A DNA stretch of 64,000 nucleotides. Source: Deinococcales bacterium. Its GTDB lineage: Bacteria; Deinococcota; Deinococci; Deinococcales; JAAFIG01. The first letter of the stretch is position 1. Each line of letters opens with the position of its first letter. Location: positions 128,214 through 192,213 of the forward strand of contig JAAFIG010000001.1 of the NCBI GenBank assembly GCA_013298595.1. The letters run 5' to 3'. The translations under genes were made by a program, and so were the position numbers. This document shows, piece after piece, positions 1 to 64,000 of this stretch. The notes below the pieces were generated by a model, which saw only the letters and a program-made list of their open reading frames with translations, was not told the origin of the DNA and searched no databases.

Positions 1-252
1 GAGAGTGGTTTTGAAAGCGGTTGGATTATTTGCCCAAATTCGCCTCAACAAATTCCGCTCGAGACAGGACAAACTTTTAGTTTACTTGCCCTCGAGTCTT
101 GTCAAGGTATCAATTTAATCAATGCTAAATGGAATCTCGAGCACGCCGATTTACTGTTTGGCTCGAGTCTTGGTATTTCCAACATTGCACTTGGTGCCAT
201 CACCATCCAACTCGAGCAAGGTTGTGCTTTGTTGATTGGGCAAAATCAGTAG
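1..252 (+). CDS. C-terminal part of an unrecognised protein (83 residues)
   Basis: The first frame is open from base 1 to a TAG at 250-252, so this is the 3' end of a gene that starts outside the window. The visible 83 residues contain three Cys and several Leu-Glu pairs written as CTCGAG. There is no transmembrane segment or motif that I recognise. The frequent iterated palindrome and sensible codon use suggest real coding sequence. The function cannot be named from this fragment. Confidence 0.6.
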   Translation, partial: ESGFESGWIICPNSPQQIPLETGQTFSLLALESCQGINLINAKWNLEHADLLFGSSLGISNIALGAITIQLEQGCALLIGQNQ

Positions 253-436
253 ATTTACCAGCGCTTCTTTAAGATTTGATAAACGGATTACTCGAGGTAT
301 TTTCACAAACTCACCTCGAGAATAAATCTTTACAGAACGTATTTATTCTTATTTTAACGTTCGTTTAACCTTTTAACTTTAAGCTTCCGCCATCACCAAG
401 ATGTGACGATGTTGAAAAACATCAAAAGGAGCATTT

Positions 437-1591
437 ATGAAACAGCTTTTGAAAGCGATACTCGGACTGGTCGCCATTGCCACCTGCTCAGCTTGTAACA
501 CCACACCAACCAATGCAAATTTACCAAACGTGCGATTAGTCGGTGTTGCCAGCAATGTCACACCACAAGGTTTCACTGTGGTTGGCACCAAAGTGATTAG
601 TAGTAAAACCAATGTTGGCGCAATGAGCATCGCTAATGGCAGCGTTGTCGATGTGCGCGGCAAACATAAATCCGATGGCAGTGTCGAAGCGAACGAAATT
701 ATCGAAGATACCGAAATCAAAGGCAGCATCTCGAGCATAGACATTACTACTTCCATCATTGTTGTGCTTGGTCAAACTATCCAAGCCGATCTCAACACCG
801 TTTACGAAGGCTCGGATTCCAGCAGCCTCAGCTTAGCGACCTTAAAAATCGGCGATTACATCGAAGTGTCTGGTTTACGCCAAGCTGATGGTTCGTTACT
901 CGCCAGCCGCATCGAACTCGAGAAAGGCGAAAAACCCAGTGGTATGGAAGTCAAAGGTGTTGTTACTAATTTAGACACCACCGCGAAAACCTTTATGCTT
1001 GGCATGCAAGTCGTGGATTACAGCGGCTTAACCAATGTAACACTCACCAATGGTCAGCGAGTTGCAGTCAAAGGCACTTTGAATTCTAGCAGTGTTTTAA
1101 TTGCCAATCGCATTGTTAGCAAAAACGAAAATGATCCCGAAAAACCACGCAGCGGCGACATTGAACTCGAAGGTACAGCTGGAAATGTAGACACAACCGC
1201 AAAAACCTTAGTTGTTCACGGATTCCAAGTGGATTATTCCAATGCGATCCTCGAAGGTACACCAGTCAATGGTTCTCGAGTTGAAGTTGAAGGCACAATC
1301 CAAGCTGATGGTTCAGTCAAAGCCAGCAAAATCGAATTCAAAGGTAAAAGATCAGAAGTCAACGATGCTGACGGCAAAGTCGAAGGTAAAATTAGTGCCA
1401 TCGATGCAACTACCAAAACCATCACCGTCGCAGGTATTATTTACAGCACCGATGCCAACACAAAAGTCGAACGCGGCGAAATTCACATTGCATTTACCGA
1501 CTTACAAATCAACGATAATGTCGAAGTGCGCTTTGTTACCACCAGCAAATTAGCCCGTAAAATCGAAATCGAACTACCAGAAAGCAAGTAA
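437..1591 (+). CDS. DUF5666-repeat lipoprotein
   Basis: A 384-residue exported protein. A strong ribosome binding site (AAAGGAG) precedes the ATG. The N-terminus is a lipoprotein signal ending in a Cys at about residue 20 (ATCSAC). The rest consists of about five copies of a 60-70 residue unit with the pattern 'G-x-I/V-x-x-hD-x-x-T/x-x-h-x-V ... G-x-x-V-x-V-x-G ... DGSVxAxxI', typical of DUF5666 (small beta-barrel, OB-like) domains. The repeats start near residues 35, 95, 170, 245 and 315. It is probably a surface-anchored lipoprotein of unknown role. A hairpin terminator follows. Confidence 0.8.
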   Translation: MKQLLKAILGLVAIATCSACNTTPTNANLPNVRLVGVASNVTPQGFTVVGTKVISSKTNVGAMSIANGSVVDVRGKHKSDGSVEANEIIEDTEIKGSISSIDITTSIIVVLGQTIQADLNTVYEGSDSSSLSLATLKIGDYIEVSGLRQADGSLLASRIELEKGEKPSGMEVKGVVTNLDTTAKTFMLGMQVVDYSGLTNVTLTNGQRVAVKGTLNSSSVLIANRIVSKNENDPEKPRSGDIELEGTAGNVDTTAKTLVVHGFQVDYSNAILEGTPVNGSRVEVEGTIQADGSVKASKIEFKGKRSEVNDADGKVEGKISAIDATTKTITVAGIIYSTDANTKVERGEIHIAFTDLQINDNVEVRFVTTSKLARKIEIELPESK

Positions 1592-1608
1592 ACAACCCAA
1601 ACAACCTC

Positions 1609-1637
1609 GAGGGAATGCCAACCAGCATTCCCTCTTT
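1609..1637 (+). terminator. Terminator after the DUF5666 lipoprotein
   Basis: A perfect 10-bp inverted repeat (GAGGGAATGC / GCATTCCCTC) with a 6-nt loop, followed by TTT, 17 bp after the stop codon. CTCGAG copies flank the stem on both sides. Confidence 0.7.
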
Positions 1638-1696
1638 GCACTCGAGAAAGTGCTGTAATACCGTTTTGGACGGAGTTTCTTACGCTCTCTAGAGCG

Positions 1697-1730
1697 GTTT
1701 TAATATGAGGCGTACGCCTCATATTAAAAC
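1697..1730. repeat. Perfect 34-bp palindrome before the 1757 gene
   Basis: The two arms of 17 nt match exactly around a central GCGTACGC; the core is GAGGC-GTA-CGCCTC flanked by AT-rich arms. It lies 26 bp before the start of the next gene. Weakly inverted ends (ATACC near 1659 and GGTAT near 1736) suggest a small MITE-like unit. The GAGGC/GCCTC core resembles the short palindromes at 33503 and 42321. An operator role is possible but not shown. Confidence 0.6.
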
Positions 1731-1756
1731 AGAATTGGTATAAGCTAAGGACACGT

Positions 1757-2512
1757 ATGAAGGCGAAAATTCTGATCTGCATCATCGTTTTTTTACTCAG
1801 CTCGAGTGCTGTTGCACAACGTTTCTCGGCGAGTATGCAATTCTCGAGCAGCGGCGCTTTTACCAGCGTCGCAGCTTTATCGCAATTTGAAATCAGTTAC
1901 AACCTAATCCCCGAAGTTACCATTGGTACAAAAATCGGATTACAAAACGCGCCCATCGGCTCGGTACTGGTCTTGCAACTCAACCCATACGCTTATTACC
2001 GATTACTGATCGCTTCGAGCGAAACATGGTTTATCACAGGATTTGCTGGACTGAACATCAACTTTAATTACGCCCCACCCAGCACCAGCACAACCCAAAT
2101 CAATGTGGTTGCCCAAGCCCGCAAAGAAGGACAAGGTAGCGGCAAAGAAGAAGACACCATCATCAACCCAATCCCCAACACCAGCGCCTTAGGTTTTCGT
2201 ATCACCACCTTACTTGGCATAGACGGAGCTTGGTTCATAGACGAACAAAACAGCGTATATGCTGGCATCGAAACCGATGTGATAATGCCACCTAACTTCG
2301 CCATTATTATCTACCCCTACCTCGAGTACGATTTACAAGTCTTAGACAACTTAACCATCGCCATAGGTGGCTACTTAAACATCGGCAACCCATTTGCTTA
2401 CAACATTTACGCTTATGGTTTTTACAACCTGACCAGCAGCAGCGCCCTCAGGCTCGAGCTAAACTGGAACGGACAATTTGGTGTTTCACTCAAATGGACA
2501 TTGAAGGGATAA
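1757..2512 (+). CDS. Secreted outer-membrane beta-barrel-like protein
   Basis: A 251-residue protein with a clear Sec signal peptide (hydrophobic stretch at residues 5-20, cleavage near AVAQ). The mature part is rich in alternating aromatic, Gly and hydrophobic residues, with a final strand ending in a Lys-Gly tail, as in small outer-membrane barrels. A polar Gly/Glu/Lys segment near residues 115-135 could be a surface loop. AAGGA lies 8 bp before the ATG. No family name can be given. The protein at 61790 has the same general design. Confidence 0.7.
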   Translation: MKAKILICIIVFLLSSSAVAQRFSASMQFSSSGAFTSVAALSQFEISYNLIPEVTIGTKIGLQNAPIGSVLVLQLNPYAYYRLLIASSETWFITGFAGLNINFNYAPPSTSTTQINVVAQARKEGQGSGKEEDTIINPIPNTSALGFRITTLLGIDGAWFIDEQNSVYAGIETDVIMPPNFAIIIYPYLEYDLQVLDNLTIAIGGYLNIGNPFAYNIYAYGFYNLTSSSALRLELNWNGQFGVSLKWTLKG

Positions 2513-2518
2513 GAACAA

Positions 2519-2541
2519 GCGAACACAAGGTTCGCCCCTAC
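2519..2541. repeat. Short hairpin repeat, copy 1 (GCGAAC/GTTCGC + CCCCTAC)
   Basis: Stem GCGAAC-acaag-GTTCGC followed by CCCTAC. A second copy lies at 2637-2661. Both are preceded by GGATAAGAACA, so the repeated unit is about 35 bp. The stem differs between the copies by compensatory changes. Confidence 0.65.
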
Positions 2542-2636
2542 CCAACAATGTTTTTCGCCACGCAACGATCATCATCACCTAACTCGAACGATTCATTTTT
2601 TTGATTTCTACTTAACGTCAGTTGCGGATAAGAACA

Positions 2637-2661
2637 GGGCGACCACAAGGGTCGCCCCTAC
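2637..2661. repeat. Short hairpin repeat, copy 2 (GGGCGACC/GGGTCGCCC)
   Basis: The same unit as at 2519, with stem GGGCGACC / GGGTCGCCC and the same CCCCTAC tail. The paired substitutions relative to copy 1 keep the stem, which points to selection or spread as a structured repeat. Apart from this, the stretch 2513-2816 holds only the hairpin repeat at 2684-2750 and no gene that I can support. Confidence 0.65.
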
Positions 2662-2683
2662 GAGATAAAATCACGATTTTTAT

Positions 2684-2750
2684 GTAGGGGAGGGTCTTCT
2701 TGCTCGTAAGATAGCACCTGACGGGCTACTCGCGCTTGTACCCTCCCTGC
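2684..2750. repeat. Dispersed 40-bp hairpin repeat nested in an outer stem
   Basis: A copy of the dispersed family TTGCTC-(4-5 nt)-stem-aCC-loop-GG-stem-TCGCGCTT. Here the inner stem is TAGC/GCTA with loop TGAC. An 8-bp outer stem (GGGAGGGT / ACCCTCCC) encloses it. Other copies are at 30624, 31699, 31715, 31780, 31890 and 43152. Confidence 0.75.
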
Positions 2751-2816
2751 TTCAATATATTAGGCGAAATTTTTACTTTCAATTTCGTAAATAACTTTAA
2801 CCGCAACTGCGGTTAC

Positions 2817-3413
2817 TTACTTTACTCGCAATGGGCTGTTGCTGATTTCTCGAGTGGTGCTTTCATCGGCGACAACATCACCGTTGTTTGGATTAACGTA
2901 CAAGTAACTGACCAATTTGCCACTCCAGTAGACTTGTACCTCGAGTCCTCGAGGGCTGGGTAATAAGTACGCTCCAAATTTGAGATCGGTAGCTTCTTTA
3001 CGCAGGTCGGTTAAGTACGTGCCTAGGGCAACTTCGCTGGGTAGGGCGCTGGGGCGGTAGTTGCTGCGCTCGAGAAATGGTACGGGTTTGCCGTTGTTTG
3101 GATCAAGGGTTAGGGCTGCGACGACTTTGCCGTTGATCTCGAGGCTGGCTTTCAGGGCTGTGGGTTTTTCGGCTGTGAGTGCAACCCATGCTGCACCAAC
3201 TTTGAGGTCGCGGCGAATATCGGCGAGGCGACGTGGTACGTCGAGGGTACGTGGGTTCGGTTGCATGAAAAACGAGCTTGGACGACCCGCTGGCGCACTT
3301 GGGGCTGGGGCTTCGTTGTGATGGTTTATGTGTTCACCGGGTTCGGCTCGAGCAGACACTACTGTACTTAACAGCATGGTTGCTGCTAGTAAGGCTCGAG
3401 GGATTCGTTTCAT
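2817..3413 (-). CDS. Secreted PepSY-like protein of a two-component operon
   Basis: A 198-residue exported protein with a signal peptide (residues 1-23, cleavage near ARA). After a low-complexity His/Pro/Ala linker come two similar halves (about residues 60-115 and 125-190). Each ends in a 'V-x-x-L-x-L-DPNNGxxVP'-type motif, as in PepSY folds. Its ATG overlaps the stop of the histidine kinase gene (ATGA), so it is translationally coupled to it. A periplasmic modulator of the kinase is a reasonable inference, because PepSY proteins often sit beside such kinases. The PepSY assignment is by pattern only. Confidence 0.7.
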   Translation of the reverse strand: MKRIPRALLAATMLLSTVVSARAEPGEHINHHNEAPAPSAPAGRPSSFFMQPNPRTLDVPRRLADIRRDLKVGAAWVALTAEKPTALKASLEINGKVVAALTLDPNNGKPVPFLERSNYRPSALPSEVALGTYLTDLRKEATDLKFGAYLLPSPRGLEVQVYWSGKLVSYLYVNPNNGDVVADESTTREISNSPLRVK

Positions 3414-4801
3414 GACTTTACCTGTGTTGGATTGTACTGGGTTTGGGTTAAACGAGGATTGGAACTGGGCAGTTGTACCAAAAAAACCGCTCCTGTTTGG
3501 CTTAGCTCGAGACTGATGGTGCCGTTGTGTGCTCTGGTGGCTTCTTGGGCAATGGCAAGTCCGAGTCCTGTGCCGCTCGAGTGAGTGCCTTTTTGGAAGC
3601 GATCAAACAATTGCTTGTGTTGGGATTCGGGGATGCCTGTGCCATCATCCCAGACGCGGATGGAGATGGTTTCGGCGTTGCGTTCGGCACGAAGACCAAA
3701 TTCTTGTTTGGCAAAACGCAGTGCATTACCGAGTAAATTAGCAAAGATGCGGTTGAGTGCCACGGTATCACCAATGATCTCGAGGTCGGCTGGCAACTCG
3801 AGGTAAAAGGTTTTTTGTTGTTGCTCGGCAGCTCGAGTGTAGGTTTCTATGGTGCTGGAAAGGGCTTGTTGTAAAACCAGTGGCACTGGTTTTTCTAAAC
3901 CCGCCTCGAGTCTGGCTAATGCCAGTAAATCCTCGGTCAGAACACCCAAACTTTTGCAGCGCTCAAGCACTCGCTCAAGCACTTCGCGGTAAGCTGCGGC
4001 TTCTCTGGGGCGACGCAAAGCAACCTCGAGTTCGGTGCGAAGCACAGCAATCGGGGTGCGTAAATCATGGGCTGCATTAGCAGTAAAACGGCGTTGGGCT
4101 TCGACCAAGTGCTCGAGTCGGACAAGCATGGCGTTCAGGTCGCGTTTGAGTGCGCCGATTTCGTCAGGGCGAGCCGCATTCGGAATTCGGGCGGTTAAAT
4201 TTCCACTCGAGACAGCAGCAGCAGTACTGGCAATTTGTCGTAATGGGCGCAGTAACCACGAGGTCAGGACTTGTCCGAGTAGCAACGCAATCAGCGTGGC
4301 AGCCGATGCCCACAGCACAATCGAAGTTCGTAATTGCTCGAGACTGCTGGCACCACTAAGATCATCGGCGGCAACCACCACCACAAAAGCTAATTGGTAA
4401 ACACCACTGCTGGAGAAAATTGGGAAAGCAGCAGCAGCTCGAAAATTGTTTAAACCAGCCACTGTTTCTTGGTTACGCTCGAGGGTTTGCCAAGCAGAAG
4501 TTGGTAACATAAAGTCTTGACTCGAGCCGAGTGTTTCTTGAATGGTTTTATCGGGACGCAATAAAAACGCGCTGACATTACCTAAGCGTTCGGCTAATGG
4601 CGAAGGTGGCGGTTCGCGCAAACTCACTTGTTCGGCTTGTAATGCCAATTGCGCGTATTGCCGAGCCAAGGTTTGTAACTCGAGCCGAAAAGACCGCTCT
4701 AAACTCTGCGCGGTAATGGCATACAACAATGCACCTAAGCCCAGAACTGCCAGCAGCAAAGTCAGGCTAAATCCGAGCAACAAGCGCCAACGTAAACTCA
4801 T
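3410..4801 (-). CDS. Sensor histidine kinase (HAMP, HisKA, HATPase)
   Basis: A 463-residue membrane kinase. Transmembrane segments at about 7-29 and 155-185 enclose an extracytoplasmic sensor region of about 125 residues. A HAMP linker follows (about 186-240), then the H-box (AAHDLRTPIAVLR, His near 246), the N-box (NLLGNALRFA) and G-boxes (DDGTGIP, GTGLGLAIA). Its start overlaps the stop of the response regulator gene by 4 bp, and its stop overlaps the start of the PepSY-like gene by 4 bp. All three form one coupled operon. The signal sensed is unknown. Confidence 0.95.
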   Translation of the reverse strand: MSLRWRLLLGFSLTLLLAVLGLGALLYAITAQSLERSFRLELQTLARQYAQLALQAEQVSLREPPPSPLAERLGNVSAFLLRPDKTIQETLGSSQDFMLPTSAWQTLERNQETVAGLNNFRAAAAFPIFSSSGVYQLAFVVVVAADDLSGASSLEQLRTSIVLWASAATLIALLLGQVLTSWLLRPLRQIASTAAAVSSGNLTARIPNAARPDEIGALKRDLNAMLVRLEHLVEAQRRFTANAAHDLRTPIAVLRTELEVALRRPREAAAYREVLERVLERCKSLGVLTEDLLALARLEAGLEKPVPLVLQQALSSTIETYTRAAEQQQKTFYLELPADLEIIGDTVALNRIFANLLGNALRFAKQEFGLRAERNAETISIRVWDDGTGIPESQHKQLFDRFQKGTHSSGTGLGLAIAQEATRAHNGTISLELSQTGAVFLVQLPSSNPRLTQTQYNPTQVKS

Positions 4802-5466
4802 TTTTCCTCGCGCAGCACATATCCCATGCCTCGAACAGTATGAATTAAAGCTGTGGCAAAAGGTTTATCCACTTTGGCACGCAGATACGAAATAAACACA
4901 TCCACAACATTAGAATCAAAACCACTTTCGTCTGCCCAAATCGCCTCGGCAATCCGTGCTCGAGACAAGACTTCTTCAGGGTGCCGCAATAAAAACTCGA
5001 GCAACGCATACTCTTTTGCCGATAAAGCCAGCACTGTTCCAGCCCGTTCGACTCTTTGCTTAGCGGGGTCTAAACGCAAATCGGCAATTTGTAACTCGGC
5101 GGTACTACCCGCTCGTCTCGAGAGTGCCCGTAAACGCGCCAGCAATTCGCCAAAGTCAAAGGGTTTACATAAGTAATCATCGGCACCCGCGTCTAAACCA
5201 GCAATCCGATCACGCACATCATCTCGAGCTGTTAAAAAAAGTACAGGGCAACGAACCCCTGCCTCGCGGATACGTTTACAAGCCTCAAATCCGCTGCCAT
5301 CGGGTAGCATCACATCAAAAACCATTACATCGTACTCGGTCAGGGTTGCTTGATAAACAGCCTCTTCAGTTAAACCAGATTCGTCCACCACATAATTTTC
5401 TTCACGCAAACCACTTGCCAAAGCGGTTCGTAATTGGACTTCATCCTCGAGTAACAATAATCGCAT
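4798..5466 (-). CDS. OmpR-family response regulator
   Basis: A 222-residue two-component regulator, first gene of the operon with the kinase at 3410. The receiver domain (1-115) has the acidic pocket E7-D8, phospho-acceptor D51 (MVFDVMLPDG) and the conserved Lys in CKPF near 102. The C-terminal winged helix (about 125-220) ends in TVRGMGYVLRE, the usual OmpR wing. The spacer to the divergent enoyl-CoA hydratase gene is only 77 bp and must hold both promoters. An AATAAT box ends 5 nt before this ATG. Confidence 0.95.
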   Translation of the reverse strand: MRLLLLEDEVQLRTALASGLREENYVVDESGLTEEAVYQATLTEYDVMVFDVMLPDGSGFEACKRIREAGVRCPVLFLTARDDVRDRIAGLDAGADDYLCKPFDFGELLARLRALSRRAGSTAELQIADLRLDPAKQRVERAGTVLALSAKEYALLEFLLRHPEEVLSRARIAEAIWADESGFDSNVVDVFISYLRAKVDKPFATALIHTVRGMGYVLREEK

Positions 5467-5543
5467 GACACATTATTCGTAGCACATTTTAAGCATCAAT
5501 AACATATTGAAAAAAAAGTTTTCATAAGCCTTAAACTAAAGGC

Positions 5544-6320
5544 ATGAACCCATTGGTATTACTCGAGATCAAAGATTGTGTTGCCATTGTGACCATGAAC
5601 CGCCCTGAGGTTCGCAATGCCCTCTCCCCTGCCCTGCTCGAGGCATTACGCAACCAACTGGATGGGCTTGAACACAACAGCCAAATTCGTGCCATAGTTT
5701 TAACAGGCGCAGCCCATACTTTCTCGAGTGGGGCTGATTTAGACAACTTAAAAAACTTATTTGATGCCTCGGCAGAAATGCAAAAGCAAGACTCGAGCTT
5801 AATTGCTAACACCTTAAAACGTATTTACTCGTATCCCAAACCAATCATTGCCGCGATTGAAGGTGCAGCCGTGGCAGGTGGCGCGGGAATTGCTACGGCT
5901 TGCGATTTAATCGTGGCTGCCGAAAACAGCAAAATTGGTTACACCGAAGTTAAACTAGGCTTTGTCGCTGCAATAGTCAGTGTCTTTCTGATTCGTGCCA
6001 TTGGCGAAAAACACGCTCGAGAATTACTTTTGACAGGTAAACTCATCACTGCTCTCGAAGCGCAGCGCATCGGTTTAATCAACGAAATCGTACCAACAGG
6101 CACAAGTTTAGAACGCAGCTTAGAACTCGCCAAGCAAATCAGTGCAAACTCGAGCACCGCTTTAACCACCAGCAAAAACCTGATCTCGAGCTTATACAGC
6201 ATGAGTCTCGAAGACGGACTACAACACGCAGCACAAGTCAACGCATGGATTCGTGGCACCAACGATTTACGCGAAGGCGTGACTGCATTCCTCGAGAAAC
6301 GCGCACCAAAATGGCAGTGA
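5544..6320 (+). CDS. Enoyl-CoA hydratase/isomerase family protein
   Basis: A 258-residue crotonase-fold protein. Oxyanion-hole motifs are visible: FSSGADLDNL near residue 60 and AVAGGAGIATACDLIVA near residue 115. The catalytic region 'YTEVKLGF' (about 135) carries one Glu, with Val at the position where many hydratases have the second Glu, so isomerase or hydratase specificity is open. The start is probably leaderless: the -10 box TAAACT (5532-5537) ends 6 nt before the ATG, with TTGAAA near 5507. It stands alone, without other beta-oxidation genes nearby. Confidence 0.88.
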   Translation: MNPLVLLEIKDCVAIVTMNRPEVRNALSPALLEALRNQLDGLEHNSQIRAIVLTGAAHTFSSGADLDNLKNLFDASAEMQKQDSSLIANTLKRIYSYPKPIIAAIEGAAVAGGAGIATACDLIVAAENSKIGYTEVKLGFVAAIVSVFLIRAIGEKHARELLLTGKLITALEAQRIGLINEIVPTGTSLERSLELAKQISANSSTALTTSKNLISSLYSMSLEDGLQHAAQVNAWIRGTNDLREGVTAFLEKRAPKWQ

Positions 6321-6337
6321 AAGAGTATAATCAACCC

Positions 6338-6919
6338 ATGACGCAAGTGCTGCACAAAAACACAGCAGAACCGTTCACACCGCACTTATTTACCATTGCG
6401 GAATTTGAACGCATGTTCTTTGCAGAAGTCTTTGCACCAGAAACTCGAGCTGAATTACTCGAGGGAAAAGTGGTGATACTTACGCCCCAGAACGACCCAC
6501 ACAAATATATTCTCGCCAATTACGTGGATATTCTGCCCGATACTTACGGCAAACGCCTTGTGCAAATGCCACAAATGCCACTGAATGTACACCTCGAGTA
6601 TTACCAACCAGAACCCGATTTAGCCCTGTTAAAACCACCCAAAGAGCAATACAAAAACCGTAAAAACCAAGCTGAAGATGTGCTCTGGCTGATAGAAGTT
6701 TCAGACAGCACCCTCGAAACTGACCGCACCGTTAAACTCCCAATTTATGCTGCTTGTGGCATTCCAGAAGTATGGATTCATGATGTGGTAGCCCAGCAAC
6801 TCGAGGTGTACACCAAGCCAAACCAAGAGTTACGTCGTTACGGGCAGTTACGCACCTACAAGCAAGGCGAGAAAGTTGCGCCACAAGCCTTTGCAGAGGA
6901 ATTGCTCGAGTGGTGGTGA
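6338..6919 (+). CDS. Uma2-family (DUF820) putative endonuclease
   Basis: A 193-residue protein of the Uma2/DUF820 family, which has a PD-(D/E)XK-like fold. Visible motifs are ELLEGKVV (about 40), QPEPDLALL (about 85; catalytic Asp region) and DVLWLIEVSDST (about 110; E-x-S/K). I choose ATG 6338 rather than upstream starts because a perfect TATAAT (6326-6331) ends exactly 6 nt before it. This indicates a leaderless transcript. These genes are abundant in cyanobacteria, Chloroflexota and Deinococcota, often in mobile clusters, and here it opens the segment with xisI and the helicase. Confidence 0.85.
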   Translation: MTQVLHKNTAEPFTPHLFTIAEFERMFFAEVFAPETRAELLEGKVVILTPQNDPHKYILANYVDILPDTYGKRLVQMPQMPLNVHLEYYQPEPDLALLKPPKEQYKNRKNQAEDVLWLIEVSDSTLETDRTVKLPIYAACGIPEVWIHDVVAQQLEVYTKPNQELRRYGQLRTYKQGEKVAPQAFAEELLEWW

Positions 6920-6943
6920 CAATATTCTCGAGGTGATAACAGC

Positions 6944-7302
6944 ATGGCATTAAGTTCTAGTATTCCATTTGACAATCTAAGCGACTTCCAAAAAGCCATT
7001 TGGCAGGTGTTTACCCCATTGAAGAATGGCAAACAAGAGATGTTAAGTACGAATTTGTATTCGATACAGCAAACAACCAATACCAAGTCTATATGCAAGG
7101 TTGGCGCGGCAATCAGCGTTTGTACGGGACACTCATTCATATTGCCATTCGCAATGACTTAATTTGGCTCGAGGAGAACAACACCGAGATTGAAGTGGCA
7201 GTGCAGCTTATGCGTTTTGGTGTTCCGAAAGACAGGATTGTGCTGGGTTTTCATCCGCCGACACATCGGGCAGTGGAAGGTTTTGGGGCAGGAGAAGTAT
7301 AG
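6944..7302 (+). pseudogene. xisI: Frameshifted xisI-like gene
   Basis: From about 7010 to 7302 the frame encodes a nearly complete XisI-type protein: KYEFVFDTANNQYQVYMQGW, then LYGTLIHIAI, IWLEENNTEIEVAVQL and VPKDRIVLGFHPP. This matches the XisI (fdxN element excision controlling factor) pattern. It lacks a proper N-terminus in this frame. The expected N-terminal helix (FDNLSDFQKAIWQV) is instead in another frame starting at ATG 6944. One frameshift near 7000-7010 would join them. The usual partner xisH is not here; Uma2 is upstream. Sequencing error is an alternative. Confidence 0.65.
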
Positions 7303-7510
7303 GATTCTCGAGCAAACGATTGAAGTATTAAGCGATGCAAATTGTGCTTGGTTCTCATTTATTATGGCAACGCAGATAAGTTGGCAAAGATTACAACCTG
7401 TTACAGGTTCGAGAATCCTTCAAGCCGAATCTTGGAGGTTTTATACTTGGCTTGAGACACGTCAACCAATTGAGGAAAAACTGCCAATATACAATTGGGT
7501 GGTAGTTTAG
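7303..7510 (+). other. Possible gene remnant after xisI
   Basis: An open frame runs to TAG at 7508-7510. It has protein-like composition (WQRLQPVTGSRI, FYTWLETRQPIEEKLP) but no credible start or ribosome binding site, and it begins inside xisI in another frame. I do not recognise it. It may be a decayed gene of the acquired segment or chance. Confidence 0.2.
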
Positions 7511-7561
7511 AATTAAATATAATGTAGGCTCCTTGAAACTCTGATACGCTAAATTTAACTT

Positions 7562-10090
7562 ATGAAAGCCGAAACTCATCCAGCATATCAAGAGGAATCT
7601 CAACAAATAGATACAGCACGAGTAGCTATTGAACGTCACCTCAAATCTTTACCTGAAGCAGTAGATGCAGGAGTTTATCCTAGTGATTCGAGGGGTGCTG
7701 CATTTGAGATTTCTAAGCTCCGTGAAGGAATTGAATCACTTCGAGAAGGACCTTATTTCGGACGACTTGATTATGAATTACAGGACAAAAAATTTGAAAG
7801 GATTTATGTTGGCAAGCACGGTCTCAGAGAAAACGGTTGGCGCATTGTAAATTGGCAGTCCGCTATTGGTGGGAAAATCTATTCTGACAATGAAGTAGAG
7901 AGAATTGAGCTTAGAAATAGCATAACCACAATAAAAATCTCTCTAAGACGAAAGTTTTTGATAGTAGACTGGAAACTAAAAGACATATCTGATCTTATTA
8001 GAGGGACAATACAAACTGAAGATAAAGAAATAGCACAAAACAGTTCCTCACATAATTCACTACTTGAGGAAACCCTTAACCGCAGAAATTCAATTACACC
8101 ACAAGATATTATTGCCACAATACAAAAAGATCAAAACCAGTTAATTCGTGTTAGTCACAATCAAACGCTTGTAATAAACGGTGTGCCTGGCAGTGGAAAA
8201 ACTGCTATTCTTTATCATCGTCTATCGTATCTGGCTTATTCAGAAACAAATAATGGATTGACGCTTGACCGTGTTCGTATTATGGGACCAAACACATATT
8301 TTTTGCGCCAGATGACAGCTCTATTACCAAATCTTGAGATTATCGGATTGAGACAGTTTGTATTTGGTGCTTTTGCAATGAGAAAACTTGGTTTGCGTTT
8401 GTTTCAGGAAAATAGTTCAACACAATCCCAAACTTATATTCTTGAAGATCCTGTTCTCGATTTACAACTTAGTTTGGAACATACACCTGAAGAGCAACAT
8501 TTAGGCTGGATGCGTTCACACATACGTGGTGATTTGCGAATTAAGCAACTCCTTGAACGTTACTTGGAGACACTAACTTGGAATGTCAAAATTCCAATCC
8601 AAGGGTTGAGCTTAGTTAGTAAAAAAATTCCACAGGGAGATGATGCTTCTAGGTCAACTGAAATTTTGCTACTCAGTCATCAGGTGATAAGGCAAGTGCA
8701 CGCTGCATATGCAAATCTAACAGTTGACTTGAAAACCAAACAAAAAAACTTTCGTAGGAAATTAACTCAAATAGCATTAGAAAAAGCTGGACTTACTTTG
8801 AGTGAACAAATAAATTCAGAGATGGCTAATACTATTCGTGGCTTAGTTTTGCGCTTTACGAATCAATATTGGACACCGTTTCAAGTGTATACGGCGTATA
8901 CAAGGCTTTTTAAAAATTTTCAACTGCTCAAAGAATTAGGTAGTGATTTATTCACTTCAAAAGAACTGGCTTTGCTACTTGAACCTGAAAGCATGTCTCG
9001 AAATGAAGATGTTATAGAAGAGGATTCCGAAGATACTGAAATACAAGAACTACAACAAGAAAACCCAGACAACAAAAAATCCCGCCCCCCTCGAGTTATT
9101 GCTTTGCATGATCTACCCGGCTTAATGATGTTACATCAAATCGATACACCCGTGCAAAAGCCTGAATTTGACCACTTAATGATTGATGAAGCACAAGACT
9201 GCTCACCTTTGCAAATTTATGTTCTTAAAAACCTAATAGGCGATGGCACAATGACAATCGCCGGAGACATAGCACAGGGAATCCACGAATATAGGGGATT
9301 GAAAAGTTGGCAAGACATTAGTGCTATGTTTCCAAAAGAAAATTTTCAGATCGAGCAGGTTAAGTATAGCTATCGCTCAACTGTCGAAATTACAGTATTT
9401 GCAAATAAAGTATTGCAAAACTCAGGATTGCCAAATATTACAGAAGCAATACCTTTTCAGCGTCATGGATCAGAACCTACAGTATACATAGCTTCTAATA
9501 ATCTTACGATGTTACTCCAATTAGCAAAAGATGTAAAAGAACTTAAACAAGTAGAAACCCAAACAATTGGGATTATATGCAAGACACAAAATCAAAAGAT
9601 TGAAGTCCTAGACGCATTAGGGGAAAATGGTATCAATTTTTCAAGTATTGACAACGAAGTAGATCAAGAATTAACACAAATAAAAGTTTTAACTGCCATT
9701 GAAGCAAAAGGTCTCGAGTTTGAAGTTGTGCTTGTTCCATTTGCAGACGCAGATACATATTCCCGAGAAAAGCCATTTGATGCAAAGCTACTTTATGTGT
9801 GTGTTACTCGGGCTTTAGATTATTTGCGACTTTATCTAGTTGGGAAACCCAGTTTGTTATTTCCAAAAGAAAAATCATTAATTAAATCAAACTATCAACC
9901 TATCAAACCAATTGGAATGCCAGTTACACGAGAACGGCTTTCATTATCGTCTGACGAGGATGCTTTTCAACAAAATTTCTTTGACCGACGAGATGCAAAT
10001 CGAGGCATTGGGCATATAGCTAGAGATAATGGTCGCTTCGGCTCTATGCCTTTGTATGATGATTATAGTGACGAAGGATCACCTGATTAA
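7562..10090 (+). CDS. helD: HelD-like superfamily 1 helicase/ATPase
   Basis: An 842-residue UvrD/HelD-type motor. The N-terminal part has the HelD pattern: a coiled-coil start (EESQQIDTARVAIERHL), then PYFGRLDYE near 70 and ERIYVGKHGL..NWQSAIGG near 85-110. Helicase motifs are Q (DQNQL), I (GVPGSGKTAILYHR near 210), II (DHLMIDEAQD near 540), III/IV (GDIAQGIHEYRG, YSYRST) and V/VI (TAIEAKGLEFEVVLVP, LLYVCVTRALDYL). HelD recycles RNA polymerase; I infer this role or a DNA helicase role. The gene is AT-rich and has only two CTCGAG sites, unlike its neighbours, which suggests recent transfer. TAAATT (7550-7555) lies 6 nt before the ATG. Confidence 0.85.
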   Translation: MKAETHPAYQEESQQIDTARVAIERHLKSLPEAVDAGVYPSDSRGAAFEISKLREGIESLREGPYFGRLDYELQDKKFERIYVGKHGLRENGWRIVNWQSAIGGKIYSDNEVERIELRNSITTIKISLRRKFLIVDWKLKDISDLIRGTIQTEDKEIAQNSSSHNSLLEETLNRRNSITPQDIIATIQKDQNQLIRVSHNQTLVINGVPGSGKTAILYHRLSYLAYSETNNGLTLDRVRIMGPNTYFLRQMTALLPNLEIIGLRQFVFGAFAMRKLGLRLFQENSSTQSQTYILEDPVLDLQLSLEHTPEEQHLGWMRSHIRGDLRIKQLLERYLETLTWNVKIPIQGLSLVSKKIPQGDDASRSTEILLLSHQVIRQVHAAYANLTVDLKTKQKNFRRKLTQIALEKAGLTLSEQINSEMANTIRGLVLRFTNQYWTPFQVYTAYTRLFKNFQLLKELGSDLFTSKELALLLEPESMSRNEDVIEEDSEDTEIQELQQENPDNKKSRPPRVIALHDLPGLMMLHQIDTPVQKPEFDHLMIDEAQDCSPLQIYVLKNLIGDGTMTIAGDIAQGIHEYRGLKSWQDISAMFPKENFQIEQVKYSYRSTVEITVFANKVLQNSGLPNITEAIPFQRHGSEPTVYIASNNLTMLLQLAKDVKELKQVETQTIGIICKTQNQKIEVLDALGENGINFSSIDNEVDQELTQIKVLTAIEAKGLEFEVVLVPFADADTYSREKPFDAKLLYVCVTRALDYLRLYLVGKPSLLFPKEKSLIKSNYQPIKPIGMPVTRERLSLSSDEDAFQQNFFDRRDANRGIGHIARDNGRFGSMPLYDDYSDEGSPD

Positions 10091-10231
10091 AACAGGTAGG
10101 GAGATTTACATCACAACTTTTTACTGCTTGAGTATTACGCTCTCGAAATCTTCTTATGCTTATGCCTCGGCAACAATTTTTTGCTCTGTGCAAACCGCTC
10201 AGCCATTCTCTCAAAAAGCTACGGCGCGAGG

Positions 10232-10618
10232 CTATTGACCAACAGGTGGTTGCCACAATTCAATTTTATTGCCTTCTGGATCAATCACCCAAGCAAATTT
10301 CCCGTACTCTGAATCGTCTATTTTCTCGAGCACATTGCAGCCTTCTTCTCGCAAAACTTTGACTAAGGCGTACAAATCCTCAACTCGGTAATTGACCATA
10401 AAACCTGCACTACTTGATGCGAATTGGTCGCTTTGTGCCGAAGCTATAGACCAGATGGTTGTTCCTGCCATTGGTTTACCTTCATCGTCTGTCCAATTGA
10501 ATGCTGTTCCACCCCATTCTTGGACATCAATTCCAAGGTGTTGTTTGTACCATGCTTGTAATGCCGTAGCATCTTTTGCTTTGAAAAAAATGCCACCAAT
10601 CCCAGTCACTCGTTTCAT
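10232..10618 (-). CDS. VOC family protein (glyoxalase-like)
   Basis: A 128-residue single vicinal-oxygen-chelate domain pair: beta-alpha-beta units at 1-55 (GGIFFKAKDATALQAWY) and 70-125 (VEDLYALVKVLREEG ... WVIDPEGNKIELWQPP). The final Glu of KIELW is a usual metal ligand. The substrate cannot be inferred, because the family includes glyoxalase I, dioxygenases and resistance proteins. A TACAGT box ends 5 nt before the ATG, so a leaderless start is likely. Bases 10091-10231 show no feature. Confidence 0.85.
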   Translation of the reverse strand: MKRVTGIGGIFFKAKDATALQAWYKQHLGIDVQEWGGTAFNWTDDEGKPMAGTTIWSIASAQSDQFASSSAGFMVNYRVEDLYALVKVLREEGCNVLEKIDDSEYGKFAWVIDPEGNKIELWQPPVGQ

Positions 10619-10765
10619 GCCAAACTGTAACCATACAAAGCTTTTTTGTCAATAACGTATTTTACTCGAGTCATTTTTCGCTTACCTTCTCTTTCCGCTA
10701 CGCCGATGGCTTACGCCGTTTTGCCACTATGACACCTGACAATCTCGAGGTAAAATACTGGTACG

Positions 10766-11794
10766 TTGAAACAGAATTTTAGTGGTCAAATAACTCCTGT
10801 AACCGATAATCCTAGTGTGGCAAGTATTCGTTTACAAAATCCGTCCGAAGCTATGGCATTGTTTGGTGAGTCCGACAAGCACCTGAAACGAATGCGGGAG
10901 AAACTCGAGGCACGAATTCTGGCTCGAGGCGATAGTGTTCGTATCGAGGGTAGTAAAGCGGCGGTGGAAACAGCCGAGAATCTGATTCGGGATTTACTGG
11001 CTTTGTATCGTCAAGGCGGGGATGTGGGTATGGAAGATATTGAACGTGGTCTCGAGCTTGGCTTGAACGGCGAGCGTATTCACACTGAGGAAAGCACAGT
11101 GAATCTGGGTGGTCTCGAGTTGCCTAAGCGCTTGAAGGCAAAAACCAAGGGTCAGCAGCGGTATGTGGATGCGATTAATTCCTCGGATATTACTTTTGGT
11201 ATTGGTCCAGCTGGTACGGGTAAAAGTTATATCGCTGTGGCAATGGCTGTAGCAGCGTTTAAGGCAAAGAAGGTTAAGCGGATTATTTTGACGCGTCCTG
11301 CGGTTGAAGCTGGTGAGAAATTGGGGTTTTTACCAGGGGACTTGCAAGCTAAGGTAGACCCGTATTTGCGTCCGTTGTACGATGCACTTTTTGATATGAT
11401 TGATGCTGAACGTTTTGAAAGTTACTTGTCAAGTGGAAGTATTGAAGTTGCACCGCTGGGGTTCATGCGTGGAAGAACCCTTAATGATGCGTTTATTATT
11501 CTCGATGAGGCTCAAAACACCACGCCTGAGCAAATGAAAATGTTTTTAACGCGTATGGGTTTCTCGAGCAAAGTGGTGATTACTGGCGATATCACTCAAG
11601 TGGATTTACCACGTCATCAAAAGAGTGGTTTGACCGAGGCACAACGCATCCTTAAAGATATTGACGGTATTAACTTTGTCTACTTTAACGAGTCTGATGT
11701 GGTGCGTCATCCGTTGGTGGGTCGGATTATTCGGGCTTATGATTCTTCGGATGCTGCGACTGAAGCCAAAAATGCGGGTCTCGAGGGGCGTTAA
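10766..11794 (+). CDS. phoH: PhoH-like ATPase
   Basis: A 342-residue PhoH-family protein. The N-terminal third (about 1-95) resembles a KH-like RNA-binding module; the P-loop ATPase domain follows, with Walker A GPAGTGKS near 148, the family signature LTRPAVEAGEKLGFLPGD, and Walker B with DEAQNTT near 250, then TGDITQVDLP. The first codon is TTG. An AATACT hexamer (10754-10759) ends 6 nt before it, matching the leaderless pattern of this window. It is usually beside ybeY, which is absent here. Its stop codon overlaps that of the convergent GGDEF gene by sharing TTAA. Confidence 0.92.
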   Translation: MKQNFSGQITPVTDNPSVASIRLQNPSEAMALFGESDKHLKRMREKLEARILARGDSVRIEGSKAAVETAENLIRDLLALYRQGGDVGMEDIERGLELGLNGERIHTEESTVNLGGLELPKRLKAKTKGQQRYVDAINSSDITFGIGPAGTGKSYIAVAMAVAAFKAKKVKRIILTRPAVEAGEKLGFLPGDLQAKVDPYLRPLYDALFDMIDAERFESYLSSGSIEVAPLGFMRGRTLNDAFIILDEAQNTTPEQMKMFLTRMGFSSKVVITGDITQVDLPRHQKSGLTEAQRILKDIDGINFVYFNESDVVRHPLVGRIIRAYDSSDAATEAKNAGLEGR

Positions 11795-13479
11795 TCGTGT
11801 AATCGAGTACCGTTTTGGGTTTGACCGAGTTGCGGTGCTTGGCTTGTTTGAACTTGGTTTTTGCCGTTGCGTTTTGCGTTGTACATGGCGTTGTCTGCTT
11901 GGGCAATAATATCTTGATGGTCGTCGTTGCTGACTCCAATACTAACTGTGATTTGTAAATTCTTTTTGAGTTTTTGCCATTGAAAAGCTGGCACAGCTTG
12001 GCAGATGCGTTCAGCAATAATTGTTGCTTGCTCGAGATTGGCGTTGGGTAGCACAATCAGGAATTCTTCACCACCAAATCGGATACATAAATCGTTAGGG
12101 CGGGTGTTGGCTTGAAGAATTTGAGCTATGGTTCGTAGTACATCATCGCCAATCAGATGTCCGTGGATGTCATTGATTTTTTTGAAATCGTCTATGTCAA
12201 TCATGATGGCACAAACAGGCAAATTACTTTGTTTGCTCTGCTCGAGTAAGCGTGGAAGTTCTTGGTTGAGTACGTGTCGGTTATGTAATTTTGTGAGTGC
12301 ATCCAAACGCGCTGTTTGCTCAAGTGTGGTGGTTTGTTGGCGTAATTTTGCATTGGCGACTTCTAATTCTTGGCTGCGTTTAACAGCTGCTTCAACACTA
12401 CGTTGGGCTAGAATTTTCTCGAGATGATAGGCAATTTGTAGGCTGTCTCGGTGGACTTCACCTGCTAAAATTCTGCGTTCTAATGCGTGGAATTGCTTGT
12501 AGGTTTGGAGTGCCGCTTGATAATCTTTGATGGTTTCGTAGCATTCGGTAACATGTTCGAGAACAATGTATTGTCCTCGTAGTAAACCCAGTGCTTCCAT
12601 GAGTTCTAAAGCTTGTCCAGCATAGGTTAAAGCTTGTTGATATTGGTTTTTGTAGCGGCAAATCAAGCCAAATCCACTCAGGGCAAATGCCAGAAATTGT
12701 CGGCTTTGAATACTGTTAGCACGCTGCTCGGTTTGGGTGAAGTACTGCTCGGCAATTTCAAGATTACCTTGTTGAATATGTGCCCAACCTAGATTAGCGA
12801 TGGCGAGGCATTCGGCTCGTACTTCGTGGTACATTTTGGCTAAGTTGAGTGCAGTTTCAAGTTGTGCAATACGGGTTTGCCCTTGCCCCATTTCGTTAGC
12901 GATTAAGCCTAACGATACCAATGCAATCGCTTCGCCTGCTCCATCGTTGGTGGCTCGCATCAGTTCGAGTGATTGATGAACTAATTCGTTGGCACGTGTC
13001 AGTTCTTTGGTTTCGCGGCATAAGCTGGCAACACCGTGTAAAGCATGAGCAATACCTCTTTGATGATTGTGTTGTTCAAAAATCAGTATGGCTTGCTGAT
13101 GGTGTTCTAATGCACTAGCGACGTATCCCAGATTGGCATGGATTTGTCCAATAGACAGTGTGATATCGGCTTTGAGTAACTCGAGGTCTAAACTTGGTTC
13201 GGTTGTTGATTGATAATTTGTGTAGAGGTGCTGGGCTTCTTCGATGATTGTTAGAGCTTGTTGGTACTCTCCGCGTTGGTATAACGAGGAAACAATAACT
13301 CGTCTGACTTGTATTTGAAACCAAATTTGTTGTTTTATTGGCTCTGTTATCAGCAATTCTCTAGCCAGTTGTTCAGCCTTGACAGGGTTGATAGATGCCA
13401 TGTTAGTGGCAATATGCAATTGGTTTGTTGCTACCTCGAGCAATTGGTCTGTTGCCACCTCGAGCAAATGCCCTTCCAT
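11791..13479 (-). CDS. TPR-repeat diguanylate cyclase (GGDEF)
   Basis: A 562-residue cytoplasmic signalling protein. Residues 30-355 are tandem TPR-like helical repeats (for example LGYVASALEHHQQAILIFEQ, NLGWAHIQQGNLEIAEQYF). A coiled coil follows at about 360-385, then a C-terminal GGDEF domain (about 390-555) with DALTKLHNRH, DIDDFKKIND and an intact active site GGEEF. It should make cyclic di-GMP from two GTP. No RxxD inhibitory site is obvious upstream of GGEEF. There is no EAL domain or transmembrane segment. TACACT ends 5 nt before the ATG. The first residues contain a short repeat written by duplicated CTCGAG-containing DNA. Confidence 0.9.
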   Translation of the reverse strand: MEGHLLEVATDQLLEVATNQLHIATNMASINPVKAEQLARELLITEPIKQQIWFQIQVRRVIVSSLYQRGEYQQALTIIEEAQHLYTNYQSTTEPSLDLELLKADITLSIGQIHANLGYVASALEHHQQAILIFEQHNHQRGIAHALHGVASLCRETKELTRANELVHQSLELMRATNDGAGEAIALVSLGLIANEMGQGQTRIAQLETALNLAKMYHEVRAECLAIANLGWAHIQQGNLEIAEQYFTQTEQRANSIQSRQFLAFALSGFGLICRYKNQYQQALTYAGQALELMEALGLLRGQYIVLEHVTECYETIKDYQAALQTYKQFHALERRILAGEVHRDSLQIAYHLEKILAQRSVEAAVKRSQELEVANAKLRQQTTTLEQTARLDALTKLHNRHVLNQELPRLLEQSKQSNLPVCAIMIDIDDFKKINDIHGHLIGDDVLRTIAQILQANTRPNDLCIRFGGEEFLIVLPNANLEQATIIAERICQAVPAFQWQKLKKNLQITVSIGVSNDDHQDIIAQADNAMYNAKRNGKNQVQTSQAPQLGQTQNGTRLHD

Positions 13480-13521
13480 ACAGCAGTGTACTATGGGTTG
13501 AAATTCGATTTGTGAAGAAAC

Positions 13522-13953
13522 TTACTTTGGATGTTCAAACCGATAACTGCAGTGTTTGCAGACCTTAGCTTGGGTTTTGACTTCTTCGGCACAATCAGGG
13601 CAGGTTTTTGCACCTCGAGTCATTTTGCCTAATCCTGTTTTTGCAAACCAATTGAGTAGCACAGGAGCAATAATTAGTACAAAAATTAAGGCGCTTACCT
13701 CGAGTTCTGGGCGTGGCATTAAAACTGCCCAGATAAACCCACCAAGGATGGCTCCTATCCAAGCGCCAAAGCGTTCGCCAAGTACGTTACGTCCTAGGCT
13801 CGAGAAAACGGCTAACCACAGTAAAAACCAGAAGTATCTCGAGCCTAGTATTGGGCGTAGTGGTTCTGGGATTGGGTTTAAGGCAATGATGCTGTCTAAA
13901 ACTTTTTGCCAGCCTGTTGCAATGGCATTTTGTACACTTTGTACTGGGTTCAT
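13522..13953 (-). CDS. Small membrane protein with C-terminal zinc ribbon
   Basis: A 143-residue protein. Hydrophobic segments at about 40-58, 65-82 and 88-105 should span the membrane. The C-terminus is a zinc ribbon: CPDCAEEVKTQAKVCKHC with two CxxC pairs. This arrangement is common in small bacterial membrane proteins of unknown role. The start is leaderless: on the minus strand TAGAAT ends 6 nt before the ATG (CAACCC spacer, the same spacer as before 6338). Confidence 0.75.
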   Translation of the reverse strand: MNPVQSVQNAIATGWQKVLDSIIALNPIPEPLRPILGSRYFWFLLWLAVFSSLGRNVLGERFGAWIGAILGGFIWAVLMPRPELEVSALIFVLIIAPVLLNWFAKTGLGKMTRGAKTCPDCAEEVKTQAKVCKHCSYRFEHPK

Positions 13954-14014
13954 GGGTTGATTCTACCTAAACACTGAGGCAAATTACTCGAGGTTTTGGT
14001 TTTAACTTGTATTT

Positions 14015-14509
14015 ATGCTGCTCTGCACTTTTTCCGAAGCGACTCGTTTACCACTTGCTGATGTTGGCACTGAAATTAAGCAGTTGCAGTCAGCGCATGG
14101 TTTTGTGATTACAGCTCGAGCCGAAGAACAATTTTATATTTCAAATAATTTGCCCGAGAACCTGCGATTAACTTTTCAAAGCATCAATCCGCGTCGGCTT
14201 GATGAAGATTTGCTCGAGGTGCTGTGTTCCCAAGCCGAGAAACGTATTTTGGAATCGGCGATGCTCGAGGATTTCATTGCTCAGGTGTACACGGCTTTTG
14301 AGAATAGCCATTTTGCCGATCTAGTTTTGGTGCGTCGTCCGCAAGAAAAATTTTTTGAATACGCTAAAAATAAACGCCAAGTTTTACTCGAGTTAAAACG
14401 TATGTGGGCACGTGATTGGCGTTTTAATCATGTGCTTGAACGTTTAGATAAAACAGGTAAGATTGGTTTGGATGCTCGAGCCATTTATATTTTGGGTCGT
14501 CAACTTTGA
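14015..14509 (+). CDS. Conserved hypothetical cytoplasmic protein
   Basis: A 164-residue soluble protein with mixed alpha/beta character and no motif that I can name. Charged helices lie in the middle (LLEVLCSQAEKRILESAMLEDF) and a basic stretch near 115-140 (KNKRQVLLELKRMW). It contains five CTCGAG copies, so it belongs to the old chromosome. TAACTT (14003-14008) ends 6 nt before the ATG. The next gene is 46 bp downstream in the same direction. Confidence 0.65.
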   Translation: MLLCTFSEATRLPLADVGTEIKQLQSAHGFVITARAEEQFYISNNLPENLRLTFQSINPRRLDEDLLEVLCSQAEKRILESAMLEDFIAQVYTAFENSHFADLVLVRRPQEKFFEYAKNKRQVLLELKRMWARDWRFNHVLERLDKTGKIGLDARAIYILGRQL

Positions 14510-14555
14510 AAGTATGTATTCCAAACTGACAAGCAATAGATTAAGCTAACAAAGC

Positions 14556-15026
14556 ATGGATAAAGACTTTCAAACCTGGGAGGGTATCACCGAACAAGTT
14601 GATATCCTAGCAACTAAACTTCAAGACGAACGCGTTGACCTGATGATGGTCATTACCCGTGGCGGTATGATTCCTGGTTCAATTTTGGGCTATCGTCTTG
14701 GTATTCGTAATATTGTTGTTGCAGCTGTCGAATTCTACGATGATCGCACAGGCGCACGAGGTTCACATCCCACATTTTTACAATTTCCAGCCGATCCATT
14801 ACTCAATGGCAAACGGGTTTTAATTATAGATGAAGTCTGGGATTCAGGGCGAACCATTCAAGCTGTTGCCACTCGAGTCCACCAAGCTGGTGGGGTACCG
14901 ATTACTGCTGTGCTGCACTACAAACCACGAATGTCGGAAACAGCCCTCGAACCAGATTATTATGTGCTTGCCACTAATGCTTGGATTGTTTATCCGTGGT
15001 CTAAACACGAAAAAATTGATGCCTAA
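14556..15026 (+). CDS. Phosphoribosyltransferase
   Basis: A 156-residue type I phosphoribosyltransferase. The PRPP-binding signature VLIIDEVWDSGRTIQAVA (about 90-105) and the N-terminal loop MVITRGGMIPGS (about 31-42) are intact. The 'hood' after residue 120 is short, as in xanthine/hypoxanthine-type enzymes. It probably salvages a purine base using PRPP, though the base cannot be decided. A TAAGCT hexamer lies about 8 nt before the ATG. A weak hairpin follows at 15039-15069. Confidence 0.85.
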   Translation: MDKDFQTWEGITEQVDILATKLQDERVDLMMVITRGGMIPGSILGYRLGIRNIVVAAVEFYDDRTGARGSHPTFLQFPADPLLNGKRVLIIDEVWDSGRTIQAVATRVHQAGGVPITAVLHYKPRMSETALEPDYYVLATNAWIVYPWSKHEKIDA

Positions 15027-15038
15027 AGGTTAAAGAAA

Positions 15039-15069
15039 GAAGCTAAGATCGTTAACTAACCCTAGCTTC
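15039..15069 (+). terminator. Weak terminator-like hairpin
   Basis: A 7-bp stem GAAGCTA / TAGCTTC with a 17-nt loop, 12 bp after the phosphoribosyltransferase stop, with no T-run. It could mark the transcript end. Confidence 0.3.
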
Positions 15070-15117
15070 TCATCTGAATGCGACACAAATCCCATACTGG
15101 ACAAGAAAAATAAGAAT

Positions 15118-16110
15118 ATGTCAGAACATCCAATCAGTACTTGGACAGCTTTTACCAGAGATAGTTTGCGTTACGCTGCACTTGAAGGTGTAAAACTTGC
15201 CAATACTGATCAGCTTCTTGTTTCTGGTCAGGGCACGCTCGAGACAGCTGTGATTGAACGTCCATTTACCCGTTGTATTGTTTCTTGGAATGCTGCCACA
15301 CCGTCAGGCTCGGGGTTGTTGCTCGAGGCTCGGGTGCGTTTTGGGCAAAATTGGTCTAAGTTTTTACGAGTGGCGCATTGGAGTGCCGATCCTTTTGCCA
15401 ATACCTCATTTACCGATGCCGATGAAAAAGTCTATCTCGAGACTGATACGTTGGTTTGTCAAGAATTAGCCCATGCACTACAAATTCGTGTGACATTACG
15501 TGGCAGTACCACTTTGACAGGTTTAGCAGCAACTTTCTCGAGCGATGCCGCACCTGTGCTGGGTTTACATTCGAGCCAACAAGCCTGGGGGCTTGAGTTA
15601 AATGTGCCTAAACGTTCACAAATGATTTACCCAGAAGGTGGCAGGGTTTGGTGCAGCCCAACCAGTACCACCATGTTACTTGAGTATTGGGAGCATGAAT
15701 TGCAAAAACCATTGGCAAATACTGTGCCAGAGGCAGCTCAAGCTGTTTGGGATGTAGCCTATAAGGGTGCTGGCAACTGGGCTTTTAATATGGCATATGC
15801 TGGCAAGCAAGGCTTAAATGCGTATGTGGCACATTTATCAAGTTTTATTGAAGCTGAACGTTTTATTGCTAAAGGTATTCCTATTGCCCTTTCTATGGGT
15901 TGGCGCGAAGGCGAACTTGACGGCGCACCCATTGGACATTCCCAAGGGCATTTAATCGTGCTGCGCGGCTTTACCGAAAATGGCGATCCGATTGTCAACG
16001 ACCCAGCTCATGCTTCAGACGAAGCGGTGCGGGTGATTTACAAACGCGACCAGCTTGAGAAAGCCTGGCTCGAGCATAGTGATGGCGTAGCGTATATTAT
16101 TCATCCTTAA
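15118..16110 (+). CDS. C39-family-like cysteine peptidase
   Basis: A 330-residue protein. The C-terminal half (about 150-330) is a papain-fold peptidase-C39-like domain: the catalytic Cys lies in GGRVWCSPTSTTMLLEYW (about 178), the His in GHLIVLRGF (about 282) and the Asp in NDPAH (about 298). The N-terminal half is beta-rich and could be a binding domain. There is no signal peptide, which is unusual for enzymes acting outside the cell; the substrate is unknown. Its end overlaps the convergent DUF177 gene by 14 bp. Confidence 0.8.
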   Translation: MSEHPISTWTAFTRDSLRYAALEGVKLANTDQLLVSGQGTLETAVIERPFTRCIVSWNAATPSGSGLLLEARVRFGQNWSKFLRVAHWSADPFANTSFTDADEKVYLETDTLVCQELAHALQIRVTLRGSTTLTGLAATFSSDAAPVLGLHSSQQAWGLELNVPKRSQMIYPEGGRVWCSPTSTTMLLEYWEHELQKPLANTVPEAAQAVWDVAYKGAGNWAFNMAYAGKQGLNAYVAHLSSFIEAERFIAKGIPIALSMGWREGELDGAPIGHSQGHLIVLRGFTENGDPIVNDPAHASDEAVRVIYKRDQLEKAWLEHSDGVAYIIHP

Positions 16111-16687
16111 ATAAATCTTTTAAAGCAGCAAAAGGATTACTTGGTTTCTTGGCTTTTTCGCCAAAGACTGGGCATTCCACCAAGGATTTCACACAAGCTT
16201 CAACGCCATTAAGATTAGCACCACAAGCGCTGCATAACCCTTTGCAATTATGGCGGCAACGCACTGTTGTAGGAATCTCGAGACTGAGTGCTTCTGCCAG
16301 TAGGGCTGTTAAATCAATATTAGGATCGCCAAATAAAATGACTTCTTCGTCATCTTCGGTCAGTGTGCGCGTAGGTACTTTGATACTGGCATCAAAACGC
16401 AATAAACTCTCAACTTGTGCCTCGAGTGTTTGCTCTACAGGGTCAAGACAGCGTCCGCACTCGAGCATCAGTGTCGCTCTAACCCGACCAGCTAACCAGT
16501 ACTCGTTTGCACCGACATGTGATGCAATGGCACGCCACTCGGCTGCGCCAACCAATGGCAAGACCGTAATTTCTTCACCATGTGGTGTTGGCACTGTAAA
16601 CTCGAGAACAGTTGTCTGTCCTTCATTTGAGGCATCCCCGCCACCACGTAAAATCTTTTGCAAATTTAAACTCGGAACTTCAATCAC
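16097..16687 (-). CDS. DUF177 / YceD family protein
   Basis: A 196-residue YceD/DUF177 protein, a family linked to 23S rRNA/large-subunit biogenesis and normally encoded just before rpmF (bL32). The family motif CGRCLDPVEQ is near 88 and a second Cys cluster CRHNCKGLCSACGANLN is near 143-160, a likely metal site. rpmF does not follow here. The start is GTG at 16687: the -10 box TAGACT ends exactly 6 nt before it. Confidence 0.85.
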   Translation of the reverse strand: MIEVPSLNLQKILRGGGDASNEGQTTVLEFTVPTPHGEEITVLPLVGAAEWRAIASHVGANEYWLAGRVRATLMLECGRCLDPVEQTLEAQVESLLRFDASIKVPTRTLTEDDEEVILFGDPNIDLTALLAEALSLEIPTTVRCRHNCKGLCSACGANLNGVEACVKSLVECPVFGEKAKKPSNPFAALKDLFKDE

Positions 16688-16783
16688 AGCTCCAGTCTAC
16701 ACGAGTTTGCTCGGCTCGAGATGCGCGAAATGGCAGATGCTGGTTTTATAGTGTGTTACAGTCTGGTGTAGTTATGTTCTCGA

Positions 16784-17335
16784 GTGAGCCATTCCATGCC
16801 TGAGCTTCGTATTCTTGGTGGTCATGCCAAAGGACGTTCGCTTCGCATTCCCGATTCAGCGCGTCCCACACCAGCCCGAGTTCGTAAAAGCTTATTTGAT
16901 TTAATCACAGTGCATTTTGGCGCTGGCTCGAGTTTACTGGATTTATGTGCTGGTGCTGGTGCGGTTGGTTTAGAAGCAGCCTCACGGGATTTTATTGTCA
17001 CAATGGTCGAAAAAAACGCCCAAGCAATTGCAACTTTGGAGCGTAACAAACGCGAATTAAAAGTCGAAGCTAAAATAATTCGTGGTGATGCACTGACATT
17101 CCTCGAGTCTGCCAGCCATTTTGATATTGTTTTTATAGACCCGCCTTACACAGAAAACCTCGAGCAATTCACCAAAAAAGCCCTTGCCCTTGTCAAACTC
17201 GAGCCTGAAGGTGTGCTGATTTCACAACACCCGATTCAAATCAGATTGCCTGAAATACCAGGATTTACTCTCGAGCGACGCGTGTACGGCTCGAATGTTC
17301 TCAGTTTGTACTGGCTTGAGGAACAAGAACTGTAA
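16784..17335 (+). CDS. rsmD: 16S rRNA (guanine(966)-N2)-methyltransferase RsmD
   Basis: A methyltransferase of about 183 residues. Signature parts are RILGGHAKGRSLRIP at the N-terminus, RPTPARVRKSLFDLI (about 28), the SAM-binding LLDLCAGAGAVGLEA (about 48) and the catalytic FIDPPYTEN (about 122). It methylates G966 of 16S rRNA in the small subunit. The start is GTG 16784 (TATGTT 5 nt before) or ATG 16796, which gives a more typical N-terminus. coaD, a frequent neighbour, is absent. Confidence 0.92.
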   Translation: MSHSMPELRILGGHAKGRSLRIPDSARPTPARVRKSLFDLITVHFGAGSSLLDLCAGAGAVGLEAASRDFIVTMVEKNAQAIATLERNKRELKVEAKIIRGDALTFLESASHFDIVFIDPPYTENLEQFTKKALALVKLEPEGVLISQHPIQIRLPEIPGFTLERRVYGSNVLSLYWLEEQEL

Positions 17336-17348
17336 CTAGACGTTGCCT

Positions 17349-18302
17349 TTATGCAACTCGTTCCGATTCTCGAGTCGCTAAAGCTTCCAAAGCACTGCGG
17401 GCAGGGGATATTGGCAGTATCTCGAGTGCAACAACCGCATTATTGCAACGACGACGCATTTCCAGACGGGCTTCTTCATCGGTTTTAGCCTCAATCACCA
17501 ATTGGCGCATCCGAGCAATATCACCTGTATGAGCAGCGCGACGCTCGAGGATATCCCTTGCTTCTTGGTTGTTATTCTCGAGCAAATAAAGCACTGGTAA
17601 TGTGGCTTTCCCTTCGCGTAAATCACCACCGATGGGTTTACCAAGGGTTTGTTCATCCGACATTAAATCCAGAATGTCATCTTGGATTTGAAAAGCCCGT
17701 CCGTACTCGAGTCCGAATGTTTCCAAGGCATCTTGGGTTTGTAAATCGGATTTAGCCAGCATAGCTGCGCCTCGAGTTGCAGCAGCAGCTAAGGAAGCGG
17801 TTTTGCCTGTAATAATGCTGAAATAATTGGCAATACTATAGGTACCTAGTGCAGCCACTTGAAATTGCAGCACTTCACCTTCGCAGATGGTTCTTGAAGT
17901 ATTCCCAATTAAACGCACAAAATGACCTGCATCAGCACCAAAATCTGCTAACAACATCATCAAACGAGATAACAAATAATCGCCACTCATCACACTGACC
18001 ACATTGCCGTAATGCTTAAAAGCTGTCTCTTTGCCTCGACGCGTATCAGCATCATCTATTAAATCATCGTGCAACAGGCTGGCACTGTGTAAAAGTTCTA
18101 TCACAGCGGCATAATCTACTTCTCGAGGGTCTTGTAAACCCAAGGCTCGAGCGGCTAAGAACACCAATTGTGGACGGGCACGTTTACCGCCCGCATCAAG
18201 TAAATTCTCACTGATTAATTCGATAAATTCAACGTCTGATTGCACAAGTTGACGCAACCGAGTCTCGAGTGCTGCCATTTGTGTGATGATGAGCGGGTTC
18301 AT
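17349..18302 (-). CDS. Polyprenyl diphosphate synthase
   Basis: A 317-residue trans-prenyltransferase. Both Asp-rich motifs are present: LLHDDLIDDADTRRG (first DDxxD, about 78) and FQIQDDILDLMSDEQ (second, about 205), with GGKRARPQL near 38. It elongates allylic diphosphates with IPP to a long chain, probably for a quinone side chain. I choose ATG 18302 over an upstream start because GGAG lies 6 nt before it and family homology begins there. Its 3' end nearly abuts rsmD. Confidence 0.9.
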   Translation of the reverse strand: MNPLIITQMAALETRLRQLVQSDVEFIELISENLLDAGGKRARPQLVFLAARALGLQDPREVDYAAVIELLHSASLLHDDLIDDADTRRGKETAFKHYGNVVSVMSGDYLLSRLMMLLADFGADAGHFVRLIGNTSRTICEGEVLQFQVAALGTYSIANYFSIITGKTASLAAAATRGAAMLAKSDLQTQDALETFGLEYGRAFQIQDDILDLMSDEQTLGKPIGGDLREGKATLPVLYLLENNNQEARDILERRAAHTGDIARMRQLVIEAKTDEEARLEMRRRCNNAVVALEILPISPARSALEALATRESERVA

Positions 18303-18477
18303 AACAACTCCATACGTCGTACTGCTTGCTGGAACTATACACGCTCCTTGTGGGACGAATGTTAGGCAGCGGTACAAGCTGAACGAGAAGTAAAAAATGC
18401 ACACTGCCTCGCCCATATCCTTTTATCGCTCAAACAATGTGTGCTATCTAACTGCCATTCTCAAGAATTCTGCTATT

Positions 18478-18502
18478 CTTATTGAGAATCATTCCTAATA
18501 AG
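18478..18502 (+). promoter_or_regulatory. Fur-like operator before ferritin
   Basis: A 25-bp inverted repeat with two mismatched pairs: CTTATTGAGAAT-C-ATTCCTAATAAG. Its centre TGAGAAT-C-ATTCCTA fits the 7-1-7 layout of Fur-family boxes (TGATAAT-N-ATTATCA). It lies 20 bp before the ferritin ATG, next to a possible TATTCT -10 box (18474-18479). Iron or peroxide control of ferritin is a natural reading, though inferred. Confidence 0.65.
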
Positions 18503-18522
18503 AAGGTTCAAAAGGAGATTAT

Positions 18523-18993
18523 ATGCTTTCGACAGCTTTAACACAGGCTTTACAAAACCAAATCGGCTACGAATTTGCTGCTTCGCAAACCTACCTTGGT
18601 ATGGCAGCCTATTTCCACACACAGAATCTTGAAGGATGGGCAACATTCTTTGAAAAACAAAGTGCTGAAGAACGCGAACATGCCCTGAAAATCTTTCATT
18701 TCTTACTCGAGACCGGAAGCGCTGCAAAATTACCAGCCATTGCCGAAGCTCCTGTGCAGTACAGCAGTGCCCTCGAGACAGTCCAAAAAAGCCTCGAGCA
18801 AGAACAACGAGTAACCAAGTCTTTTCAGGATATGGCGGCGCTGGCACTCAAAGAAGCTGATTTTACGGGTTTTGGTTTTTTACAATGGTTTTTAACCGAA
18901 CAAGTTGAAGAAGAAGCCACTTTTGAACGCTTAATTGCACTGATAGAAAGTGGTATTAATTTATTTCAAGCCGAAAACTTGCTACCCGCATAA
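18523..18993 (+). CDS. Non-haem ferritin
   Basis: A 156-residue iron-storage ferritin. The ferroxidase ligands are in the expected places: E17, E50 and H53 (SAEEREH), a Glu near 94 and a Glu near 130 (EQVEEEA), plus Y24. It oxidises Fe(II) and stores it in a 24-mer shell. A strong ribosome binding site AAAGGAG lies before the ATG, and a Fur-like box is just upstream. A strong bidirectional terminator separates it from the convergent SLH gene. Confidence 0.93.
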   Translation: MLSTALTQALQNQIGYEFAASQTYLGMAAYFHTQNLEGWATFFEKQSAEEREHALKIFHFLLETGSAAKLPAIAEAPVQYSSALETVQKSLEQEQRVTKSFQDMAALALKEADFTGFGFLQWFLTEQVEEEATFERLIALIESGINLFQAENLLPA

Positions 18994-19004
18994 TTCCTCG
19001 AGTC

Positions 19005-19035
19005 ATAAAAAAACCCCGCCAAGGCGGGGTTTTTA
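19005..19035. terminator. Bidirectional terminator between ferritin and SLH genes
   Basis: Perfect stem ACCCCGCC-aa-GGCGGGGT flanked by A-runs on the left and T-runs on the right. It can end both the ferritin (+) and the SLH (-) transcript. Confidence 0.9.
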
Positions 19036-19053
19036 GCTGGACGTGCGTAATTT

Positions 19054-20325
19054 TTAGAAGCCTAAACGCAAGCCAAGCGCAGTTTTTACACCAAAGCTCG
19101 AGCTGCTAAAGTTATAACGTGGGCTGGCTTCGACGAACAAACCAAAGTTTGGTGTGAAGTCAATGTTCAAACCAAGTACACCACCTGCGTAGAATCCGCC
19201 GTTAGCGAAGACCACACCGCCACCAACACCAGCATAAAGTGCGCCGAGGTTGAGGATCAGGTTTGCACCTGCGCTGGGGATTTCCGAGAGGTCGGCGTTC
19301 AAACGGATGCTAAAGCTATCGCTGAGGTTTAAACCAACATAAGCAAATGCGCCTAATCCGAGTGGTGCACTGTATGTTCCACCTGGGAGAATATTCGCTG
19401 CGCCACCCAAACCAAAGTTCAAAGCTGGTTTAGCAGCCACGACTGGGGTTGCATCTGGTTCTGGTGCATCTGGGGTTGTGGTGGTCGGAGTGGTCGGTGT
19501 AGTTGGAGTTGTGGTGGTCGGGGTTGTAGGTGTTGTGGTGGTTGGAGTTGTTGGGCGATCTGCCAAAGCGCGTTGCAATGCAGCTACAGAGCCATTAAGG
19601 TTAATCACTTGGCGTTCCAACGCAGCAATACGGGTATCTTGCGCCTCGAGTTTACTTGCCATATCAGCATTGGTTGTAGCTGTACTGGTTTCAAGGGCTT
19701 TCAATCTTGCCTCGAGATCTGCACTGGCAGGAGTTGCTGCTGTACCTGTGGCAGGAGCTGCCGCTTGTAAGGCTTTGACCGATTCCTCGAGTGAACCAAT
19801 ACGATCATTGAACGAAACAGCATCGGTGCTGCTGATTGCAGCCACTTTTTCCTCGAGAGCTGTTAAACGAGCGATCAGTTCAGTGTTATCTGTAGCAGTG
19901 GTTGTGGTGGTTGTGTTATTGGTAGTGGTATTTGTGCCACCAGCCAATTGTGTTTTTAAAGCCGCGATATCTGCTTGTAGCGCGGCAATTGAACCTGCGT
20001 TACTGCTGCTGGCACTGCGTAAAGCAGCAATGTCGGTGTTGACTTGGGCAGCCAGTTTAGAGGTGCTCTCGAGGGCTTTGAAGCGTTTGCTCGAGAATAA
20101 ACGGTCAAACATCGCAGTCACTTCGTAACGGTTGACTGCGTTTGGTCCTTTGAATGTGCCATCTGGATAACCAGTGACGATACCTTCAGTGACCATGCGG
20201 CTGACTGCACCTGATGCCCAATGGTTGGCTGGGATGTCTGAAAATTTTGCTTGGAGTGCCAAACCAACACCGAAAGCGGTAGTTAAGGCGAGGGAGGCAG
20301 CGAGCGCACGGATTCTATTGTTCAT
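19054..20325 (-). CDS. S-layer homology (SLH) coiled-coil outer envelope protein
   Basis: A 423-residue envelope protein. A signal peptide (1-26) precedes one SLH domain (about 28-78: FSDIPANHWASGAVSRM ... GYPDGTFKG ... NRYEVTAMFDRL). A long coiled coil follows (about 85-250), then a Thr-Pro repeat (about 257-285, DNA 19478-19556), and a barrel-like C-terminal domain with an aromatic end (GLRLGF). This plan matches SlpA-type proteins of Deinococcus-Thermus, which tie the outer membrane to the cell wall polymer. It has a good AAGGAG. It is shorter than the classic SlpA (about 900-1100 residues). Confidence 0.88.
   Translation of the reverse strand: MNNRIRALAASLALTTAFGVGLALQAKFSDIPANHWASGAVSRMVTEGIVTGYPDGTFKGPNAVNRYEVTAMFDRLFSSKRFKALESTSKLAAQVNTDIAALRSASSSNAGSIAALQADIAALKTQLAGGTNTTTNNTTTTTTATDNTELIARLTALEEKVAAISSTDAVSFNDRIGSLEESVKALQAAAPATGTAATPASADLEARLKALETSTATTNADMASKLEAQDTRIAALERQVINLNGSVAALQRALADRPTTPTTTTPTTPTTTTPTTPTTPTTTTPDAPEPDATPVVAAKPALNFGLGGAANILPGGTYSAPLGLGAFAYVGLNLSDSFSIRLNADLSEIPSAGANLILNLGALYAGVGGGVVFANGGFYAGGVLGLNIDFTPNFGLFVEASPRYNFSSSSFGVKTALGLRLGF
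19478..19556. repeat. Thr-Pro coding tandem repeat in the SLH gene
   Basis: GGTGGTCGG/GGTAGTTGG-like units repeat about ten times, encoding a TPTTTTPT linker on the minus strand. Such a stretch is prone to length change by slippage. Confidence 0.75.
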
Positions 20326-20404
20326 GGTTTCTCCTTGTGGATATTCGACGTTGCTTGCAGTTTTTGAAAGCGCAACACATGGACTTTACCCTATGATGAT
20401 TATG

Positions 20405-20434
20405 AAAAACCCCATCCTTTGGTGAGGACGGGGC
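20405..20434 (-). terminator. Terminator after lon
   Basis: On the minus strand CCCCGTCC-loop-GGATGGGG is followed by TTTTT, 18 bp after the lon stop codon. Confidence 0.85.
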
Positions 20435-20451
20435 AACTTGTGTGAGATTTT

Positions 20452-22935
20452 TTACGCACCAGGTTGAGGAACAATTGTAGCTGTAGGCACAATGATTGGT
20501 GCTTCTTCGCTGGCAAATTGTGCTTCTGGAGTTGGCGGAACCACGTCCTGCACAAGATGAAGCGGCTCGAGCATGGTATCAAGAACTTCTTGCACATCTT
20601 CGACCAAGGTGATCTCGAGTTCTTTGCGAATGGTCTCAGGAACATCTTTTAAGTATGGGGCATCGCCTTTAGGAAGCAATACTTTACGAATACCTGCTTG
20701 GTACGCTCCAAGGAGTTTTTCTTTGACACCACCAATAATTAAGACCTTGCCACGTAAACTAATTTCACCCGTCATGGCAATATCGGCTCGAGCTGGGCGT
20801 TTAGTAATGGCGCTAATCACACTGGTGGCAATGGCAATACCCGCACTTGGACCGTCTTTTGGCATACCACCACTGGGGAAATGCACATGGATATCCAAGT
20901 TCTTATGGAAATCGGGGTCAGCACCATACTCGGTGGCATGAGCACGCAAGTAAGCAATAGCAGCTTGGACTGACTCTTTCATCACATCGCCAAGGGAACC
21001 TGTGAAACTGACTTTACCAGTACCTGGTGTGGCAAGGGTTTCGATTAAAAGAATACCACCGCCCACCGAGGAGAAATACAAGCCTGTGGCAACACCAATT
21101 TGCGATTTTTTCTCTTTCGATTCAATCTCAAACATTGGCACACCAAGGTAATCTTCGACATCCTTGCCATCTACGTTCTTGAGACCTTCCCACGGTTTCT
21201 CGAGGGCTTCTCGAGCCACTTTACGGGCAAGTTTTTGAATCATTCGGTCAAGGTTACGCACACCTGCTTCTTTGGTGTATTCCTGAGCAATTCGCTCTAA
21301 GGCATGGTCTGTGACTTGGAGCTTATTTTCCAATCCATGAGATTTAATTTGCCGTGGCAAACGGAATCCTTTAGCAATTTCGATCTTTTCTTGAAGTGTA
21401 TACCCAGGGATTTCGATCACTTCCATACGGTCAAGTAATGGTCGTGGGATGTTACCAAGATTATTGGCAGTGGTAATGAACATGACTTGCGATAAATCGT
21501 ATTGCACTTCCAAGTAGTGATCTTGAAAAGTATGGTTTTGTTCTGGGTCGAGCACCTCGAGCATGGCACTTGAAGGGTCGCCACGCCAATCGCTGCTCAT
21601 CTTGTCAATTTCGTCTAAGAGAATAATTGGGTTAACCACACCCGCTTGTTTCATACTTTGAATAATCCGCCCTGGTAAGGAACCAATATAGGTACGGCGA
21701 TGACCACGAATTTCGGCTTCGTCGCGCACACCACCAAGGCTCATCCGTACAAATTGGCGGTTTAATGCCCTTGCAATGCTTTTACCAAGACTGGTTTTAC
21801 CAACACCAGGAGGTCCAGACAAACACAGAATGGGGGCACGTAACGCCATATCCTCTTTGTCTTTATCGTCGCGGTCTTTGGCAGCTTTAGCATCAAGTTC
21901 TTCGCGCATACCTTGGGTTAATTGGCGTACTGCCAAAAACTCGAGGATACGTTCTTTGACTTCGTCTAAACCATGATGATCGGAATCAAGGATTTCGCGG
22001 GTGCGTTTAATATCAAGAATTTCTTCGTCGCGTTTAACCCAAGGCACATCGAGTAACCAATCCAAGTAATTACGAACAACACTACTTTCTGGGCTACCAC
22101 CTGGGGTTCGCTCGAGGCGAGCTAATTCTTTTAAGGCTTTTTCTTTGACTTTTTCGGGCATACCAGCGTTTTCGATTTTCTGGCGCACATCGTCCACTTC
22201 GGCAACGGCTTCTTCGCCACCACCGAGTTCTTTACCAATGGCTTTCATTTGTTCACGCAAGTAATACTCGCGTTGATTTTGATCCATTTGTTCTTTGACT
22301 CGAGCAGCAATTTTCTTATCCATTTCAAAGCGTTCTAAGTCGCGGTTTAAGTAACCAATAACTTTTTCTAAACGCTCACGAATCGAAAGTGTCTCGAGAA
22401 TGGTTTGTTTGTCTAAAACTTCCCATGTTGCATGATGGGTGATGGTATCGGCAATCACACCTGGGTCGGTGAGTTGACGTAAGTGTTCAAGATGGATGTT
22501 ATCCAACCGCATGTTTTTGTTCTGCCCAACGTACTTATCAAACGAAGATTTAGCTTCGTCTATCAGGACACGCAAAGTATTTGCATCGGCATCTACATTT
22601 GGGTAAATGGTTTCTGCCACAGCCCGTAAATACGGTAATGGTAAGTACCCCGTAATCTTGACGCGTTCGATAGGCTCGACAAGCACCTCGAGTGTTTGAT
22701 CTGGCATTCGCACCACTTGTTTAATGGCTGCCAAAGTACCAATATCGTATAGCTCTTCGCCACTTGGGTCGTCGGTGTTTTGATCGCGTTGAGTTAAAAG
22801 AATCACGCGGCGATCAGAAGCTTGAGCTTCCTCGACACTACGGCGCGATTTGGCACGACCAACAGCCACAGTGTTGGCATTTCCAGGCATATAAACATAA
22901 CTTCTTAATGCAAGTACAGGTATTTCCCAGCGCAT
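20452..22935 (-). CDS. lon: ATP-dependent protease Lon
   Basis: An 827-residue LonA protease. The N-terminal substrate-binding domain is at 1-200. The AAA+ module has Walker A GPPGVGKTS near 375 and Walker B with ILLDEIDKM near 440. The C-terminal Ser-Lys protease domain carries the catalytic Ser in PKDGPSAG near 693 and the Lys near 735. It degrades misfolded and regulatory proteins. AAGGAG precedes the ATG. A 315-bp leader separates it from clpX, and a perfect HspR-type operator lies 328 bp upstream, so heat-shock control is likely. CTCGAG is less frequent here than in neighbours. Confidence 0.96.
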   Translation of the reverse strand: MRWEIPVLALRSYVYMPGNANTVAVGRAKSRRSVEEAQASDRRVILLTQRDQNTDDPSGEELYDIGTLAAIKQVVRMPDQTLEVLVEPIERVKITGYLPLPYLRAVAETIYPNVDADANTLRVLIDEAKSSFDKYVGQNKNMRLDNIHLEHLRQLTDPGVIADTITHHATWEVLDKQTILETLSIRERLEKVIGYLNRDLERFEMDKKIAARVKEQMDQNQREYYLREQMKAIGKELGGGEEAVAEVDDVRQKIENAGMPEKVKEKALKELARLERTPGGSPESSVVRNYLDWLLDVPWVKRDEEILDIKRTREILDSDHHGLDEVKERILEFLAVRQLTQGMREELDAKAAKDRDDKDKEDMALRAPILCLSGPPGVGKTSLGKSIARALNRQFVRMSLGGVRDEAEIRGHRRTYIGSLPGRIIQSMKQAGVVNPIILLDEIDKMSSDWRGDPSSAMLEVLDPEQNHTFQDHYLEVQYDLSQVMFITTANNLGNIPRPLLDRMEVIEIPGYTLQEKIEIAKGFRLPRQIKSHGLENKLQVTDHALERIAQEYTKEAGVRNLDRMIQKLARKVAREALEKPWEGLKNVDGKDVEDYLGVPMFEIESKEKKSQIGVATGLYFSSVGGGILLIETLATPGTGKVSFTGSLGDVMKESVQAAIAYLRAHATEYGADPDFHKNLDIHVHFPSGGMPKDGPSAGIAIATSVISAITKRPARADIAMTGEISLRGKVLIIGGVKEKLLGAYQAGIRKVLLPKGDAPYLKDVPETIRKELEITLVEDVQEVLDTMLEPLHLVQDVVPPTPEAQFASEEAPIIVPTATIVPQPGA

Positions 22936-23227
22936 AATTTGTTCTCCTTTATGAATGATGATCGCAATGCGCGGGCACGCTTTTTAGGCGGTGTCACTAG
23001 CCTCAGCGGACTTTTGGGTCGGTGCTGCTGAACCGATTTGTACAAGAATACAACTGCAAACTAACGAACAACTTCAACTTCACTCTTACAAGGTGGTAAT
23101 ACTCCATACAACGGGTGGTGATTCGCTATCATAACAACTCTACACAAGAAGATTGCACTCAAAACCAACATTGCAAAGACTCGAGGGCTTCACTTCATGT
23201 GGCAAAGCATACCCCTCGAGTTTGAAA
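22936..23227. other. Long clpX-lon intergenic leader
   Basis: No ORF that I can support. If transcription starts at the predicted promoter (23228-23255, minus), this becomes an untranslated lon leader of about 290 nt. It has two CTCGAG copies and no strong hairpin that I could find. Confidence 0.5.
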
Positions 23228-23255
23228 AGCATATGTATTCTGAGTGACGTTTAAG
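23228..23255 (-). promoter_or_regulatory. Candidate promoter for lon
   Basis: On the minus strand CTTAAA (23255-23250), a 16-bp spacer and TATGCT (23233-23228). It begins at the clpX stop codon, immediately downstream of the HAIR-type inverted repeat. This is an inference from pattern and position. Confidence 0.4.
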
Positions 23256-24477
23256 CCGTCTTCTTGAGTGCATTAGACTCAAGTTGTAACGTAGAGGCTG
23301 TTGGTAACGCATCTAATGGCGCATCTAAGTGTTTTGGCTCAATGGTCAGGGTTTGCACATCATCCGAAGGTAATTCAAACATTAACTCAGTCATCATTGG
23401 CTCGAGTACTGCTCGTAAACCACGCGCACCTGTACCACGTTTCATGGCTCGAGTCGCAACTTCACGCAGTGTATCAGGGGCAAACTCGAGTTTGGTTCCA
23501 GCCAATAAGAATAAAGTTCGGTATTGCCGTGCCAATGCCCCTTTAGGTTCGGTCAGGATTTGCACCAAAGCATCCTCATCCAAAGTTTTTAAGGCAACCA
23601 CCAATGGTAAACGTCCAACAAACTCAGGGATCATGCCAAATTTGATCAGATCCTCGGGAATAAACTCGAGGAAACCCTGCTCGAGTTCGGCAGTACGAGC
23701 AAAAGAAACAATATTTTGATTTAAACGCGCCTTAGCAATGATCTCTAAACCATCAAATGCTCCACCACAAATAAATAAAATATTCTTGGTGTTGATTGTC
23801 ACCAGTTCTGCACCAGGATGCTTACGTCCACCCTGAGGTGGCACGTTTGCCACAGTTCCCTCGAGAAGCTTTAATAATGCTTGTTGCACACCTTCACCTG
23901 AAACATCTCTGGTGATGCTAGTGGATTCGGATTTACGGGCAATTTTATCAATTTCATCGATGTAAATAATGCCACGTTCGGCTTTACCAACATCCATACC
24001 AGCCGCATGTAACAAACGCACCAAGACATTTTCAACATCGTCACCAACATAACCAGCCTCGGTTAAAGTTGTCGCATCAGCAATTGCAAAAGGCACCTCG
24101 AGCATCTTAGCAACACTCTCAGCAATTAAGGTTTTACCTGTACCTGTAGCACCAATCAGCAGAATATTTGATTTTTGCAAATTGGCATCTGGGTGCAGTA
24201 AGCGTTGATAATGATTAAAAACTGCCACTGCCACAGCTTTTTTAGCCGCATCTTGCCCAATCACAAATTCATCCAAATGTGCCTTAATCACCTTAGGGGT
24301 TGGCACTTTCTCGAGTGCAAACGGTTCGCTGCTGGTACTAGCAGCCGGTTTTGCCGCTGTTAACATCGCCGAGGCTTGGGCTACGCACTCATTACAAATC
24401 CAAGCGCTACCTCGAGGCGATTCAATCAGATGCTCGACTTCATGGGCAGCTTTACCGCAAAAAGAACAGCGAGCCAT
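23251..24477 (-). CDS. clpX: ATP-dependent Clp protease ATP-binding subunit ClpX
   Basis: A 408-residue ClpX. The N-terminal zinc-binding domain has C4, C7, C28 and C31. The AAA+ module has Walker [12 protein letters not shown] near 110, Walker B with [10 protein letters not shown] near 170 and sensor/arginine regions ([11 protein letters not shown] near 280). It unfolds tagged proteins for ClpP. GGAGG lies 8 nt before the ATG. It follows clpP by 52 bp in the same direction, the usual clpP-clpX pair. Its last codons carry the HAIR operator. Confidence 0.96.
23263..23283. promoter_or_regulatory. HspR operator (HAIR-type inverted repeat)
   Basis: The sequence CTTGAGT-N7-ACTCAAG occurs exactly, with all 14 specified bases matching the HAIR consensus bound by the heat-shock repressor HspR. 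It lies in the last codons of clpX and just upstream of a candidate lon promoter. In Deinococcus, HspR is known to repress protease and chaperone genes including lon. Confidence 0.7.
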
Positions 24478-24529
24478 TTAATCAACCTCCAATGGCACTA
24501 CTGAACTGTAGCTCCTAGCTTTTTCTTGC

Positions 24530-25150
24530 TTACTCATCTGAGCCTCGTAAAGCATCGCCAACACTTTTTGGCATGATTTCAACAACTTCATCAATCAAAC
24601 CGTAGTCCTTAGCGGTATTGGGAGTCATAAAGTAATCACGTTCCATATCGTGCAAGAGTTTCTCGGAGTTTTGACCTGTGTGTTTGGCATACAAACCTGT
24701 CAGAATTTCACGCAACGACAAAACTTCCTTGGCTTGTACTTCAACATCAGGAGTATTACCTCTAAAACCAGCACTCCCCTGATGAATCATGATTCGGCTG
24801 TTAGGCAAAGCTGTACGCCGACCCTTAGCCCCTGCCATCAGCAACACACTGCCCATACTCATGGCAATACCGACACAAGTGGTACGAATTGGGGCACGCA
24901 CAAATTGCATGGTGTCATAAATAGCTAAACCAGCATAAATTTCTCCGCCAGGGCAATTGATAAACATTTGAATTTCACGCTCGGGGTTTTGCGAATCAAG
25001 CAACAACAACTGAGCGACTACAGTATTCGCCATTTGCGATTCAATGGGTGTGCCAACAAAAATAATACGATCCTTCAAAAGTCTCGAGTAGATGTCATAC
25101 ACACGTTCGCCACGACCGGTTTGTTCAATCACATAAGGAATCACAGACAT
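24530..25150 (-). CDS. clpP: ATP-dependent Clp protease proteolytic subunit ClpP
   Basis: A 206-residue ClpP serine peptidase. The catalytic Ser lies in [13 protein letters not shown] (about 99), the His in RIMIHQGS (about 124) and the Asp is expected near 173. [17 protein letters not shown] marks the oxyanion region. It forms the 14-mer chamber used with ClpX. TAATAT on the minus strand ends 6 nt before the ATG, so the clpPX transcript is probably leaderless. Only one CTCGAG is present. Bases 25151-25450 upstream contain no gene. Confidence 0.96.
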
Positions 25151-25450
25151 AACACCATATTACCGTGTTTTCGTAGATGCTGTCTGGGTGCATACGGAAA
25201 CTCGGCTTTTATCGTGATGCTGAGGAAAGTGATTTAGCTTTCCTTCGTATTTTAGTCAAAGAAATCATTACAATGCTTGACTCGAGAAACGCCTTGTAGA
25301 CCAAAGCACATGAACACAAATTCACCAGATTGCGTAACGAACTCAACCCTTATCACCCAAGCAAGTTCAACAATCATCCGCAGCAAAACAGTATCTCGCT
25401 ATATTCAGTTTTAGAAGTTCAGAAGGTGTAACATTTTCACAAGGAGCTTT

Positions 25451-27262
25451 ATGAAAAAAATTGTTGCACTTGTTTTGCTTTTATGTTGTTCTGTGATTGC
25501 CCAACAAACTGCTTTTGAAACAGCGCAGCAAAAAGCAGCGGCGCTTTTGGCTCAAATGACACTGCCAGAAAAAGTCGGACAGATGATCCAAATCGAACGG
25601 GATGTCGCCGAGAAAAACCCTGAAGTTATCACCAATTACTTTATCGGTTCGGTATTAAGCGGTGGTGGTTCTGCGCCTCGAGTCGGTAACCAACCGCAAC
25701 AATGGGCGGATATGGTGGCAGGCTTTCAACGCAAGGCTCTAGCAACTCGCTTAAAAATTCCTTTGCTGTACGGTATTGACGCGGTTCATGGGCATAATAA
25801 TGTGTTTGGTGCAACCATCTTTCCGCATAACATTGGTTTGGGTGCGACTCGAAATCCAGCTTTGGTTAAAGAAATTGGGCGTATCACTGCCGATGAAGTT
25901 TATGCCACTGGTATCCGTTGGACGTTTTCGCCATGCTTGTGTGTGTCTCGAGATGAACGTTGGGGACGGGCGTATGAAAGTTTTGGTGAAACCCCAGAGC
26001 TTGCCACGATGATGAGCAGCATCATTGAAGGCTATCAGGGCACAAACCTTAGTGATAAAGGCAGTGTACTTGCCACGGCAAAACACTTTCTTGGTGATGG
26101 TGGCACAATTTATGGTACTGGCACAAAAGGCAAAATAGATCAAGGCGATACTCGAGGGGCGGATGCAGCACTAAAAGCCTTGCACTTGCCACCTTTTGTG
26201 GCAGCTGTTCAAAAAGGTGTTGGTAGTGTGATGCCTTCGTTCAGTTCTTGGAATGGTTTGAAAATGCACGCCCATAAAAACTTAATTGAAGGTGTCTTAA
26301 AAACCGAACTGAAATTTACTGGTTTTGTGATTTCTGACTGGCAAGCCATTGACCAAATTCCTGTTTCCAGTTATACCGAAAAAATGGCAATTTCGATCAA
26401 TGCTGGTCTGGACATGATTATGGTGCCTTTTGATTACCAAAATGCGATACGGGCACTGCTTGATAATGTCAAATCTGGTGCGATTTCAATGGCACGAATA
26501 GATGATGCGGTGCTACGCATCCTGACCCAAAAATACTTGTTGGGTTTGTTTGAACAAGCCTTACCAGATACCAGCAACATTGCCCAAATTGGCTCGAGCC
26601 AGCACCGCAAGATAGCGCGTCAAGCTGTGGCAGAATCTTTGGTGTTATTAAAGAACAAAGATAACCTTTTGCCATTGCCTAAAAATGCGAAAATTCTGGT
26701 CACAGGTTCGCACATCAACGATATTGGTTTACAAAGCGGAGGCTGGACCAAAACATGGCAAGGACAAGCAGGTGCAATCACACCTGGCACCACGATTCTC
26801 GAGGGTTTGCGGCAAGTTGCGCCTAACGCAAACATCACAGCACTCGAGTACCCCGAAGCCAAAGACCTGACTCCTAAAAAGTTTGATTTTGCCCTGATTG
26901 CCATTGGTGAACGCCCGTATGCCGAAGGCAACGGCGATAACGCAGACCTCGACCTCGAGTCGAGGTCAGAAGCGCTGGTTCGCAATGTTTGTGCCACCAC
27001 GCGTTGTGTGGTGGTATTGGTCACAGGGCGACCCGTTAATATCTCGAGGATTCTACCTTTGGCGCACGCGGTGGTGGCTGCGTGGTTGCCCGGTACAGAA
27101 GGAGCTGGCATAAGCGATGTCTTCTTTGGCGACAATAACTTTGTTGGCACACTGCCGATGTCATGGTTTAAATCTGTGGATCAATTGCCGCTCAATATTG
27201 GTGACAGTAAGTATGACCCATTGTTTGCGTATGGATTTGGTTTGAAATACCCCAGCAAATAA
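25451..27262 (+). CDS. Secreted GH3 beta-glucosidase / exo-glucanase
   Basis: A 603-residue glycoside hydrolase family 3 enzyme with signal peptide (1-17, cleavage near VIAQ). The TIM-barrel domain (about 25-370) contains LLYGIDAVHGHN (about 112), AKHFLGDGG (about 216) and the nucleophile Asp in FVISDWQAID (about 297). The second alpha/beta domain (about 390-600) has SLVLLKNKDNLLPLP and ends in YGFGLKYP. It should release glucose from beta-glucans outside the cytoplasm. AAGGAG precedes the ATG. No transporter for sugars is nearby. Confidence 0.92.
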   Translation: MKKIVALVLLLCCSVIAQQTAFETAQQKAAALLAQMTLPEKVGQMIQIERDVAEKNPEVITNYFIGSVLSGGGSAPRVGNQPQQWADMVAGFQRKALATRLKIPLLYGIDAVHGHNNVFGATIFPHNIGLGATRNPALVKEIGRITADEVYATGIRWTFSPCLCVSRDERWGRAYESFGETPELATMMSSIIEGYQGTNLSDKGSVLATAKHFLGDGGTIYGTGTKGKIDQGDTRGADAALKALHLPPFVAAVQKGVGSVMPSFSSWNGLKMHAHKNLIEGVLKTELKFTGFVISDWQAIDQIPVSSYTEKMAISINAGLDMIMVPFDYQNAIRALLDNVKSGAISMARIDDAVLRILTQKYLLGLFEQALPDTSNIAQIGSSQHRKIARQAVAESLVLLKNKDNLLPLPKNAKILVTGSHINDIGLQSGGWTKTWQGQAGAITPGTTILEGLRQVAPNANITALEYPEAKDLTPKKFDFALIAIGERPYAEGNGDNADLDLESRSEALVRNVCATTRCVVVLVTGRPVNISRILPLAHAVVAAWLPGTEGAGISDVFFGDNNFVGTLPMSWFKSVDQLPLNIGDSKYDPLFAYGFGLKYPSK

Positions 27263-27423
27263 ATTTCTTGTTACTTTTTACTTGCTCATACCAGAACGTA
27301 AACTCACCACACATGCGTGTGGAGCACTAAATGCTCGAGACATTCTTTTCGCACGATTGCATACAATTATGTTTCTCGTTTGTCCTTTTTTGTATCAAGT
27401 AATGCGCTGTAGCGTTTTGCTCT

Positions 27424-27564
27424 ATGGTCAGTCTGAAAACAGATATAAACGCTAGTACTGTCGCTAACTCCCAGAGCTTATGGCACCAATACATGGCACT
27501 CAATACCAATGATTTACCTCGAGTTCGTTTATCACAGCAATATAAAGGTACACCACAATCTTGA
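27424..27564 (+). CDS. Possible 46-residue small protein
   Basis: ATG 27424 to TGA 27564 encodes a 46-residue polar peptide (MVSLKTDINAST ... RVRLSQQYKGTPQS) upstream of the DUF4388 gene. It has one CTCGAG in frame and no clear ribosome binding site. The stretch 27263-27602 otherwise shows no feature. Weakly supported. Confidence 0.25.
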   Translation: MVSLKTDINASTVANSQSLWHQYMALNTNDLPRVRLSQQYKGTPQS

Positions 27565-27602
27565 ACGTTCCGTTATGAGAGACTACTCTACGGGAGAATT
27601 AT

Positions 27603-27968
27603 TTGAATAACCTTGCCTTAACAAGCTCGAGTTTCCATGGCGAAATTGATGAAACTGGTTTCGCCGATGATCTACAAGCCATTATCAGCGTCAGCCCTGA
27701 AGGTTGTTTGAAGCTCTCGAGTGTGCATGGGCAGGGTTTAATTCATTTTCAGAATGGCACAATTCTGACTGCTTTAACCAATCACAACAAAGGTATTGCC
27801 GCTTTGCAGGAAATATTGTTATGGCAGACAGGTTCATTTCAATTGGATCGTTCTTTAATGCCAATTCCCAGTATCGGACAAATTCGTTTATCTGTCACCC
27901 AAGCATTATTGGTTGCCAGTCAAAGCGTTGGTGTCATAGCAGATGAAATAGCAAAAAACACAGCATAA
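27603..27968 (+). CDS. DUF4388 (PATAN-like) domain protein
   Basis: A 121-residue protein consisting of one DUF4388 domain: a short N-terminal strand and helix, then GLIHFQNGTILTA (about 49), GIAALQEILLWQTGSF (about 70). DUF4388 occurs in PatA-type and gliding or polarity regulators, often in Deinococcota, cyanobacteria and Myxococcota. The start is TTG, with GGGAGAA about 8 nt before. A larger protein with the same domain plus a receiver is at 58562. Confidence 0.7.
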   Translation: MNNLALTSSSFHGEIDETGFADDLQAIISVSPEGCLKLSSVHGQGLIHFQNGTILTALTNHNKGIAALQEILLWQTGSFQLDRSLMPIPSIGQIRLSVTQALLVASQSVGVIADEIAKNTA

Positions 27969-27998
27969 AACACAAATGTGTCGTACCATAATAATCCT

Positions 27999-28706
27999 AT
28001 GGTTACTTCACCCACAGTTTCACAACAACTCGTCTTCCGAGCCTTTCTCAACCGCACATTCTCTTGGATGTTTGTTGGTCTAGCCATTACCGCATTTGTT
28101 TCGTGGTTCACACAAAGTAACGATGCGCTTTTATCCTTTGTTTTTGATAATCGCATTGCACTCATTCTAGGCGAACTCGCCTTGGTTTTTGTTCTTGGCA
28201 TGTTTATCTCGAGCATGAGTGGTGCAGTTGCAGGTACAATGTTTGCTGTTTATGCTGTTGCTAATGGGTTAACACTGACCCCGATTCTTTTAGCTTATAC
28301 CGAATCGAGCGTTGTTTCGGCTTTTGTTTCAGCTGCAACCATGTTTGGTGTTATGGCAGCCATTGGGTACACCACCAAAGTTGATTTAACCAAATTTGGT
28401 TCGATTATGCTGATGGGTTTAGTTGGCATTATTATTGCCAGCATTGCTAATATGTTCTTACAAAGCGGACCATTTGGTTTTATCCTCAGCATTGTTAGTG
28501 TTGTCCTTTTTTGTGGTTTAACAGCATACGATATGCAAAAACTCAAAAACATTGCCATGTACGGACCAAACCGTGAAGGCTGGGGTGGAGAATCGATCAA
28601 TAGCGATGTGAGCGAACGTTACGCCATTATTGGTGCACTGAACTTATACCTCGACTTTATTAACTTGTTCCTGACATTACTGCGTTTATTTGGTCGTCGT
28701 CGCTAA
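27999..28706 (+). CDS. Bax inhibitor-1 / YccA family membrane protein
   Basis: A 235-residue protein with seven hydrophobic segments and the family ending YLDFINLFLTLLRLFGRRR. BI-1/YccA proteins are membrane ion-leak channels or FtsH modulators. ATG 27999 is preferred to an upstream GTG because CATAAT (27987-27992) ends exactly 6 nt before it. The 3' end overlaps the convergent gene at 28660 by 47 bp. Confidence 0.9.
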   Translation: MVTSPTVSQQLVFRAFLNRTFSWMFVGLAITAFVSWFTQSNDALLSFVFDNRIALILGELALVFVLGMFISSMSGAVAGTMFAVYAVANGLTLTPILLAYTESSVVSAFVSAATMFGVMAAIGYTTKVDLTKFGSIMLMGLVGIIIASIANMFLQSGPFGFILSIVSVVLFCGLTAYDMQKLKNIAMYGPNREGWGGESINSDVSERYAIIGALNLYLDFINLFLTLLRLFGRRR

Positions 28707-28968
28707 TTGTAACAATCTGAGCAGCAAAAACTGTTTGTAAATCCTCGAGTACCAAAGCAATTTCTGTACCATATAAAAATACTTTCATGGGTGCAGATTG
28801 GACTTGAACAACATGAATTTCAACATTCACGCGACTATCTGTCCAAACAACAACCCGAGGGCGTAAACCACGAGCTTTTTGTACCCTAACCAGAGACCAG
28901 TGCATCTGCCAAGCGCAGGCATCCATATCTTTTTCGGTGACAGTACTGGCTAATTCAACTCGAGTCAT
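28660..28968 (-). CDS. Small hypothetical protein
   Basis: A 102-residue soluble protein that I do not recognise. Its middle has beta-strand character (PRVVVWTDSRVNVEIHVVQV). It overlaps the end of the YccA gene by 47 bp. Support for reality: TAGACT on the minus strand ends exactly 6 nt before ATG 28968, the same module as before 52644 and 16687, and two CTCGAG sites are present. It is divergent from modA. Confidence 0.5.
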   Translation of the reverse strand: MTRVELASTVTEKDMDACAWQMHWSLVRVQKARGLRPRVVVWTDSRVNVEIHVVQVQSAPMKVFLYGTEIALVLEDLQTVFAAQIVTISDDDQINAVMSGTS

Positions 28969-28993
28969 CACAACAGTCTAAAGCAAATGCTAA

Positions 28994-29016
28994 GGTGGGT
29001 TATGCCCACCTTTTTT
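28994..29016 (+). terminator. Terminator-like hairpin at the modA start
   Basis: Stem GGTGGG / CCCACC with loop TTATG, followed by six T. The loop holds the likely modA start codon and the left arm holds its ribosome binding site. It may be the end of the upstream (yccA) transcript or an attenuator of modA. Confidence 0.5.
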
Positions 29017-29772
29017 GCTGCCAAGTCACATCGGGGCATATGGTATTGGCTTGGTCTTATCGTCTTATTAGGCTCTTCAAGCTCGAGTCAAAGTCAGACG
29101 ATTACTGTTTTTGCTGCCTCGAGTTTAACTGAAAGTTTTACGGAAATTGGACGAACCTTTACGCAACAAACAGGGGTGATGGTTCGTTACCAATTTGCTG
29201 GTTCACAAATTCTACGCACCCAACTCGAGAATGGTGCAAGCGCTGATTTATTTGCCAGTGCTGAAAATATCAATCTGAAAATTCCTAGTTTTAGTCAAAG
29301 TATTTTTGCTCGTAATCGCTTAGTGGTGATCACACCAAAACGTGGTGCTGCAAAAGTAAAAACCTTGGCTGATTTAGCTGCCAACAACACTAAAATTGTG
29401 ATTGCTCAAGCCAATGCCCCGATTGGTAAATACACCCGTCAGGTACTCGAAAAGTTATCGGTTCGGTTTGGTAAAGAGTATGCTGTTCGGGTTTTAAAAA
29501 ACGTGGTTTCTGAAGAAAGCAATGTTCGTCAAGTTGCCTTAAAAATTCGTTTAGGCGAAGCCGATGCAGGTATTGTGTATCTGACCGATGTGACTCCAGA
29601 TCTTTCGAGCAGTGTGATTCAAATTGCCATTCCACAAAAAGAAAATATTATTGCCACATACCCCCTCTGGGTGCTGCGCGACTCGAGTGATGCTCGAGCC
29701 TTTAACGACTTTGTACTGAGCACTACTGGGCAGGGTATTTTACAGCGATGGGGGTTTTTGAAAAAACCATGA
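29002..29772 (+). CDS. modA: Molybdate-type ABC transporter substrate-binding protein ModA
   Basis: A 256-residue periplasmic binding protein (ATG 28987 would give 261). A hydrophobic signal segment (about 15-30) precedes the mature domain, which starts ITVFAASSLTESFTEIG, the ModA/Wtp pattern, with AGSQILRTQLENGASADLFASA near 65-85. It should bind molybdate or tungstate. The choice of ATG 29002 follows AAGGTGG upstream; that region also folds into a terminator-like hairpin. The gene overlaps modB by ATGA. Confidence 0.87.
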   Translation: MPTFFAAKSHRGIWYWLGLIVLLGSSSSSQSQTITVFAASSLTESFTEIGRTFTQQTGVMVRYQFAGSQILRTQLENGASADLFASAENINLKIPSFSQSIFARNRLVVITPKRGAAKVKTLADLAANNTKIVIAQANAPIGKYTRQVLEKLSVRFGKEYAVRVLKNVVSEESNVRQVALKIRLGEADAGIVYLTDVTPDLSSSVIQIAIPQKENIIATYPLWVLRDSSDARAFNDFVLSTTGQGILQRWGFLKKP

Positions 29773-30545
29773 AAACCTCGAGCCGAGTACCACTTTGGTT
29801 ACTGCTGCCAGCGATTATGCTGATATTTTTTTTACTGATACCAGTAGCAACAATTCTTTGGCAGGCACTCTCGAACCTAAGATCTTTTTCAAGCCAAGGT
29901 GTGCTCGAGGCTCTGCGGGTCAGTGCAATAACAACCAGTATCGCTGTTTTGATAACATTACTTTTTGGCACACCTGTGGCATTTTTGCTGGCTCGCTACA
30001 ATTTCTGGGGTAAAGCTGTACTGGACGCTGCGCTCGACTTACCTTTGGTTTTGCCACCCATTGTTGCTGGGCTTGGTTTGCTACTGGCTTTTGGGCGCAA
30101 TGGTTTACTGGGTAACGGACTCGAGTTAGCAGGTGTACAACTTGCCTTCTCCCCTGCGGCTGTGGTCATGGCTCAACTCTTTGTTGCTGCACCATATTAC
30201 ATTCGCACAGTGCGAGCTGGTTTAACCCAACTCGAGCCTGACCTTGAAAACGCTGCTCGAGTGGATGGTGCTAATGAACAACTTGTTCTGCAAAAAATTA
30301 CGCTGCCCTTACTACGCCCCGCTTTACTTGAAGGTATTGTGCTGACTTGGACTCGAGCTTTAGGCGAATTTGGCGCAACCATTCTTTTTGCTGGTTCACT
30401 CGAGGGAAGTACTCGGACTATGACATTAGCTGTTTATAGTGCTTTAGAGAGTGATTACGAAGCTGCACTTGCCATATCGGGATTAATGGCTGTACTGGCG
30501 TTTCTGGCATTATTTGCTCTGCGGTCTCGAGTTGGACAACGATAA
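29769..30545 (+). CDS. modB: Molybdate-type ABC transporter permease ModB
   Basis: A 258-residue permease with about six membrane segments and the conserved EAA loop (ENAARVDGANEQLVLQKITLPLLRP, about 175-200). It ends with a segment like other ModB/CysT permeases. ATG 29769 overlaps the modA stop (ATGA), so translation is coupled. No modC ATPase follows; the next 235 bp are repeats and the following gene is on the other strand. Confidence 0.9.
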   Translation: MKTSSRVPLWLLLPAIMLIFFLLIPVATILWQALSNLRSFSSQGVLEALRVSAITTSIAVLITLLFGTPVAFLLARYNFWGKAVLDAALDLPLVLPPIVAGLGLLLAFGRNGLLGNGLELAGVQLAFSPAAVVMAQLFVAAPYYIRTVRAGLTQLEPDLENAARVDGANEQLVLQKITLPLLRPALLEGIVLTWTRALGEFGATILFAGSLEGSTRTMTLAVYSALESDYEAALAISGLMAVLAFLALFALRSRVGQR

Positions 30546-30566
30546 GTATTTGTCCTGAAATAACTT

Positions 30567-30603
30567 CCTGCTTGGAAACGATATTTCATCGTTTCCAAGC
30601 AGG
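30567..30603 (+). repeat. Perfect 16-bp hairpin after modB
   Basis: CCTGCTTGGAAACGAT, loop ATTTC, and the exact complement, 22 bp after the modB stop. It lacks a T-run, so it is a weak terminator candidate, but it would stabilise an mRNA end. Confidence 0.6.
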
Positions 30604-30623
30604 ACAGACACAGAGGTTTCTTG

Positions 30624-30662
30624 ACCATAAGATGCACCTGACGGGCATGGTCGCCTGTCCTA
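30624..30662. repeat. Dispersed hairpin repeat (ATGC/GCAT variant)
   Basis: A variant of the 2684 repeat: TAAG, stem ATGC-aCC, loop TGAC, GGGCAT, then TCGCC. The stem pairs differ from other copies but still match. Confidence 0.6.
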
Positions 30663-30780
30663 CAAAAATCATAAAAATACGTCAGGTAGGGGCAGATCCC
30701 CGTGTCCGCCCTGTGACCAATTGTATGTTTTCGGTCTAAACCTGAAATAGGGAAGTTATTTTCGGGACAGTTCCAAGTGT

Positions 30781-31620
30781 TTAACTCGGGCTTTGCGTTT
30801 GTTGTGGCAACCATTGACGTAACAGCCTTGGGTAAGCAATGGCAACCGCTGCAACAATACCCAAATACCTGATATAACTGCCAAGACCACTGCGTTTCAT
30901 AGTTTCGGGCAAACCAAGACTCGAGGCAAAATACAAAACCAATGCCAGAACAATGCCACCAAACACAAAACCAATTTGAGCTGCAATGGCTTGTGGTGGT
31001 GCAAAATTAGCTCGAGCCACAGCAAAACCAATACCCACAGCAATACTCCTCGAGTATGGTTCAGGTAGTAAAGCAGCCGCAATACCACCAAGCAGTATCA
31101 AACCAAGGCTGTATTGCCAATTGATTTCGGGAATGCTGAATTGACTCGCCAGCAAAGCCAGTCCAGCCCCAATCAGCAGACCCACCAACACATCCTCAAG
31201 AAAATGCACGCCAAGCGATAATCTCGAGAAACTAATCAGTATAATTAAGATAATTGCCAGAATTCTAAACCACAACAACTTGCTATCCAGTGCCAAGAAA
31301 CCCCAAAAAAATGTGGCATTTTGTGCGTGCCCACTGGGTAATCCTGGACTGCCAGCTGTTTCTTTAGCCGCCTCACTTGTCAGGCTGGTCTCGAGATCAT
31401 AAGGGCGTGGTAAATCAAGAAGCAGTTTCAGAGCTGTGTTAATGGTGACAGAAATACCAAACCAAATCCCAAGTTGCCGTCCGATTTTTGGGAAACGCAG
31501 AAATAAAATACTCAGCAGCACCACATAACCAAGTTCCGAACCAAGATTGGTAATCGGTAACCACACAGCATCCAAAACACCATCAAAACGCAGTATGCGA
31601 ATCAGCTCAAGATTTTCCAT
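30781..31620 (-). CDS. PAP2-superfamily membrane phosphatase
   Basis: A 279-residue membrane protein with the three phosphatase motifs: KLLLDLPRP (about 65), GLPSGHAQN (about 97) and SRLSLGVHFLEDV (about 150). Some eight hydrophobic segments follow the usual PAP2 plan with an extra C-terminal membrane part. Likely substrates are lipid phosphates such as undecaprenyl or phosphatidylglycerol phosphate. TAAATT on the minus strand ends 6 nt before the ATG. Confidence 0.9.
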   Translation of the reverse strand: MENLELIRILRFDGVLDAVWLPITNLGSELGYVVLLSILFLRFPKIGRQLGIWFGISVTINTALKLLLDLPRPYDLETSLTSEAAKETAGSPGLPSGHAQNATFFWGFLALDSKLLWFRILAIILIILISFSRLSLGVHFLEDVLVGLLIGAGLALLASQFSIPEINWQYSLGLILLGGIAAALLPEPYSRSIAVGIGFAVARANFAPPQAIAAQIGFVFGGIVLALVLYFASSLGLPETMKRSGLGSYIRYLGIVAAVAIAYPRLLRQWLPQQTQSPS

Positions 31621-31698
31621 GGGCTTAATTTACCTTATGCAGAACTGATACGGAATTAACTTAATCACTCTCGTTTGACCATCTTGACCCTGAAAGCA

Positions 31699-31757
31699 GC
31701 ACCTGACGGGCTTCTTGCTCGTAAAATAGCACCTCACGGGCTACTCGCGCTTGGGTC
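31699..31757. repeat. Dispersed hairpin repeat, partial + full copy
   Basis: A partial copy (GCACCTGACGGGCTT) runs into a full copy TTCTTGCTCGTAAAATAGC-aCC-TCAC-GG-GCTA-CTCGCGCTT, nearly identical to the copy at 2694. Confidence 0.7.
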
Positions 31758-31779
31758 GCAAAAAACGGTCAAACTGTCG

Positions 31780-31858
31780 TTCTTGCTCACAAGACAGCAC
31801 CGTCGCGCCCATGGCTGGACTGGTGGCACACAGGAGCGAAGCGGGCTGTTCGCGCTTC
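31780..31858. repeat. Dispersed hairpin repeat with enlarged loop
   Basis: Same flanks (TTCTTGCTCACAAG ... TCGCGCTT) and stem ACAGC / GCTGT, but the 4-nt loop is replaced by about 38 nt. Confidence 0.65.
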
Positions 31859-31889
31859 AAACGTTAATTCCGTGTTGTTGTTATTCCTT

Positions 31890-31930
31890 TTCTTGCTCAC
31901 AAGACAGCACCTTCGGGCTGTTCGCGCTTA
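31890..31930. repeat. Dispersed hairpin repeat (ACAGC/GCTGT variant)
   Basis: TTCTTGCTCACAAG, stem ACAGC-aCC, loop TTC, GG-GCTGT, TCGCGCTT: the cleanest copy of the family. Confidence 0.75.
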
Positions 31931-31991
31931 GTCGGTTAATCAGTCAAAATACACGACTGATTAACACAATTCCGTATGATACAGTCGAGGT

Positions 31992-33482
31992 ATGAGTCTC
32001 GAGTCGCCAGCAACACCTGTTATTCAACTCGAGCATGTGTCTTTGCAATTTTCTGGTCGGACTGTGCTTGAAGACGTATCGCTCGAGATTGCCAAAGGCG
32101 AATTTATTGCCATTCTAGGAGCCAGTGGTGGTGGTAAAAGCACTTTGTTACGCCTGATTGCTGGCTTACTCAGCGGTTCGGGTAAGCTCGAGGTACGGGC
32201 TGCCACAGCCATGGTTTTTCAGGATTACCGTTTGTTACCTTGGCGTACAGTCAAACAAAATGTGCAATTACCTGCCGAACTGGGTGGCGCTGGTATGCCT
32301 GCCGATGAAGCTTTAACCCTGGTTGGTATGAAAGCCTTTACCAACCTTTATCCGCATCAGTTATCAGGTGGTATGCGAGCCAGAATCGCCATTGCTCGAG
32401 CTTTAGCCCAAGATGCCCCCATTTTACTGATGGACGAACCATTTGCTGCCCTAGATGCTTTAGTCCGTGAACGCTTTAACCTCGAGTTAAAGAAAATTCA
32501 TGAAAAAACAGGGAAAACAATTTTACTTGTCACCCATAGTATCCGCGAAGCTGTTTACCTTGCCGACCGAGTGGCAGTTATTAAGGATGGACGAATCGAA
32601 CTTATTTTAGAAACCAAAGGACAAGGACGAATCACCGCTTTTACCGAACCACTCGAGGCACAACTGCGTAATGTGCTTGGTGTTGCCGATAGTACCCATA
32701 TTGAAGAACCCGCACCCAACCTGCGTTTCCCTTGGGAACTGATCGGTGTGCTGAGCATGGTCGCCACACTGTTATTGGCATGGCTCATTTTTGTACCAGA
32801 ATCAACCCTGATCTTTCCAACTCTTGGCACTGTTTGGCAAACCATTCTCGAGAAACAAGAGATTCTGCTGCTTGGTGCCCTCGAGACGCTACGCATTACT
32901 GGGCTTGGCTTACTTTGGTCGTTGGTACTTGGGGTGGGTGCAGGTTACACCTTTGGTAAAGTCCGAGTCCTCGAGCGCTTATTTTCCCCGTTTGTGGTTG
33001 CTCTTCAGGCTGTACCCGTCATTATTATTGCACCAATTCTGGTGGTTTTACTTGGTTTTGGTACACCCTCGAGGGTGATTGTTGCCACCTTAATCAGTTT
33101 ATTTCCGATTCTGACTGCCACTATGATTGGAGTCCGAGAAGTGGATAAACTCTACCGAGAAGTTTTCCAAACCATGCGCTCAGGGTTTTGGGGAATGCTA
33201 TCTAAACTCGAGTTTCCAGGGGCACTGCCCGTCATGCTCGGCGGACTCAGAAATACTGCCAGCTTAGCCTTAATTGGAGCTATTGTTGCCGAATTTACCT
33301 TCAACACAGACACGGCTGGTCAAAGAGCCAGTGGCTTAGGTGCACTCGCCCAAAGTGCCCGTTACGCAGGCAATATCGAATTGCTTTTTGCTGCTGTAAT
33401 CATCCTGATTGTCCTTGGCATCACCATGTATGTGCTGATCTCTGCCCTCGAGCGCTGGGTGTTGCGTTACAGAAGGAAATAG
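31992..33482 (+). CDS. ABC transporter ATPase-permease fusion (NitT/TauT type, probable flavin transport)
   Basis: A 496-residue fusion. Residues 1-225 are an ABC ATPase: Walker A ASGGGKSTLL (about 48), Q-loop VFQDYRLLPW, signature LSGGMRARIAIARAL (about 122), Walker B ILLMDEPFAALD. Residues 250-496 are a permease with about six membrane segments and the EAA loop (KLEFPGALPVMLGGLRNTASLALIG). In related SsuBC/TauBC/ThiXZ systems these are separate proteins. The next gene is the binding protein under an FMN riboswitch, so a flavin precursor is the likely cargo (compare RibXY). TACAGT (31980-31985) lies 6 nt before the ATG, within the MITE-like end. Confidence 0.88.
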   Translation: MSLESPATPVIQLEHVSLQFSGRTVLEDVSLEIAKGEFIAILGASGGGKSTLLRLIAGLLSGSGKLEVRAATAMVFQDYRLLPWRTVKQNVQLPAELGGAGMPADEALTLVGMKAFTNLYPHQLSGGMRARIAIARALAQDAPILLMDEPFAALDALVRERFNLELKKIHEKTGKTILLVTHSIREAVYLADRVAVIKDGRIELILETKGQGRITAFTEPLEAQLRNVLGVADSTHIEEPAPNLRFPWELIGVLSMVATLLLAWLIFVPESTLIFPTLGTVWQTILEKQEILLLGALETLRITGLGLLWSLVLGVGAGYTFGKVRVLERLFSPFVVALQAVPVIIIAPILVVLLGFGTPSRVIVATLISLFPILTATMIGVREVDKLYREVFQTMRSGFWGMLSKLEFPGALPVMLGGLRNTASLALIGAIVAEFTFNTDTAGQRASGLGALAQSARYAGNIELLFAAVIILIVLGITMYVLISALERWVLRYRRK

Positions 33483-33502
33483 TTCCTAGCTTTTAGCCAT
33501 TA

Positions 33503-33527
33503 GGCGAGGCATGCCTCGCCGCTACGG
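33503..33527. repeat. Short palindrome GGCGAGGC-AT-GCCTCGCC + GCTACGG
   Basis: An 18-bp perfect palindrome followed by GCTACGG, sharing design with the copy at 42321. The stem differs by a compensatory pair. It lies 21 bp after the fusion gene stop. Confidence 0.6.
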
Positions 33528-33601
33528 TCTGACCTTACATCTTTCCTCCTTACGCCTTTATCCTTCCTCTGCCCTTCCCCCGTTCCTCATCAAGTCACAC
33601 C

Positions 33602-33629
33602 TTGTTTCTCACAGAGAAAAAGTTAAACT
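33602..33629 (+). promoter_or_regulatory. Promoter before the FMN riboswitch
   Basis: TTGTTT (33602-33607), 16-bp spacer, TAAACT (33624-33629), 24 bp before the riboswitch P1 stem. The binding-protein gene thus seems to have its own promoter. Confidence 0.5.
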
Positions 33630-33652
33630 CTTGCCTCGAGCGTCAGCTCAAC

Positions 33653-33784
33653 CTTTCAGGGCGAGGTGCAATTCCTCACCGGCGGTGAAGTCCTTAATCG
33701 GGAATAAGTCCGCGAGCTTCGAGAATTTATCACTCGAGGTTGAGGCAGAAAAGCTGCCACCGACGGTTAAAGTCCGGATGAAAG
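33653..33784 (+). promoter_or_regulatory. FMN riboswitch (RFN element)
   Basis: All conserved RFN blocks are present in order: AGGGCGAGGTGCAATTCC, TCACCGGCGGT, AAGTCCGCGAGC, a variable arm, GCCACCGACGGTTAAAGT and CCGGATG. P1 pairs CTTTCA (33653-33658) with TGAAAG (33779-33784). The ribosome binding site (GAAGGGG) starts directly after P1, so FMN probably blocks translation of the binding protein. The variable arm contains a CTCGAG. Confidence 0.95.
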
Positions 33785-33795
33785 AAGGGGAAATT

Positions 33796-34803
33796 ATGAA
33801 GGTAAAGTTTGGCTTGTTGGCTGTTGTATCGTCGTGCGTGTTGCTGGGTAGTTTAGCCAGTATCTCGAGCGCACAAAGTAATCTGACCAATGTGCGGGTA
33901 GGTTTGGGTTACATTCCTGATGTGCAATTTGCTCCGTTTTACGCAGCTGTTGAAGCTGGGTATTACAAAGCAAAGGGTTTAAATGTGACCTTTCAACATG
34001 GGTTTACGTCCGAATTATATCCGTTACTGGCTTCGGGTAAGCTCGATTTTGTTGTTGGCGATGCCGAAGATGTGATTTTACTGCGTTCCAAAGACCCTAA
34101 GAACACACCATTTAAGTATGTCATGGCAATGTACCAAGTGACACCCAATGCATTGATGAGCAAACGCGAAAAGAACATCAAGCGTTTTATCGATATTAAA
34201 GGCAAGAAAATTGGTATTCCAGGTAAATTTGGTAGCTCCTGGACAAGTTTACAAGCCATGTTAGCTGGCGCAAACCTCAAAGAATCAGACATTACGATTG
34301 TTGAAGTTGGTTTTAATCAACTCGAGGCTTTAACTGCTGATCGGGTAGATGCTGTACTCGGGTTTGTCAATAACGAAGCCGTTGTTGCCGAGGCTAAAGG
34401 CTTAAAATTAAATATTTTGGTCGCTGCTTTGGTCAATAAAAGCCCATCCAATGGTGTGATTGCCCTCGATAAAACCCTGACCAATGAACCGCTGGTCAAA
34501 GGCTTTTTAGATTCTTCGCAACGCGGTATTAAATTAACCATTGATAACACCAAACAAGCTTTTGAGTACGCTAAAAAATACGTGCCAAATATGACAGCTG
34601 ATCGTTTAAAAGTGCTCGAGAAAAGCGCTAAGTTATACCAAAGCAATTTCTCAAAAGCCACCAGCATTGGTTATTCCAATCCAAATAATTGGGAGTACGC
34701 GATTGCATTATTAAAAAGTGTCGGACGTATCGAAACTGCTTTGCCACGTTCGGAGTTGTACACCAATAAGTACTTAACACCTAATTTACAAGCCGCTAAG
34801 TAA
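33796..34803 (+). CDS. NitT/TauT-type substrate-binding protein under FMN riboswitch (RibY-like)
   Basis: A 335-residue periplasmic binding protein with signal peptide (1-26, cleavage near SSAQ). It has the NMT1/ThiY fold pattern: VRVGLGYIPDVQFAPFYAAV (about 34), AGYYKAKGLNVTF, GKLDFVVGDAEDV and GKKIGIPGKFGSSW (about 140). Family members carry thiamine precursors, taurine or, as RibY, riboflavin. The FMN riboswitch makes riboflavin or a precursor the best guess. ATG 33796 follows GAAGGGG; an upstream in-frame extension would run through the riboswitch and is rejected. Confidence 0.92.
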   Translation: MKVKFGLLAVVSSCVLLGSLASISSAQSNLTNVRVGLGYIPDVQFAPFYAAVEAGYYKAKGLNVTFQHGFTSELYPLLASGKLDFVVGDAEDVILLRSKDPKNTPFKYVMAMYQVTPNALMSKREKNIKRFIDIKGKKIGIPGKFGSSWTSLQAMLAGANLKESDITIVEVGFNQLEALTADRVDAVLGFVNNEAVVAEAKGLKLNILVAALVNKSPSNGVIALDKTLTNEPLVKGFLDSSQRGIKLTIDNTKQAFEYAKKYVPNMTADRLKVLEKSAKLYQSNFSKATSIGYSNPNNWEYAIALLKSVGRIETALPRSELYTNKYLTPNLQAAK

Positions 34804-34820
34804 AAACAACACTTATACAT

Positions 34821-34852
34821 AAACCTCCTCGAGAATGTTCTCGAGGAGGTTT
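34821..34852. terminator. Bidirectional terminator built on CTCGAG
   Basis: A perfect 15-bp inverted repeat AAACCTCCTCGAGAA-TG-complement between the binding-protein gene (+) and the Gfh1-like gene (-). Each arm contains one CTCGAG. Confidence 0.85.
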
Positions 34853-34861
34853 ACATTTGGG

Positions 34862-35338
34862 TTAAGCCCGGATGTCCAGGACTTTATACTTTAATTGTCC
34901 TTTAGCACCTTCAACAACAAAAACTTCGTTTTTCTTACGTCCAAAAAGTTTTTGCCCTAATGGACTATCATCCGAGACTTTACGAATCGAACCGCCTGGA
35001 ACGCTGGCTTCGGCTCCTGATACCAGTTGCACCTCGAGTTCTTTGCCGCTTTTTTCTTCTTTAAGCTGAATGACACTGCCAAAACCAATGGCTTTAGTGC
35101 TCTCTGCGCCTTCAAGCACTTTGGCTCGAGCTAATGTATCCTCGAGTTCGTCTATGCGTTGCTCGATACTCATTTTTTCGCGTTTTGCATCTTCTAAACC
35201 GCTGCCATCGTAATCATCGGAATCTTCCATTTGTTCTTGCAGAATAATGGTGGCTTCGACAAGGCGTTGTCGCTCGAGTTCGAGTTGTTTATGCAGACGT
35301 TCAAAGCCTTCTTTGGTGAGTTTTATTTCGCGTGACAT
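34862..35338 (-). CDS. Gre-factor family protein, Gfh1-like
   Basis: A 158-residue GreA/GreB-family protein. The N-terminal coiled coil (1-75) has an acid-rich tip, EQMEDSDDYDGSGLEDAK, in place of the GDL-x-ENAEY tip of GreA. The C-terminal FKBP-like domain includes DSPLGQKLFGRKKNE. Gfh1 of Thermus, which inhibits RNA polymerase, has several Asp at this tip, so I favour a Gfh1-like role over transcript cleavage. ATG 35338 is supported by AAGGAG; an upstream start is less likely. The family branch is typical of Deinococcus-Thermus. Confidence 0.82.
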   Translation of the reverse strand: MSREIKLTKEGFERLHKQLELERQRLVEATIILQEQMEDSDDYDGSGLEDAKREKMSIEQRIDELEDTLARAKVLEGAESTKAIGFGSVIQLKEEKSGKELEVQLVSGAEASVPGGSIRKVSDDSPLGQKLFGRKKNEVFVVEGAKGQLKYKVLDIRA

Positions 35339-35515
35339 TTGTCTCCTTATTGGCACTTGCCAGATGGTGTTTATTTCGTGTACACTCTTACGGCTGCCTC
35401 GACGATACCAAATCGGTCAGGGGCGCAAGCCGTAGTGAACGCGTCGGGATTATAACACCTCGCTTCGGGTGTGTAACCATTAAGAAACGTGTTCCGCCTA
35501 TGGCGAAAGGGAATT

Positions 35516-35908
35516 ATGAAGATCAACCGTGGAGCAATCCTCAAAAGCATCGAACAAGAACACTTGCGTTCTGACATTCCAGATTTTCAACCAGGCGATA
35601 CCATTCGTGTTGATTACAAAGTCACAGAAGGTACGCGTACTCGTGTACAAGGCTTTGAAGGTGTTTGTATCGCCATCAACGGCAAAAGCACTGGCAAAAG
35701 CTTCACTGTCCGTAAAGTTGCTTTCAACGAAGGTGTCGAACGTATCTTCCCATTTAACACCCCGTTAATTGACAAGATTCTGATTATCGAACGCGGCAAG
35801 GTTCGTCGTGCCAAGCTGTACTACTTACGCAAATTGCGTGGTAAAGCCAGCAAGATCAAAGCTGACCGTGGTCGTATGCAAAAAGCCAATACCAAACCCG
35901 CAGAGTAA
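35516..35908 (+). CDS. rplS: Large-subunit ribosomal protein bL19
   Basis: A 130-residue bL19. Conserved parts: FQPGDTIRVDYKVTEG (about 24), RVQGFEGVCIAI, SFTVRKVAFNEGVERIFPFNTPLID and KVRRAKLYYLRKLRGKASKI. It sits at the 30S-50S interface. AAAGGG precedes ATG 35516. The 158-bp leader has a small hairpin (CACC-tcgcttcg-GGTG near 35458) but no known leader motif that I can identify. Unlike neighbours, it contains no CTCGAG. rimM/trmD, frequent companions, are absent. Confidence 0.97.
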   Translation: MKINRGAILKSIEQEHLRSDIPDFQPGDTIRVDYKVTEGTRTRVQGFEGVCIAINGKSTGKSFTVRKVAFNEGVERIFPFNTPLIDKILIIERGKVRRAKLYYLRKLRGKASKIKADRGRMQKANTKPAE

Positions 35909-35923
35909 ATCATCTTTGCACCC

Positions 35924-35957
35924 AAGTCTCCCCTGCTACTTTTGGGGAGACTTTTTA
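35924..35957 (+). terminator. Terminator after rplS
   Basis: Perfect 10-bp stem AAGTCTCCCC / GGGGAGACTT with a 10-nt loop and a T-run, 15 bp after the stop. The next gene starts immediately behind it. Confidence 0.88.
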
Positions 35958-35961
35958 TGGA

Positions 35962-36378
35962 ATGACCTTACAAACTTTACTCGAACAGCAACTCGAGCGC
36001 GAAATGCAGCGCCACAATAATCCCACTCGAGCTGCCGAAGGGATATTTGCTTTGTGTTTAGACCAAAAAATCAAACGCAATGATGCTTTAACCACCCTCG
36101 AGCAAATCCAAATTTTCCCAGAAGCTTTAGAACAAATTAAGCGATTTTTCTTGGAAAACGAAACCTTTGAAATCCTCACCAGAGAACGCGTATTGGCAAG
36201 GCGCAGTTCACCTCGAGCCAGTGCCTTATTCTGCGCTCAAAACAATGACCTTGAAGGCTTACGCCGCTTAACAGGGCAAGATTTGCAACTGGCACTCAAA
36301 GCCGCTTCGATACTCGAGGCAAAATTACTGATCGAAGCTTGGAATTTTTTATCAGTTTACGAACAAACCAGAGGCTAA
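35962..36378 (+). CDS. Hypothetical helical protein
   Basis: A 138-residue soluble protein, almost entirely helical by composition (LEQQLEREMQRH, ALEQIKRFFLENETF), with no motif that I recognise. It starts 4 bp after the rplS terminator T-run, so its promoter must overlap the terminator. Five CTCGAG copies suggest long residence. Its stop overlaps that of the convergent DinB gene. Confidence 0.6.
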   Translation: MTLQTLLEQQLEREMQRHNNPTRAAEGIFALCLDQKIKRNDALTTLEQIQIFPEALEQIKRFFLENETFEILTRERVLARRSSPRASALFCAQNNDLEGLRRLTGQDLQLALKAASILEAKLLIEAWNFLSVYEQTRG

Positions 36379-36869
36379 AACGGTGACACCAAATCCGTAT
36401 CAGCTTTACCAGAGTACGGAAAACCCATCACTCGAGCCAAAGCTAATGCCTGCCCTTTATGATGGAACTCATGAGTAATGGGATGCAACAACAACCAGCG
36501 TTTCGAGAGTGTTTCCTTAAATCCACGCGGTGAAACCCATTCAAATGGAGCATCCCAATCCGACCATTGCTCGAGCGCATTCAACACCACAGTATCCACT
36601 CGAGCAAACATAACCCGTAACTGGGCAACATCTTGCGGAGCATCTTCTGGCGTGGTTGGGTCTTGCTCCCAAGCAGTTTCAAAACCCACATGTCCCGCCC
36701 ACCACAAGTAACACTCAGCAATATGGGCATAGACATTTCGTAAACTCCCATACGCAAAATCTGAACGTTCTTGCACAAAAACAGCCTCAGGTAACGTCTC
36801 CAGCCAATCCAGAACACCAACTCGAGTGCGTTGCACCAAGCCATAAAACAACTGCAAATCCTGATTCAT
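36375..36869 (-). CDS. DinB-family protein
   Basis: A 164-residue four-helix DinB/YfiT-like protein. The metal-binding His triad is visible: YAHIAECY (about 47) and HPITHEFHHKGQ (about 130-140). Family members act as thiol-dependent transferases or are of unknown function. TATTCT lies 7 nt before the ATG on the minus strand. Confidence 0.85.
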   Translation of the reverse strand: MNQDLQLFYGLVQRTRVGVLDWLETLPEAVFVQERSDFAYGSLRNVYAHIAECYLWWAGHVGFETAWEQDPTTPEDAPQDVAQLRVMFARVDTVVLNALEQWSDWDAPFEWVSPRGFKETLSKRWLLLHPITHEFHHKGQALALARVMGFPYSGKADTDLVSPF

Positions 36870-36917
36870 GACCTCGAGAATACCACCAAGTGCTACGATG
36901 AACCTTGGAGGTAATTC

Positions 36918-37466
36918 ATGTCACAACCCAGCGGTGTCAGCATTCCCGAGATGTTCCAACAAAGTATCGAAGTGATCACCAAGCCCAGCGTTGCCACCTT
37001 CGAGAAGTACGAAAAGCACGGCACAATGCGCGATGCCCTAATTTACGTCGCCATTGGCGCAGCAATCATTGGTCTCCTTGGGCTGCAAGGTGGATTACTC
37101 AGCGCCATTGGCGGCATTATCAGTACCTTGGTCGGCTTTTTTGTCTTTGTTTACATGGTGCATTTTATTGGCAGCAAACAAGATGGCACGGGTACACTCG
37201 ACGAAGTGGCATACACATTTGCCCTGTTTTACATTCCATTTCAAATCCTGGTCTCAATCATCGGATTTGTTCTGATAATCAGCCTAATCGGAATTCTGCT
37301 GGTGCCACTCCTACCCTTAGCCGCTCTAGCCGCCAGCATTTACTTTGGTTACCTAGCCATTCAAAGCAGCATGAACATGACTGACAGCACCAAAATTGTC
37401 ATTACCCTAATACTCTCCGCCATTGTTTCAGGTATTGCCAGTAGCATCATCAGTGCCATACTCTAA
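36918..37466 (+). CDS. Yip1-domain membrane protein
   Basis: A 182-residue protein with a short cytoplasmic N-terminus (MFQQSIEVITKPSVATFEKY) and five hydrophobic segments from about 40 on, as in bacterial Yip1 (DUF1282-like) proteins. Function is unknown in bacteria. The ribosome binding site TGGAGGTAATTC is almost identical to that of the lipoprotein at 52248. Confidence 0.78.
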   Translation: MSQPSGVSIPEMFQQSIEVITKPSVATFEKYEKHGTMRDALIYVAIGAAIIGLLGLQGGLLSAIGGIISTLVGFFVFVYMVHFIGSKQDGTGTLDEVAYTFALFYIPFQILVSIIGFVLIISLIGILLVPLLPLAALAASIYFGYLAIQSSMNMTDSTKIVITLILSAIVSGIASSIISAIL

Positions 37467-37492
37467 ACCCAAAAAACAGGTAAGCTCGAGCA

Positions 37493-37996
37493 GTGCTACT
37501 CGCATTCACCATTTTGATTATTGTGCAACGCCTACTCGAGCTACGCCATGCCAAACAAAACCAAGCTTGGGCAATGGCAAATGGCGGCATCGAACACGCC
37601 CCAGAACACTACCCATACATGGTGGCACTACACTCGAGTTGGGTAGTTGCACTATTCCTCGAGGGTTTCCTGCGTGGGTCTACACTCTCGAGCTTATGGT
37701 GGCTCTGGCTGAGCATTTTTGTTATTGCCCAAATACTGCGCTACATTATTATCTCGAGCCTCGGCAAGCTCTGGAACACCAGAATTATTATTGTGCCAAA
37801 TGCAAAATTGGTACGTAGTGGCATTTACCAATATGTCAAACACCCCAATTACATGGTGGTCGCCCTCGAGTTATTTGTTACGCCCTTGATTTTTAATGCT
37901 TGGGTAACAGCCGTGGTATTTAGTGTACTGAATGCAATTTTATTACTTGGGTTTCGGATACCAGCCGAGGAAAAAGCTCTCGAGACAATCAAATAG
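37493..37996 (+). CDS. Isoprenylcysteine carboxyl methyltransferase-like membrane protein
   Basis: A 167-residue integral membrane methyltransferase of the ICMT-like class. Features: QRLLELRHAKQNQAWAMANGG near the start, LRYIIISSLGKLWNTRI, and the SAM-contacting LVRSGIYQYVKHPNYMVV (about 106-123) with RIPAEEKAL at the end. Bacterial members often accompany type III polyketide synthases and methylate lipid products; none is nearby. The start is GTG, 26 bp after the Yip1 gene. Confidence 0.82.
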   Translation: MLLAFTILIIVQRLLELRHAKQNQAWAMANGGIEHAPEHYPYMVALHSSWVVALFLEGFLRGSTLSSLWWLWLSIFVIAQILRYIIISSLGKLWNTRIIIVPNAKLVRSGIYQYVKHPNYMVVALELFVTPLIFNAWVTAVVFSVLNAILLLGFRIPAEEKALETIK

Positions 37997-38055
37997 CTAT
38001 TAACTACACAAAGATTTCACTCGAGATTCAAAGAGTTTGGGTTAAAGTGTTACCC

Positions 38056-38868
38056 ATGTCTGCTGTTGCCGAAAAAAAGTCTGGTTTACCTAAAATCGTT
38101 TGGGATCTCGTTTTTACTTTATTAATTCCAATTTCTATTCTGGCTCCGAGTTTGTCTCTTGGTAGCATTCATTTGCTTGGTTCTGAATTAAAAGATGGCA
38201 AAACTGTGGGTTTTGGTGTTGCCGACTTGATTGGTATTGTGCCTGCTTATGTTGTTGCAGCGCTGATACCTGTTATCTATATTTTGATTGATACTTTACG
38301 TACTAGAGCTTTCAATCCAATTACGACTGTAGCAGCCTCGAGTGCATTGATTGGTGGTGGGTTAGCGTTTTTGCAAATTGATGGCTGGGCATTTGCCCTG
38401 AAAGATTCGTATCGTCCAATTGTATTTGCGCTCATTATGGGTGGGAGCCTCATTTTAGGTAAACCTTTTTTTGCTATTTTTCTGAGATTTGCTATGCAGG
38501 ATGTGACAACTGAACGTAAACCGCTGCTCGAGAAGTTACTTTCTGCGCCAAGTGTGAAAACAGGTTTAACACTTGGCACAGCCGTGATTGCTATTGAAAG
38601 TTTGGTCATGGCAGGAATTAATTTCTGGGTAAATTTTCAAACAGTAACAGCGAAATTTGGCACAAAAGATTTTAACGGTTTAGTGGCAAAAGCCAATGGC
38701 ATCATGTACCTACCAAGTACCTTAGCCAGTTTTGCCGCTTTTGGTTTAGCTTATTACTTGGTGCAGCGTGGTTTAACCAAAGATTTTGGTGCTAAAGCCC
38801 AATTATTTGACGAAACACTTTGGGATGCGCTCGAGCAAAAACCTGTTGAAGAAACCCAACCCGCATGA
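38056..38868 (+). CDS. VC0807-like multi-pass membrane protein
   Basis: A 270-residue membrane protein with about six segments. Its layout (paired helices, KPFFAIFLRFAMQD loop, long C-terminal soluble tail) resembles the VC0807/septation-protein-A-like group. I cannot give a function. TAAAGT lies 7 nt before ATG 38056. The stop overlaps the AraC-regulator start (ATGA), so the two are co-translated. Confidence 0.65.
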   Translation: MSAVAEKKSGLPKIVWDLVFTLLIPISILAPSLSLGSIHLLGSELKDGKTVGFGVADLIGIVPAYVVAALIPVIYILIDTLRTRAFNPITTVAASSALIGGGLAFLQIDGWAFALKDSYRPIVFALIMGGSLILGKPFFAIFLRFAMQDVTTERKPLLEKLLSAPSVKTGLTLGTAVIAIESLVMAGINFWVNFQTVTAKFGTKDFNGLVAKANGIMYLPSTLASFAAFGLAYYLVQRGLTKDFGAKAQLFDETLWDALEQKPVEETQPA

Positions 38869-39695
38869 ATCCAGAACCATTACTCGAGCCTGATTTGCCA
38901 CTTGAAAAAGCGGTATTTAAGCGTTTTACAGAGTTTGATTGGCTCCACGCGACCTTTGTACAACACTCATTTGCACCGCATAGCCATGATGGTTTTGTGA
39001 TCAGTGTGATTGAACGAGGTGTTGAAGCTTTTTCGTATCAAAAAACTGTGCATCATGCAGTGGCTGGCAGTATTATCATGGTTAATCCGCATGAGGTTCA
39101 CACAGGTTACGCGCCACTCGAGTATGGTTGGCAGTATCGTTGTTTTTACCCCAGCATTGCTTTGCTCGAAAAAGTTGCAATGGGTTTAGGATGGTCTGGT
39201 ACACCTTTTTTTAAGCACGCTGTCACTCGAAATAGCACCCTCGAGAAACAATTGGTAGCAGCTCATCAGATGATGAATTCTGCGGCTTCACAGCTAGAGC
39301 AGGACACTATTTTACTCGAAGCATTCAGTGCTTTGCTGTTGTGTTATGCCGATACTCATCAGCCGCTTAAAAATGTGTCTCTTGAACCTGTAGCTGTACG
39401 GGTAGCAAGGGAGTTCTTAGAAGCCAATGTTGCCCAGAATCCAAGCCTCGAGCAACTTGCAGCCGTAACAGGTTTAAACGAATTTACCTTATTAAGAGCC
39501 TTTAAGCGATTGCATGGTTTACCACCACACGCTTTCTTAGTGCAACGCAGACTGGAGTTTGCTAAAACCGCTTTGCGTCATCAAGATGCTGTAGCTGATG
39601 TTGCCGCACAATTTGGTTTTGCTGACCAAGCACATTTCACTCGGCTTTTCAAACGCACTTTTGGGGTCACACCTGCTGTTTACCGCAATGGTTAG
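38865..39695 (+). CDS. AraC-family transcriptional regulator
   Basis: A 276-residue regulator. The N-terminal cupin-like domain (about 25-160) has HSHDGFVISVIERG and AGSIIMVNPHEVHTG. Two helix-turn-helix motifs lie at the C-terminus: LEQLAAVTGLNEFTLLRAFK (about 200) and VADVAAQFGFADQAHFTRLF (about 245). It probably senses a small molecule and may control its co-translated membrane neighbour at 38056, possibly an exporter. Start by ATGA overlap. Confidence 0.9.
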   Translation: MNPEPLLEPDLPLEKAVFKRFTEFDWLHATFVQHSFAPHSHDGFVISVIERGVEAFSYQKTVHHAVAGSIIMVNPHEVHTGYAPLEYGWQYRCFYPSIALLEKVAMGLGWSGTPFFKHAVTRNSTLEKQLVAAHQMMNSAASQLEQDTILLEAFSALLLCYADTHQPLKNVSLEPVAVRVAREFLEANVAQNPSLEQLAAVTGLNEFTLLRAFKRLHGLPPHAFLVQRRLEFAKTALRHQDAVADVAAQFGFADQAHFTRLFKRTFGVTPAVYRNG

Positions 39696-39712
39696 TAGCG
39701 TAGAATAAAAGT

Positions 39713-40420
39713 ATGCAACAAATAACCGATGGTGTCTGGATAGCCAACTTAGGAATAGCTAATATTGGTATTCTCGAGTTGCCCAGTGGTGGCTTAGCCA
39801 TTATAGATACAGGCGAAACTGGCTCGAGTGAAAAAATTGCTAAAGCCTTAGCAAAGAACAATTGGACACTACAAGACATCAAGCATATCCTTATCACCCA
39901 TGCACATTTTGACCATGTTGGTGATCTCGAGAAATTGGTACAAGCCTCAGGCGCAATCGTTTGGGCACACGCTAAAGAAACTCGAGTGATTCGAGGACTG
40001 GAAAAACAGCAACTACCAGCCGACGCAACTTTAAATGGCTTTAGCCGTTGGTTAAAAACCAAAGCCCGCACACCTCCTGTTGGTGTTGTTCACCGCGAAT
40101 TACAAGGCGCGACCAACCTCGAGACCATCATGGCTGGTTTACGCGCCATCCCACTGCCAGGACACGCGCCAGGGCAACTGGGCTATTACCTCGAGTCCAA
40201 CCGAACCTTATTTGGCGGCGATTTCTGCATGAACTTATTTGGTTTACGCACCCCTTTTGCTGCTTTTACGCTCGATATGCGCGAAGCCAAACGTAGTATC
40301 GCTGTGGCTGCCAAACTCGAGCCAAGCAACTTAATTGTTGGGCATGGCAAACCGATTCTACAAGTTGCAGCCGGTGCTTTAGAAAACTTATCACGCCGAT
40401 TAAACCCAACTCGAGTTTAG
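39713..40420 (+). CDS. MBL-fold metallo-hydrolase
   Basis: A 235-residue metallo-beta-lactamase-fold enzyme. The zinc motif THAHFDHVGD is near 62-71, further ligands are in PGHAPGQ (about 146) and Asp of GGDF (about 164), and the last His is in VGHGKP (about 205). It is similar to glyoxalase II or quinolone-responsive hydrolases, and the substrate is unknown. TAGAAT (39701-39706) ends exactly 6 nt before the ATG, a textbook leaderless start for this window. Confidence 0.9.
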   Translation: MQQITDGVWIANLGIANIGILELPSGGLAIIDTGETGSSEKIAKALAKNNWTLQDIKHILITHAHFDHVGDLEKLVQASGAIVWAHAKETRVIRGLEKQQLPADATLNGFSRWLKTKARTPPVGVVHRELQGATNLETIMAGLRAIPLPGHAPGQLGYYLESNRTLFGGDFCMNLFGLRTPFAAFTLDMREAKRSIAVAAKLEPSNLIVGHGKPILQVAAGALENLSRRLNPTRV

Positions 40421-40614
40421 CAATCACCACCACTACCCCCGTCAGAGCAATCACTCGAGGAATCAATGGCAGTGCTGGCAAGAAAGCTGGCATCTCCTGA
40501 ATTGCTAAGATTGGCTTTTTGTTGCGAAACTGGGCGCATTTTGTAAAGCAAACCCCAAATAAGCAACACAAAAGTCACAAGCACGAAAGTTAAACCGATT
40601 ACAATGTCAGTCAT
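40417..40614 (-). CDS. Small single-pass membrane protein with Ser/Asp/Cys/Gly tail
   Basis: A 65-residue protein: one N-terminal membrane helix (about 4-24), a basic stop, and a polar tail ending SSDCSDGGSGGDC. GGAGGAAG lies 4-5 nt before the ATG, which strongly supports translation. Its stop overlaps that of the MBL gene. Function unknown; the Cys/Gly-rich end could bind metal. Confidence 0.65.
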   Translation of the reverse strand: MTDIVIGLTFVLVTFVLLIWGLLYKMRPVSQQKANLSNSGDASFLASTAIDSSSDCSDGGSGGDC

Positions 40615-40734
40615 AGACTTCCTCCAACCTTAGAATACGAGGTTAGCCAGATTCTAGTTGCCAAAACCAAGACTTCCACGAGAATTGTAATCTGACTCGA
40701 GTTACCAAAAGCAAAATCGGCGCAGGATACAGTT

Positions 40735-41796
40735 ATGCAACAAACCATCCCTCGTGCTTCTGAACCCAAACCACCCTCGAGTAGCGCTGCACTCTGGGGC
40801 GGTGTAGCATTTAGTTTCTTGTTTACAGCTTTAATTTGGGTTTTAGGCGAGCGCTTAAACGCTGTTAAACTTGCGCCAGATACAGGAGCCGCTCATTACT
40901 ACTGGAAACTGCCTGAACCCACATTCTGGACACACGCCAGCGCTTGGGGGTTGTACTTCTTACACCAAATCGCTGTCTGGTGGACAATCTGGTACGCCCA
41001 AACCAAAGTGGGCAAATACACCAATGGTTTACACAAAATCAACATCACAGCTATGGTGATTAACGCCGTATTTATAGTTTTGCACCTCGTACAAACCCAT
41101 ATTTTCTACGATGGACTCGCCCAAGATGTCAGTGTTTTCTCGAGTCAAGGCAGTGTAATCATTTTATTGGTACTGGTTTTAATCATGGAAAACCAACGAC
41201 GTGGCATGTTCTTTGGTAAGCCCGCACCACTGAGTAGCGAAGTTGTGCATTTCCTCAAAAAGTACCATGGGTACTTCTTTGCTTGGGCAACCATTTACAC
41301 CTTCTGGTACCACCCTATGGTCAATACCAGCGGGCACTTGATTGGCTTCATTTACATGTTCCTTTTAATGCTTCAAGGCTGTCTTTTTTACACTCGAGCA
41401 CACACCAACCGCTGGTGGACGTTTGCTCTCGAGTTCGCAGTGTTACTGCACGGCACGCTGGTTGCCATTAACCAAGGAAAAGGATTGTGGACAATGTTCT
41501 TCTTTGGCTTTGCTGGAATTACAGTAGTCACTCAACTGTACGGCATTAAAATTCCGCAGTGGTCGCGTATTGCTTTACTCGTTGCGTACTGGGCAGGGGT
41601 AGTCTATGTGTACTCGAGCCAAGAATTGTTCAAACTCAACGAAATTATTCGCATCCCACTGATCGATTACCTAATGGTCTTTGTGATTACAGGTTTGGTC
41701 TGGCTTGGCTTATGGGTTGCTAAAAAAATCAATCCCAAATGGCAAATGACCCCACCAAAAAACCTTACCTCGAGTACACCCGAAACCGCGCAGTGA
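40735..41796 (+). CDS. Multi-pass membrane protein of unknown function
   Basis: A 353-residue protein with about nine membrane segments (first at about 20-40, last at about 310-335). His, Trp and Tyr residues are frequent in and near the helices (HASAWGLYFLHQIAVWW, LKKYHGYFFAWATIYTFWYHP), which may mean a cofactor or metal site. I do not recognise the family. The end overlaps the convergent gene at 41765 by 32 bp. Confidence 0.7.
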   Translation: MQQTIPRASEPKPPSSSAALWGGVAFSFLFTALIWVLGERLNAVKLAPDTGAAHYYWKLPEPTFWTHASAWGLYFLHQIAVWWTIWYAQTKVGKYTNGLHKINITAMVINAVFIVLHLVQTHIFYDGLAQDVSVFSSQGSVIILLVLVLIMENQRRGMFFGKPAPLSSEVVHFLKKYHGYFFAWATIYTFWYHPMVNTSGHLIGFIYMFLLMLQGCLFYTRAHTNRWWTFALEFAVLLHGTLVAINQGKGLWTMFFFGFAGITVVTQLYGIKIPQWSRIALLVAYWAGVVYVYSSQELFKLNEIIRIPLIDYLMVFVITGLVWLGLWVAKKINPKWQMTPPKNLTSSTPETAQ

Positions 41797-42292
41797 CATC
41801 AAAAGTCACACAGGGCTGCTCGCCTTTGTACACAGGGGAAACACAAACCGTCACTTTGCCACCCGCACCCACTGTATCGGGTTTTAACGTCCCAGCCCGA
41901 TCTGATAATTTACCAAATTTCCCCACCAATTCGAGATTCTTATAGCCTTTACTTGGCACGGTACGATGAAACGCATCATCGCCAGGATTGACCAACGGAG
42001 TTAATGGCAACCACTGCCCTTTGCCTTTGTCATCTCGAGCGAACAACGTCGCGGAAACTCGAGGGATGACATAAAATTCGCGGCGACCACCCCAGCGTTC
42101 ACGCAATGCGAGTGGCAAAAGCAATTTGCAACTCGAGTATGCTTCGTCTGGTAGCACAAAATTGATTCGTTCAGTTTTGAAATACGTATCTGTACAAACC
42201 AAACTGATTTTTTCTCGAGGTACAGTCACCGTGGCATTTTGCGCGATTGCGATACCGAAAACACCAAACAGCACCAACACAATTTTTTTCAT
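41765..42292 (-). CDS. Secreted hypothetical protein
   Basis: A 175-residue exported protein. Signal peptide 1-17 (FGIAIAQ). The mature part is beta-rich, with four Cys that could form two disulfides (VCTDTYF, SSCKLLL, VCVSPV, QPCVTF). ATG 42292 is chosen because AAAGGAG lies before it. No family recognised. The 3' end overlaps the membrane gene. Confidence 0.65.
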   Translation of the reverse strand: MKKIVLVLFGVFGIAIAQNATVTVPREKISLVCTDTYFKTERINFVLPDEAYSSCKLLLPLALRERWGGRREFYVIPRVSATLFARDDKGKGQWLPLTPLVNPGDDAFHRTVPSKGYKNLELVGKFGKLSDRAGTLKPDTVGAGGKVTVCVSPVYKGEQPCVTFDVTARFRVYSR

Positions 42293-42320
42293 ACAAACTC
42301 CTTTGACCTCGAGCAATACA

Positions 42321-42344
42321 GTGAGGCACGCCTCACCGCTACGG
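42321..42344. repeat. Short palindrome GTGAGGC-AC-GCCTCAC + CGCTACGG
   Basis: The same unit as at 33503 (GAGGC-NN-GCCTC then GCTACGG), with a compensated C-G to T-A stem change. It sits between two minus-strand genes. Confidence 0.6.
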
Positions 42345-42345
42345 A

Positions 42346-42849
42346 TTATTTGATAATTTCAACTTTGACTTGATCGGTAGCAGGGGTGTACTGACAACTA
42401 AACTCAGCTTTTTGCACAGTTTCTTGCGCTGGACAAATCACCCAACCATCCCAGCGTTTACCATCGGCACTCGAGGAGATTTGCGAAGAAATTTCTTCGA
42501 CATCAGGGAATTTTGCGTTTTCATCATTTAAGTAGTTACGCACCTCAGATTGGCAACGCTCCACCAAACTCGAGTTGGCAATACCACCACTGGTATCCTC
42601 GGCAATACCACTTGGCGAGGATCGAGGCAGCAATGCAAAAACTGTCAAACCCAGCACAGGAATTAACAACAAAAACCACCAGTTATTCCTCGCTCGAGGT
42701 TGCAAATCTGCCCGCACTTCCGAGCGCACATCAGCCCGATACGACTCGAGTGCCCGAATTTTTTGCACTTGCAAATCACGTTCTAGTAACGCTCGAGCTT
42801 CGGCTTCTTCCTCGGCTCGAATCCGATTTTTTTCTTCTTCGCTGAGCAT
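42346..42849 (-). CDS. Membrane protein with N-terminal charged coiled coil
   Basis: A 167-residue protein. Residues 1-55 are a very charged Glu/Arg coiled coil (EEEKNRIRAEEEAEARALL). One membrane helix lies at about 58-75 (WFLLLIPVLGLTVFALL). The outer domain (80-167) has three Cys (ERCQSE, VICPAQ, FSCQYT). ATG 42849 is supported by TACGCT ending 6 nt before it. No family recognised. Confidence 0.65.
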   Translation of the reverse strand: MLSEEEKNRIRAEEEAEARALLERDLQVQKIRALESYRADVRSEVRADLQPRARNNWWFLLLIPVLGLTVFALLPRSSPSGIAEDTSGGIANSSLVERCQSEVRNYLNDENAKFPDVEEISSQISSSADGKRWDGWVICPAQETVQKAEFSCQYTPATDQVKVEIIK

Positions 42850-43073
42850 AGAAGCAGCGTAAAGCAAGGCAAATGAGAGCTAACTCATGGTGGCTATCGT
42901 ATGTCAAAACAAGTTTAGTTTGAACACAGTAATGTAATTTATCTGGACTCGAGATCGCCCTAAAAAGTAAAAACATTTTCCCTGACGCAACTATAACGAT
43001 GAAGCATACTTCGCATTGGCTCTCATTTCATCAGAAAAGTCTTACTGAAGGTCGAATTATAATCAATCGTTGC

Positions 43074-43212
43074 AAGCCACTCTCACCTAACCCTCTCTCG
43101 CCAGCAAAAGAGGGCTTTAGAACATTTTTTTCCTTTCTTTCGCTGGCGAGAGAAGCGCGAACAGTCCGAAAGGTACTGTCTTGTGAGCAAGAAGTCGGAT
43201 TGAGAGTGGCTT
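43074..43212. mobile_element. MITE-like element with perfect 12-bp terminal inverted repeats
   Basis: Ends AAGCCACTCTCA and TGAGAGTGGCTT are exact complements. Inside, a second exact 12-bp inverted repeat (TCTCTCGCCAGC at 43094 / GCTGGCGAGAGA at 43142) and one minus-strand copy of the dispersed hairpin repeat are present. 139 bp, no ORF. It lies in the 42868-43288 gap, which has no gene otherwise. Confidence 0.75.
43152..43195. repeat. Dispersed hairpin repeat, inverted copy (ACAGT/ACTGT)
   Basis: Read on the minus strand: TTCTTGCTCACAAG, ACAGT-aCC, loop TTTC, GG-ACTGT, TCGCGCTT. The stem change C-G to T-A is compensated. Confidence 0.7.
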
Positions 43213-43288
43213 AGAGCTAACGATTCTTATGCAAAAAATTGATCATCCGAAAGCAACAGGCACGGCTTGCGCCACATTCGATTGTATT

Positions 43289-43828
43289 TCACCAATCGCC
43301 GAGTGCATCACGCATTTTTTGCAAACCAATTCTGACTCGGCTTTTAACCGTACCAAGCGGCATCTCGAGTCTATCAGCAAGTTGAATATGGCTTAGCCCT
43401 TCAAAGTAGGCTAACTCGAGGCACAATCGTTCGCTTGGTTCGAGTTTAGCTAAAGCAGCTTGCATGGCAATCATTTCGAGAGGGTCGCGTTGCGTACCAA
43501 GGTCTGGGGTTTGCTCGAGTTCATCCTCTAAGGCTGGTAGGGTATGGCGGACATTACGTTTTCGTAGGGAATCTATAGCGCTGTGATGCGCGATGGTCAT
43601 AATCCATGTGCTAACTTTGCCTTTTTGCGGGGTGTATTCGAGTGCTTTTGTCCAGAGTTTAACGAAGACATCTTGGGTGACTTCTTCAGCATCTTCGCTG
43701 GTGCGTAGGATGCGTTTAGCTAAGCTAAAAACAGCTCTGGAATAGCGTTGGTACAACTCGAGCAAAGCCGTTTCTTGCGCGGCTGCCAGCGAGTAAATCA
43801 AGTATTCATCGGTAATAGAAGTGTTCAT
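43289..43828 (-). CDS. ECF-type RNA polymerase sigma factor (SigK-like)
   Basis: A 179-residue sigma-70 family factor, counting from the Met before NTSITDEYLI (an upstream start at 43894 would give 201). Region 2: ALLELYQRYSRAVFSLAKRI and EDAEEVTQDVFVKLWTKA. Region 4: LEPSERLCLELAYFEGLSHIQLADRL-x4-GTVKSRVRIGL. It directs RNA polymerase to a stress regulon. The divergent gene at 43923 encodes an RskA-type anti-sigma factor. Usually such pairs are co-transcribed, so the head-to-head order is unusual. Confidence 0.88.
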   Translation of the reverse strand: MNTSITDEYLIYSLAAAQETALLELYQRYSRAVFSLAKRILRTSEDAEEVTQDVFVKLWTKALEYTPQKGKVSTWIMTIAHHSAIDSLRKRNVRHTLPALEDELEQTPDLGTQRDPLEMIAMQAALAKLEPSERLCLELAYFEGLSHIQLADRLEMPLGTVKSRVRIGLQKMRDALGDW

Positions 43829-43922
43829 CTCGAGGTGCATTACTGGGTTTACGTTTAGAATCTGCTCATTGGATGTTGCACTCAGTGCATCCATTTTGTA
43901 CCCGAGGTGCGTATTTACAAGT

Positions 43923-44657
43923 ATGAAAGCTCTTCCAGATTCCGATACCCTGATTCAATATGCGCTTGGCACGCTCGAGCCTGAACAAATGCTTGAAGTG
44001 GCAGCCGCGCTCGAGGTATCCCCTACGTTGCGACTTGAAGTGGCTGCTTGGCAAAAAAGTTTGTACGCCCTGAGCAGCAATACACCCATGCACAATGCCC
44101 CAGCCAATCTCGAGCAGCGTATTCTCGAGCAAGTTCGTACTGTGCCACAATCAATTCCTGTGGCAGCAAAAACCAATATTCCAGCCACCATCGAACCCAA
44201 AACCAATATCCCAGCCACTCGAGCACCGATTTGGACTCAGGTGATTGCTGTAGCAGCCATTGCAGGTGTGGCAGTGCTTGGGTGGCGCGGACAACAACTC
44301 GAGACACAAATTAGTGGCTTACAACAACAAGCCTCGACTCGAGCCAGTGTACTAGCGCAAAGCAGCAGCGTACAATTGGTATCCACCACGCAAAAAACAG
44401 CCATTGGAACAGCTTTTTTAACTCGAGATGGACAAACAATTATTACCTTGCGATTACCCGCGCCACCAAAAGGCAAAACATACCAAGCATGGTTTATCGC
44501 TAAAGGCGAAGCGGCACCAAAACCATTACAAACATTCAACTCGAGCCTCGATACCAGTCTGCCAAGTACCGCTGCTGTCATTGCCATTTCGCTCGAGCCA
44601 GCAGGTGGTTCAAGTGTACCCACAGAGGTGCTAGGTACGGGGGAAATCAAATTCTGA
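43923..44657 (+). CDS. Anti-sigma factor, RskA-like
   Basis: A 244-residue single-pass protein. An N-terminal helical anti-sigma region (1-65: LIQYALGTLEPEQMLEVAAAL) precedes a repeated NIPAT linker, a membrane helix at about 98-115 (WTQVIAVAAIAGVAVLGW), a short coiled coil, and the RskA C-terminal domain (about 145-244: GKTYQAWFIAKGEAAPKPL ... LEPAGGSSVPTE). No zinc HxxxCxxC motif, so it is the metal-free type. It should hold the divergent sigma factor at the membrane. Confidence 0.85.
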   Translation: MKALPDSDTLIQYALGTLEPEQMLEVAAALEVSPTLRLEVAAWQKSLYALSSNTPMHNAPANLEQRILEQVRTVPQSIPVAAKTNIPATIEPKTNIPATRAPIWTQVIAVAAIAGVAVLGWRGQQLETQISGLQQQASTRASVLAQSSSVQLVSTTQKTAIGTAFLTRDGQTIITLRLPAPPKGKTYQAWFIAKGEAAPKPLQTFNSSLDTSLPSTAAVIAISLEPAGGSSVPTEVLGTGEIKF

Positions 44658-44808
44658 CATGCTTGTAGCTCGAGCATCGGCAGAACGAAGAGTGTGTAGC
44701 GATGTAAAAGCCTACTTATCGGGTAAAAACCGCAAGAATTCAGCTGATTAAAGTTAGAAATTAATTTTGTTTATTGCGTTTATTACACTTAATTGCTACG
44801 CTTTAGGC

Positions 44809-45231
44809 ATGAACTCTCAAACACTCAAACCCACAGATATAAAAGCGGCTCGAGAACTTAGTCGTTTGTTCGCACAACACGAAGGGCGTAGCACTCAGTT
44901 ACAAATTGGTTCCGAACAAATCACTTTGCCTAGAAATGTGCTGCAAATCATGCTCGAGGTAACGACTCAGTTAGCCAATGGTCATCAAGTCAGTGTACTG
45001 TCTAAAGATTCGGACTTAACTACGGCAGAAACAGCAGACTTACTTAATGTGTCACGTCCTTATGTGGTGCAACTCTTGAACGATGGCAAATTGCCATTTC
45101 GTATGGTTGGTACTCATCGGCGGGTGCTGCTCAAGGATGCAATGCGGTACAAGGAAGCTCAACGCAAAAAGAGTCTCGAGATTATGGAAGAACTTTCCAA
45201 AGAAGCTCAAGAGCTTGGTTACGGGTACTGA
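44809..45231 (+). CDS. Antitoxin with excisionase-type helix-turn-helix
   Basis: A 140-residue protein. The C-terminal part contains a MerR/excisionase HTH: LTTAETADLLNVSRPYVVQL-LNDGKLPFRMVGTHRRV (about 76-112). The N-terminal part is a strand-rich oligomerisation or toxin-binding region. ATG 44809 is chosen: TACGCT ends 6 nt before it, with TTGCGT 17 bp further upstream. It directly precedes a PIN-domain gene, so it is the probable antitoxin and autorepressor. Confidence 0.85.
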   Translation: MNSQTLKPTDIKAARELSRLFAQHEGRSTQLQIGSEQITLPRNVLQIMLEVTTQLANGHQVSVLSKDSDLTTAETADLLNVSRPYVVQLLNDGKLPFRMVGTHRRVLLKDAMRYKEAQRKKSLEIMEELSKEAQELGYGY

Positions 45232-45783
45232 GTGCCACCTCCAATTGTTATTTTAGATGCCAATGTCCTTTTTCCTGGACCGCTTCGAGATTTTTTTATG
45301 CACTTGGGTATTGCTGGTGCTGCTCGTATTTGTTGGTCAGCTAAAATTGAAGCTGAATGGACAAGAAATGTCATTACTAAACGCCCTGACCTCGAGCCAA
45401 GCCGTATTCTTCGTACTGCAAAACGTATGAACGAAGCCATTCCAGATGCTTTAATACAAGATTTTGAAGCAATTGAAACAAGACTCGAGTTACCTGATTT
45501 TGATGACCGTCATGTCTTAGCAGCAGCTATCAAAGCGAATGCTGATGTGATTATCACCAAGAATCTTCGGGATTTTCCGCTCGGTATTTTAGCTCAGTAC
45601 GATATAAAAGCCTTGCATCCAGATGAATTTGTGTTTGAGCGTTTGCAACTCGAACCTCTGCTTATAATTTTAGCAATTAAAACGTTACAATTGAGTCTAA
45701 AGAATCCACCTAAGACCATACTTGAGGTTCTGAATACACTCGGGTATGCAACGTTCAGTGGTATTTCTGCGTCAATTCTTTAA
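45232..45783 (+). CDS. PIN-domain toxin (VapC-like ribonuclease)
   Basis: A 183-residue PIN-domain protein. Acidic residues: VILDANVLF (D8), EAEW (about 43), FDDRHVLAAA (about 95) and ADVIITKNLRDFP (about 108). VapC-type toxins cut tRNA or rRNA with Mg. The GTG start directly follows the antitoxin TGA with no gap, typical coupling. The C-terminal 50 residues go beyond the usual PIN core. Confidence 0.88.
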   Translation: MPPPIVILDANVLFPGPLRDFFMHLGIAGAARICWSAKIEAEWTRNVITKRPDLEPSRILRTAKRMNEAIPDALIQDFEAIETRLELPDFDDRHVLAAAIKANADVIITKNLRDFPLGILAQYDIKALHPDEFVFERLQLEPLLIILAIKTLQLSLKNPPKTILEVLNTLGYATFSGISASIL

Positions 45784-45817
45784 TACTTAAAAGGATTTTA
45801 TTTTTGAACGTAAAACA

Positions 45818-45847
45818 AACCCGCCGTCTCGAGACGGCGGGTTCTTT
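45818..45847. terminator. Palindromic terminator centred on TCTCGAGA
   Basis: A perfect 26-bp palindrome, AACCCGCCGTCTC and its complement, with a TTCTTT tail. It separates the toxin gene (+) from the tRNA (-) and can serve both. Confidence 0.8.
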
Positions 45848-45848
45848 G

Positions 45849-45963
<115 letters not shown>

Positions 45964-46095
45964 ACAACTTAAACTGCTATCGCTATGAAGCGCACAAGAA
46001 GGTAGCATAGTGATTAAAAAGTGTCAAGGGGCGGCTCGAGTCTAAAATCTGCTATACTTGTGGGTATCGCGTCGCTTTGGTGGCGCGTTAATCGT

Positions 46096-46215
46096 ATGGA
46101 TAACGCTTTGATCGAAGAACCTCCGAGTTCTGATTTACGTAAATTAAGTGCTTTAGCGCTTGGCGCTATCTGTGTTACCTCGAGTCAATTGGTGGCTTGG
46201 GTGTTTGGTTTTTGA
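46096..46215 (+). CDS. Possible 39-residue membrane peptide upstream of the CNNM gene
   Basis: ATG 46096 to TGA encodes a polar head and one hydrophobic helix (LSALALGAICVTSSQLVAW). An extended -10 promoter (TGCTATACT, 46050-46058) lies upstream. After it come two hairpins (ACTCCG/CGGAGT from 46215 and GACGC/GCGTC at 46238-46256) before the CNNM start. It could be a leader peptide; no ribosome binding site is visible. Confidence 0.35.
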   Translation: MDNALIEEPPSSDLRKLSALALGAICVTSSQLVAWVFGF

Positions 46216-46270
46216 CTCCGACAGGGTTTTCACTGGTACGGAGTGACGCGTTTTGGAGTGCGTCTAGCAA

Positions 46271-47644
46271 ATGGAACTTTCTGGTTTAGGTATTTTAGTG
46301 GTGTTGATTTTGTTGAATGCGTTTTTTGTGGCGGCTGAGTATTCGTTGGTCAGTGCGCGGCAAACGAAAATTCAGGAGTTAGTCGAGCGTGGCTCGAAGC
46401 AGGCGTTGCGGGTGCAGCGGGCGCAGGGCAATATTGGGTTTTTTATTGCGGCGAATCAGTTGGGGATTACGGTTGTTTCGTTGTTAACGGGTGTGGTTGC
46501 CGAACCTGCAATTGGTGGTTTGGTTAAACCGTTGTTTGTGTCGCTGTCGCTTGCCGAGAAAACTGTGGATGGGATTAGCCTTGCCATTGCAATTGGTATC
46601 AGTGCGGTTTTATCGGTTATTTTTGCCGAATTAGTCCCTAAAAGTATTGCTATTGCCAAAGCCGAATCGATTGCTATGGTCTTAATTCAGCCGCTCGAGT
46701 TGTTTGCGTTTGTGTTTGGTCCGATCTCGAGGGCGCTTGAGTGGGCTGGAGCTGGGATTACTCGGTTGTTGTTTGGTGTTAAACCCGCCGAGGGTGGCAA
46801 ATACGCTGCTCATTCCGAGGATGAAATCCGTATGATTGTGAATGCCTCGAGTCAGCAGGGTGTGCTTGGCGAAGGCGAAAAAGAGATGGTGTATAAGGTT
46901 TTTGATTTTGGTGATAAAACCGTGCGGAATATCATGACTCCACGTACCAAAATGAATGCCATCGAAGCGGATGTGCCGTTGCGCGACCTTATGGAAGAAT
47001 ACAATCAGCATGGGTACTCGAGGGTGCCTGTGTACGATGATGATAAAGATAATATTGTTGGAGTTGCGTATACTCGAGATGTCTTGACGCATTTTGAGAA
47101 TTTGGATCACACAACAGTGCGTGACATTATGCGTCCTGCCATTTTTGTGGCTGAAAGCATGGGTTTACGCGATTTTGTCAATCGTTTGCGTGAGAAAAAA
47201 ACCCATATGGCAATTGTGGTAGACGAGTACGAAGGTACCAGTGGGCTTGCTACCCTCGAGGATGTGCTCGAGGAGTTGGTTGGTGAGATTTACGACGAAA
47301 CCGATGAACCCGAAGAGGTTTTGTATCAGCGCTTGTCGGATGATGTGTATTTGTTACAAGCCGATATGCCATTTGAAGATGTCGAGAAGTTACTGGATAT
47401 TAGTATCAATGAGGAAGACGAGGATGAATTTGATACTGTTTCTGGCTTTATCATGCACGCCTTTAACGATATTCCACAAGTTGGCGAAACCACCACTTAC
47501 GATGGTTGGGAATTTATTGTTGAAGCTGCCGATGACCGACGGGTGCAAAAAGTCAAAGCTCGTCGAATATCGAATACTGAACCTGTCAACCCAGATGATC
47601 TTGAGGAACGCAACGCTGCTAAGATCAGTCGCGGAACAGCGTAA
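46271..47644 (+). CDS. CNNM/HlyC/CorC family protein (DUF21-CBS-CorC)
   Basis: A 457-residue membrane protein. The N-terminal DUF21 domain (about 1-190) has four hydrophobic segments and GFFIAANQLGITVVSLL. A CBS pair follows (about 215-340: VRNIMTPRTKM, DYSRVPVY-type YSRVPVYDD, VRDIMRPAIFV, MAIVVDEYEGTSGLATLED). A C-terminal CorC_HlyC domain ends the protein. Such proteins export or sense magnesium/cobalt. A structured leader (two hairpins) lies upstream; it does not match the M-box that I know. Confidence 0.92.
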   Translation: MELSGLGILVVLILLNAFFVAAEYSLVSARQTKIQELVERGSKQALRVQRAQGNIGFFIAANQLGITVVSLLTGVVAEPAIGGLVKPLFVSLSLAEKTVDGISLAIAIGISAVLSVIFAELVPKSIAIAKAESIAMVLIQPLELFAFVFGPISRALEWAGAGITRLLFGVKPAEGGKYAAHSEDEIRMIVNASSQQGVLGEGEKEMVYKVFDFGDKTVRNIMTPRTKMNAIEADVPLRDLMEEYNQHGYSRVPVYDDDKDNIVGVAYTRDVLTHFENLDHTTVRDIMRPAIFVAESMGLRDFVNRLREKKTHMAIVVDEYEGTSGLATLEDVLEELVGEIYDETDEPEEVLYQRLSDDVYLLQADMPFEDVEKLLDISINEEDEDEFDTVSGFIMHAFNDIPQVGETTTYDGWEFIVEAADDRRVQKVKARRISNTEPVNPDDLEERNAAKISRGTA

Positions 47645-47722
47645 AACAGAGAAAAGTAAAAAGCATTGTGGTTTTATTTCTTCATCCTTGTTCCTTCTTG
47701 CTTTCTCCATTACACTACTGTC

Positions 47723-48124
47723 ATGACCAAAGAAGACTTGATGGCTCGAGCACAAGAAGCTGCGGGGCTGGCGTATGCTCCTTACTCAAATTTCTTTGTG
47801 GGTGCGGCTATCGAAACCAATGATGGGCGCGTATTTACGGGTTGTAATGTCGAAAATGCCAGTTATGGTTTAGGGCGCTGTGCTGAACAAACCGCGATTC
47901 AAAAAATGGTTTCCGAGGGTGTCAAAACCTTTGCTCGGATTGCCGTGTTTACTCGAGCCAGCCCTCCCTCGAGTCCGTGTGGGGCGTGTCGCCAGATTTT
48001 ATTTGAATTTGCACCAGATGCTATTGTCTATATGACCAATCATAACGGTGAGGTGCTCGAGTCTACAGTGCGGGCTTTGTTGCCATTGGGTTTTGGTCCT
48101 CAGGATTTGAAAAGCACCACATAA
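47723..48124 (+). CDS. cdd: Cytidine deaminase
   Basis: A 133-residue homotetrameric-type cytidine deaminase. Zinc site: GCNVENASYGLGRCAEQTAI (Cys and proton-shuttling Glu, about 47-66) and SSPCGACRQILFEF (about 85-98). It converts cytidine and deoxycytidine to uridines. TTGTTC, 17 bp, TACACT, 6 nt, ATG: a full leaderless promoter at 47688-47722. A strong palindromic terminator follows. Confidence 0.95.
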   Translation: MTKEDLMARAQEAAGLAYAPYSNFFVGAAIETNDGRVFTGCNVENASYGLGRCAEQTAIQKMVSEGVKTFARIAVFTRASPPSSPCGACRQILFEFAPDAIVYMTNHNGEVLESTVRALLPLGFGPQDLKSTT

Positions 48125-48127
48125 GAA

Positions 48128-48157
48128 ACAGGTCAAAAGCAATTGCTTTTGACCTGT
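48128..48157. terminator. Bidirectional terminator between cdd and the ABC permease
   Basis: A perfect 30-bp palindrome (ACAGGTCAAAAGCAA and complement) with TTCTTT on the right and AAGAA on the left, between convergent genes. Confidence 0.8.
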
Positions 48158-48172
48158 TCTTTCACACATTGT

Positions 48173-49186
48173 CTAGGTTTCTCGAGGGTCGAGTGCGTCG
48201 CGTAATGCGTCGCCTAATAAATTCCAGCCTACACTGAACAGCAAAATAAACAATGCTGGGAAGAAACTCACGTACCAGTAACCAAATGGTTCGCCGCTTG
48301 GTCCGATAATAAAGGCTCGAGCGAATGCCACCATCTGCCCCCAATCGGCGTACCCTGGGGGTGTGCCTAAGCCTAGGAAGCTCAGGGCTGCCGCTGAGAG
48401 TGGGACGGTACTAAAGTCAAGTACTGCCAGCACAATGATTGGTGTGAGGGCATTAGGCAGCACGTGGCGGAAAATCTGCCGTAAATTCCCAGCCCCTAAA
48501 GCTCGTGCAGCTTCAATGTACTCAAGGTTGCGGAGTTTAAGAATTTCGCCGCGAATCACTCGAGCGTAACCAGCCCAACCAAGCAGCAGTAAAGCAAGGA
48601 CAATTTTATCTAAGCCTTTACCGAACATGGAGACAATCACAATGGTTAATACTAAACTGGGTAAAGCAAAAATGATATCTACTAAACGCATGATGATGTT
48701 ATCAACCCAACCACCAAAGAAACCAGCAAGTCCGCCAAGAAAAATGCCAATAATCACAGTGGGAATAACCACGCCGAGTGATAATTGAAAAGCTGTACGG
48801 GTTCCCCAAACCAAGCCGTACCAAATGTCGTACCCGCTCGAGGTACCAAGAATTGCACCGTCTACACCGGGTGGGGTGGGTACACTAGCAAAACTGATAC
48901 GGTACACACTAAAACAACTTTGTGGTGGAACAACAATTGCTTTCCAGAAGAGTGGCGCGAATGGATTGTAAACACTTGTGCCTTCTGCAACACCAAGGTC
49001 GCGTAAACAATTGTCTTTTGGGTTCGCTAGTAGTGGTGCAAAAATTGCCATTAAAGTAAACGCTATTGCAATCAATAAACCAATCACAGCTAATGGATTG
49101 CGCCGAAAACGGCGCACTGGTCGAGAAACCCAAAATGTTTCACGTTTTTCTGGAATATCAGATGTGGCAACACTTATTGCACTCAT
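48173..49186 (-). CDS. Peptide/nickel-type ABC transporter permease (DppC-like)
   Basis: A 337-residue permease of the OppC/DppC group: N-terminal OppC_N segment (RRFRRNPLAVIGLLIAI, about 25-45), long periplasmic insert, then five membrane helices with EAA loop YIEAARALGAGNLRQIFRHVLPN (about 230). It ends GDALRDALDPRE, typical. The start overlaps the dppB-like stop (TAATG). No ATPase gene follows; the transcript ends at the terminator at 48128. Confidence 0.92.
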   Translation of the reverse strand: MSAISVATSDIPEKRETFWVSRPVRRFRRNPLAVIGLLIAIAFTLMAIFAPLLANPKDNCLRDLGVAEGTSVYNPFAPLFWKAIVVPPQSCFSVYRISFASVPTPPGVDGAILGTSSGYDIWYGLVWGTRTAFQLSLGVVIPTVIIGIFLGGLAGFFGGWVDNIIMRLVDIIFALPSLVLTIVIVSMFGKGLDKIVLALLLLGWAGYARVIRGEILKLRNLEYIEAARALGAGNLRQIFRHVLPNALTPIIVLAVLDFSTVPLSAAALSFLGLGTPPGYADWGQMVAFARAFIIGPSGEPFGYWYVSFFPALFILLFSVGWNLLGDALRDALDPRET

Positions 49187-50205
49187 TAGTCAAACCTCAC
49201 TCGAGGGTCAAAGAATCCATACATTAAATCAATGACTAAATTACTAAGCACAACGATAACACCAATAAACAATGCAAAACCCATCACTCCAGCGTAATCA
49301 AGTTGTACAGCAGCCGTTGCACCCCACGAACCAATGCCAGGATAAGAAAAAATGGTTTCGGTTATTACCGCCCCTGATAATAATCCCTGAATGGTAAAAC
49401 CAGCCAATGTAACAATTGGTAAAATCGCATTTCGACGCGCATGTTTAATATTGACAACTCGAGAGCCTAATCCTTTTGCTCTGGCGGTTCGTACATAATC
49501 GGCTTTCAGCACATCAAGCAGTTGGTTTCGCATGACTTTTAAGGTACTGGCAACTTGAATTGTGGCAAGCGTTATCACAGGTAGAATCATGTGTTGCAAA
49601 GCATTGACCAGCACATTCCATTTACCTACCAGTATTGAATCCACAGTTATCATGCCTGTAACAACGGGCACAGGGTCAGTGATAGCTAAGACAGTATCGG
49701 TTCTACCGAAACCGGGCAGTAAATTGGTTGCTCCATAAAACACAACCAGTAACAAAATACCAACCACAAAAGTCGGTAAGCTATAGCCAATCACAGAAAC
49801 CACTCTTAGTACTTGATCTAAGAGTTTATCTTTGCCTAATGCACTGAGAGTACCAAGCCAAATTGCCAGCGGAATAATAATCAAACTAGCAAAAATAGCT
49901 AACTCGAGGGTGGCTGGAAAACGCTGCAAAATGGTGTCTAATACTGGTAAGCTGCTGGCTTTTGAAAAACCAAAATTACCTTGAACAGCATTACCTAACC
50001 ATTTCCAGTATTGCACATAAAAAGGTTGATCCAAACCATTTTCTTTGATAATCAGTTCGATGTTTCGCATCTGATTTTCACTTTTAATAAAACTCACTGC
50101 CCGTTCTCGAGGTGATAAGAATTGTAGTAACCCAACAATTAATAGGGTTAAGGCAATCATCACCAGTGGTAAACTGGCTAAGCGGCGCAAAATATAAGTC
50201 AGCAT
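49186..50205 (-). CDS. Peptide/nickel-type ABC transporter permease (DppB-like)
   Basis: A 339-residue permease: starts MLTYILRRLASLPLVMIALT, as DppB/OppB do, six membrane helices, EAA loop YVRTARAKGLGSRVVNIKHARRN (about 230-250) and end DLMYGFFDPRVRFD. ATG 50205 is chosen, after AAGAGAAA; the upstream extension runs over the intergenic hairpin. It pairs with the DppC-like protein to form the channel. Confidence 0.92.
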   Translation of the reverse strand: MLTYILRRLASLPLVMIALTLLIVGLLQFLSPRERAVSFIKSENQMRNIELIIKENGLDQPFYVQYWKWLGNAVQGNFGFSKASSLPVLDTILQRFPATLELAIFASLIIIPLAIWLGTLSALGKDKLLDQVLRVVSVIGYSLPTFVVGILLLVVFYGATNLLPGFGRTDTVLAITDPVPVVTGMITVDSILVGKWNVLVNALQHMILPVITLATIQVASTLKVMRNQLLDVLKADYVRTARAKGLGSRVVNIKHARRNAILPIVTLAGFTIQGLLSGAVITETIFSYPGIGSWGATAAVQLDYAGVMGFALFIGVIVVLSNLVIDLMYGFFDPRVRFD

Positions 50206-50232
50206 AATTTTTCTCTTGTTTATCAATGAATA

Positions 50233-50256
50233 AGGAGGGGAAATACATCCCCTCCT
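50233..50256 (-). terminator. Intercistronic hairpin between binding protein and permease genes
   Basis: AGGAGGGGA-loop-TCCCCTCCT, 12 nt after the binding-protein stop and 27 nt before the permease start. Partial termination or mRNA protection would give an excess of binding protein over permease, as is common in such operons. Confidence 0.65.
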
Positions 50257-50267
50257 CAAGCGTGTTA

Positions 50268-51989
50268 TTACTTAGAAAGATTCTTCCAAAGGGTTCCGAA
50301 TGAACCACTGGCAAGAGGACTCCAATTTTCGGCAAGTCCTTTGACGTTGTCGCGGTACGTTAAGAAACCAACAGCGGCTGGCATTAACACAGCAGGAACT
50401 TGATCGTAAGCACGGCGACCAATGGCACTGTACAAAGTAACTCGAGCTGCCACAGTATCGGTGCTCTTGGCTTGATCCAAGAGTTTATTCATGGTTGGGT
50501 CTACGTAACTCAAGCGTCCTTTGAATGCTCCATCGTCGGAGTGGTAGAAAGCACGTAAGAAGTTGTCGCTGTCTGGGTAATCGGCTGCCCAGCTGCCAAC
50601 CAAACTGGATAATTTGCCTTCGTCGGCTTTGCTCAGGAGTTCTGAGAATGCAATACCAACAACTTTCACTTTGAACTTTGGATTGAGTTTTTCAACATTG
50701 GATTTGAAGATTTCAGCAATTGTTTGGCGGCGCACATTGCCTGTATTGAAGTAAATATTCACTTCAAATCCATTGGTCCAAACTTGACCACCAAAAGCTT
50801 TTTTGAAGAATCCAATGGCTTTTTCGGCATCATATGTGTAAACAGGAATTTTCTTGTCGTAACCAAGGTAAGTGCTTGGCATTGCCATGGTACGAATTTC
50901 GCCTTTGTTGAGGAAAATCTTGCTGATGACAATATTGGCATCAAAAGCATGGGCAAAAGCTTTACGGATGTTAATATCCGAGTAGAAATTGGCTGGGATT
51001 CCTTTACCATCTAATTTTGCACTACCCAGTTCTTTTGGTTCTTTGATGTTTTGGTTCATGAAGTACACTTCAGAAGCACTTGATGGTAAATCATCCAGAA
51101 CTTTAACGCCTGGTTGTCCTTGTACTTGGGCTAAGTTAGCTCGAGTAATAACGGACATAATATCGGTATCACCTTTGTTTAAGGCTAAAACTCGAGTAGC
51201 AAGTTCGTCAACTTTTTGCACTACAACATTTTCAATCTTGGCTGCGCCACCCCAGTATTCTGGGAAGTGCTTAAAGACTTGTTGGGTAGCGTTGCGGCTG
51301 ACAAAGCGGTATGCACCTGTGCCGTTTGGTTTTTGGCTCAGTGCCGAGTTTGCCATGTCTTTAGCAATCCAGTTCTTCCAATCGGTTTCGGTACCACTCC
51401 ATTCGCCTAAGCCAACAGTGTATTTCTTTTCGACAACGCTCATGGCGAGGTACGAGAGTTTAGCCAAAGCTGTTGGGTCTTTTTTAGGCATGGTTAAAAC
51501 CAATTGACCTTGTGCGTTGCACTCAGCAGCTTTGTTGATAGTGGCAAAGCTAGTGCTTGCTTTGGTGGCATCATCCCAGTACGAAAAACCAAGTAATGTA
51601 TCGGAAACATATGGGTAGGCTTCTGTATCGTGGGTAATCAAATGCCGTTCAAAGCTGTACTCAACATCATCACAAGTCATGGTTGCGCCACTGTGGAACT
51701 TTACGTTTTTACGCAACGTAAATGTCAGGGTTTTACCACTGTTTGAAAACTTCCAAGCCGTAGCTAGACTAGGTTTGAGGTTAGCCAAATCCCGACCTTC
51801 ATAACCAAGTAGGGTTTCGTACATATTCTCGATCCCCTCACCAGATGCCGTATCGTAGGCTTGGCTTGGGTCTAGGGTTGTAATATCGCCAATGACCATC
51901 GAAATCAAAGTGTTATTCGGAACTGCCGCGAATGCCAACATGGTTCCAAAACCGACCGCTAACGTTGAATACAATGCTTTTTTCTTCAT
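50268..51989 (-). CDS. Peptide-type ABC transporter substrate-binding protein
   Basis: A 573-residue SBP family 5 protein with signal peptide (1-21). Typical parts: DITTLDPSQAYDTASGEGIENMYETLL (about 32-58), the family signature LTFTLRKNVKFHSGATMTCDDVEYSFER (about 90-117), and the dipeptide-binding C-terminal lobe. The cargo is probably peptides; other solutes are possible. GGAGGAG precedes ATG 51989. CTCGAG copies are few (three), as in other presumably highly expressed genes. Confidence 0.92.
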   Translation of the reverse strand: MKKKALYSTLAVGFGTMLAFAAVPNNTLISMVIGDITTLDPSQAYDTASGEGIENMYETLLGYEGRDLANLKPSLATAWKFSNSGKTLTFTLRKNVKFHSGATMTCDDVEYSFERHLITHDTEAYPYVSDTLLGFSYWDDATKASTSFATINKAAECNAQGQLVLTMPKKDPTALAKLSYLAMSVVEKKYTVGLGEWSGTETDWKNWIAKDMANSALSQKPNGTGAYRFVSRNATQQVFKHFPEYWGGAAKIENVVVQKVDELATRVLALNKGDTDIMSVITRANLAQVQGQPGVKVLDDLPSSASEVYFMNQNIKEPKELGSAKLDGKGIPANFYSDINIRKAFAHAFDANIVISKIFLNKGEIRTMAMPSTYLGYDKKIPVYTYDAEKAIGFFKKAFGGQVWTNGFEVNIYFNTGNVRRQTIAEIFKSNVEKLNPKFKVKVVGIAFSELLSKADEGKLSSLVGSWAADYPDSDNFLRAFYHSDDGAFKGRLSYVDPTMNKLLDQAKSTDTVAARVTLYSAIGRRAYDQVPAVLMPAAVGFLTYRDNVKGLAENWSPLASGSFGTLWKNLSK

Positions 51990-52247
51990 AGAATCTCCTC
52001 CAAAAAAACAACAAACCCAACCAAGAATTGGTCTCGAGATGAGATTTGTGTTGGCAGAGGATAACACTAATGGCTTAGTTGTATAGTGAGGTTGTCAGTT
52101 TTGTGTCAGAATTATTAGTCTCGAGGTTAAAAAGCTAAGCATAAGGCGAAATCATTTGACCTTGATTTATTTGTACTCGAGAAGCTACTGGCTGTACTGG
52201 AACTTTTCTAGGTAAAACCGCGTACAATAAAGCTAGGAGGTAATTCC

Positions 52248-52574
52248 ATGAAAAAATTGAATATCAAACTCTTAGCTCTTCCTGCTGTACTCGCTATTGC
52301 CCTTGCAGCTTGCAGTGCCGAGCAGCAAAATCAGATTCGCCGTGATGTCTTAAACCTTGCCAATCAAAAGCATTACATTACTGTCTACTCGATAGATGGT
52401 AACGAAACCATGCGTGGCGATGTAGACGGCAAAGTCACTCGAGCCGAAAGTGGTCAAGGACAAGGTACTGGTGGCGAGTACATTTATTGGTTTGACCCAA
52501 GTGGTAAGTACTACCAAACCAATATGCCGTACATTGTCACAACCGATCCAAACCGCACTGGCATTAAGAAATAA
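52248..52574 (+). CDS. Small lipoprotein
   Basis: A 108-residue protein with a lipobox (ALAACS, Cys near 22). The mature part is polar, with Gly-rich GQGQGTGGEYIYWF and several Tyr. AGGAGGTAATTCC before the ATG is among the strongest ribosome binding sites here. TACAAT (52223-52228) is a likely -10. No family recognised. Confidence 0.75.
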   Translation: MKKLNIKLLALPAVLAIALAACSAEQQNQIRRDVLNLANQKHYITVYSIDGNETMRGDVDGKVTRAESGQGQGTGGEYIYWFDPSGKYYQTNMPYIVTTDPNRTGIKK

Positions 52575-52589
52575 AAGAAGCGCGAAAAA

Positions 52590-52620
52590 GAGGAAGGAGA
52601 ATCCCTCCTTCCTCTTTTTT
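52590..52620 (+). terminator. Terminator after the small lipoprotein
   Basis: Perfect 10-bp stem GAGGAAGGAG / CTCCTTCCTC with a 5-nt loop and six T. Confidence 0.9.
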
Positions 52621-52643
52621 CTTTCCTCCTTTAGACTGTTCCC

Positions 52644-54215
52644 ATGACCATTCAAATTCTTGATACGACCCTGCGCGATGGTGCCTTAGCTGGTGGCGTG
52701 ACCTTATCGGTAGACGATAAACTCCGCATTGCACCCTTAATCGATTCGCTTGGTGTGCATGACCTCGAGTGTGGTTGGGCAAGTGTGTTCCCTAAAGACC
52801 TCGAGTTTTTTGAACGAATCGCCGAGTTAAAATTACGTGCTCGAGTGGTGGCATTTGGTGCGACTCGTCGCCCTGAAACACTGGTTAAAAAAGATAAAGG
52901 ACTCGAGATGTTACTGGCTTGTAATACCCCTGCTGTGAGTTTATACGGCAAGGTTTGGGGTTTACATATCGAAAAAGTGCTACGAACCACGCTCGAGGAA
53001 AACTTGTTGATGTTGTCTGATAGCGTGACATGGATGCGTGAATCGGGCAGAGAAGTGATTTTAATGGCAGAACATTTTTTTGATGCCCTACGAGACAACC
53101 CAGAATACGCCCTTAAATTTATTCAAACTGCGCTCAAGTCAGGGGCAAATACTGTGGTTCTTGCCGATAGCAACGGCTCGAGCTTACCTGCTGATATCAA
53201 AAATGGTGTGCAACGCGTACTCGAAATTGCAGGGAATATACCAGTTGGTGTGCATTTACATAATGATTTTGGATTAGCATTAGCCAATGCTCTAGCAGCA
53301 CTCGAGGCAGGAGCAACCCATTTACAAGGCAGCATCAATGGGTATGGTGCTCGGAATGGTATTACCGATTTAACCGCTTTGTTGCCAATTCTGAAATTAA
53401 AACTGGGACACCGTGTGGTTTCGGATACCCAACTAGCAAAACTCACACCAGTTGCCCTCGAGATTGCCGAGTTGGTTGGCAAAAGTGCCGAAATGGACGA
53501 TGCACCATTTGTTGGTCGGCGCGTCTACGAACACAAAACCGATACCCACGTTGCAGCAGTACTGAGCAGCCCAGAAGCTTACGAAGCCATTCCGCCCGAA
53601 AAAATTGGCAATGCTCGCAAGCTGATTATCCCAGGAGTCTCGAGACCCAGTTACTTAACCCGAATTGCTGAAACATACGATGTCAACTTAGCTGATGGTA
53701 GCGCCTCGAGCAACCGCATCTTAGCTGAACTCAAAAAACTAGAAGATGATGGGTACACCTTTGAAGATGCACCCGCCAGCCTCGAGTTAGCCTTAGGGCA
53801 ACTCACAGGCAAATACCCAAGAGTTTTAACAGTCGAACGAGTGCGTTTATTTGATGCTATTCGCGGACGCGACCGACCTGTGGTTGAAGCCAGTTTAAGT
53901 GTCCGCATTGGACTCGAGGAAGAATACGTTGCCGCCGAAGCCAGCGGACCAGTCAAAGCTTTCTTAAAAGCCATTCAATCTGCTCTCAAACTTTCCGAGG
54001 ACTCTGGGATTGTGCAGTACGGCTCGAGCCTCAAAGCCATTAGTATGCGAGTTCGTAGCTTAAATACTCGAGACGAAAACTTGCGTGTCCGAGCAGCCAT
54101 CACCATTTCCGATGGCTCGAGAGATTGGACTTGCGTGGGCATTTCTGAAGATGTTTTACAAGCCTGTTGGAAAGCCCTTGTGGATGCAGTTGAATACGGA
54201 TTAGCCACTAAGTAA
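52644..54215 (+). CDS. cimA: Citramalate synthase
   Basis: A 523-residue DRE-TIM aldolase with C-terminal LeuA allosteric domain. N-terminal motif LDTTLRDGALAGGVTLSVDD; metal His pair in GVHLHNDFG (about 200) and GSINGYGARNGITDL (about 230). The pattern 'DKLRIAPLID..GV..LECGW..xxPKDLEFF' is that of CimA rather than LeuA, so the reaction is pyruvate + acetyl-CoA to citramalate, opening a threonine-independent isoleucine route. TAGACT (52632-52637) ends 6 nt before the ATG. No other isoleucine genes are nearby. Confidence 0.85.
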   Translation: MTIQILDTTLRDGALAGGVTLSVDDKLRIAPLIDSLGVHDLECGWASVFPKDLEFFERIAELKLRARVVAFGATRRPETLVKKDKGLEMLLACNTPAVSLYGKVWGLHIEKVLRTTLEENLLMLSDSVTWMRESGREVILMAEHFFDALRDNPEYALKFIQTALKSGANTVVLADSNGSSLPADIKNGVQRVLEIAGNIPVGVHLHNDFGLALANALAALEAGATHLQGSINGYGARNGITDLTALLPILKLKLGHRVVSDTQLAKLTPVALEIAELVGKSAEMDDAPFVGRRVYEHKTDTHVAAVLSSPEAYEAIPPEKIGNARKLIIPGVSRPSYLTRIAETYDVNLADGSASSNRILAELKKLEDDGYTFEDAPASLELALGQLTGKYPRVLTVERVRLFDAIRGRDRPVVEASLSVRIGLEEEYVAAEASGPVKAFLKAIQSALKLSEDSGIVQYGSSLKAISMRVRSLNTRDENLRVRAAITISDGSRDWTCVGISEDVLQACWKALVDAVEYGLATK

Positions 54216-54240
54216 ACGTATCTGTTATTATCCCTTTGCC

Positions 54241-55029
54241 ATGCCGCTCGAGAAGCAATTAGGAAAACTTACTTTAATCGGCGGTGGCTACCACTCGCGG
54301 GTCTACAGCAATGACCGTAATGAAGTGATTAAGGTTTATAAGCACGCCACTGGCATGCACCGTCTCGAAGCCACCAATATGACTCGAGCTGGGCTGGGCG
54401 AATGGCTAGTTGCAGCCACAGAAATTGCTGGTTTTGAAGTACTGATTATGAAACGCTTCGATGGTGCGCCAGTACAGGCTAATACGATTATGGAAGCTTT
54501 ACCTGCTTTGGGCGTATTTTTACAGCAATTACATCAAGAAAAATATACACCTGTTGATTTACAGATAGTCCAAGAAAAACTTGAGCGTTTCGAGCTGAGT
54601 TTAAGGGCTTACCAAACCGAACTTAAACCCATGTTTGCTCGGGTTAAAACCGATCTCGAGAGTGGTGTTTTAATAGCAGCAAGTAGTTTTTGTCATTTGG
54701 ATTTATGGTTTGAAAACATTCTTTTTGCTTTGCCTAACCAAGTCCGAGTTGTGGATTGGCACAAAGCTGCTTTAGAAGATGCTGCTCGAGATTATGCGTT
54801 ACTTTTTACAGGCACACTCGAGTTATTACCGATTGCTACAGCTGGAACAGCAATTCTTGAGTTAGCCAAAGCCGAAGGTGTAGAAAAACGCGTTCCTGCT
54901 TATATTGCTTTAACCACTTTGCATGATTTGCACTGGTTTCTCGAGAAAAAACCCGAGGGCTTCCAAGCAGCTTTTGATTTAAAAGTGCCAAGGATTACTT
55001 GGTTTCTTGAACATGGTTTAACGTCGTAA
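54241..55029 (+). CDS. Aminoglycoside phosphotransferase-fold kinase
   Basis: A 262-residue APH/choline-kinase-fold protein. Gly-rich loop GGGYHSRVYSND (about 12), ATP-binding Lys (VIKVYKH), catalytic HLDLWFENILF (about 150-160, HxDxxxxN) and metal Asp in VRVVDWHKA. It phosphorylates a small molecule, not identified. It follows cimA by 25 bp; TATTAT lies 9 nt before the ATG, so a separate leaderless start is possible. Confidence 0.82.
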   Translation: MPLEKQLGKLTLIGGGYHSRVYSNDRNEVIKVYKHATGMHRLEATNMTRAGLGEWLVAATEIAGFEVLIMKRFDGAPVQANTIMEALPALGVFLQQLHQEKYTPVDLQIVQEKLERFELSLRAYQTELKPMFARVKTDLESGVLIAASSFCHLDLWFENILFALPNQVRVVDWHKAALEDAARDYALLFTGTLELLPIATAGTAILELAKAEGVEKRVPAYIALTTLHDLHWFLEKKPEGFQAAFDLKVPRITWFLEHGLTS

Positions 55030-55299
55030 AAATAAGCCAATAAGAACAGCACATAACACACCAAAAAAAGCCAATGCAATACTGACTCGAGTGCTTTGCT
55101 GGACTGTTTTATCTTGCCAAACCAAAGTTGCTCCTATCAATGGCACAAGCACTAAAGCAGCAATACCTAGCCACACCACAGGGCGTATCACAACACCAAT
55201 GGCTAAGCATAGAATCGCCGCGCTTAAACCCAAACCAAATACTCGAGCCAATTGCTGCTCGAGTGTAGGTGTGACAGATTGTTGATTTTTGCTTTTCAC
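55018..55299 (-). CDS. Small membrane protein, DUF1634-like
   Basis: A 93-residue protein with three hydrophobic segments (about 20-38, 42-60, 72-90) and the motif LARVFGLGLSAAILCLAIGV. It resembles DUF1634, usually encoded beside TauE/SafE exporters, and here it follows such a gene by 37 bp. The start is GTG, with AAGGA 7 nt before. Its stop region overlaps the APH gene by 12 bp. Confidence 0.65.
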   Translation of the reverse strand: MKSKNQQSVTPTLEQQLARVFGLGLSAAILCLAIGVVIRPVVWLGIAALVLVPLIGATLVWQDKTVQQSTRVSIALAFFGVLCAVLIGLFLRR

Positions 55300-55336
55300 T
55301 GAGTATCCTTACTATTTTACAAAGCGAGGCAGCGTT

Positions 55337-56107
55337 TTAAAACCAGTACTTACGAATTAAATCAAAAGCACTATACAAAACCAAAGCACTAAACATCAGT
55401 TTTAACGTTCTCACAGGCACTCGAGTTGCCCAACCACTGCTGATTCGAGCACCAATCAGAATCCCCAAAGCAATTGCACCAGCCAGTTCAGGCTCGAGTT
55501 TGCCACTAGCAATTTGAATACTGGCGTTGGCTATGGCAGTAAAACCCATCATAAAGGTACTGGTTGCCACGGCTGCCCGAAATGGTAAGCCAACCAGTAA
55601 ATTCAGTACGGGTACTTGAATTGTGCCACCACCAATGCCCAGTAAACCACTCATCATGCCACCAAAAATCAGGGCTGGTTTAGCGAATTGAGAAGGTTCA
55701 GGGCGTTCGATATCGAGTTTATTTAAACCACGAATCAGCTCAAAAGCCGTGTAACAAAGCAGTACTGCAAAAACTGTGGCAATCAGTTTAGGCTCGAGTA
55801 CCAGTAATAACAACGACCCAACAATGCCACCAAAAACTGTTAAAGGTGCAAGCGAATAAGCTGTTTGGAAACGCACAAATCCGCCCTTAGTTAAATACCC
55901 TGCGCTTGAGGCAACAGCCACCGAAAGTACCCCAAGTTGTGAAGCTGCAATAATTTGTTGCAATGTATGCGGACTTGAGAGAAATTGCCCTCCCAGTAAT
56001 TCCATAGTGGGTACGACGACTACACCACCACCTAAACCAAGCATGGCACCTAGCCCACCTGCCAGCAAACCTGTGAACAGGGGAAATAAAACATCGAGCC
56101 AATTCAT
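55337..56107 (-). CDS. TauE/SafE-family anion exporter
   Basis: A 256-residue membrane protein with eight segments in two related halves: LLAGGLGAMLGLGGGVVVVPTM (about 15) and GLLGIGGGTIQVPVLNLL (about 150), the Gly-rich TauE/SafE signatures. It probably exports sulfite or a sulfonate-related anion. TATTCT on the minus strand lies 7 nt before the ATG. Confidence 0.9.
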   Translation of the reverse strand: MNWLDVLFPLFTGLLAGGLGAMLGLGGGVVVVPTMELLGGQFLSSPHTLQQIIAASQLGVLSVAVASSAGYLTKGGFVRFQTAYSLAPLTVFGGIVGSLLLLVLEPKLIATVFAVLLCYTAFELIRGLNKLDIERPEPSQFAKPALIFGGMMSGLLGIGGGTIQVPVLNLLVGLPFRAAVATSTFMMGFTAIANASIQIASGKLEPELAGAIALGILIGARISSGWATRVPVRTLKLMFSALVLYSAFDLIRKYWF

Positions 56108-56154
56108 AGGCTCGAGAATAACAGATTAAACGCGTAGCTGCGCTTATCAAAAAA

Positions 56155-56187
56155 AACTCGAGCAAATCAAAAGTATTTGCTCGAGTT
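56155..56187 (-). terminator. Terminator after the TctC-type gene, with CTCGAG arms
   Basis: AACTCGAGCAAAT and its complement form a 13-bp stem with a 7-nt loop; on the minus strand a run of T follows. It ends the gene at 56205. Confidence 0.85.
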
Positions 56188-56204
56188 ACACAATGGTAAA
56201 GTGC

Positions 56205-57170
56205 TTATTTAATCAAACCAATGCCACGTAAAGTATTGGTGATTTTTTCATCCTCGAGTTTCAAAAAAACATCAAAACGGCTACCCGATTGGTATAAATC
56301 CAACCAGTTCTTTTGTTTTAAGATACTTTGCCATAATTCCGATGCACTTAAACGATTCATCATGTTGACAAGGTCACGGCGATGCTCGTTGCTAATCCGA
56401 GGTGGGGCAACAATGCCACGCCAATTGGCGAGTTCTAAACGAATACCTTGTTCTTTAAACGTTGCGATATTGACACCGGGTACACGTTTTGCGCTGGTCA
56501 CACCAATTGCCCGTAATTTACCCGATTCGATTAAGGGTAAAAATTCGGATAAACTCGAGACTCCAGCAGCCACTTGGTTTGATTGCATGGCTGTAACCAC
56601 TTCGCCACCACCTGAGAAAGGCGTATAACTTATTTTTGTTACGTCCACACCACCAGCTTGGGCAAGTAAACCAACTGCAATATGGTCTGTGCCACCAGCA
56701 CTACCTCCAGCAATCGCAAAACCTGCTGGATTGGCTTTCCACGCTGTAATAAATTCTGATAGGTTACTAATTTTACTACTGGCAGGCACAACAATCACTT
56801 CGTACTCACCAGTTAAACGCGCAATTGGTGTGACCATATCTAAATTGGCTTTGGAATTATTGGTTTGAATAGCACCAACCATGACTAAACCCATGACCAT
56901 GAGTGTGTGCTCATCGCCTTTAGCATTGACAAATTGCCCTAAGCCAATTGTGCCACCAGCCCCTGGGATATTGACCACATCAACATTCGATGCCAATTTT
57001 GTCGACTCCAACACAGCTTTAATCGCTCGAGCCGTCTGATCCCAACCGCCACCTGTTGCAGCTGGTGCAATAATTTTCAAACCTTCGACTTGTGCAACGC
57101 TAACACTCGATACACTAAACCCTGCGAGAACAGCCAACATACCTACCCCAATTAACCAACGTTTTTTCAT
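56205..57170 (-). CDS. Tripartite tricarboxylate transporter receptor (TctC/Bug family)
   Basis: A 321-residue periplasmic protein with signal peptide (1-27, cleavage near VAQ). TctC/Bug pattern: [20 protein letters not shown] (about 31-50), [16 protein letters not shown] (about 67) and [19 protein letters not shown]. It binds a carboxylate for a TctAB permease, but no tctA or tctB lies nearby. AAGGAG precedes ATG 57170. Confidence 0.9.
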
Positions 57171-57273
57171 CAATTGCTCCTTGAATAAGAAGTCTATCAG
57201 CAAGTTAAAGGAAAACCGCTGGTATTTGACCAAGGTTTTCTGCTCGACTTTAGGTTAGTTTTTGGTAAACAAT

Positions 57274-57307
57274 AAAACACCTCGAGTTTATAGGCTCGAG
57301 GTGTTTT
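57274..57307 (-). terminator. Terminator after the 57318 gene, with CTCGAG arms
   Basis: AAAACACCTCGAG and its exact complement with an 8-nt loop; on the minus strand GGTGTTTT provides the T tail. Confidence 0.85.
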
Positions 57308-57317
57308 GGTTGCTGAT

Positions 57318-58532
57318 TTAATCCTTAACCAGTTCGATATCGCTTAGTTCGTGCCACGGCAAACCCCATTTGTTCATTGCGTCCATAAATGGGTCTGGGT
57401 CGAATTGTTCCATGTTCCACACACCCGCTTTCATCCATTTACCCTCGAGCATCAGCATAGCACCAATCATGGCTGGAACACCTGTGGTGTACGAAATGCC
57501 TTGGGCTTGGACTTCTTTGAAGGTTTCGGCATGATCGCAGACATTGTAAATAAAATGGGTTTTTGGCTTACCATCTTTAATGCCTTTGATTTGCACGCCT
57601 ATGCAAGTTTGCCCTGTGTAATTGGCAGCTAGGCTTTCAGGAGCTGGCAAAATTGCTTTTAAGAATTCAATCGGGGCAATGTCCACACCTTTAATCCGAA
57701 TAGGTTCGATGCTGGTCATACCGACTGTCTCGAGCACACTTAAATACTTGATGTATTGTTCGCCAAAGGTCATCCAGAAACGAGCACGTTTAAGGGTTGG
57801 GAAATGCTTAACTAAGCTCTCGAGTTCTTCGTGGTACAGAACAAAGCTTTTACGGGTTTGGACTCGAGGGTAGTAAATATCTTGGCTAATCTCGAGTGGC
57901 GTGGTTTCGACCCATGCGCCGTTTTCCCAGTAACGCCCATTAGCAGTAATTTCACGGATATTAATTTCTGGGTTGAAATTGGTAGCAAAGGCTTTACCGT
58001 GGCTACCATTGTTACAATCCACAATATCCATGTAGTGCATTTCGTCAAAGTGATGCTTAGCATGGTAAGCACTGTAAACATTGGTTGCGCCTGGGTCGAA
58101 GCCCGAACCAAGTAGCGCCATTAAACCAGCATTCTGGAAACGTTCTTGGTACGCCCATTGCCAACTATACTCAAACTTTGCAAGGTCTTTGGGTTCGTAA
58201 TTAGCAGTATCAAGGTAATGCACACCCGTCTCGAGACACGCATCCATAATTGGCAAATCTTGATATGGCAAGGCAACGTTAATCACCATTTTGGGTTTGT
58301 ATTCACCAATTAATTTGACCAAGGCTGCGACATCGTCGGCATCCACTTGGGCTGTGGTTACCACTGTTTTACTATTTGGAAAGAATTCTTTAATTTCGGC
58401 AGCAATTTTATCGCATTTGGCTTTGGTGCGACTGGCAATCATTAACTCAGTAAATACCGAATCGTTCTGCGCGCATTTTTTAGCAACCACACCGCCGACA
58501 CCGCCAGCACCAATCATTAGGACTCGAGACAT
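57318..58532 (-). CDS. Saccharopine-dehydrogenase-like protein, probable carboxynorspermidine synthase
   Basis: A 404-residue oxidoreductase. N-terminal Rossmann fold MSRVLMIGAGGVGGVVAKKC; PYQDLPIMDACLETGVHYLDTANYEP (about 105-130) and GFDPGATNVYSAY (about 165) follow the carboxynorspermidine dehydrogenase/synthase pattern. That enzyme condenses a diamine with aspartate semialdehyde using NADPH, in polyamine synthesis. The decarboxylase partner nspC is not within the window. TATTCT on the minus strand ends 6 nt before the ATG. Confidence 0.85.
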   Translation of the reverse strand: MSRVLMIGAGGVGGVVAKKCAQNDSVFTELMIASRTKAKCDKIAAEIKEFFPNSKTVVTTAQVDADDVAALVKLIGEYKPKMVINVALPYQDLPIMDACLETGVHYLDTANYEPKDLAKFEYSWQWAYQERFQNAGLMALLGSGFDPGATNVYSAYHAKHHFDEMHYMDIVDCNNGSHGKAFATNFNPEINIREITANGRYWENGAWVETTPLEISQDIYYPRVQTRKSFVLYHEELESLVKHFPTLKRARFWMTFGEQYIKYLSVLETVGMTSIEPIRIKGVDIAPIEFLKAILPAPESLAANYTGQTCIGVQIKGIKDGKPKTHFIYNVCDHAETFKEVQAQGISYTTGVPAMIGAMLMLEGKWMKAGVWNMEQFDPDPFMDAMNKWGLPWHELSDIELVKD

Positions 58533-58561
58533 GGGTTAAGAATACCTTAATTACGTAAGTC

Positions 58562-59641
58562 TTACAAAGCTCGAGCTGTGACAGCTGCAATGGCGCGAAT
58601 GAGTTGCATTTCGGTGTAAGGCTTGAGTAAGTACCGCACATTGGTGCTACTGGTATTACGAAATAACCCAAAACCCACTTTGGGTTCGGTGGTGACAATC
58701 GCAATAACAGGTGTTAAATTGCGTTTTTCACGAATTACTTTGACAGTCTCGAGTGGGTCTTCCCAATCTAGCAGCACTGTATTGGGTCGGCGTGAAGCCA
58801 ACAATTGCTTAGCTGCTTCGAGAGTTGTGGCGTGCATCACACGATAACGTTCTCGAGTCAGGGTGAGGGTACAGAGTCGGCGGGTGGTTTGGGAATTAGA
58901 AACAATCATCACCCAAGGGTCGTCAGGGCGCACTTCGGCATGGCGTACCATCTGTGCCTCGAGCATTAAATGCAATTGATGATAGGTATCCCCTTCTGGG
59001 GTATTTAACTCAGCCGCAATACTAGCAGCGCTGCGTTGCCCATCTATGAGGTAAATTAATTCCCATTGCCCAATGGTTAAACGGCTGGTACGGGTATCAT
59101 TTTCGATGTCTACAGCAATCTCGAGCACATCGTAGGGTTTGACTTGCCCACGTCGCCATTCGTCTAAGCGGCGCGTAGCTTCCATCAAAATACCGCTGGC
59201 ATCAAGTAAATGTGGGGTTGGCACTTGCGAAGCGTCTAAGCCGCGTTCCTTAAAATGAAATTTAGACCGAGGAATATCCGCCCAAATCATCACTTCAACC
59301 ATTGCATCGAGTACTTGCGCCTCGAGTGCCGCTCGTAAATCTTGGTCGTTAATCACACCGTTACGAACTGCCATCATGCCCAGTAAAGTGTGCGGGTTTT
59401 CTTGTTTTTGTTTAGCAATAAGTTTTTGGATATCCTCAGGGGTTGTGAATTCTAAACGCACCATGTACTCGCCAAGGTTAGCGCCATCTTCGACTCTGGC
59501 ATATAAGACTTTGCCATCCTCAAAATGAATTTTGGCTTCGCGTTCATCGAGATTAACCACCAACACACCCGATTTTCGCCCACCCGCTATCAGGGTGAGA
59601 ATATCTTCAATCGGAACATCTTTGAGGCGACCACTTATCAC
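58562..59641 (-). CDS. DUF4388-receiver regulatory protein (PatA-like)
   Basis: A 359-residue cytoplasmic regulator. Residues 1-170 hold DUF4388 (MISGRLKDVPIEDILTLIAGG, GVLVVNLDEREAKIHFEDGKVLYA). A middle winged-helix-like part follows (about 195-235). A C-terminal receiver-like domain (about 240-359) keeps TVLLDWEDP (candidate phospho-Asp) and YLLKPYTEM (conserved Lys), but the N-terminal acidic pair is replaced (VMIVSNS), so it is a degenerate receiver. The start is GTG. It may act in motility or polarity, as PatA-type proteins do. Confidence 0.8.
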   Translation of the reverse strand: MISGRLKDVPIEDILTLIAGGRKSGVLVVNLDEREAKIHFEDGKVLYARVEDGANLGEYMVRLEFTTPEDIQKLIAKQKQENPHTLLGMMAVRNGVINDQDLRAALEAQVLDAMVEVMIWADIPRSKFHFKERGLDASQVPTPHLLDASGILMEATRRLDEWRRGQVKPYDVLEIAVDIENDTRTSRLTIGQWELIYLIDGQRSAASIAAELNTPEGDTYHQLHLMLEAQMVRHAEVRPDDPWVMIVSNSQTTRRLCTLTLTRERYRVMHATTLEAAKQLLASRRPNTVLLDWEDPLETVKVIREKRNLTPVIAIVTTEPKVGFGLFRNTSSTNVRYLLKPYTEMQLIRAIAAVTARAL

Positions 59642-59707
59642 AGCTTCTCGAGTCTACCAAGAAAATACGTGGGCATGGGTGAAGCGTTTCTTGTATGCTA
59701 GGACTCA

Positions 59708-60877
59708 ATGCAATTAGCAACTCGAGTGCAAAGTTTTACGCCCAATCCGTTTACGGAACTCACAATGCTGGCAGTGCAACATCAAGCTGTCAATTTAGGA
59801 CAGGGTTTCCCTGATTGGGCACCGCCTGATTTTGTCCTTGAAGCAGCCCAGCAAGCTTTCAAAACCGCTTCACATCAGTACAGCCCACCTAGAGGCGTGC
59901 CGAGATTGTTACAAGCTGTGGCTGATTTGCTCGAGCCACAAATTGGCAGCATAGATGCTTTGAATGAAATCACCATCACGGTTGGTGCTACCCAAGCTTT
60001 ACATGTGGCATTACAAACCTTGGTCAATCCGCTTGATGAAGTGATTTTACTCGAGCCTAAATTTGATTCGTACAGCCCACAAGTCAAACTCTGCGATGGC
60101 GTACCTGTTTTTGTGCAATTAGACATCGAAGGTGAGCAATGGGTTTTGAACCTCGAGAAAGTTCGCGCTGCGATCACACCACACACTAAGGTTTTACTGC
60201 TGAACACCCCGCATAACCCAACAGGCAAAGTCTTTACTCAAACCGAACTCGAGGGAATCGCTGCCCTTGCCATAGAACATGACCTTTGGATTATCTCGGA
60301 TGAAGTCTACGACCGTTTAGCATTTGCTGCACCTCACATCAGTATTGCCAGTTTACCAGGCATGTCCGAACGCACCATCACCATTGGCAGTGCTGGTAAA
60401 ATATTCTCGGTCACTGGGTGGCGTATTGGCTGGGCAGTTGCACCAGCGCATATCAGTGCTGCCCTGCGTGGCGCTCACCAATGGATGCCTTTTCATGCCA
60501 CAGGACCAGTCCAAGAAGCCATTGCCAGCAGCCTCGAGCAAGCAGCCAATAACCAGTATTATCAGCAACTGCACGAACGTTTTATTCAGCAACGCAACAC
60601 TTTATACGCGGTCCTTGAAGATGTTGGTTTTACCCCCTTAATGCCCGAAGGTGGTTATTTTATTGTCGCAGGTATTGATCAATTCTCGAGCGATGTACAC
60701 AGTTTTGCTAAACATTTGGTTACCAAAATTGGGGTAGCCGCCATGCCAGTACCAATTTTTTACGACCCTAGTACTCGAGGCAGCGCCCCCAATGCCCTGC
60801 GTTTTGCGATGTGTAAATCACTCGAGACCATTGCCGCCGCCGCTAATCGGCTCGAGCAATTAAAACCGCACGCATAG
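59708..60877 (+). CDS. Class I PLP-dependent aminotransferase
   Basis: A 389-residue fold-type I enzyme. Motifs: LGQGFPDWAPPDFVLEAA (about 28), SPPRGVPRLLQAVADLL, NTPHNPTGKVF (about 160), ISDEVYDRLAF (about 195, PLP Asp/Tyr) and GSAGKIFSVTGWRIGW (about 228-243, catalytic Lys). It is close to methionine/kynurenine aminotransferases by the QGFPD start. The specific substrate is open. TATGCT lies 8 nt before the ATG. Confidence 0.9.
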   Translation: MQLATRVQSFTPNPFTELTMLAVQHQAVNLGQGFPDWAPPDFVLEAAQQAFKTASHQYSPPRGVPRLLQAVADLLEPQIGSIDALNEITITVGATQALHVALQTLVNPLDEVILLEPKFDSYSPQVKLCDGVPVFVQLDIEGEQWVLNLEKVRAAITPHTKVLLLNTPHNPTGKVFTQTELEGIAALAIEHDLWIISDEVYDRLAFAAPHISIASLPGMSERTITIGSAGKIFSVTGWRIGWAVAPAHISAALRGAHQWMPFHATGPVQEAIASSLEQAANNQYYQQLHERFIQQRNTLYAVLEDVGFTPLMPEGGYFIVAGIDQFSSDVHSFAKHLVTKIGVAAMPVPIFYDPSTRGSAPNALRFAMCKSLETIAAAANRLEQLKPHA

Positions 60878-60960
60878 TTCAAGATTCTTTTTATCAACCT
60901 CGAGCTATGCCTGAAACTGACTATAAAGTTGTTGTTTGTACCAACATCAGGAGACAACCA

Positions 60961-61751
60961 TGAAACTCGAGAATCGAAAAGGTGCAACCCGTGTGTCCGA
61001 CATCCCCAAACCAGTTCTTGAAGGGTTAAATACAGGCACCCTCGAGAGTGTTAATTTAACTGAATGGCTGGCTGTTGATGCCACAAAATTACTTGAACAC
61101 GCCTTGGTTTCGCTTAAACTCAAACAAACAAAAAACTTGCTTGCGGCTGTACAAGACCTTGCAACGCTTGGCATCATGCAGCGCACCGAACGCATTGCAG
61201 GTTTACTCGATAATGCAGGGGTTTCAATTCAACTGCTCTCGAGCCACCACTCCGATACAATTCGTTGTTGGGCAGCATTTATTGCTGTAACCCGAGCCAC
61301 AACATTGCAAGCAAAACTCGAGGCAGTGCAACCTTTTGCTGCCGATTTACATTTTGGTGTTCGAGAAATCGCTTGGATGGCTTGGCGACCTCATTTGAAC
61401 GCAAACCTAGGCATTGGATTAACATTGCTTGAAGCCTGGACACAAGCTGATGATGCCAACCTCAGACGTTTTGCCAGTGAAGTCAGCCGTCCACGTGGCG
61501 TTTGGTGCGCTCATATTCAAGCTCTCAAAGACAAGCCTGAATTGGCATTGCAATTACTCGAGCCATTGCGTTCTGATGATTCAAAGTACGTTCAAGCCAG
61601 CGTTGCCAACTGGCTTAACGATGCCAGTAAAACCCAAGGCAACTGGGTTGAATCTGTCTGTGCTCGTTGGCTCGAGCAAAGCCCGAGCAAAGAAACCAAA
61701 TGGATTGTCAACCGTGCTTTACGCAGCCTCCGTAAGCAAAAAGAAGAGTAG
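60961..61751 (+). CDS. AlkD/AlkC-like HEAT-repeat DNA alkylation repair protein
   Basis: A 263-residue all-helical protein of tandem HEAT-like repeats. The C-terminal region RRFASEVSRPRGVW ... YVQASVANWLNDASK (about 175-225) and IVNRALRSLRKQ is the signature of AlkC/AlkD-type DNA glycosylases, which remove 3-methyl/7-methyl purines. The N-terminal part is less typical, so activity is not certain. CAGGAGA precedes the ATG. Confidence 0.85.
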
Positions 61752-61775
61752 ACGAAACACCTAGTTCGTCTACTC
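61746..61775. terminator. Bidirectional terminator overlapping the alkylation-repair stop
   Basis: Perfect 11-bp stem GAGTAGACGAA / TTCGTCTACTC with an 8-nt loop; the left arm contains the stop codon. It lies between convergent genes. Confidence 0.75.
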
Positions 61776-61789
61776 TTGTACCTCGAGTA

Positions 61790-62248
61790 TTAGAAACTGT
61801 AACGCACACCAAAACCTAATCGCCAAAAAATTGGGTTAGTAAATAATAAACTCAGTTCGCCATATGCCGATAAACCACCACCTAACGAATACTTAGCACC
61901 TGCCAATGCACCCACTGCAAAAGGTCCACTTGGCACCAATGGAATGACCACTCGAGGTCCGCCATAAATGACAAAATTCTGCACTTGAAAAGTTGCCAAA
62001 GCAGCTAAACCCAGCCCTAATCCAAAACTATTGCCAATAATTCGTCCTTCAAGGTCGGCTCGGGCGTTAATACCAATTGGTCCAACTCGAGCTAAATCTT
62101 CAATCTCGAGGTTGATACCAAAAACCAAACTGCTGGTGATATCGCTTCCTGCTGTACCGCTGAGGCTACCACCTACCGAAAAGCGTTGTGCTCCTGCCAA
62201 ACTCGAGAATCCCAGAAGTGCGACCAATACAAATAACCATTTTTTCAT
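61790..62248 (-). CDS. Small outer-membrane beta-barrel-like protein
   Basis: A 152-residue exported protein. Signal peptide 1-20 (GAQ cleavage). The mature part alternates Gly/Ala/hydrophobic strands and ends in FGVRYSF, a C-terminal aromatic as in outer-membrane barrels. GAGGAGG precedes the ATG. Similar in design to the C-terminal domain of the SLH protein and to the gene at 1757. Confidence 0.72.
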   Translation of the reverse strand: MKKWLFVLVALLGFSSLAGAQRFSVGGSLSGTAGSDITSSLVFGINLEIEDLARVGPIGINARADLEGRIIGNSFGLGLGLAALATFQVQNFVIYGGPRVVIPLVPSGPFAVGALAGAKYSLGGGLSAYGELSLLFTNPIFWRLGFGVRYSF

Positions 62249-62363
62249 ACGACCTCCTCAGTTTTTGTTACTGGGGTCATTGTACGTCAGGGGGCGTTAA
62301 AAAAGCGTGAATTGCAGATTTTGATTGTGATAGACAAATTACCTTCAGTCAAATAATTTGGTT

Positions 62364-62594
62364 CTATGGCGTGTTCGCCTTGCCATACTGCCATTGTCCT
62401 GTTGTACCACCACTCCAAAAGCACTCACCTTTGGGTTTAATCAGTAATGCCTGCCGTAAACCCTCGAGTGGCACTCGCACTGCAAAACGGGTTTTGCTAT
62501 GCCAAACCTCGAGATGCGCTAAACCAAGTACAGATGTAACTTTGGCTGCACGGTTCACAGCAAGGTCAAATAAAGCATTGGGGGCATGATCCAT
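62364..62594 (-). CDS. Hypothetical small protein downstream of the histidine kinase
   Basis: A 76-residue protein if ATG 62594 is used, 8 nt after the kinase stop. An upstream start at 62615 would overlap the kinase end. It looks like a soluble beta-containing domain (HLEVWHSKTRFAVRVPLEGL), with two CTCGAG in frame. No motif recognised, no clear ribosome binding site; it is probably expressed with the kinase if real. Confidence 0.4.
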   Translation of the reverse strand: MDHAPNALFDLAVNRAAKVTSVLGLAHLEVWHSKTRFAVRVPLEGLRQALLIKPKGECFWSGGTTGQWQYGKANTP

Positions 62595-62601
62595 ACAATA
62601 G

Positions 62602-63885
62602 CTACGAGTGAGCACTTAAAAAACCAATACCAACTCGAGCGCCTCCTTGTGCTAAATTTTCAGCTTTAACTTTGCCTGCATGAGCGTCAGCAATAGCTGC
62701 AACAATGGCTAAACCTAAACCAGTGCCAGTGCCTTGTTTAACAAAAGGTTCAAAAGCTTCTGCCAGGATTTCTGGGCTAAAACCAATCCCTTTATCCTCG
62801 AGCCAAATCCAAGTGTGTTCGGCAGTAATCTCGAGTGTAAATTGCGTTGCACCACTGCCATGATCTTCGGCATTTTTGACCAAGTTTTCGATGGCTAACT
62901 CGAGTAAATCTCGTTCGGCGTTAATGGTGGCATCGCCTTGAACTGGTAATTCAAAATTGGCTTCGAGGAAATCACGTAATGCGATGGGTTGCCCTTGGAC
63001 TGTGCCGCGACCCTCGAGCCGAGCCAGTGTTAATAAACTGCCTAAAACCCGTTCGGTACGTCTGACCGCTTCAAGGGCATATGAAGCTGCAAAAGGTTCT
63101 TCTGGGTGACGCTCGAGTACCTCGAGATAATTTCTAGCAGCCGTCAATGGGTTACGTAATTCGTGTGAGGCGTTATAAGCAAAACGTTTAGCACTTTGTT
63201 CTTGTAGGCGTGTTCGACTGAGGGTGTTACGTAAATCTGCCAGTAAACCATTCAAGGCATTGACTGCTGGTTTTAATTCTGGCAGTGGCGGAGTTGCTAG
63301 TGCCTCGAGTTGATTAGCATTTCGGCTGGCAATATCAGCAGCAAAACGCTCGAGTGGAATCAATGAACGCCGCACCCCATACGAACCAAAAAATAAGGCA
63401 ATGGTTAACAACAAAACCGCCCAAAGCCACAACGATGACTGATTACTGACCCGCACCACCACATCACTGGCTCGAACTTCCTCGAGTTGCCCTGCATTAA
63501 AACGCAGCAGCGCTGGTTCGGTACGAGTTTGTAATTGTGCCAATGTGACAGTGCGTGGAGCTGTTGGAATCACCACTGGTTTAGGTGTTGGCACAGCTGG
63601 TGGCACATTTAAAGAAACACTGTTTTGGTCTGCCACAAATGGATTTTCGTTACGTTGAGCAGCAGCATCAGGTTCGGCGGCTTTGGCACTCGGTGCTTGG
63701 GGTGTAGGTGCCACTGGTTTTGCCTTAGGTTTACTGCTGACTCGAGGGGTTGTTTCTTGACTGGCTACGGTTGTGTCTTTAAACTCGAGTTGAGGTGTTT
63801 GCCGACTAACAAACCAAATACTTAGCCCAATCAGCAACATGGCTAATGGCGCAAGCCACAATAGCAAACGTAAACGCAGTGTCAT
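62602..63885 (-). CDS. Sensor histidine kinase with proline-rich extracytoplasmic region
   Basis: A 427-residue kinase. Membrane helices at about 7-25 and 152-172 enclose a low-complexity Pro/Ala/Lys region (about 40-105) and a short domain. HAMP-like linker, H-box ASHELRNPLTAARNYLEVL (His near 237), N-box NLVKNAEDHG, G-boxes EDKGIGF and GTGLGLAI. The unordered Pro-rich part is unusual for a sensor and may span the cell wall. The start overlaps the response-regulator stop (ATGA). Confidence 0.93.
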   Translation of the reverse strand: MTLRLRLLLWLAPLAMLLIGLSIWFVSRQTPQLEFKDTTVASQETTPRVSSKPKAKPVAPTPQAPSAKAAEPDAAAQRNENPFVADQNSVSLNVPPAVPTPKPVVIPTAPRTVTLAQLQTRTEPALLRFNAGQLEEVRASDVVVRVSNQSSLWLWAVLLLTIALFFGSYGVRRSLIPLERFAADIASRNANQLEALATPPLPELKPAVNALNGLLADLRNTLSRTRLQEQSAKRFAYNASHELRNPLTAARNYLEVLERHPEEPFAASYALEAVRRTERVLGSLLTLARLEGRGTVQGQPIALRDFLEANFELPVQGDATINAERDLLELAIENLVKNAEDHGSGATQFTLEITAEHTWIWLEDKGIGFSPEILAEAFEPFVKQGTGTGLGLAIVAAIADAHAGKVKAENLAQGGARVGIGFLSAHS

Positions 63886-64000
63886 GCGTTTGCCCCATTT
63901 GAACGCAACGCATAGCCAACACCACGAATGGTTTGAATTAAATTTGGTGCACCAAGGCTGCGTCGCAAACCAGCAACCAAGGCATCTAAGGTATTAGGGT
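63882..64000 (-). CDS. Response regulator, C-terminal end (partial)
   Basis: The last 38 residues of an OmpR-type winged-helix regulator: LDALVAGLRRSLGAPNLIQTIRGVGYALR, the typical end of the DNA-binding domain. The gene begins outside the window. Its TGA overlaps the kinase ATG by 4 bp, so regulator and kinase are coupled. Confidence 0.88.
   Translation of the reverse strand, partial: PNTLDALVAGLRRSLGAPNLIQTIRGVGYALRSNGANA

What the first reader, a model, noticed from the sequence alone, without database searches (positions are those of the whole stretch)
1..64000. CTCGAG is a highly iterated palindrome of this genome
Seen: about 390 copies by eye, roughly 25 times the equal-base expectation, spread over both coding strands, all frames and spacers. 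Known: few genomes have such motifs; the classic case is HIP1 in cyanobacteria. I know of no description of CTCGAG in this role. It shapes codon use: CTC, CGA, TCG and GAG occur largely inside the motif. It may be kept by a modification, mismatch-repair or chromosome-organising system.
Basis: partly seen in the sequence, partly recalled or inferred. Interest (0 to 1): 0.93.

Follow-up and report, generated by a model that had tools for sequence, protein, structure and literature searches.

The report
CTCGAG saturates an uncultured Deinococcales clade
The six-letter palindrome CTCGAG occurs about every 170 bases throughout this bacterium's genome and those of its nearest relatives, some 30 times more often than chance, so strongly that it has changed codon choice and even protein sequences; this resembles the unexplained HIP1 repeats of cyanobacteria but lies in another phylum and lacks the conserved methylating enzyme thought to explain those.

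Summary
The window has exactly 390 CTCGAG (31x base composition); the whole 4.58 Mb genome has 27,159 (5.9/kb), against 15 of the reversed control word. Among 111 genomes of the order, six at 6-8/kb form one clade in a one-gene tree (99/98 support); several other clades are 4-10x enriched, one near relative has none. At Leu-Glu dipeptides 66-84% are spelled CTCGAG against about 3% predicted from codon use elsewhere, and Leu-Glu is doubled proteome-wide. Spacers are equally or more dense. A gene of Bacteroidota type gained 7-8 sites in the clade, some changing amino acids. Density shows no kb-scale saturation. New: inside genes, copies interfere within about 20 bp (197 close pairs vs 277+-10 by permutation). 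No Vsr, no XhoI-type nuclease and no shared DNA methyltransferase of five Pfam families was found. Best reading: a HIP-class element kept by a site-by-site force acting through an unidentified CTCGAG-recognising factor.

The parts
1..64000 (.). 390 dispersed CTCGAG hexamers (palindromic, so on both strands), mean gap 164 bp, largest gap 1783 bp
57318..58532 (-). Saccharopine-dehydrogenase-like gene (carboxynorspermidine dehydrogenase type, named from general knowledge of its homologues, not by a family search); nearest homologues outside the clade mostly Bacteroidota; 7 CTCGAG here, 0 in the eight Bacteroidota and Kiritimatiellae homologues inspected, 3 in one Myxococcales homologue
7562..10090 (+). 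HelD/UvrD-like helicase gene, GC 0.37 against 0.45 for the window, only 2 CTCGAG (1 of 9 Leu-Glu sites): cold spot, probably a recent arrival not yet filled
34820..34853 (+). Hairpin with CTCGAG in both arms (15-pair stem), reported as terminator-like by the consensus scan; example of the motif used as a hairpin stem between genes
33648..33793 (+). FMN riboswitch aptamer that contains one CTCGAG, at 33733
20452..22935 (-). Lon protease gene, used as phylogenetic marker and ortholog anchor

Best explanation
CTCGAG is a HIP-class element of an uncultured Deinococcales clade. A factor that recognises the double-stranded hexamer, most likely a dimeric DNA-binding protein (architectural or repair-related), makes each intact copy favoured over its mutants, either because an occupied site is beneficial or because the factor biases repair towards the intact site. 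The force acts copy by copy, in genes and spacers alike, with a log-odds of about 4.6 relative to neutral codon use, does not saturate at the kb scale, and weakens when a second copy lies within about 20 bp, as if two copies shared one occupant. Shown: the density, its spread, the single hyper-rich clade (one-gene tree), recreation wherever the protein allows (and sometimes where it does not), the short-range interference inside genes, and the absence of Vsr and XhoI-type nuclease genes. Inferred: that a protein binds the site, that occupancy matters, and selection versus biased repair.
For: Genome-wide 5.9/kb; six hyper-rich genomes form one clade, 99/98 support, on a Lon tree, among 111 genomes surveyed. 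P(CTCGAG | Leu-Glu) 0.66-0.84 against 0.035 expected pooled; Leu-Glu over-represented 2.0-2.5x while Glu-Leu is about 1. Spacer density 6-10/kb, so not a codon effect. The state is recreated: where both orthologues have Leu-Glu, the other genome often has CTCGAG whether or not the first has it (0.78 vs 0.62 for G000/G001). Sites gained in a gene of Bacteroidota type. Interference: pair density 0.3 at 7-12 bp rising to about 0.9 at 22-24 bp; Leu-Glu pairs 9-24 bp apart both CTCGAG 197 vs 277+-10 in within-gene permutation. Controls lack this: other palindromes, one-mismatch words, generic 6-bp inverted repeats. Flat from 60 to 400 bp. Across genes P(CTCGAG | Leu-Glu) is only mildly heterogeneous (chi2/df 1.1-1.6).
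Against: No factor was identified. Interference is seen in genes of the hyper-rich clade but not in G008 or G025, which are enriched about 10x and 7x. In spacers it is not seen overall, where many close pairs are hairpin stems, some terminator-like. Mutual exclusion in mRNA or translation cannot be fully ruled out. Selection on 27,000 separate sites is demanding; biased repair would fit as well.
Confidence: 0.42

Rival explanations
1. Methylation-linked HIP (Elhai model): an orphan methyltransferase modifies CTCGAG, and methyl-directed mismatch repair or another methyl-dependent process favours the sites.
For: Cyanobacterial HIPs go with matching MTases (PMC4390886). An orphan CTCGAG MTase is known in Nocardia (PMC4752239), so the site is a real target. 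Several accessory MTases of unknown specificity exist in these genomes.
Against: No orthologous MTase was seen in all hyper-rich genomes across five Pfam families (and the family searches), though the comparison used extracted open frames and was not exhaustive for every hit. That model saturates near 1 site/kb; here 6/kb with no distance dependence beyond about 60 bp. No clear excess of CTTGAG over CTCGAA among Leu-Glu codings, so no sign of 5-methylcytosine decay at the CpG.
Confidence: 0.22
2. Self-recognition signal for DNA uptake: DNA carrying CTCGAG is taken up preferentially, and recombination drives the motif through the genome.
For: Uptake sequences spread through genes by molecular drive (PMC1939737). 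Uniform coverage and absence of an upper spacing limit fit a drive.
Against: Known uptake sequences are longer and not palindromic (PMC1939737). Uptake should saturate at one or a few sites per fragment, so 6/kb is far more than needed (inference). Short-range interference is not predicted.
Confidence: 0.1
3. CTCGAG is the palindrome left over in a lineage under heavy restriction pressure, or is protected from it.
For: Other palindromic hexamers are at 0.3-0.5 of expectation in the clade; GRGCYC words are near zero in the same clade.
Against: Avoidance of other sites cannot raise CTCGAG 30-fold. CTCGAG forms a peak, not a plateau: one-mismatch words are not enriched similarly.
Confidence: 0.03
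4. Codon-pair preference for Leu-Glu (translation-level selection).
For: Frame 0 is the commonest frame; in G008 and g13 spacers are poorer than genes.
Against: All frames and spacers are rich in the hyper clade; Leu-Glu itself is enriched while Glu-Leu is not.
Confidence: 0.03

Closest known systems
HIP1 (GCGATCGC) and alternate HIPs of cyanobacteria
   Same: Short palindrome, dominant over-represented word, dispersed through the genome; lost or replaced in some relatives (PMC4390886).
   Different: Different phylum and sequence; no octamer extension (palindromic flank pairs C..G 0.3, T..A 0.5, G..C 1.4 in spacers); 5,930 copies/Mb against 300-2,700 for the HIP1 octamer and roughly 1,000-2,000 for alternate HIPs (PMC4390886), noting that a hexamer is compared with octamers; no conserved MTase found; short-range interference shown here.
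Orphan CTCGAG methyltransferase of Nocardia (PMC4752239)
   Same: Same hexamer as a methylation target with a putative regulatory role.
   Different: There motif clusters lie between dnaA and the DNA polymerase III gene; here the motif is spread evenly over the genome. No orthologue identified (the Nocardia sequence was not at hand).
DNA uptake sequences (DUS/USS) of Neisseriaceae and Pasteurellaceae
   Same: Genome-wide over-represented word, also inside genes.
   Different: Longer and not palindromic (PMC1939737); uptake role not tested here.
Vsr very-short-patch repair
   Same: Would be a mechanism that pushes a word up by biased mismatch repair.
   Different: No Vsr gene in the six richest genomes; one in G008, beside a C5 methyltransferase.
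XhoI/PaeR7I restriction-modification
   Same: Recognises CTCGAG (own knowledge).
   Different: PF04555 is found in 4 of 61 relatives, none of the hyper-rich ones; in genus g10 its three carriers (G018, G042, G048) have fewer sites than sisters without it.

Membership tests
HIP (highly iterated palindrome) class | Palindromic word | tested here: met
   CTCGAG equals its reverse complement.
HIP (highly iterated palindrome) class | Most over-represented word of the genome, far above base-composition expectation | tested here: met
   31x (order 0), 35-92x on masked composition; no other palindrome above 2.5x in G000.
HIP (highly iterated palindrome) class | Dispersed over genes and spacers of the whole genome | tested here: met
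HIP (highly iterated palindrome) class | Density of about 0.3-2.7 per kb | tested here: not met
   5.9/kb, above the published range for 8-mers (PMC4390886).
HIP (highly iterated palindrome) class | GC content at least 75% (stated for alternate HIPs) | tested here: not met
   CTCGAG is 67% GC; PMC4390886 itself lists a 50% GC derivative.
HIP (highly iterated palindrome) class | A methyltransferase matching the motif in the genome | tested here: inconclusive
   No orthologue shared by the rich genomes was seen; the specificity of accessory MTases is unknown.
HIP (highly iterated palindrome) class | Cyanobacterial host | tested here: not met
   Close loci are titled Deinococcales bacterium.
XhoI-type restriction-modification | PF04555 nuclease gene | tested here: not met
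   Absent from G000-G003, G012, G016 and G008.
Vsr-mediated repair | PF03852 gene | tested here: not met
   Absent from G000-G003, G012 and G016.
DNA uptake sequence | Promotes uptake of the DNA that carries it | not testable with these tools
   Needs a cultured, competent strain.

The most novel reading that the evidence does not exclude
A methylation-independent genome-wide site system: an abundant sequence-specific protein, boosted once in this clade, occupies about 27,000 CTCGAG sites, and its occupancy has rewritten codon use and thousands of Leu-Glu dipeptides of the proteome.
Probability: 0.3. Interest if true: 0.92.

Novelty: new variant of a known kind. Interest (0 to 1): 0.78.

Why it matters
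What HIPs do has been open since HIP1 was described in 1995. This is an independent case in another phylum, denser than published HIPs, with graded states in relatives (6-8, about 3, and 0.3 per kb) that permit a gene-presence test. The short-range interference gives a physical clue, a footprint-like distance, that can be tested directly, and the proteome effect is large: roughly 12,000 surplus Leu-Glu dipeptides if the sample rate holds genome-wide (extrapolation).

Tried and rejected
Chance or composition: rejected. Window-only effect: rejected. Assembly or adaptor artefact: rejected, since the sites lie inside conserved genes of several separate genomes and replace other Leu-Glu spellings. 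Codon-pair bias alone: rejected by spacer density. Shared MTase: five Pfam families searched, no orthologue seen. A candidate RM pair in G000 (L109:12309-14733) had no match above about 32% identity among the fetched loci or plasmids. XhoI nuclease: absent. Vsr: absent. Viral contigs rich in CTCGAG: those with the highest density are mostly GC-rich and often also rich in GAGCTC, so judged codon or GC effects; no phage of this clade found. Helical periodicity of spacing: none. Hairpin avoidance as cause of the interference: generic 6-bp inverted repeats show 0.87-1.08 and G008 shows none. A first Lon tree was built from wrong reading frames and is discarded; one search replaces it.

Full report
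Observation. The window holds exactly 390 CTCGAG. Against base composition this is 30.9x; against dinucleotides 55x; against trinucleotides 13x. A 4th-order Markov model indeed gives only 1.18x, but the test is circular: CTCGA and TCGAG occur mostly inside the motif. With motif copies masked before counting, the same model gives 35x (window) and 37x (562 kb sample of the genome). The second refuting result, restriction to this window, fails too: 27,159 copies in 4.58 Mb, with 15 copies of the reversed word.

Phylogenetic spread. All four genomes of family f1 and the two of genus g11 have about 6-8 copies per kb. Other members of the order have less: G008 3.6/kb, g13 mostly 1.4-3.1/kb, G006 2.9/kb, g7 under 1.1/kb (sequence traits such as TCGA at 0.3 of expectation and 68% GC suggest Thermus; not proven), and G004 0.3/kb, the neutral level. 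On a Lon protein tree the six hyper-rich genomes form one clade (99/98) with G008 and G004 as sister. So one boost, on top of a milder enrichment in several relatives, with loss in G004, is the simplest history; it rests on one gene. Named relatives at 88% and 80% protein identity are 'Deinococcales bacterium' metagenome-assembled genomes.

Anatomy. Flanks show no palindromic octamer; in spacers G is favoured before the motif (1.4x) and the flank pairs C..G and T..A are disfavoured (0.3 and 0.5), while G at -3 is disfavoured (0.5), as expected from avoidance of GRGCYC. Density in spacers is as high as in genes or higher (6.0 vs 6.0/kb in G000; 9.8 vs 5.8 in G002). Successive gaps are near-exponential on the large scale (CV 0.93-1.17), without a lack of long gaps.

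Force. Where the protein has Leu-Glu, CTCGAG is used in 66% (G000) to 84% (G012), while codon use elsewhere predicts 3.5% pooled. The log-odds is about 4.6 at isolated sites, equal to 2Ns of about 4.6 if read as selection (inference). Leu-Glu is over-represented 2.0-2.5x, Glu-Leu is not. Orthologue comparison: with Leu-Glu in both, the chance that the second genome has CTCGAG is 0.78 if the first has it and 0.62 if not (G000/G001); other pairs are similar but counts are small. Sites are therefore remade as much as inherited, so the raw excess conservation should not be read as conservation of individual sites. A saccharopine-dehydrogenase-like gene whose nearest outside homologues are mostly Bacteroidota carries 7-8 sites in three clade members and none in the eight Bacteroidota and Kiritimatiellae homologues inspected; at some sites the amino acids differ (for example ATG-TCG in Bacteroidota, CTC-GAG in the clade). 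Among genes, P(CTCGAG | Leu-Glu) is only mildly heterogeneous (chi2/df 1.1-1.6), and the few cold genes include two in MTase-bearing stretches and a low-GC helicase in the window.

Interference. Copies repel at short range: pair density relative to long distances is 0.32 at 7-9 bp, 0.31 at 10-12, 0.47 at 13-15, 0.59 at 16-18, 0.73 at 19-21, 0.90 at 22-24. At fixed amino acids, Leu-Glu pairs 9-24 bp apart are both CTCGAG 197 times against 277+-10 by within-gene permutation. Distance 6 gives zero, but that tandem contains GAGCTC, which the clade avoids, and is left out of that count. Controls: other palindromes cluster slightly, one-mismatch words are neutral, other Leu-Glu spellings are somewhat commoner near a copy, generic inverted repeats are neutral. 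The log-odds falls from about 4.6 when isolated to 2.0-2.7 at 6-14 bp, about half, as expected if two copies share one occupant (inference). It is not seen in G008 plus G025 (73 vs 70+-5). In spacers the signal is absent overall; many close pairs there are hairpin stems, some followed by T runs, so that test is inconclusive. No saturation is seen between 60 and 400 bp, which argues against a model in which sites serve mismatch repair at kb range, as proposed for cyanobacterial HIPs (PMC4390886).

Search for the factor. Searches with PF00145, PF01555, PF07669, PF02384 and PF02086 over rich and poor genomes gave many accessory MTases; comparison of extracted open frames showed no orthologue shared by the rich genomes. 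This is not exhaustive: genomes are 91-94% complete (G016 58%), some frames were cut by contig ends, and different MTases could share one specificity. PF03852 (Vsr) is absent. PF04555 (XhoI nuclease) occurs in 4 of 61 relatives, never in rich ones; its three carriers in g10 have 0.7-1.0 sites per kb against 1.7-2.0 in sisters without it, as expected of restriction.

Verdict. It works like a HIP and shares that class's core features; it misses the published density range and host group, and the methyltransferase criterion is undecided. Mechanism is committed to a CTCGAG-recognising factor acting copy by copy; methylation-linked upkeep is the main rival. The library search found no earlier description of CTCGAG as an iterated palindrome in bacteria; Xu et al. 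2018, the main selection study of HIP1, is not held.

Noticed in passing
whole clade; window 1-64000: GRGCYC (GAGCTC, GAGCCC, GGGCTC; GGGCCC in most) is nearly absent, about 0.01 of expectation, in all f1 and g11 genomes sampled, while one-off words such as GAGCGC and AAGCTC are normal; it is not absent in G008, G004 or G006. The window has none. Same distribution as the CTCGAG boost; possibly an old BanII-type restriction pressure.
   Followed up: partly
window 1-64000: GGCC is absent (0, about 170 expected) and CCGG very rare; about 20 palindromic hexamers have zero copies: strong restriction-site avoidance.
   Followed up: partly
window 7562-10090: HelD/UvrD-like helicase gene, low GC, almost free of CTCGAG, overlapping a 1783-bp motif-free stretch: probable recent arrival.
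   Followed up: partly
window 57318-58532: Saccharopine-dehydrogenase-like gene with closest outside relatives mostly in Bacteroidota: likely horizontal transfer.
   Followed up: yes
L109:12309-14733: Strain-specific pair next to a second Lon gene: a 308-aa open frame with no Pfam or NCBIfam match, overlapping a 514-aa Eco57I-class methyltransferase (weak PglX-like matches).
   Followed up: partly
L408-L412 (G018, G042, G048, G009): XhoI-family nuclease genes in relatives; in genus g10 the carriers have fewer CTCGAG than sisters; the G009 copy is broken by stops.
   Followed up: partly
spacers, e.g. window 34820-34853; L419:16818: CTCGAG-loop-CTCGAG stems occur in terminator-like hairpins between genes.
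   Followed up: partly
L088, L043 (G008 contig C11): A Vsr gene lies next to a C5 methyltransferase in G008, the only Vsr found in the set.
   Followed up: no

What the first reader, a model, noticed from the sequence alone, without database searches (positions are those of the whole stretch)
2684..43195. Dispersed hairpin repeat with compensatory stem changes
Seven copies (2684, 30624, 31699, 31715, 31780, 31890 and inverted at 43152) share TTGCTC-x-AAGA, a stem, aCC-loop-GG and TCGCGCTT. The stem bases vary as pairs: TAGC/GCTA, ATGC/GCAT, ACAGC/GCTGT, ACAGT/ACTGT. Covariation means the fold matters, in RNA or as DNA cruciform. It may be REP-like, spread by a RAYT-type transposase, or a processed small RNA.
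Basis: seen in the sequence. Interest (0 to 1): 0.68.

Follow-up and report, generated by a model that had tools for sequence, protein, structure and literature searches.

The report
Mobile 37-base DNA hairpin in Deinococcales
The scattered hairpin is a real, very small piece of mobile DNA (about 37-39 bases) that has inserted hundreds of times in one group of uncultured Deinococcus relatives, often between a C and a T and often in the loop of another hairpin, including the anticodon loop of spare tRNA genes; its paired bases vary freely but together, so its shape rather than its stem sequence seems to be what matters.

Summary
The window holds seven copies: one split by another, one with a 41-nt loop. 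Covariance models found 51, 93, 64 and 134 copies in the four held genomes of this uncultured Deinococcales family, and dozens in two genomes of a second family. The outer stem is almost free in sequence, yet 98% of pairs form and 60 cells change on both sides (shuffles: 18). Foot (TTCTTG), bulge (AARAY) and cap (GCACC-TNAC-GGGC) are conserved.

It is mobile. Removing the copies from a 330-bp repeat in the window leaves 137 bp that align without a gap to four element-free genomic copies. Elsewhere a copy is present or absent within flanks 99.5% identical. No target duplication; 69 of 111 independent sites lie at C|T (5% expected). Copies sit in each other's cap loops, in GTAG-palindrome loops, and between positions 32 and 33 of four redundant tRNA genes.

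C|T is where TnpA-REP (RAYT) cuts beside REP hairpins. Most carriers encode divergent RAYT-like proteins, but several of these flank GTAG palindromes, and the element lacks the GTAG tag. So it works like a REP but is not a GTAG or CGTC REP; the enzyme is inferred. No sign of RNA function.

The parts
2697..2735 (+). Element copy, TTGCTC subfamily, in the loop of a GTAGGGGAGGGT/ACCCTCCC palindrome; C|T at both junctions
   Evidence: a close relative on C23 has an empty counterpart on C2, flanks 88% identical over 135 bp
30618..30654 (+). Element copy, GACCAT/ATGGTC stem, between convergent genes next to a GGACAG/CTGTCC palindrome
31648..31977 (+). 330-bp host repeat: a 137-bp MITE-like unit (terminal inverted repeats 17/20) carrying four elements
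   Evidence: rejoined flanks align without a gap to element-free copies at C47:5581, C34:163307, C45:39534, C41:3448
31681..31759 (+). Element copy (31681-31711 plus 31751-31759) split by the nested copy 31712-31750; sits in the loop of GTTTGACC/GGTCAAAC of the MITE
   Evidence: unsplit version at C39:14200 and C3:30635
31712..31750 (+). Element copy, TTGCTC subfamily, nested in the previous copy at GGGC|TTGGGTC (C|T)
31780..31855 (+). Element copy with a 41-nt loop insert related to another repeat (C12:32022, C45:47611, C50:161)
31890..31927 (+). Element copy, TTGCTC subfamily, 3-nt loop; empty site CCTT|TTAGTCGG in C39
43155..43193 (-). Element copy, TTGCTC subfamily, with the compensated pair T-A in place of C-G in the inner stem; C|T at both junctions

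Best explanation
This is a non-autonomous, REP-like DNA element of 36-40 nt that moves as a folded single strand. Shown: it begins with T (TTCTTG or TNTCTTG) and ends with C (CGC), and it has landed precisely, without target duplication, usually between a C and a T, so that both junctions tend to read C|T; the site is often in a hairpin loop (its own cap, a GTAG palindrome, a tRNA anticodon arm). Inferred: a Y1 HUH enzyme of the RAYT/TnpA-REP type recognises the folded strand by its unpaired features (TTCTT foot, 5' bulge AARAY, bulged A, cap TNAC), cuts at C|T on either side and joins the excised strand into another C|T. The stem only has to pair, which is why its sequence drifts with compensation.
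For: Base-precise filled and empty sites: 137-bp MITE with 0 to 4 elements; G001:C238 against C107, flanks 99.5% identical over 214 bp; IS3 orfA interrupted twice. C|T at 69 of 111 independent sites against 5.3% background. Nesting at GCACC|T in 13 copies. Hairpin-loop enrichment 20/99 against 240/2970 nearby C|T sites, p=1.6e-4. Four tRNA genes entered between positions 32 and 33. Covariation with conserved unpaired bases. TnpA-REP cleaves at C|T 5' or 3' of REP hairpins and needs a bulge in E. coli (PMC8266576). RAYT-like proteins with HxH and Tyr in all four genomes of the family and a fragment in G012.
Against: No GTAG or other known tag. No RAYT gene is flanked on both sides by the element: two of about twelve have a copy within about 150 bp, and one of those lies inside a GTAG palindrome. 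RAYTs occur in 20 of 104 non-carriers, and none was found in the carrier G016 (58% complete). Neighbouring copies are mostly direct repeats, unlike REPINs. The replication-strand test was uninformative. 38% of sites are not C|T.
Confidence: 0.55

Rival explanations
1. The same mobile DNA hairpin, but moved by an enzyme other than a RAYT: an IS200/IS605 TnpA acting in trans, or an unrecognised HUH or other recombinase that senses hairpin shape.
For: The GTAG tag is missing; the RAYT genes have GTAG palindromes as apparent cognates; every near-complete carrier also has some IS200-type TnpA.
Against: The C|T cut and the bulged hairpin match TnpA-REP biochemistry (PMC8266576). IS200-type TnpAs differ between carriers, some are truncated or broken, and no copy lies within about 1.5 kb of them.
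Confidence: 0.3
2. An RNA element (cis-regulator, small RNA or mini-intron) whose fold is selected in transcripts and which spreads at the RNA level.
For: Strong covariation; four of four tRNA insertions are in sense and lie in the anticodon loop, a classical intron position.
Against: No orientation bias: 20 same and 24 opposite between co-directional genes, 15 and 15 inside ORFs. A-C mismatches (15) outnumber G-T (6). Interrupted tRNAs have intact equivalents for Gln(TTG), Leu(TAG) and Arg(TCT). No Rfam family.
Confidence: 0.06
3. Passive copies: hairpins multiplied by carriage on MITEs, by template switching and by replication slippage, with covariation produced by quasi-palindrome correction rather than by selection.
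For: Some copies ride on MITEs; several carry an extra quasi-palindrome TCTTGCTTCGCAAGA; a perfect tandem array exists at G000:C56.
Against: 111 copies with distinct flanks, precise entry into unrelated sites (IS3 gene, tRNAs, palindromes, itself), C|T preference, and conserved bulges that template switching would erase. It may still help to explain why stems change in pairs.
Confidence: 0.07

Closest known systems
REP sequences with RAYT/TnpA-REP (E. coli y and z REPs; GTAG superfamily)
   Same: 20-40 nt imperfect palindrome with a conserved bulge, tens to hundreds of copies, non-autonomous; junctions at C|T, the TnpA-REP cleavage site (PMC8266576); RAYT-like proteins in the carriers
   Different: No GTAG tag; stem sequence nearly free with compensation; neighbours direct rather than inverted; about a third of independent copies inside ORFs of at least 120 aa; self-nesting in the cap loop; insertion in tRNA anticodon loops
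CGTC-REPs (PMC3733652)
   Same: Small mobile palindromes that lack a dedicated, flanked transposase; also found inside genes
   Different: CGTC tag absent from the end of the element; bulged two-part stem instead of a perfect 8-9 bp stem
IS200/IS605 ends and their MITE derivatives (IS608, ISDra2)
   Same: Single-strand folded ends with unpaired bases, insertion 3' of a short target without duplication (known biology)
   Different: One hairpin only, no left and right ends, no tnpA or tnpB inside; dinucleotide rather than tetra- or pentanucleotide target
Integron attC sites
   Same: Folded single-strand site read by shape, with extrahelical bases and a variable stem (known biology)
   Different: No R/L boxes, no cassette or integrase link seen; here the hairpin itself is the inserted unit

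Membership tests
GTAG/CGTC REP superfamilies | Short (20-40 nt) palindrome in many copies | tested here: met
   36-40 nt, 51 to 134 copies per genome of the family
GTAG/CGTC REP superfamilies | GTAG (or GTGG) or CGTC tag at one end of the hairpin | tested here: not met
   5' foot is TTCTT in 132 distinct copies, 3' end GC; reverse complement likewise without tag
GTAG/CGTC REP superfamilies | Boundaries at C|T, the TnpA-REP cleavage site | tested here: met
   69 of 111 independent sites C|T against 5.3% background; site from PMC8266576
GTAG/CGTC REP superfamilies | REPtron: RAYT gene flanked by copies of its REP | tested here: inconclusive
   Copies within about 150 bp of 2 of about 12 RAYT-like genes; several flanked by GTAG palindromes instead
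GTAG/CGTC REP superfamilies | Cleavage and joining by the RAYT | not testable with these tools
   needs purified protein and oligonucleotides
REPIN/BIME (inverted REP doublets) | Neighbouring copies mostly in inverted orientation | tested here: not met
   29 direct against 5 inverted neighbour pairs within 200 nt
IS200/IS605 MITE | Distinct left and right end hairpins of an IS200/IS605 element | tested here: not met
   a single hairpin spans the whole unit; no element match around the IS200 genes
Transcription terminator | T-run directly 3' of a G+C-rich hairpin | tested here: not met
   3' flanks are variable after the first T; both orientations relative to genes
Structured RNA or intron | Sense orientation in transcripts and G-U tolerance in stems | tested here: not met
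   no orientation bias; 6 G-T against 15 A-C mismatches

The most novel reading that the evidence does not exclude
A minimal mobile DNA element recognised by hairpin shape and unpaired bases rather than by stem sequence, and aimed at C|T in hairpin loops, including its own cap and tRNA anticodon loops at position 32/33, moved by an enzyme that is not a GTAG-type RAYT. That would be a new class of single-strand transposition system.
Probability: 0.25. Interest if true: 0.8.

Novelty: new variant of a known kind. Interest (0 to 1): 0.6.

Why it matters
How REPs and similar hairpins spread is still poorly understood. This family offers many base-precise filled and empty sites, a recent insertion or loss in 99.5% identical flanks, defined ends, and natural compensatory variation that separates what the mobilising enzyme may read (foot, bulge, cap) from what only has to pair. 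Entry exactly at tRNA position 32/33 and at GCACC|T in its own cap makes loop targeting testable with short oligonucleotides and two or three candidate RAYT-like proteins.

Tried and rejected
(2) PF01797 in six-frame search missed the RAYT-like proteins; NF047646 found them. (3) IS200-type TnpA as the mobiliser: different subfamilies in different carriers, some truncated, no element within about 1.5 kb. (4) Recurrent genes near copies: no shared transposase recognised among the ORF clusters. (5) Replication-strand bias: skew too weak, no signal. (6) Viral contigs: no match to a degenerate pattern. (7) The first pairing model (columns 18-34 of A1) was dropped when further copies showed that the pair next to the outer stem (13-34) is the conserved one. 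(8) tRNA mini-intron: rejected because intact genes exist for the interrupted anticodons that could be checked and there is no general sense bias. (9) A first parser mis-anchored loops and was replaced. (10) No description of this family was found in the open literature searched; subscription papers could not be checked.

Full report
CONTEXT. The window is part of a 4.58-Mb, 68-contig metagenome-assembled genome (G000, contig C1:128214-192213) of an uncultured Deinococcales bacterium; the best protein relatives are Deinococcales MAGs.

OBSERVATION. All seven copies are real, with small coordinate corrections. One (31681-31759) is split by another (31712-31750), and one (31780-31855) has a 41-nt loop. 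A corrected strict pattern hits 11 places in the genome and none when reversed. A covariance model of 12 copies (R1) found 69 matches at E<=10, 48 of them below 0.06. They show a wider family: TTCTT, a 6-bp outer stem, a 5-6 nt 5' bulge (AARAY), GC, a bulged A, CC, a TNAC loop, GG, GC, the closing outer stem, GC. R1 held only one of the six outer pairs, so the complementarity of the others in copies found by R1 is not built in.

COVARIATION. On 34 diverse copies 98.2% of cells pair; 60 cells change on both sides (shuffle mean 17.9, 0 of 500 as high); the covariation score is 0.473 against 0.154, and slid structures pair 30-48%. Over 95 distinct copies outside the TTGCTC subfamily there are 22 distinct pairs of outer arms whose outer five bases are fully complementary, such as GACCAT/ATGGTC, GATTCT/AGAATC, GATGCC/GGCATC, GTTTCC/GGAAAC and GGAGCT/AGCTCC. 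Many of these copies were found with a descriptor that rewards pairing, so the R1 set is the fairer test. Mismatches are A-C (15) more often than G-T (6), which gives no sign of RNA wobble. As single-stranded DNA two of five test copies fold as drawn, one with a shift of one pair, and two into alternatives. The TTGCTC subfamily replaces two outer pairs by invariant T.C and C.T (rarely T.T) mismatches but keeps covariation around them.

DISTRIBUTION. Model R2, built with the corrected stem, gives 51, 93, 64 and 134 copies at E<=0.01 in the four held genomes of the family. Among 111 Deinococcota genomes only these four, two genomes of one genus in a second family (34 and 35 copies) and one stray match carry it. 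A degenerate DNA pattern found none in viral contigs.

MOBILITY. (a) The cluster at 31648-31977 is a 137-bp MITE-like unit carrying four elements (40, 39 nested, 76 and 38 nt; 137+193=330). Rejoining the flanks gives 137 bp that align without a gap to four element-free genomic copies. (b) In G001 a copy is present on C238 and absent on C107 within 214 bp that are 99.5% identical. (c) In G002 two copies interrupt an IS3 orfA next to its orfB (the identification as IS3 is my reading of the translation). (d) Copies sit in the cap loop of other copies at CACC|T (13 cases). No target duplication is seen. The element starts with T and ends with C, so junctions tend to read C|T: 69 of 111 independent sites against 5.3% background. 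The three MITE sites themselves (C|A, G|T, T|T) are exceptions. Sites are enriched in hairpin loops (20/99 against 240/2970 nearby C|T sites, p=1.6e-4), often the loops of GTAG palindromes.

TRNA GENES. In G003 a tRNA array (C5:1500-5500) has three genes interrupted in the anticodon loop, and a fourth lies at C35:157294-157488 with three elements. By my reading of the sequences the element lies between positions 32 and 33 each time (C|T, or C|C in one). Intact Gln(TTG), Leu(TAG) and Arg(TCT) genes exist elsewhere, so splicing need not be assumed. About 0.17 insertions into tRNA genes were expected at random.

NOT AN RNA ELEMENT, AS FAR AS TESTED. Orientation is unbiased: 20 same and 24 opposite between co-directional genes, 15 and 15 inside ORFs. 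About 29% of independent copies lie inside ORFs of at least 120 aa, some of which may be spurious.

ENZYME. IS200-type TnpAs in the carriers differ between genomes, and no element lies within about 1.5 kb of them. NF047646 revealed RAYT-like proteins in all four genomes of the family and a 122-aa fragment in G012; scores stay below that model's cut-off, while Pfam Y1_Tnp passes its cut-off on the two proteins tested. An alignment of nine shows an invariant M-P-[ND]-H-x-H and a tyrosine in R-x-Y-I. RAYT-like genes occur in 5 of 7 genomes with an element match and 20 of 104 others (Fisher p=0.006, not corrected for kinship), and a tree does not set the carriers' proteins apart as one clade. GTAG palindromes flank several of these genes; at G000:C18 our element sits in the loop of such a palindrome just upstream of the gene. 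PMC8266576 reports that TnpA-REP cleaves at C|T 5' or 3' of the REP hairpin, that joining abuts the T, and that the E. coli bulge is needed. These facts make a RAYT-type enzyme the best candidate, but the missing GTAG tag and the lack of a RAYT gene flanked on both sides by this element leave it unproven.

CLASSIFICATION. It works like a REP. It fails the tag that defines GTAG and CGTC REPs (PMC3733652) and the inverted-doublet form of REPINs (29 direct against 5 inverted neighbour pairs), so I do not file it as either. No Rfam family matched it at gathering score in the window, and the open literature searched describes none like it.

SHOWN AND INFERRED. Shown: existence, covariation, family-restricted abundance, precise insertion, C|T preference, nesting and anticodon-loop sites. 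Inferred: that the substrate is single-stranded DNA, that a HUH enzyme of RAYT type is responsible, and that foot, bulge and cap are its contacts.

Noticed in passing
window 1-64000: CTCGAG occurs 390 times against about 13 expected from base composition, far above any other palindromic hexamer; a HIP1-like over-represented palindrome.
   Followed up: partly
G003:C5:600-5500 (L117, L268): An array of about 20 mostly redundant tRNA genes on one strand in about 4 kb, next to a normal set elsewhere in the genome; it looks like an acquired tRNA array.
   Followed up: partly
window 31648-31977; G000 C47:5581-5717 and others: A 137-bp MITE-like repeat with 17/20 terminal inverted repeats, present with zero to four elements inside.
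   Followed up: yes
G000 C12:32022, C45:47611, C50:161; loop of window 31780-31855: A second repeat (GTCGCGCCCATGGCTGGACTGG...GAGCGAAGC) that also occurs as the 41-nt loop of some element copies.
   Followed up: partly
G000 C7:82464, C10:21075, C12:70138, C29:31407; G001 C107:295: Several copies carry an extra TTGCTTCGCAAGA in the foot, a perfect small hairpin that looks like a template-switch product.
   Followed up: no
G000:C18:24189-24915, G002:C78:26568-27345, G003:C18:10031-10667: RAYT-like genes at what looks like one conserved place, just upstream of a tryptophanyl-tRNA synthetase-like gene, suggesting vertical inheritance; the G003 copy is broken by a stop.
   Followed up: partly
G003:C32:4356-4679 (L107): A 125-aa Y1_Tnp-like protein in which I see no HxH motif.
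   Followed up: no
G000:C56:44154-44303: Four identical element copies in perfect head-to-tail tandem with a 37-nt period.
   Followed up: no
window 33648-33793: FMN riboswitch (RF00050, 93.9 bits), unrelated to the finding.
   Followed up: no
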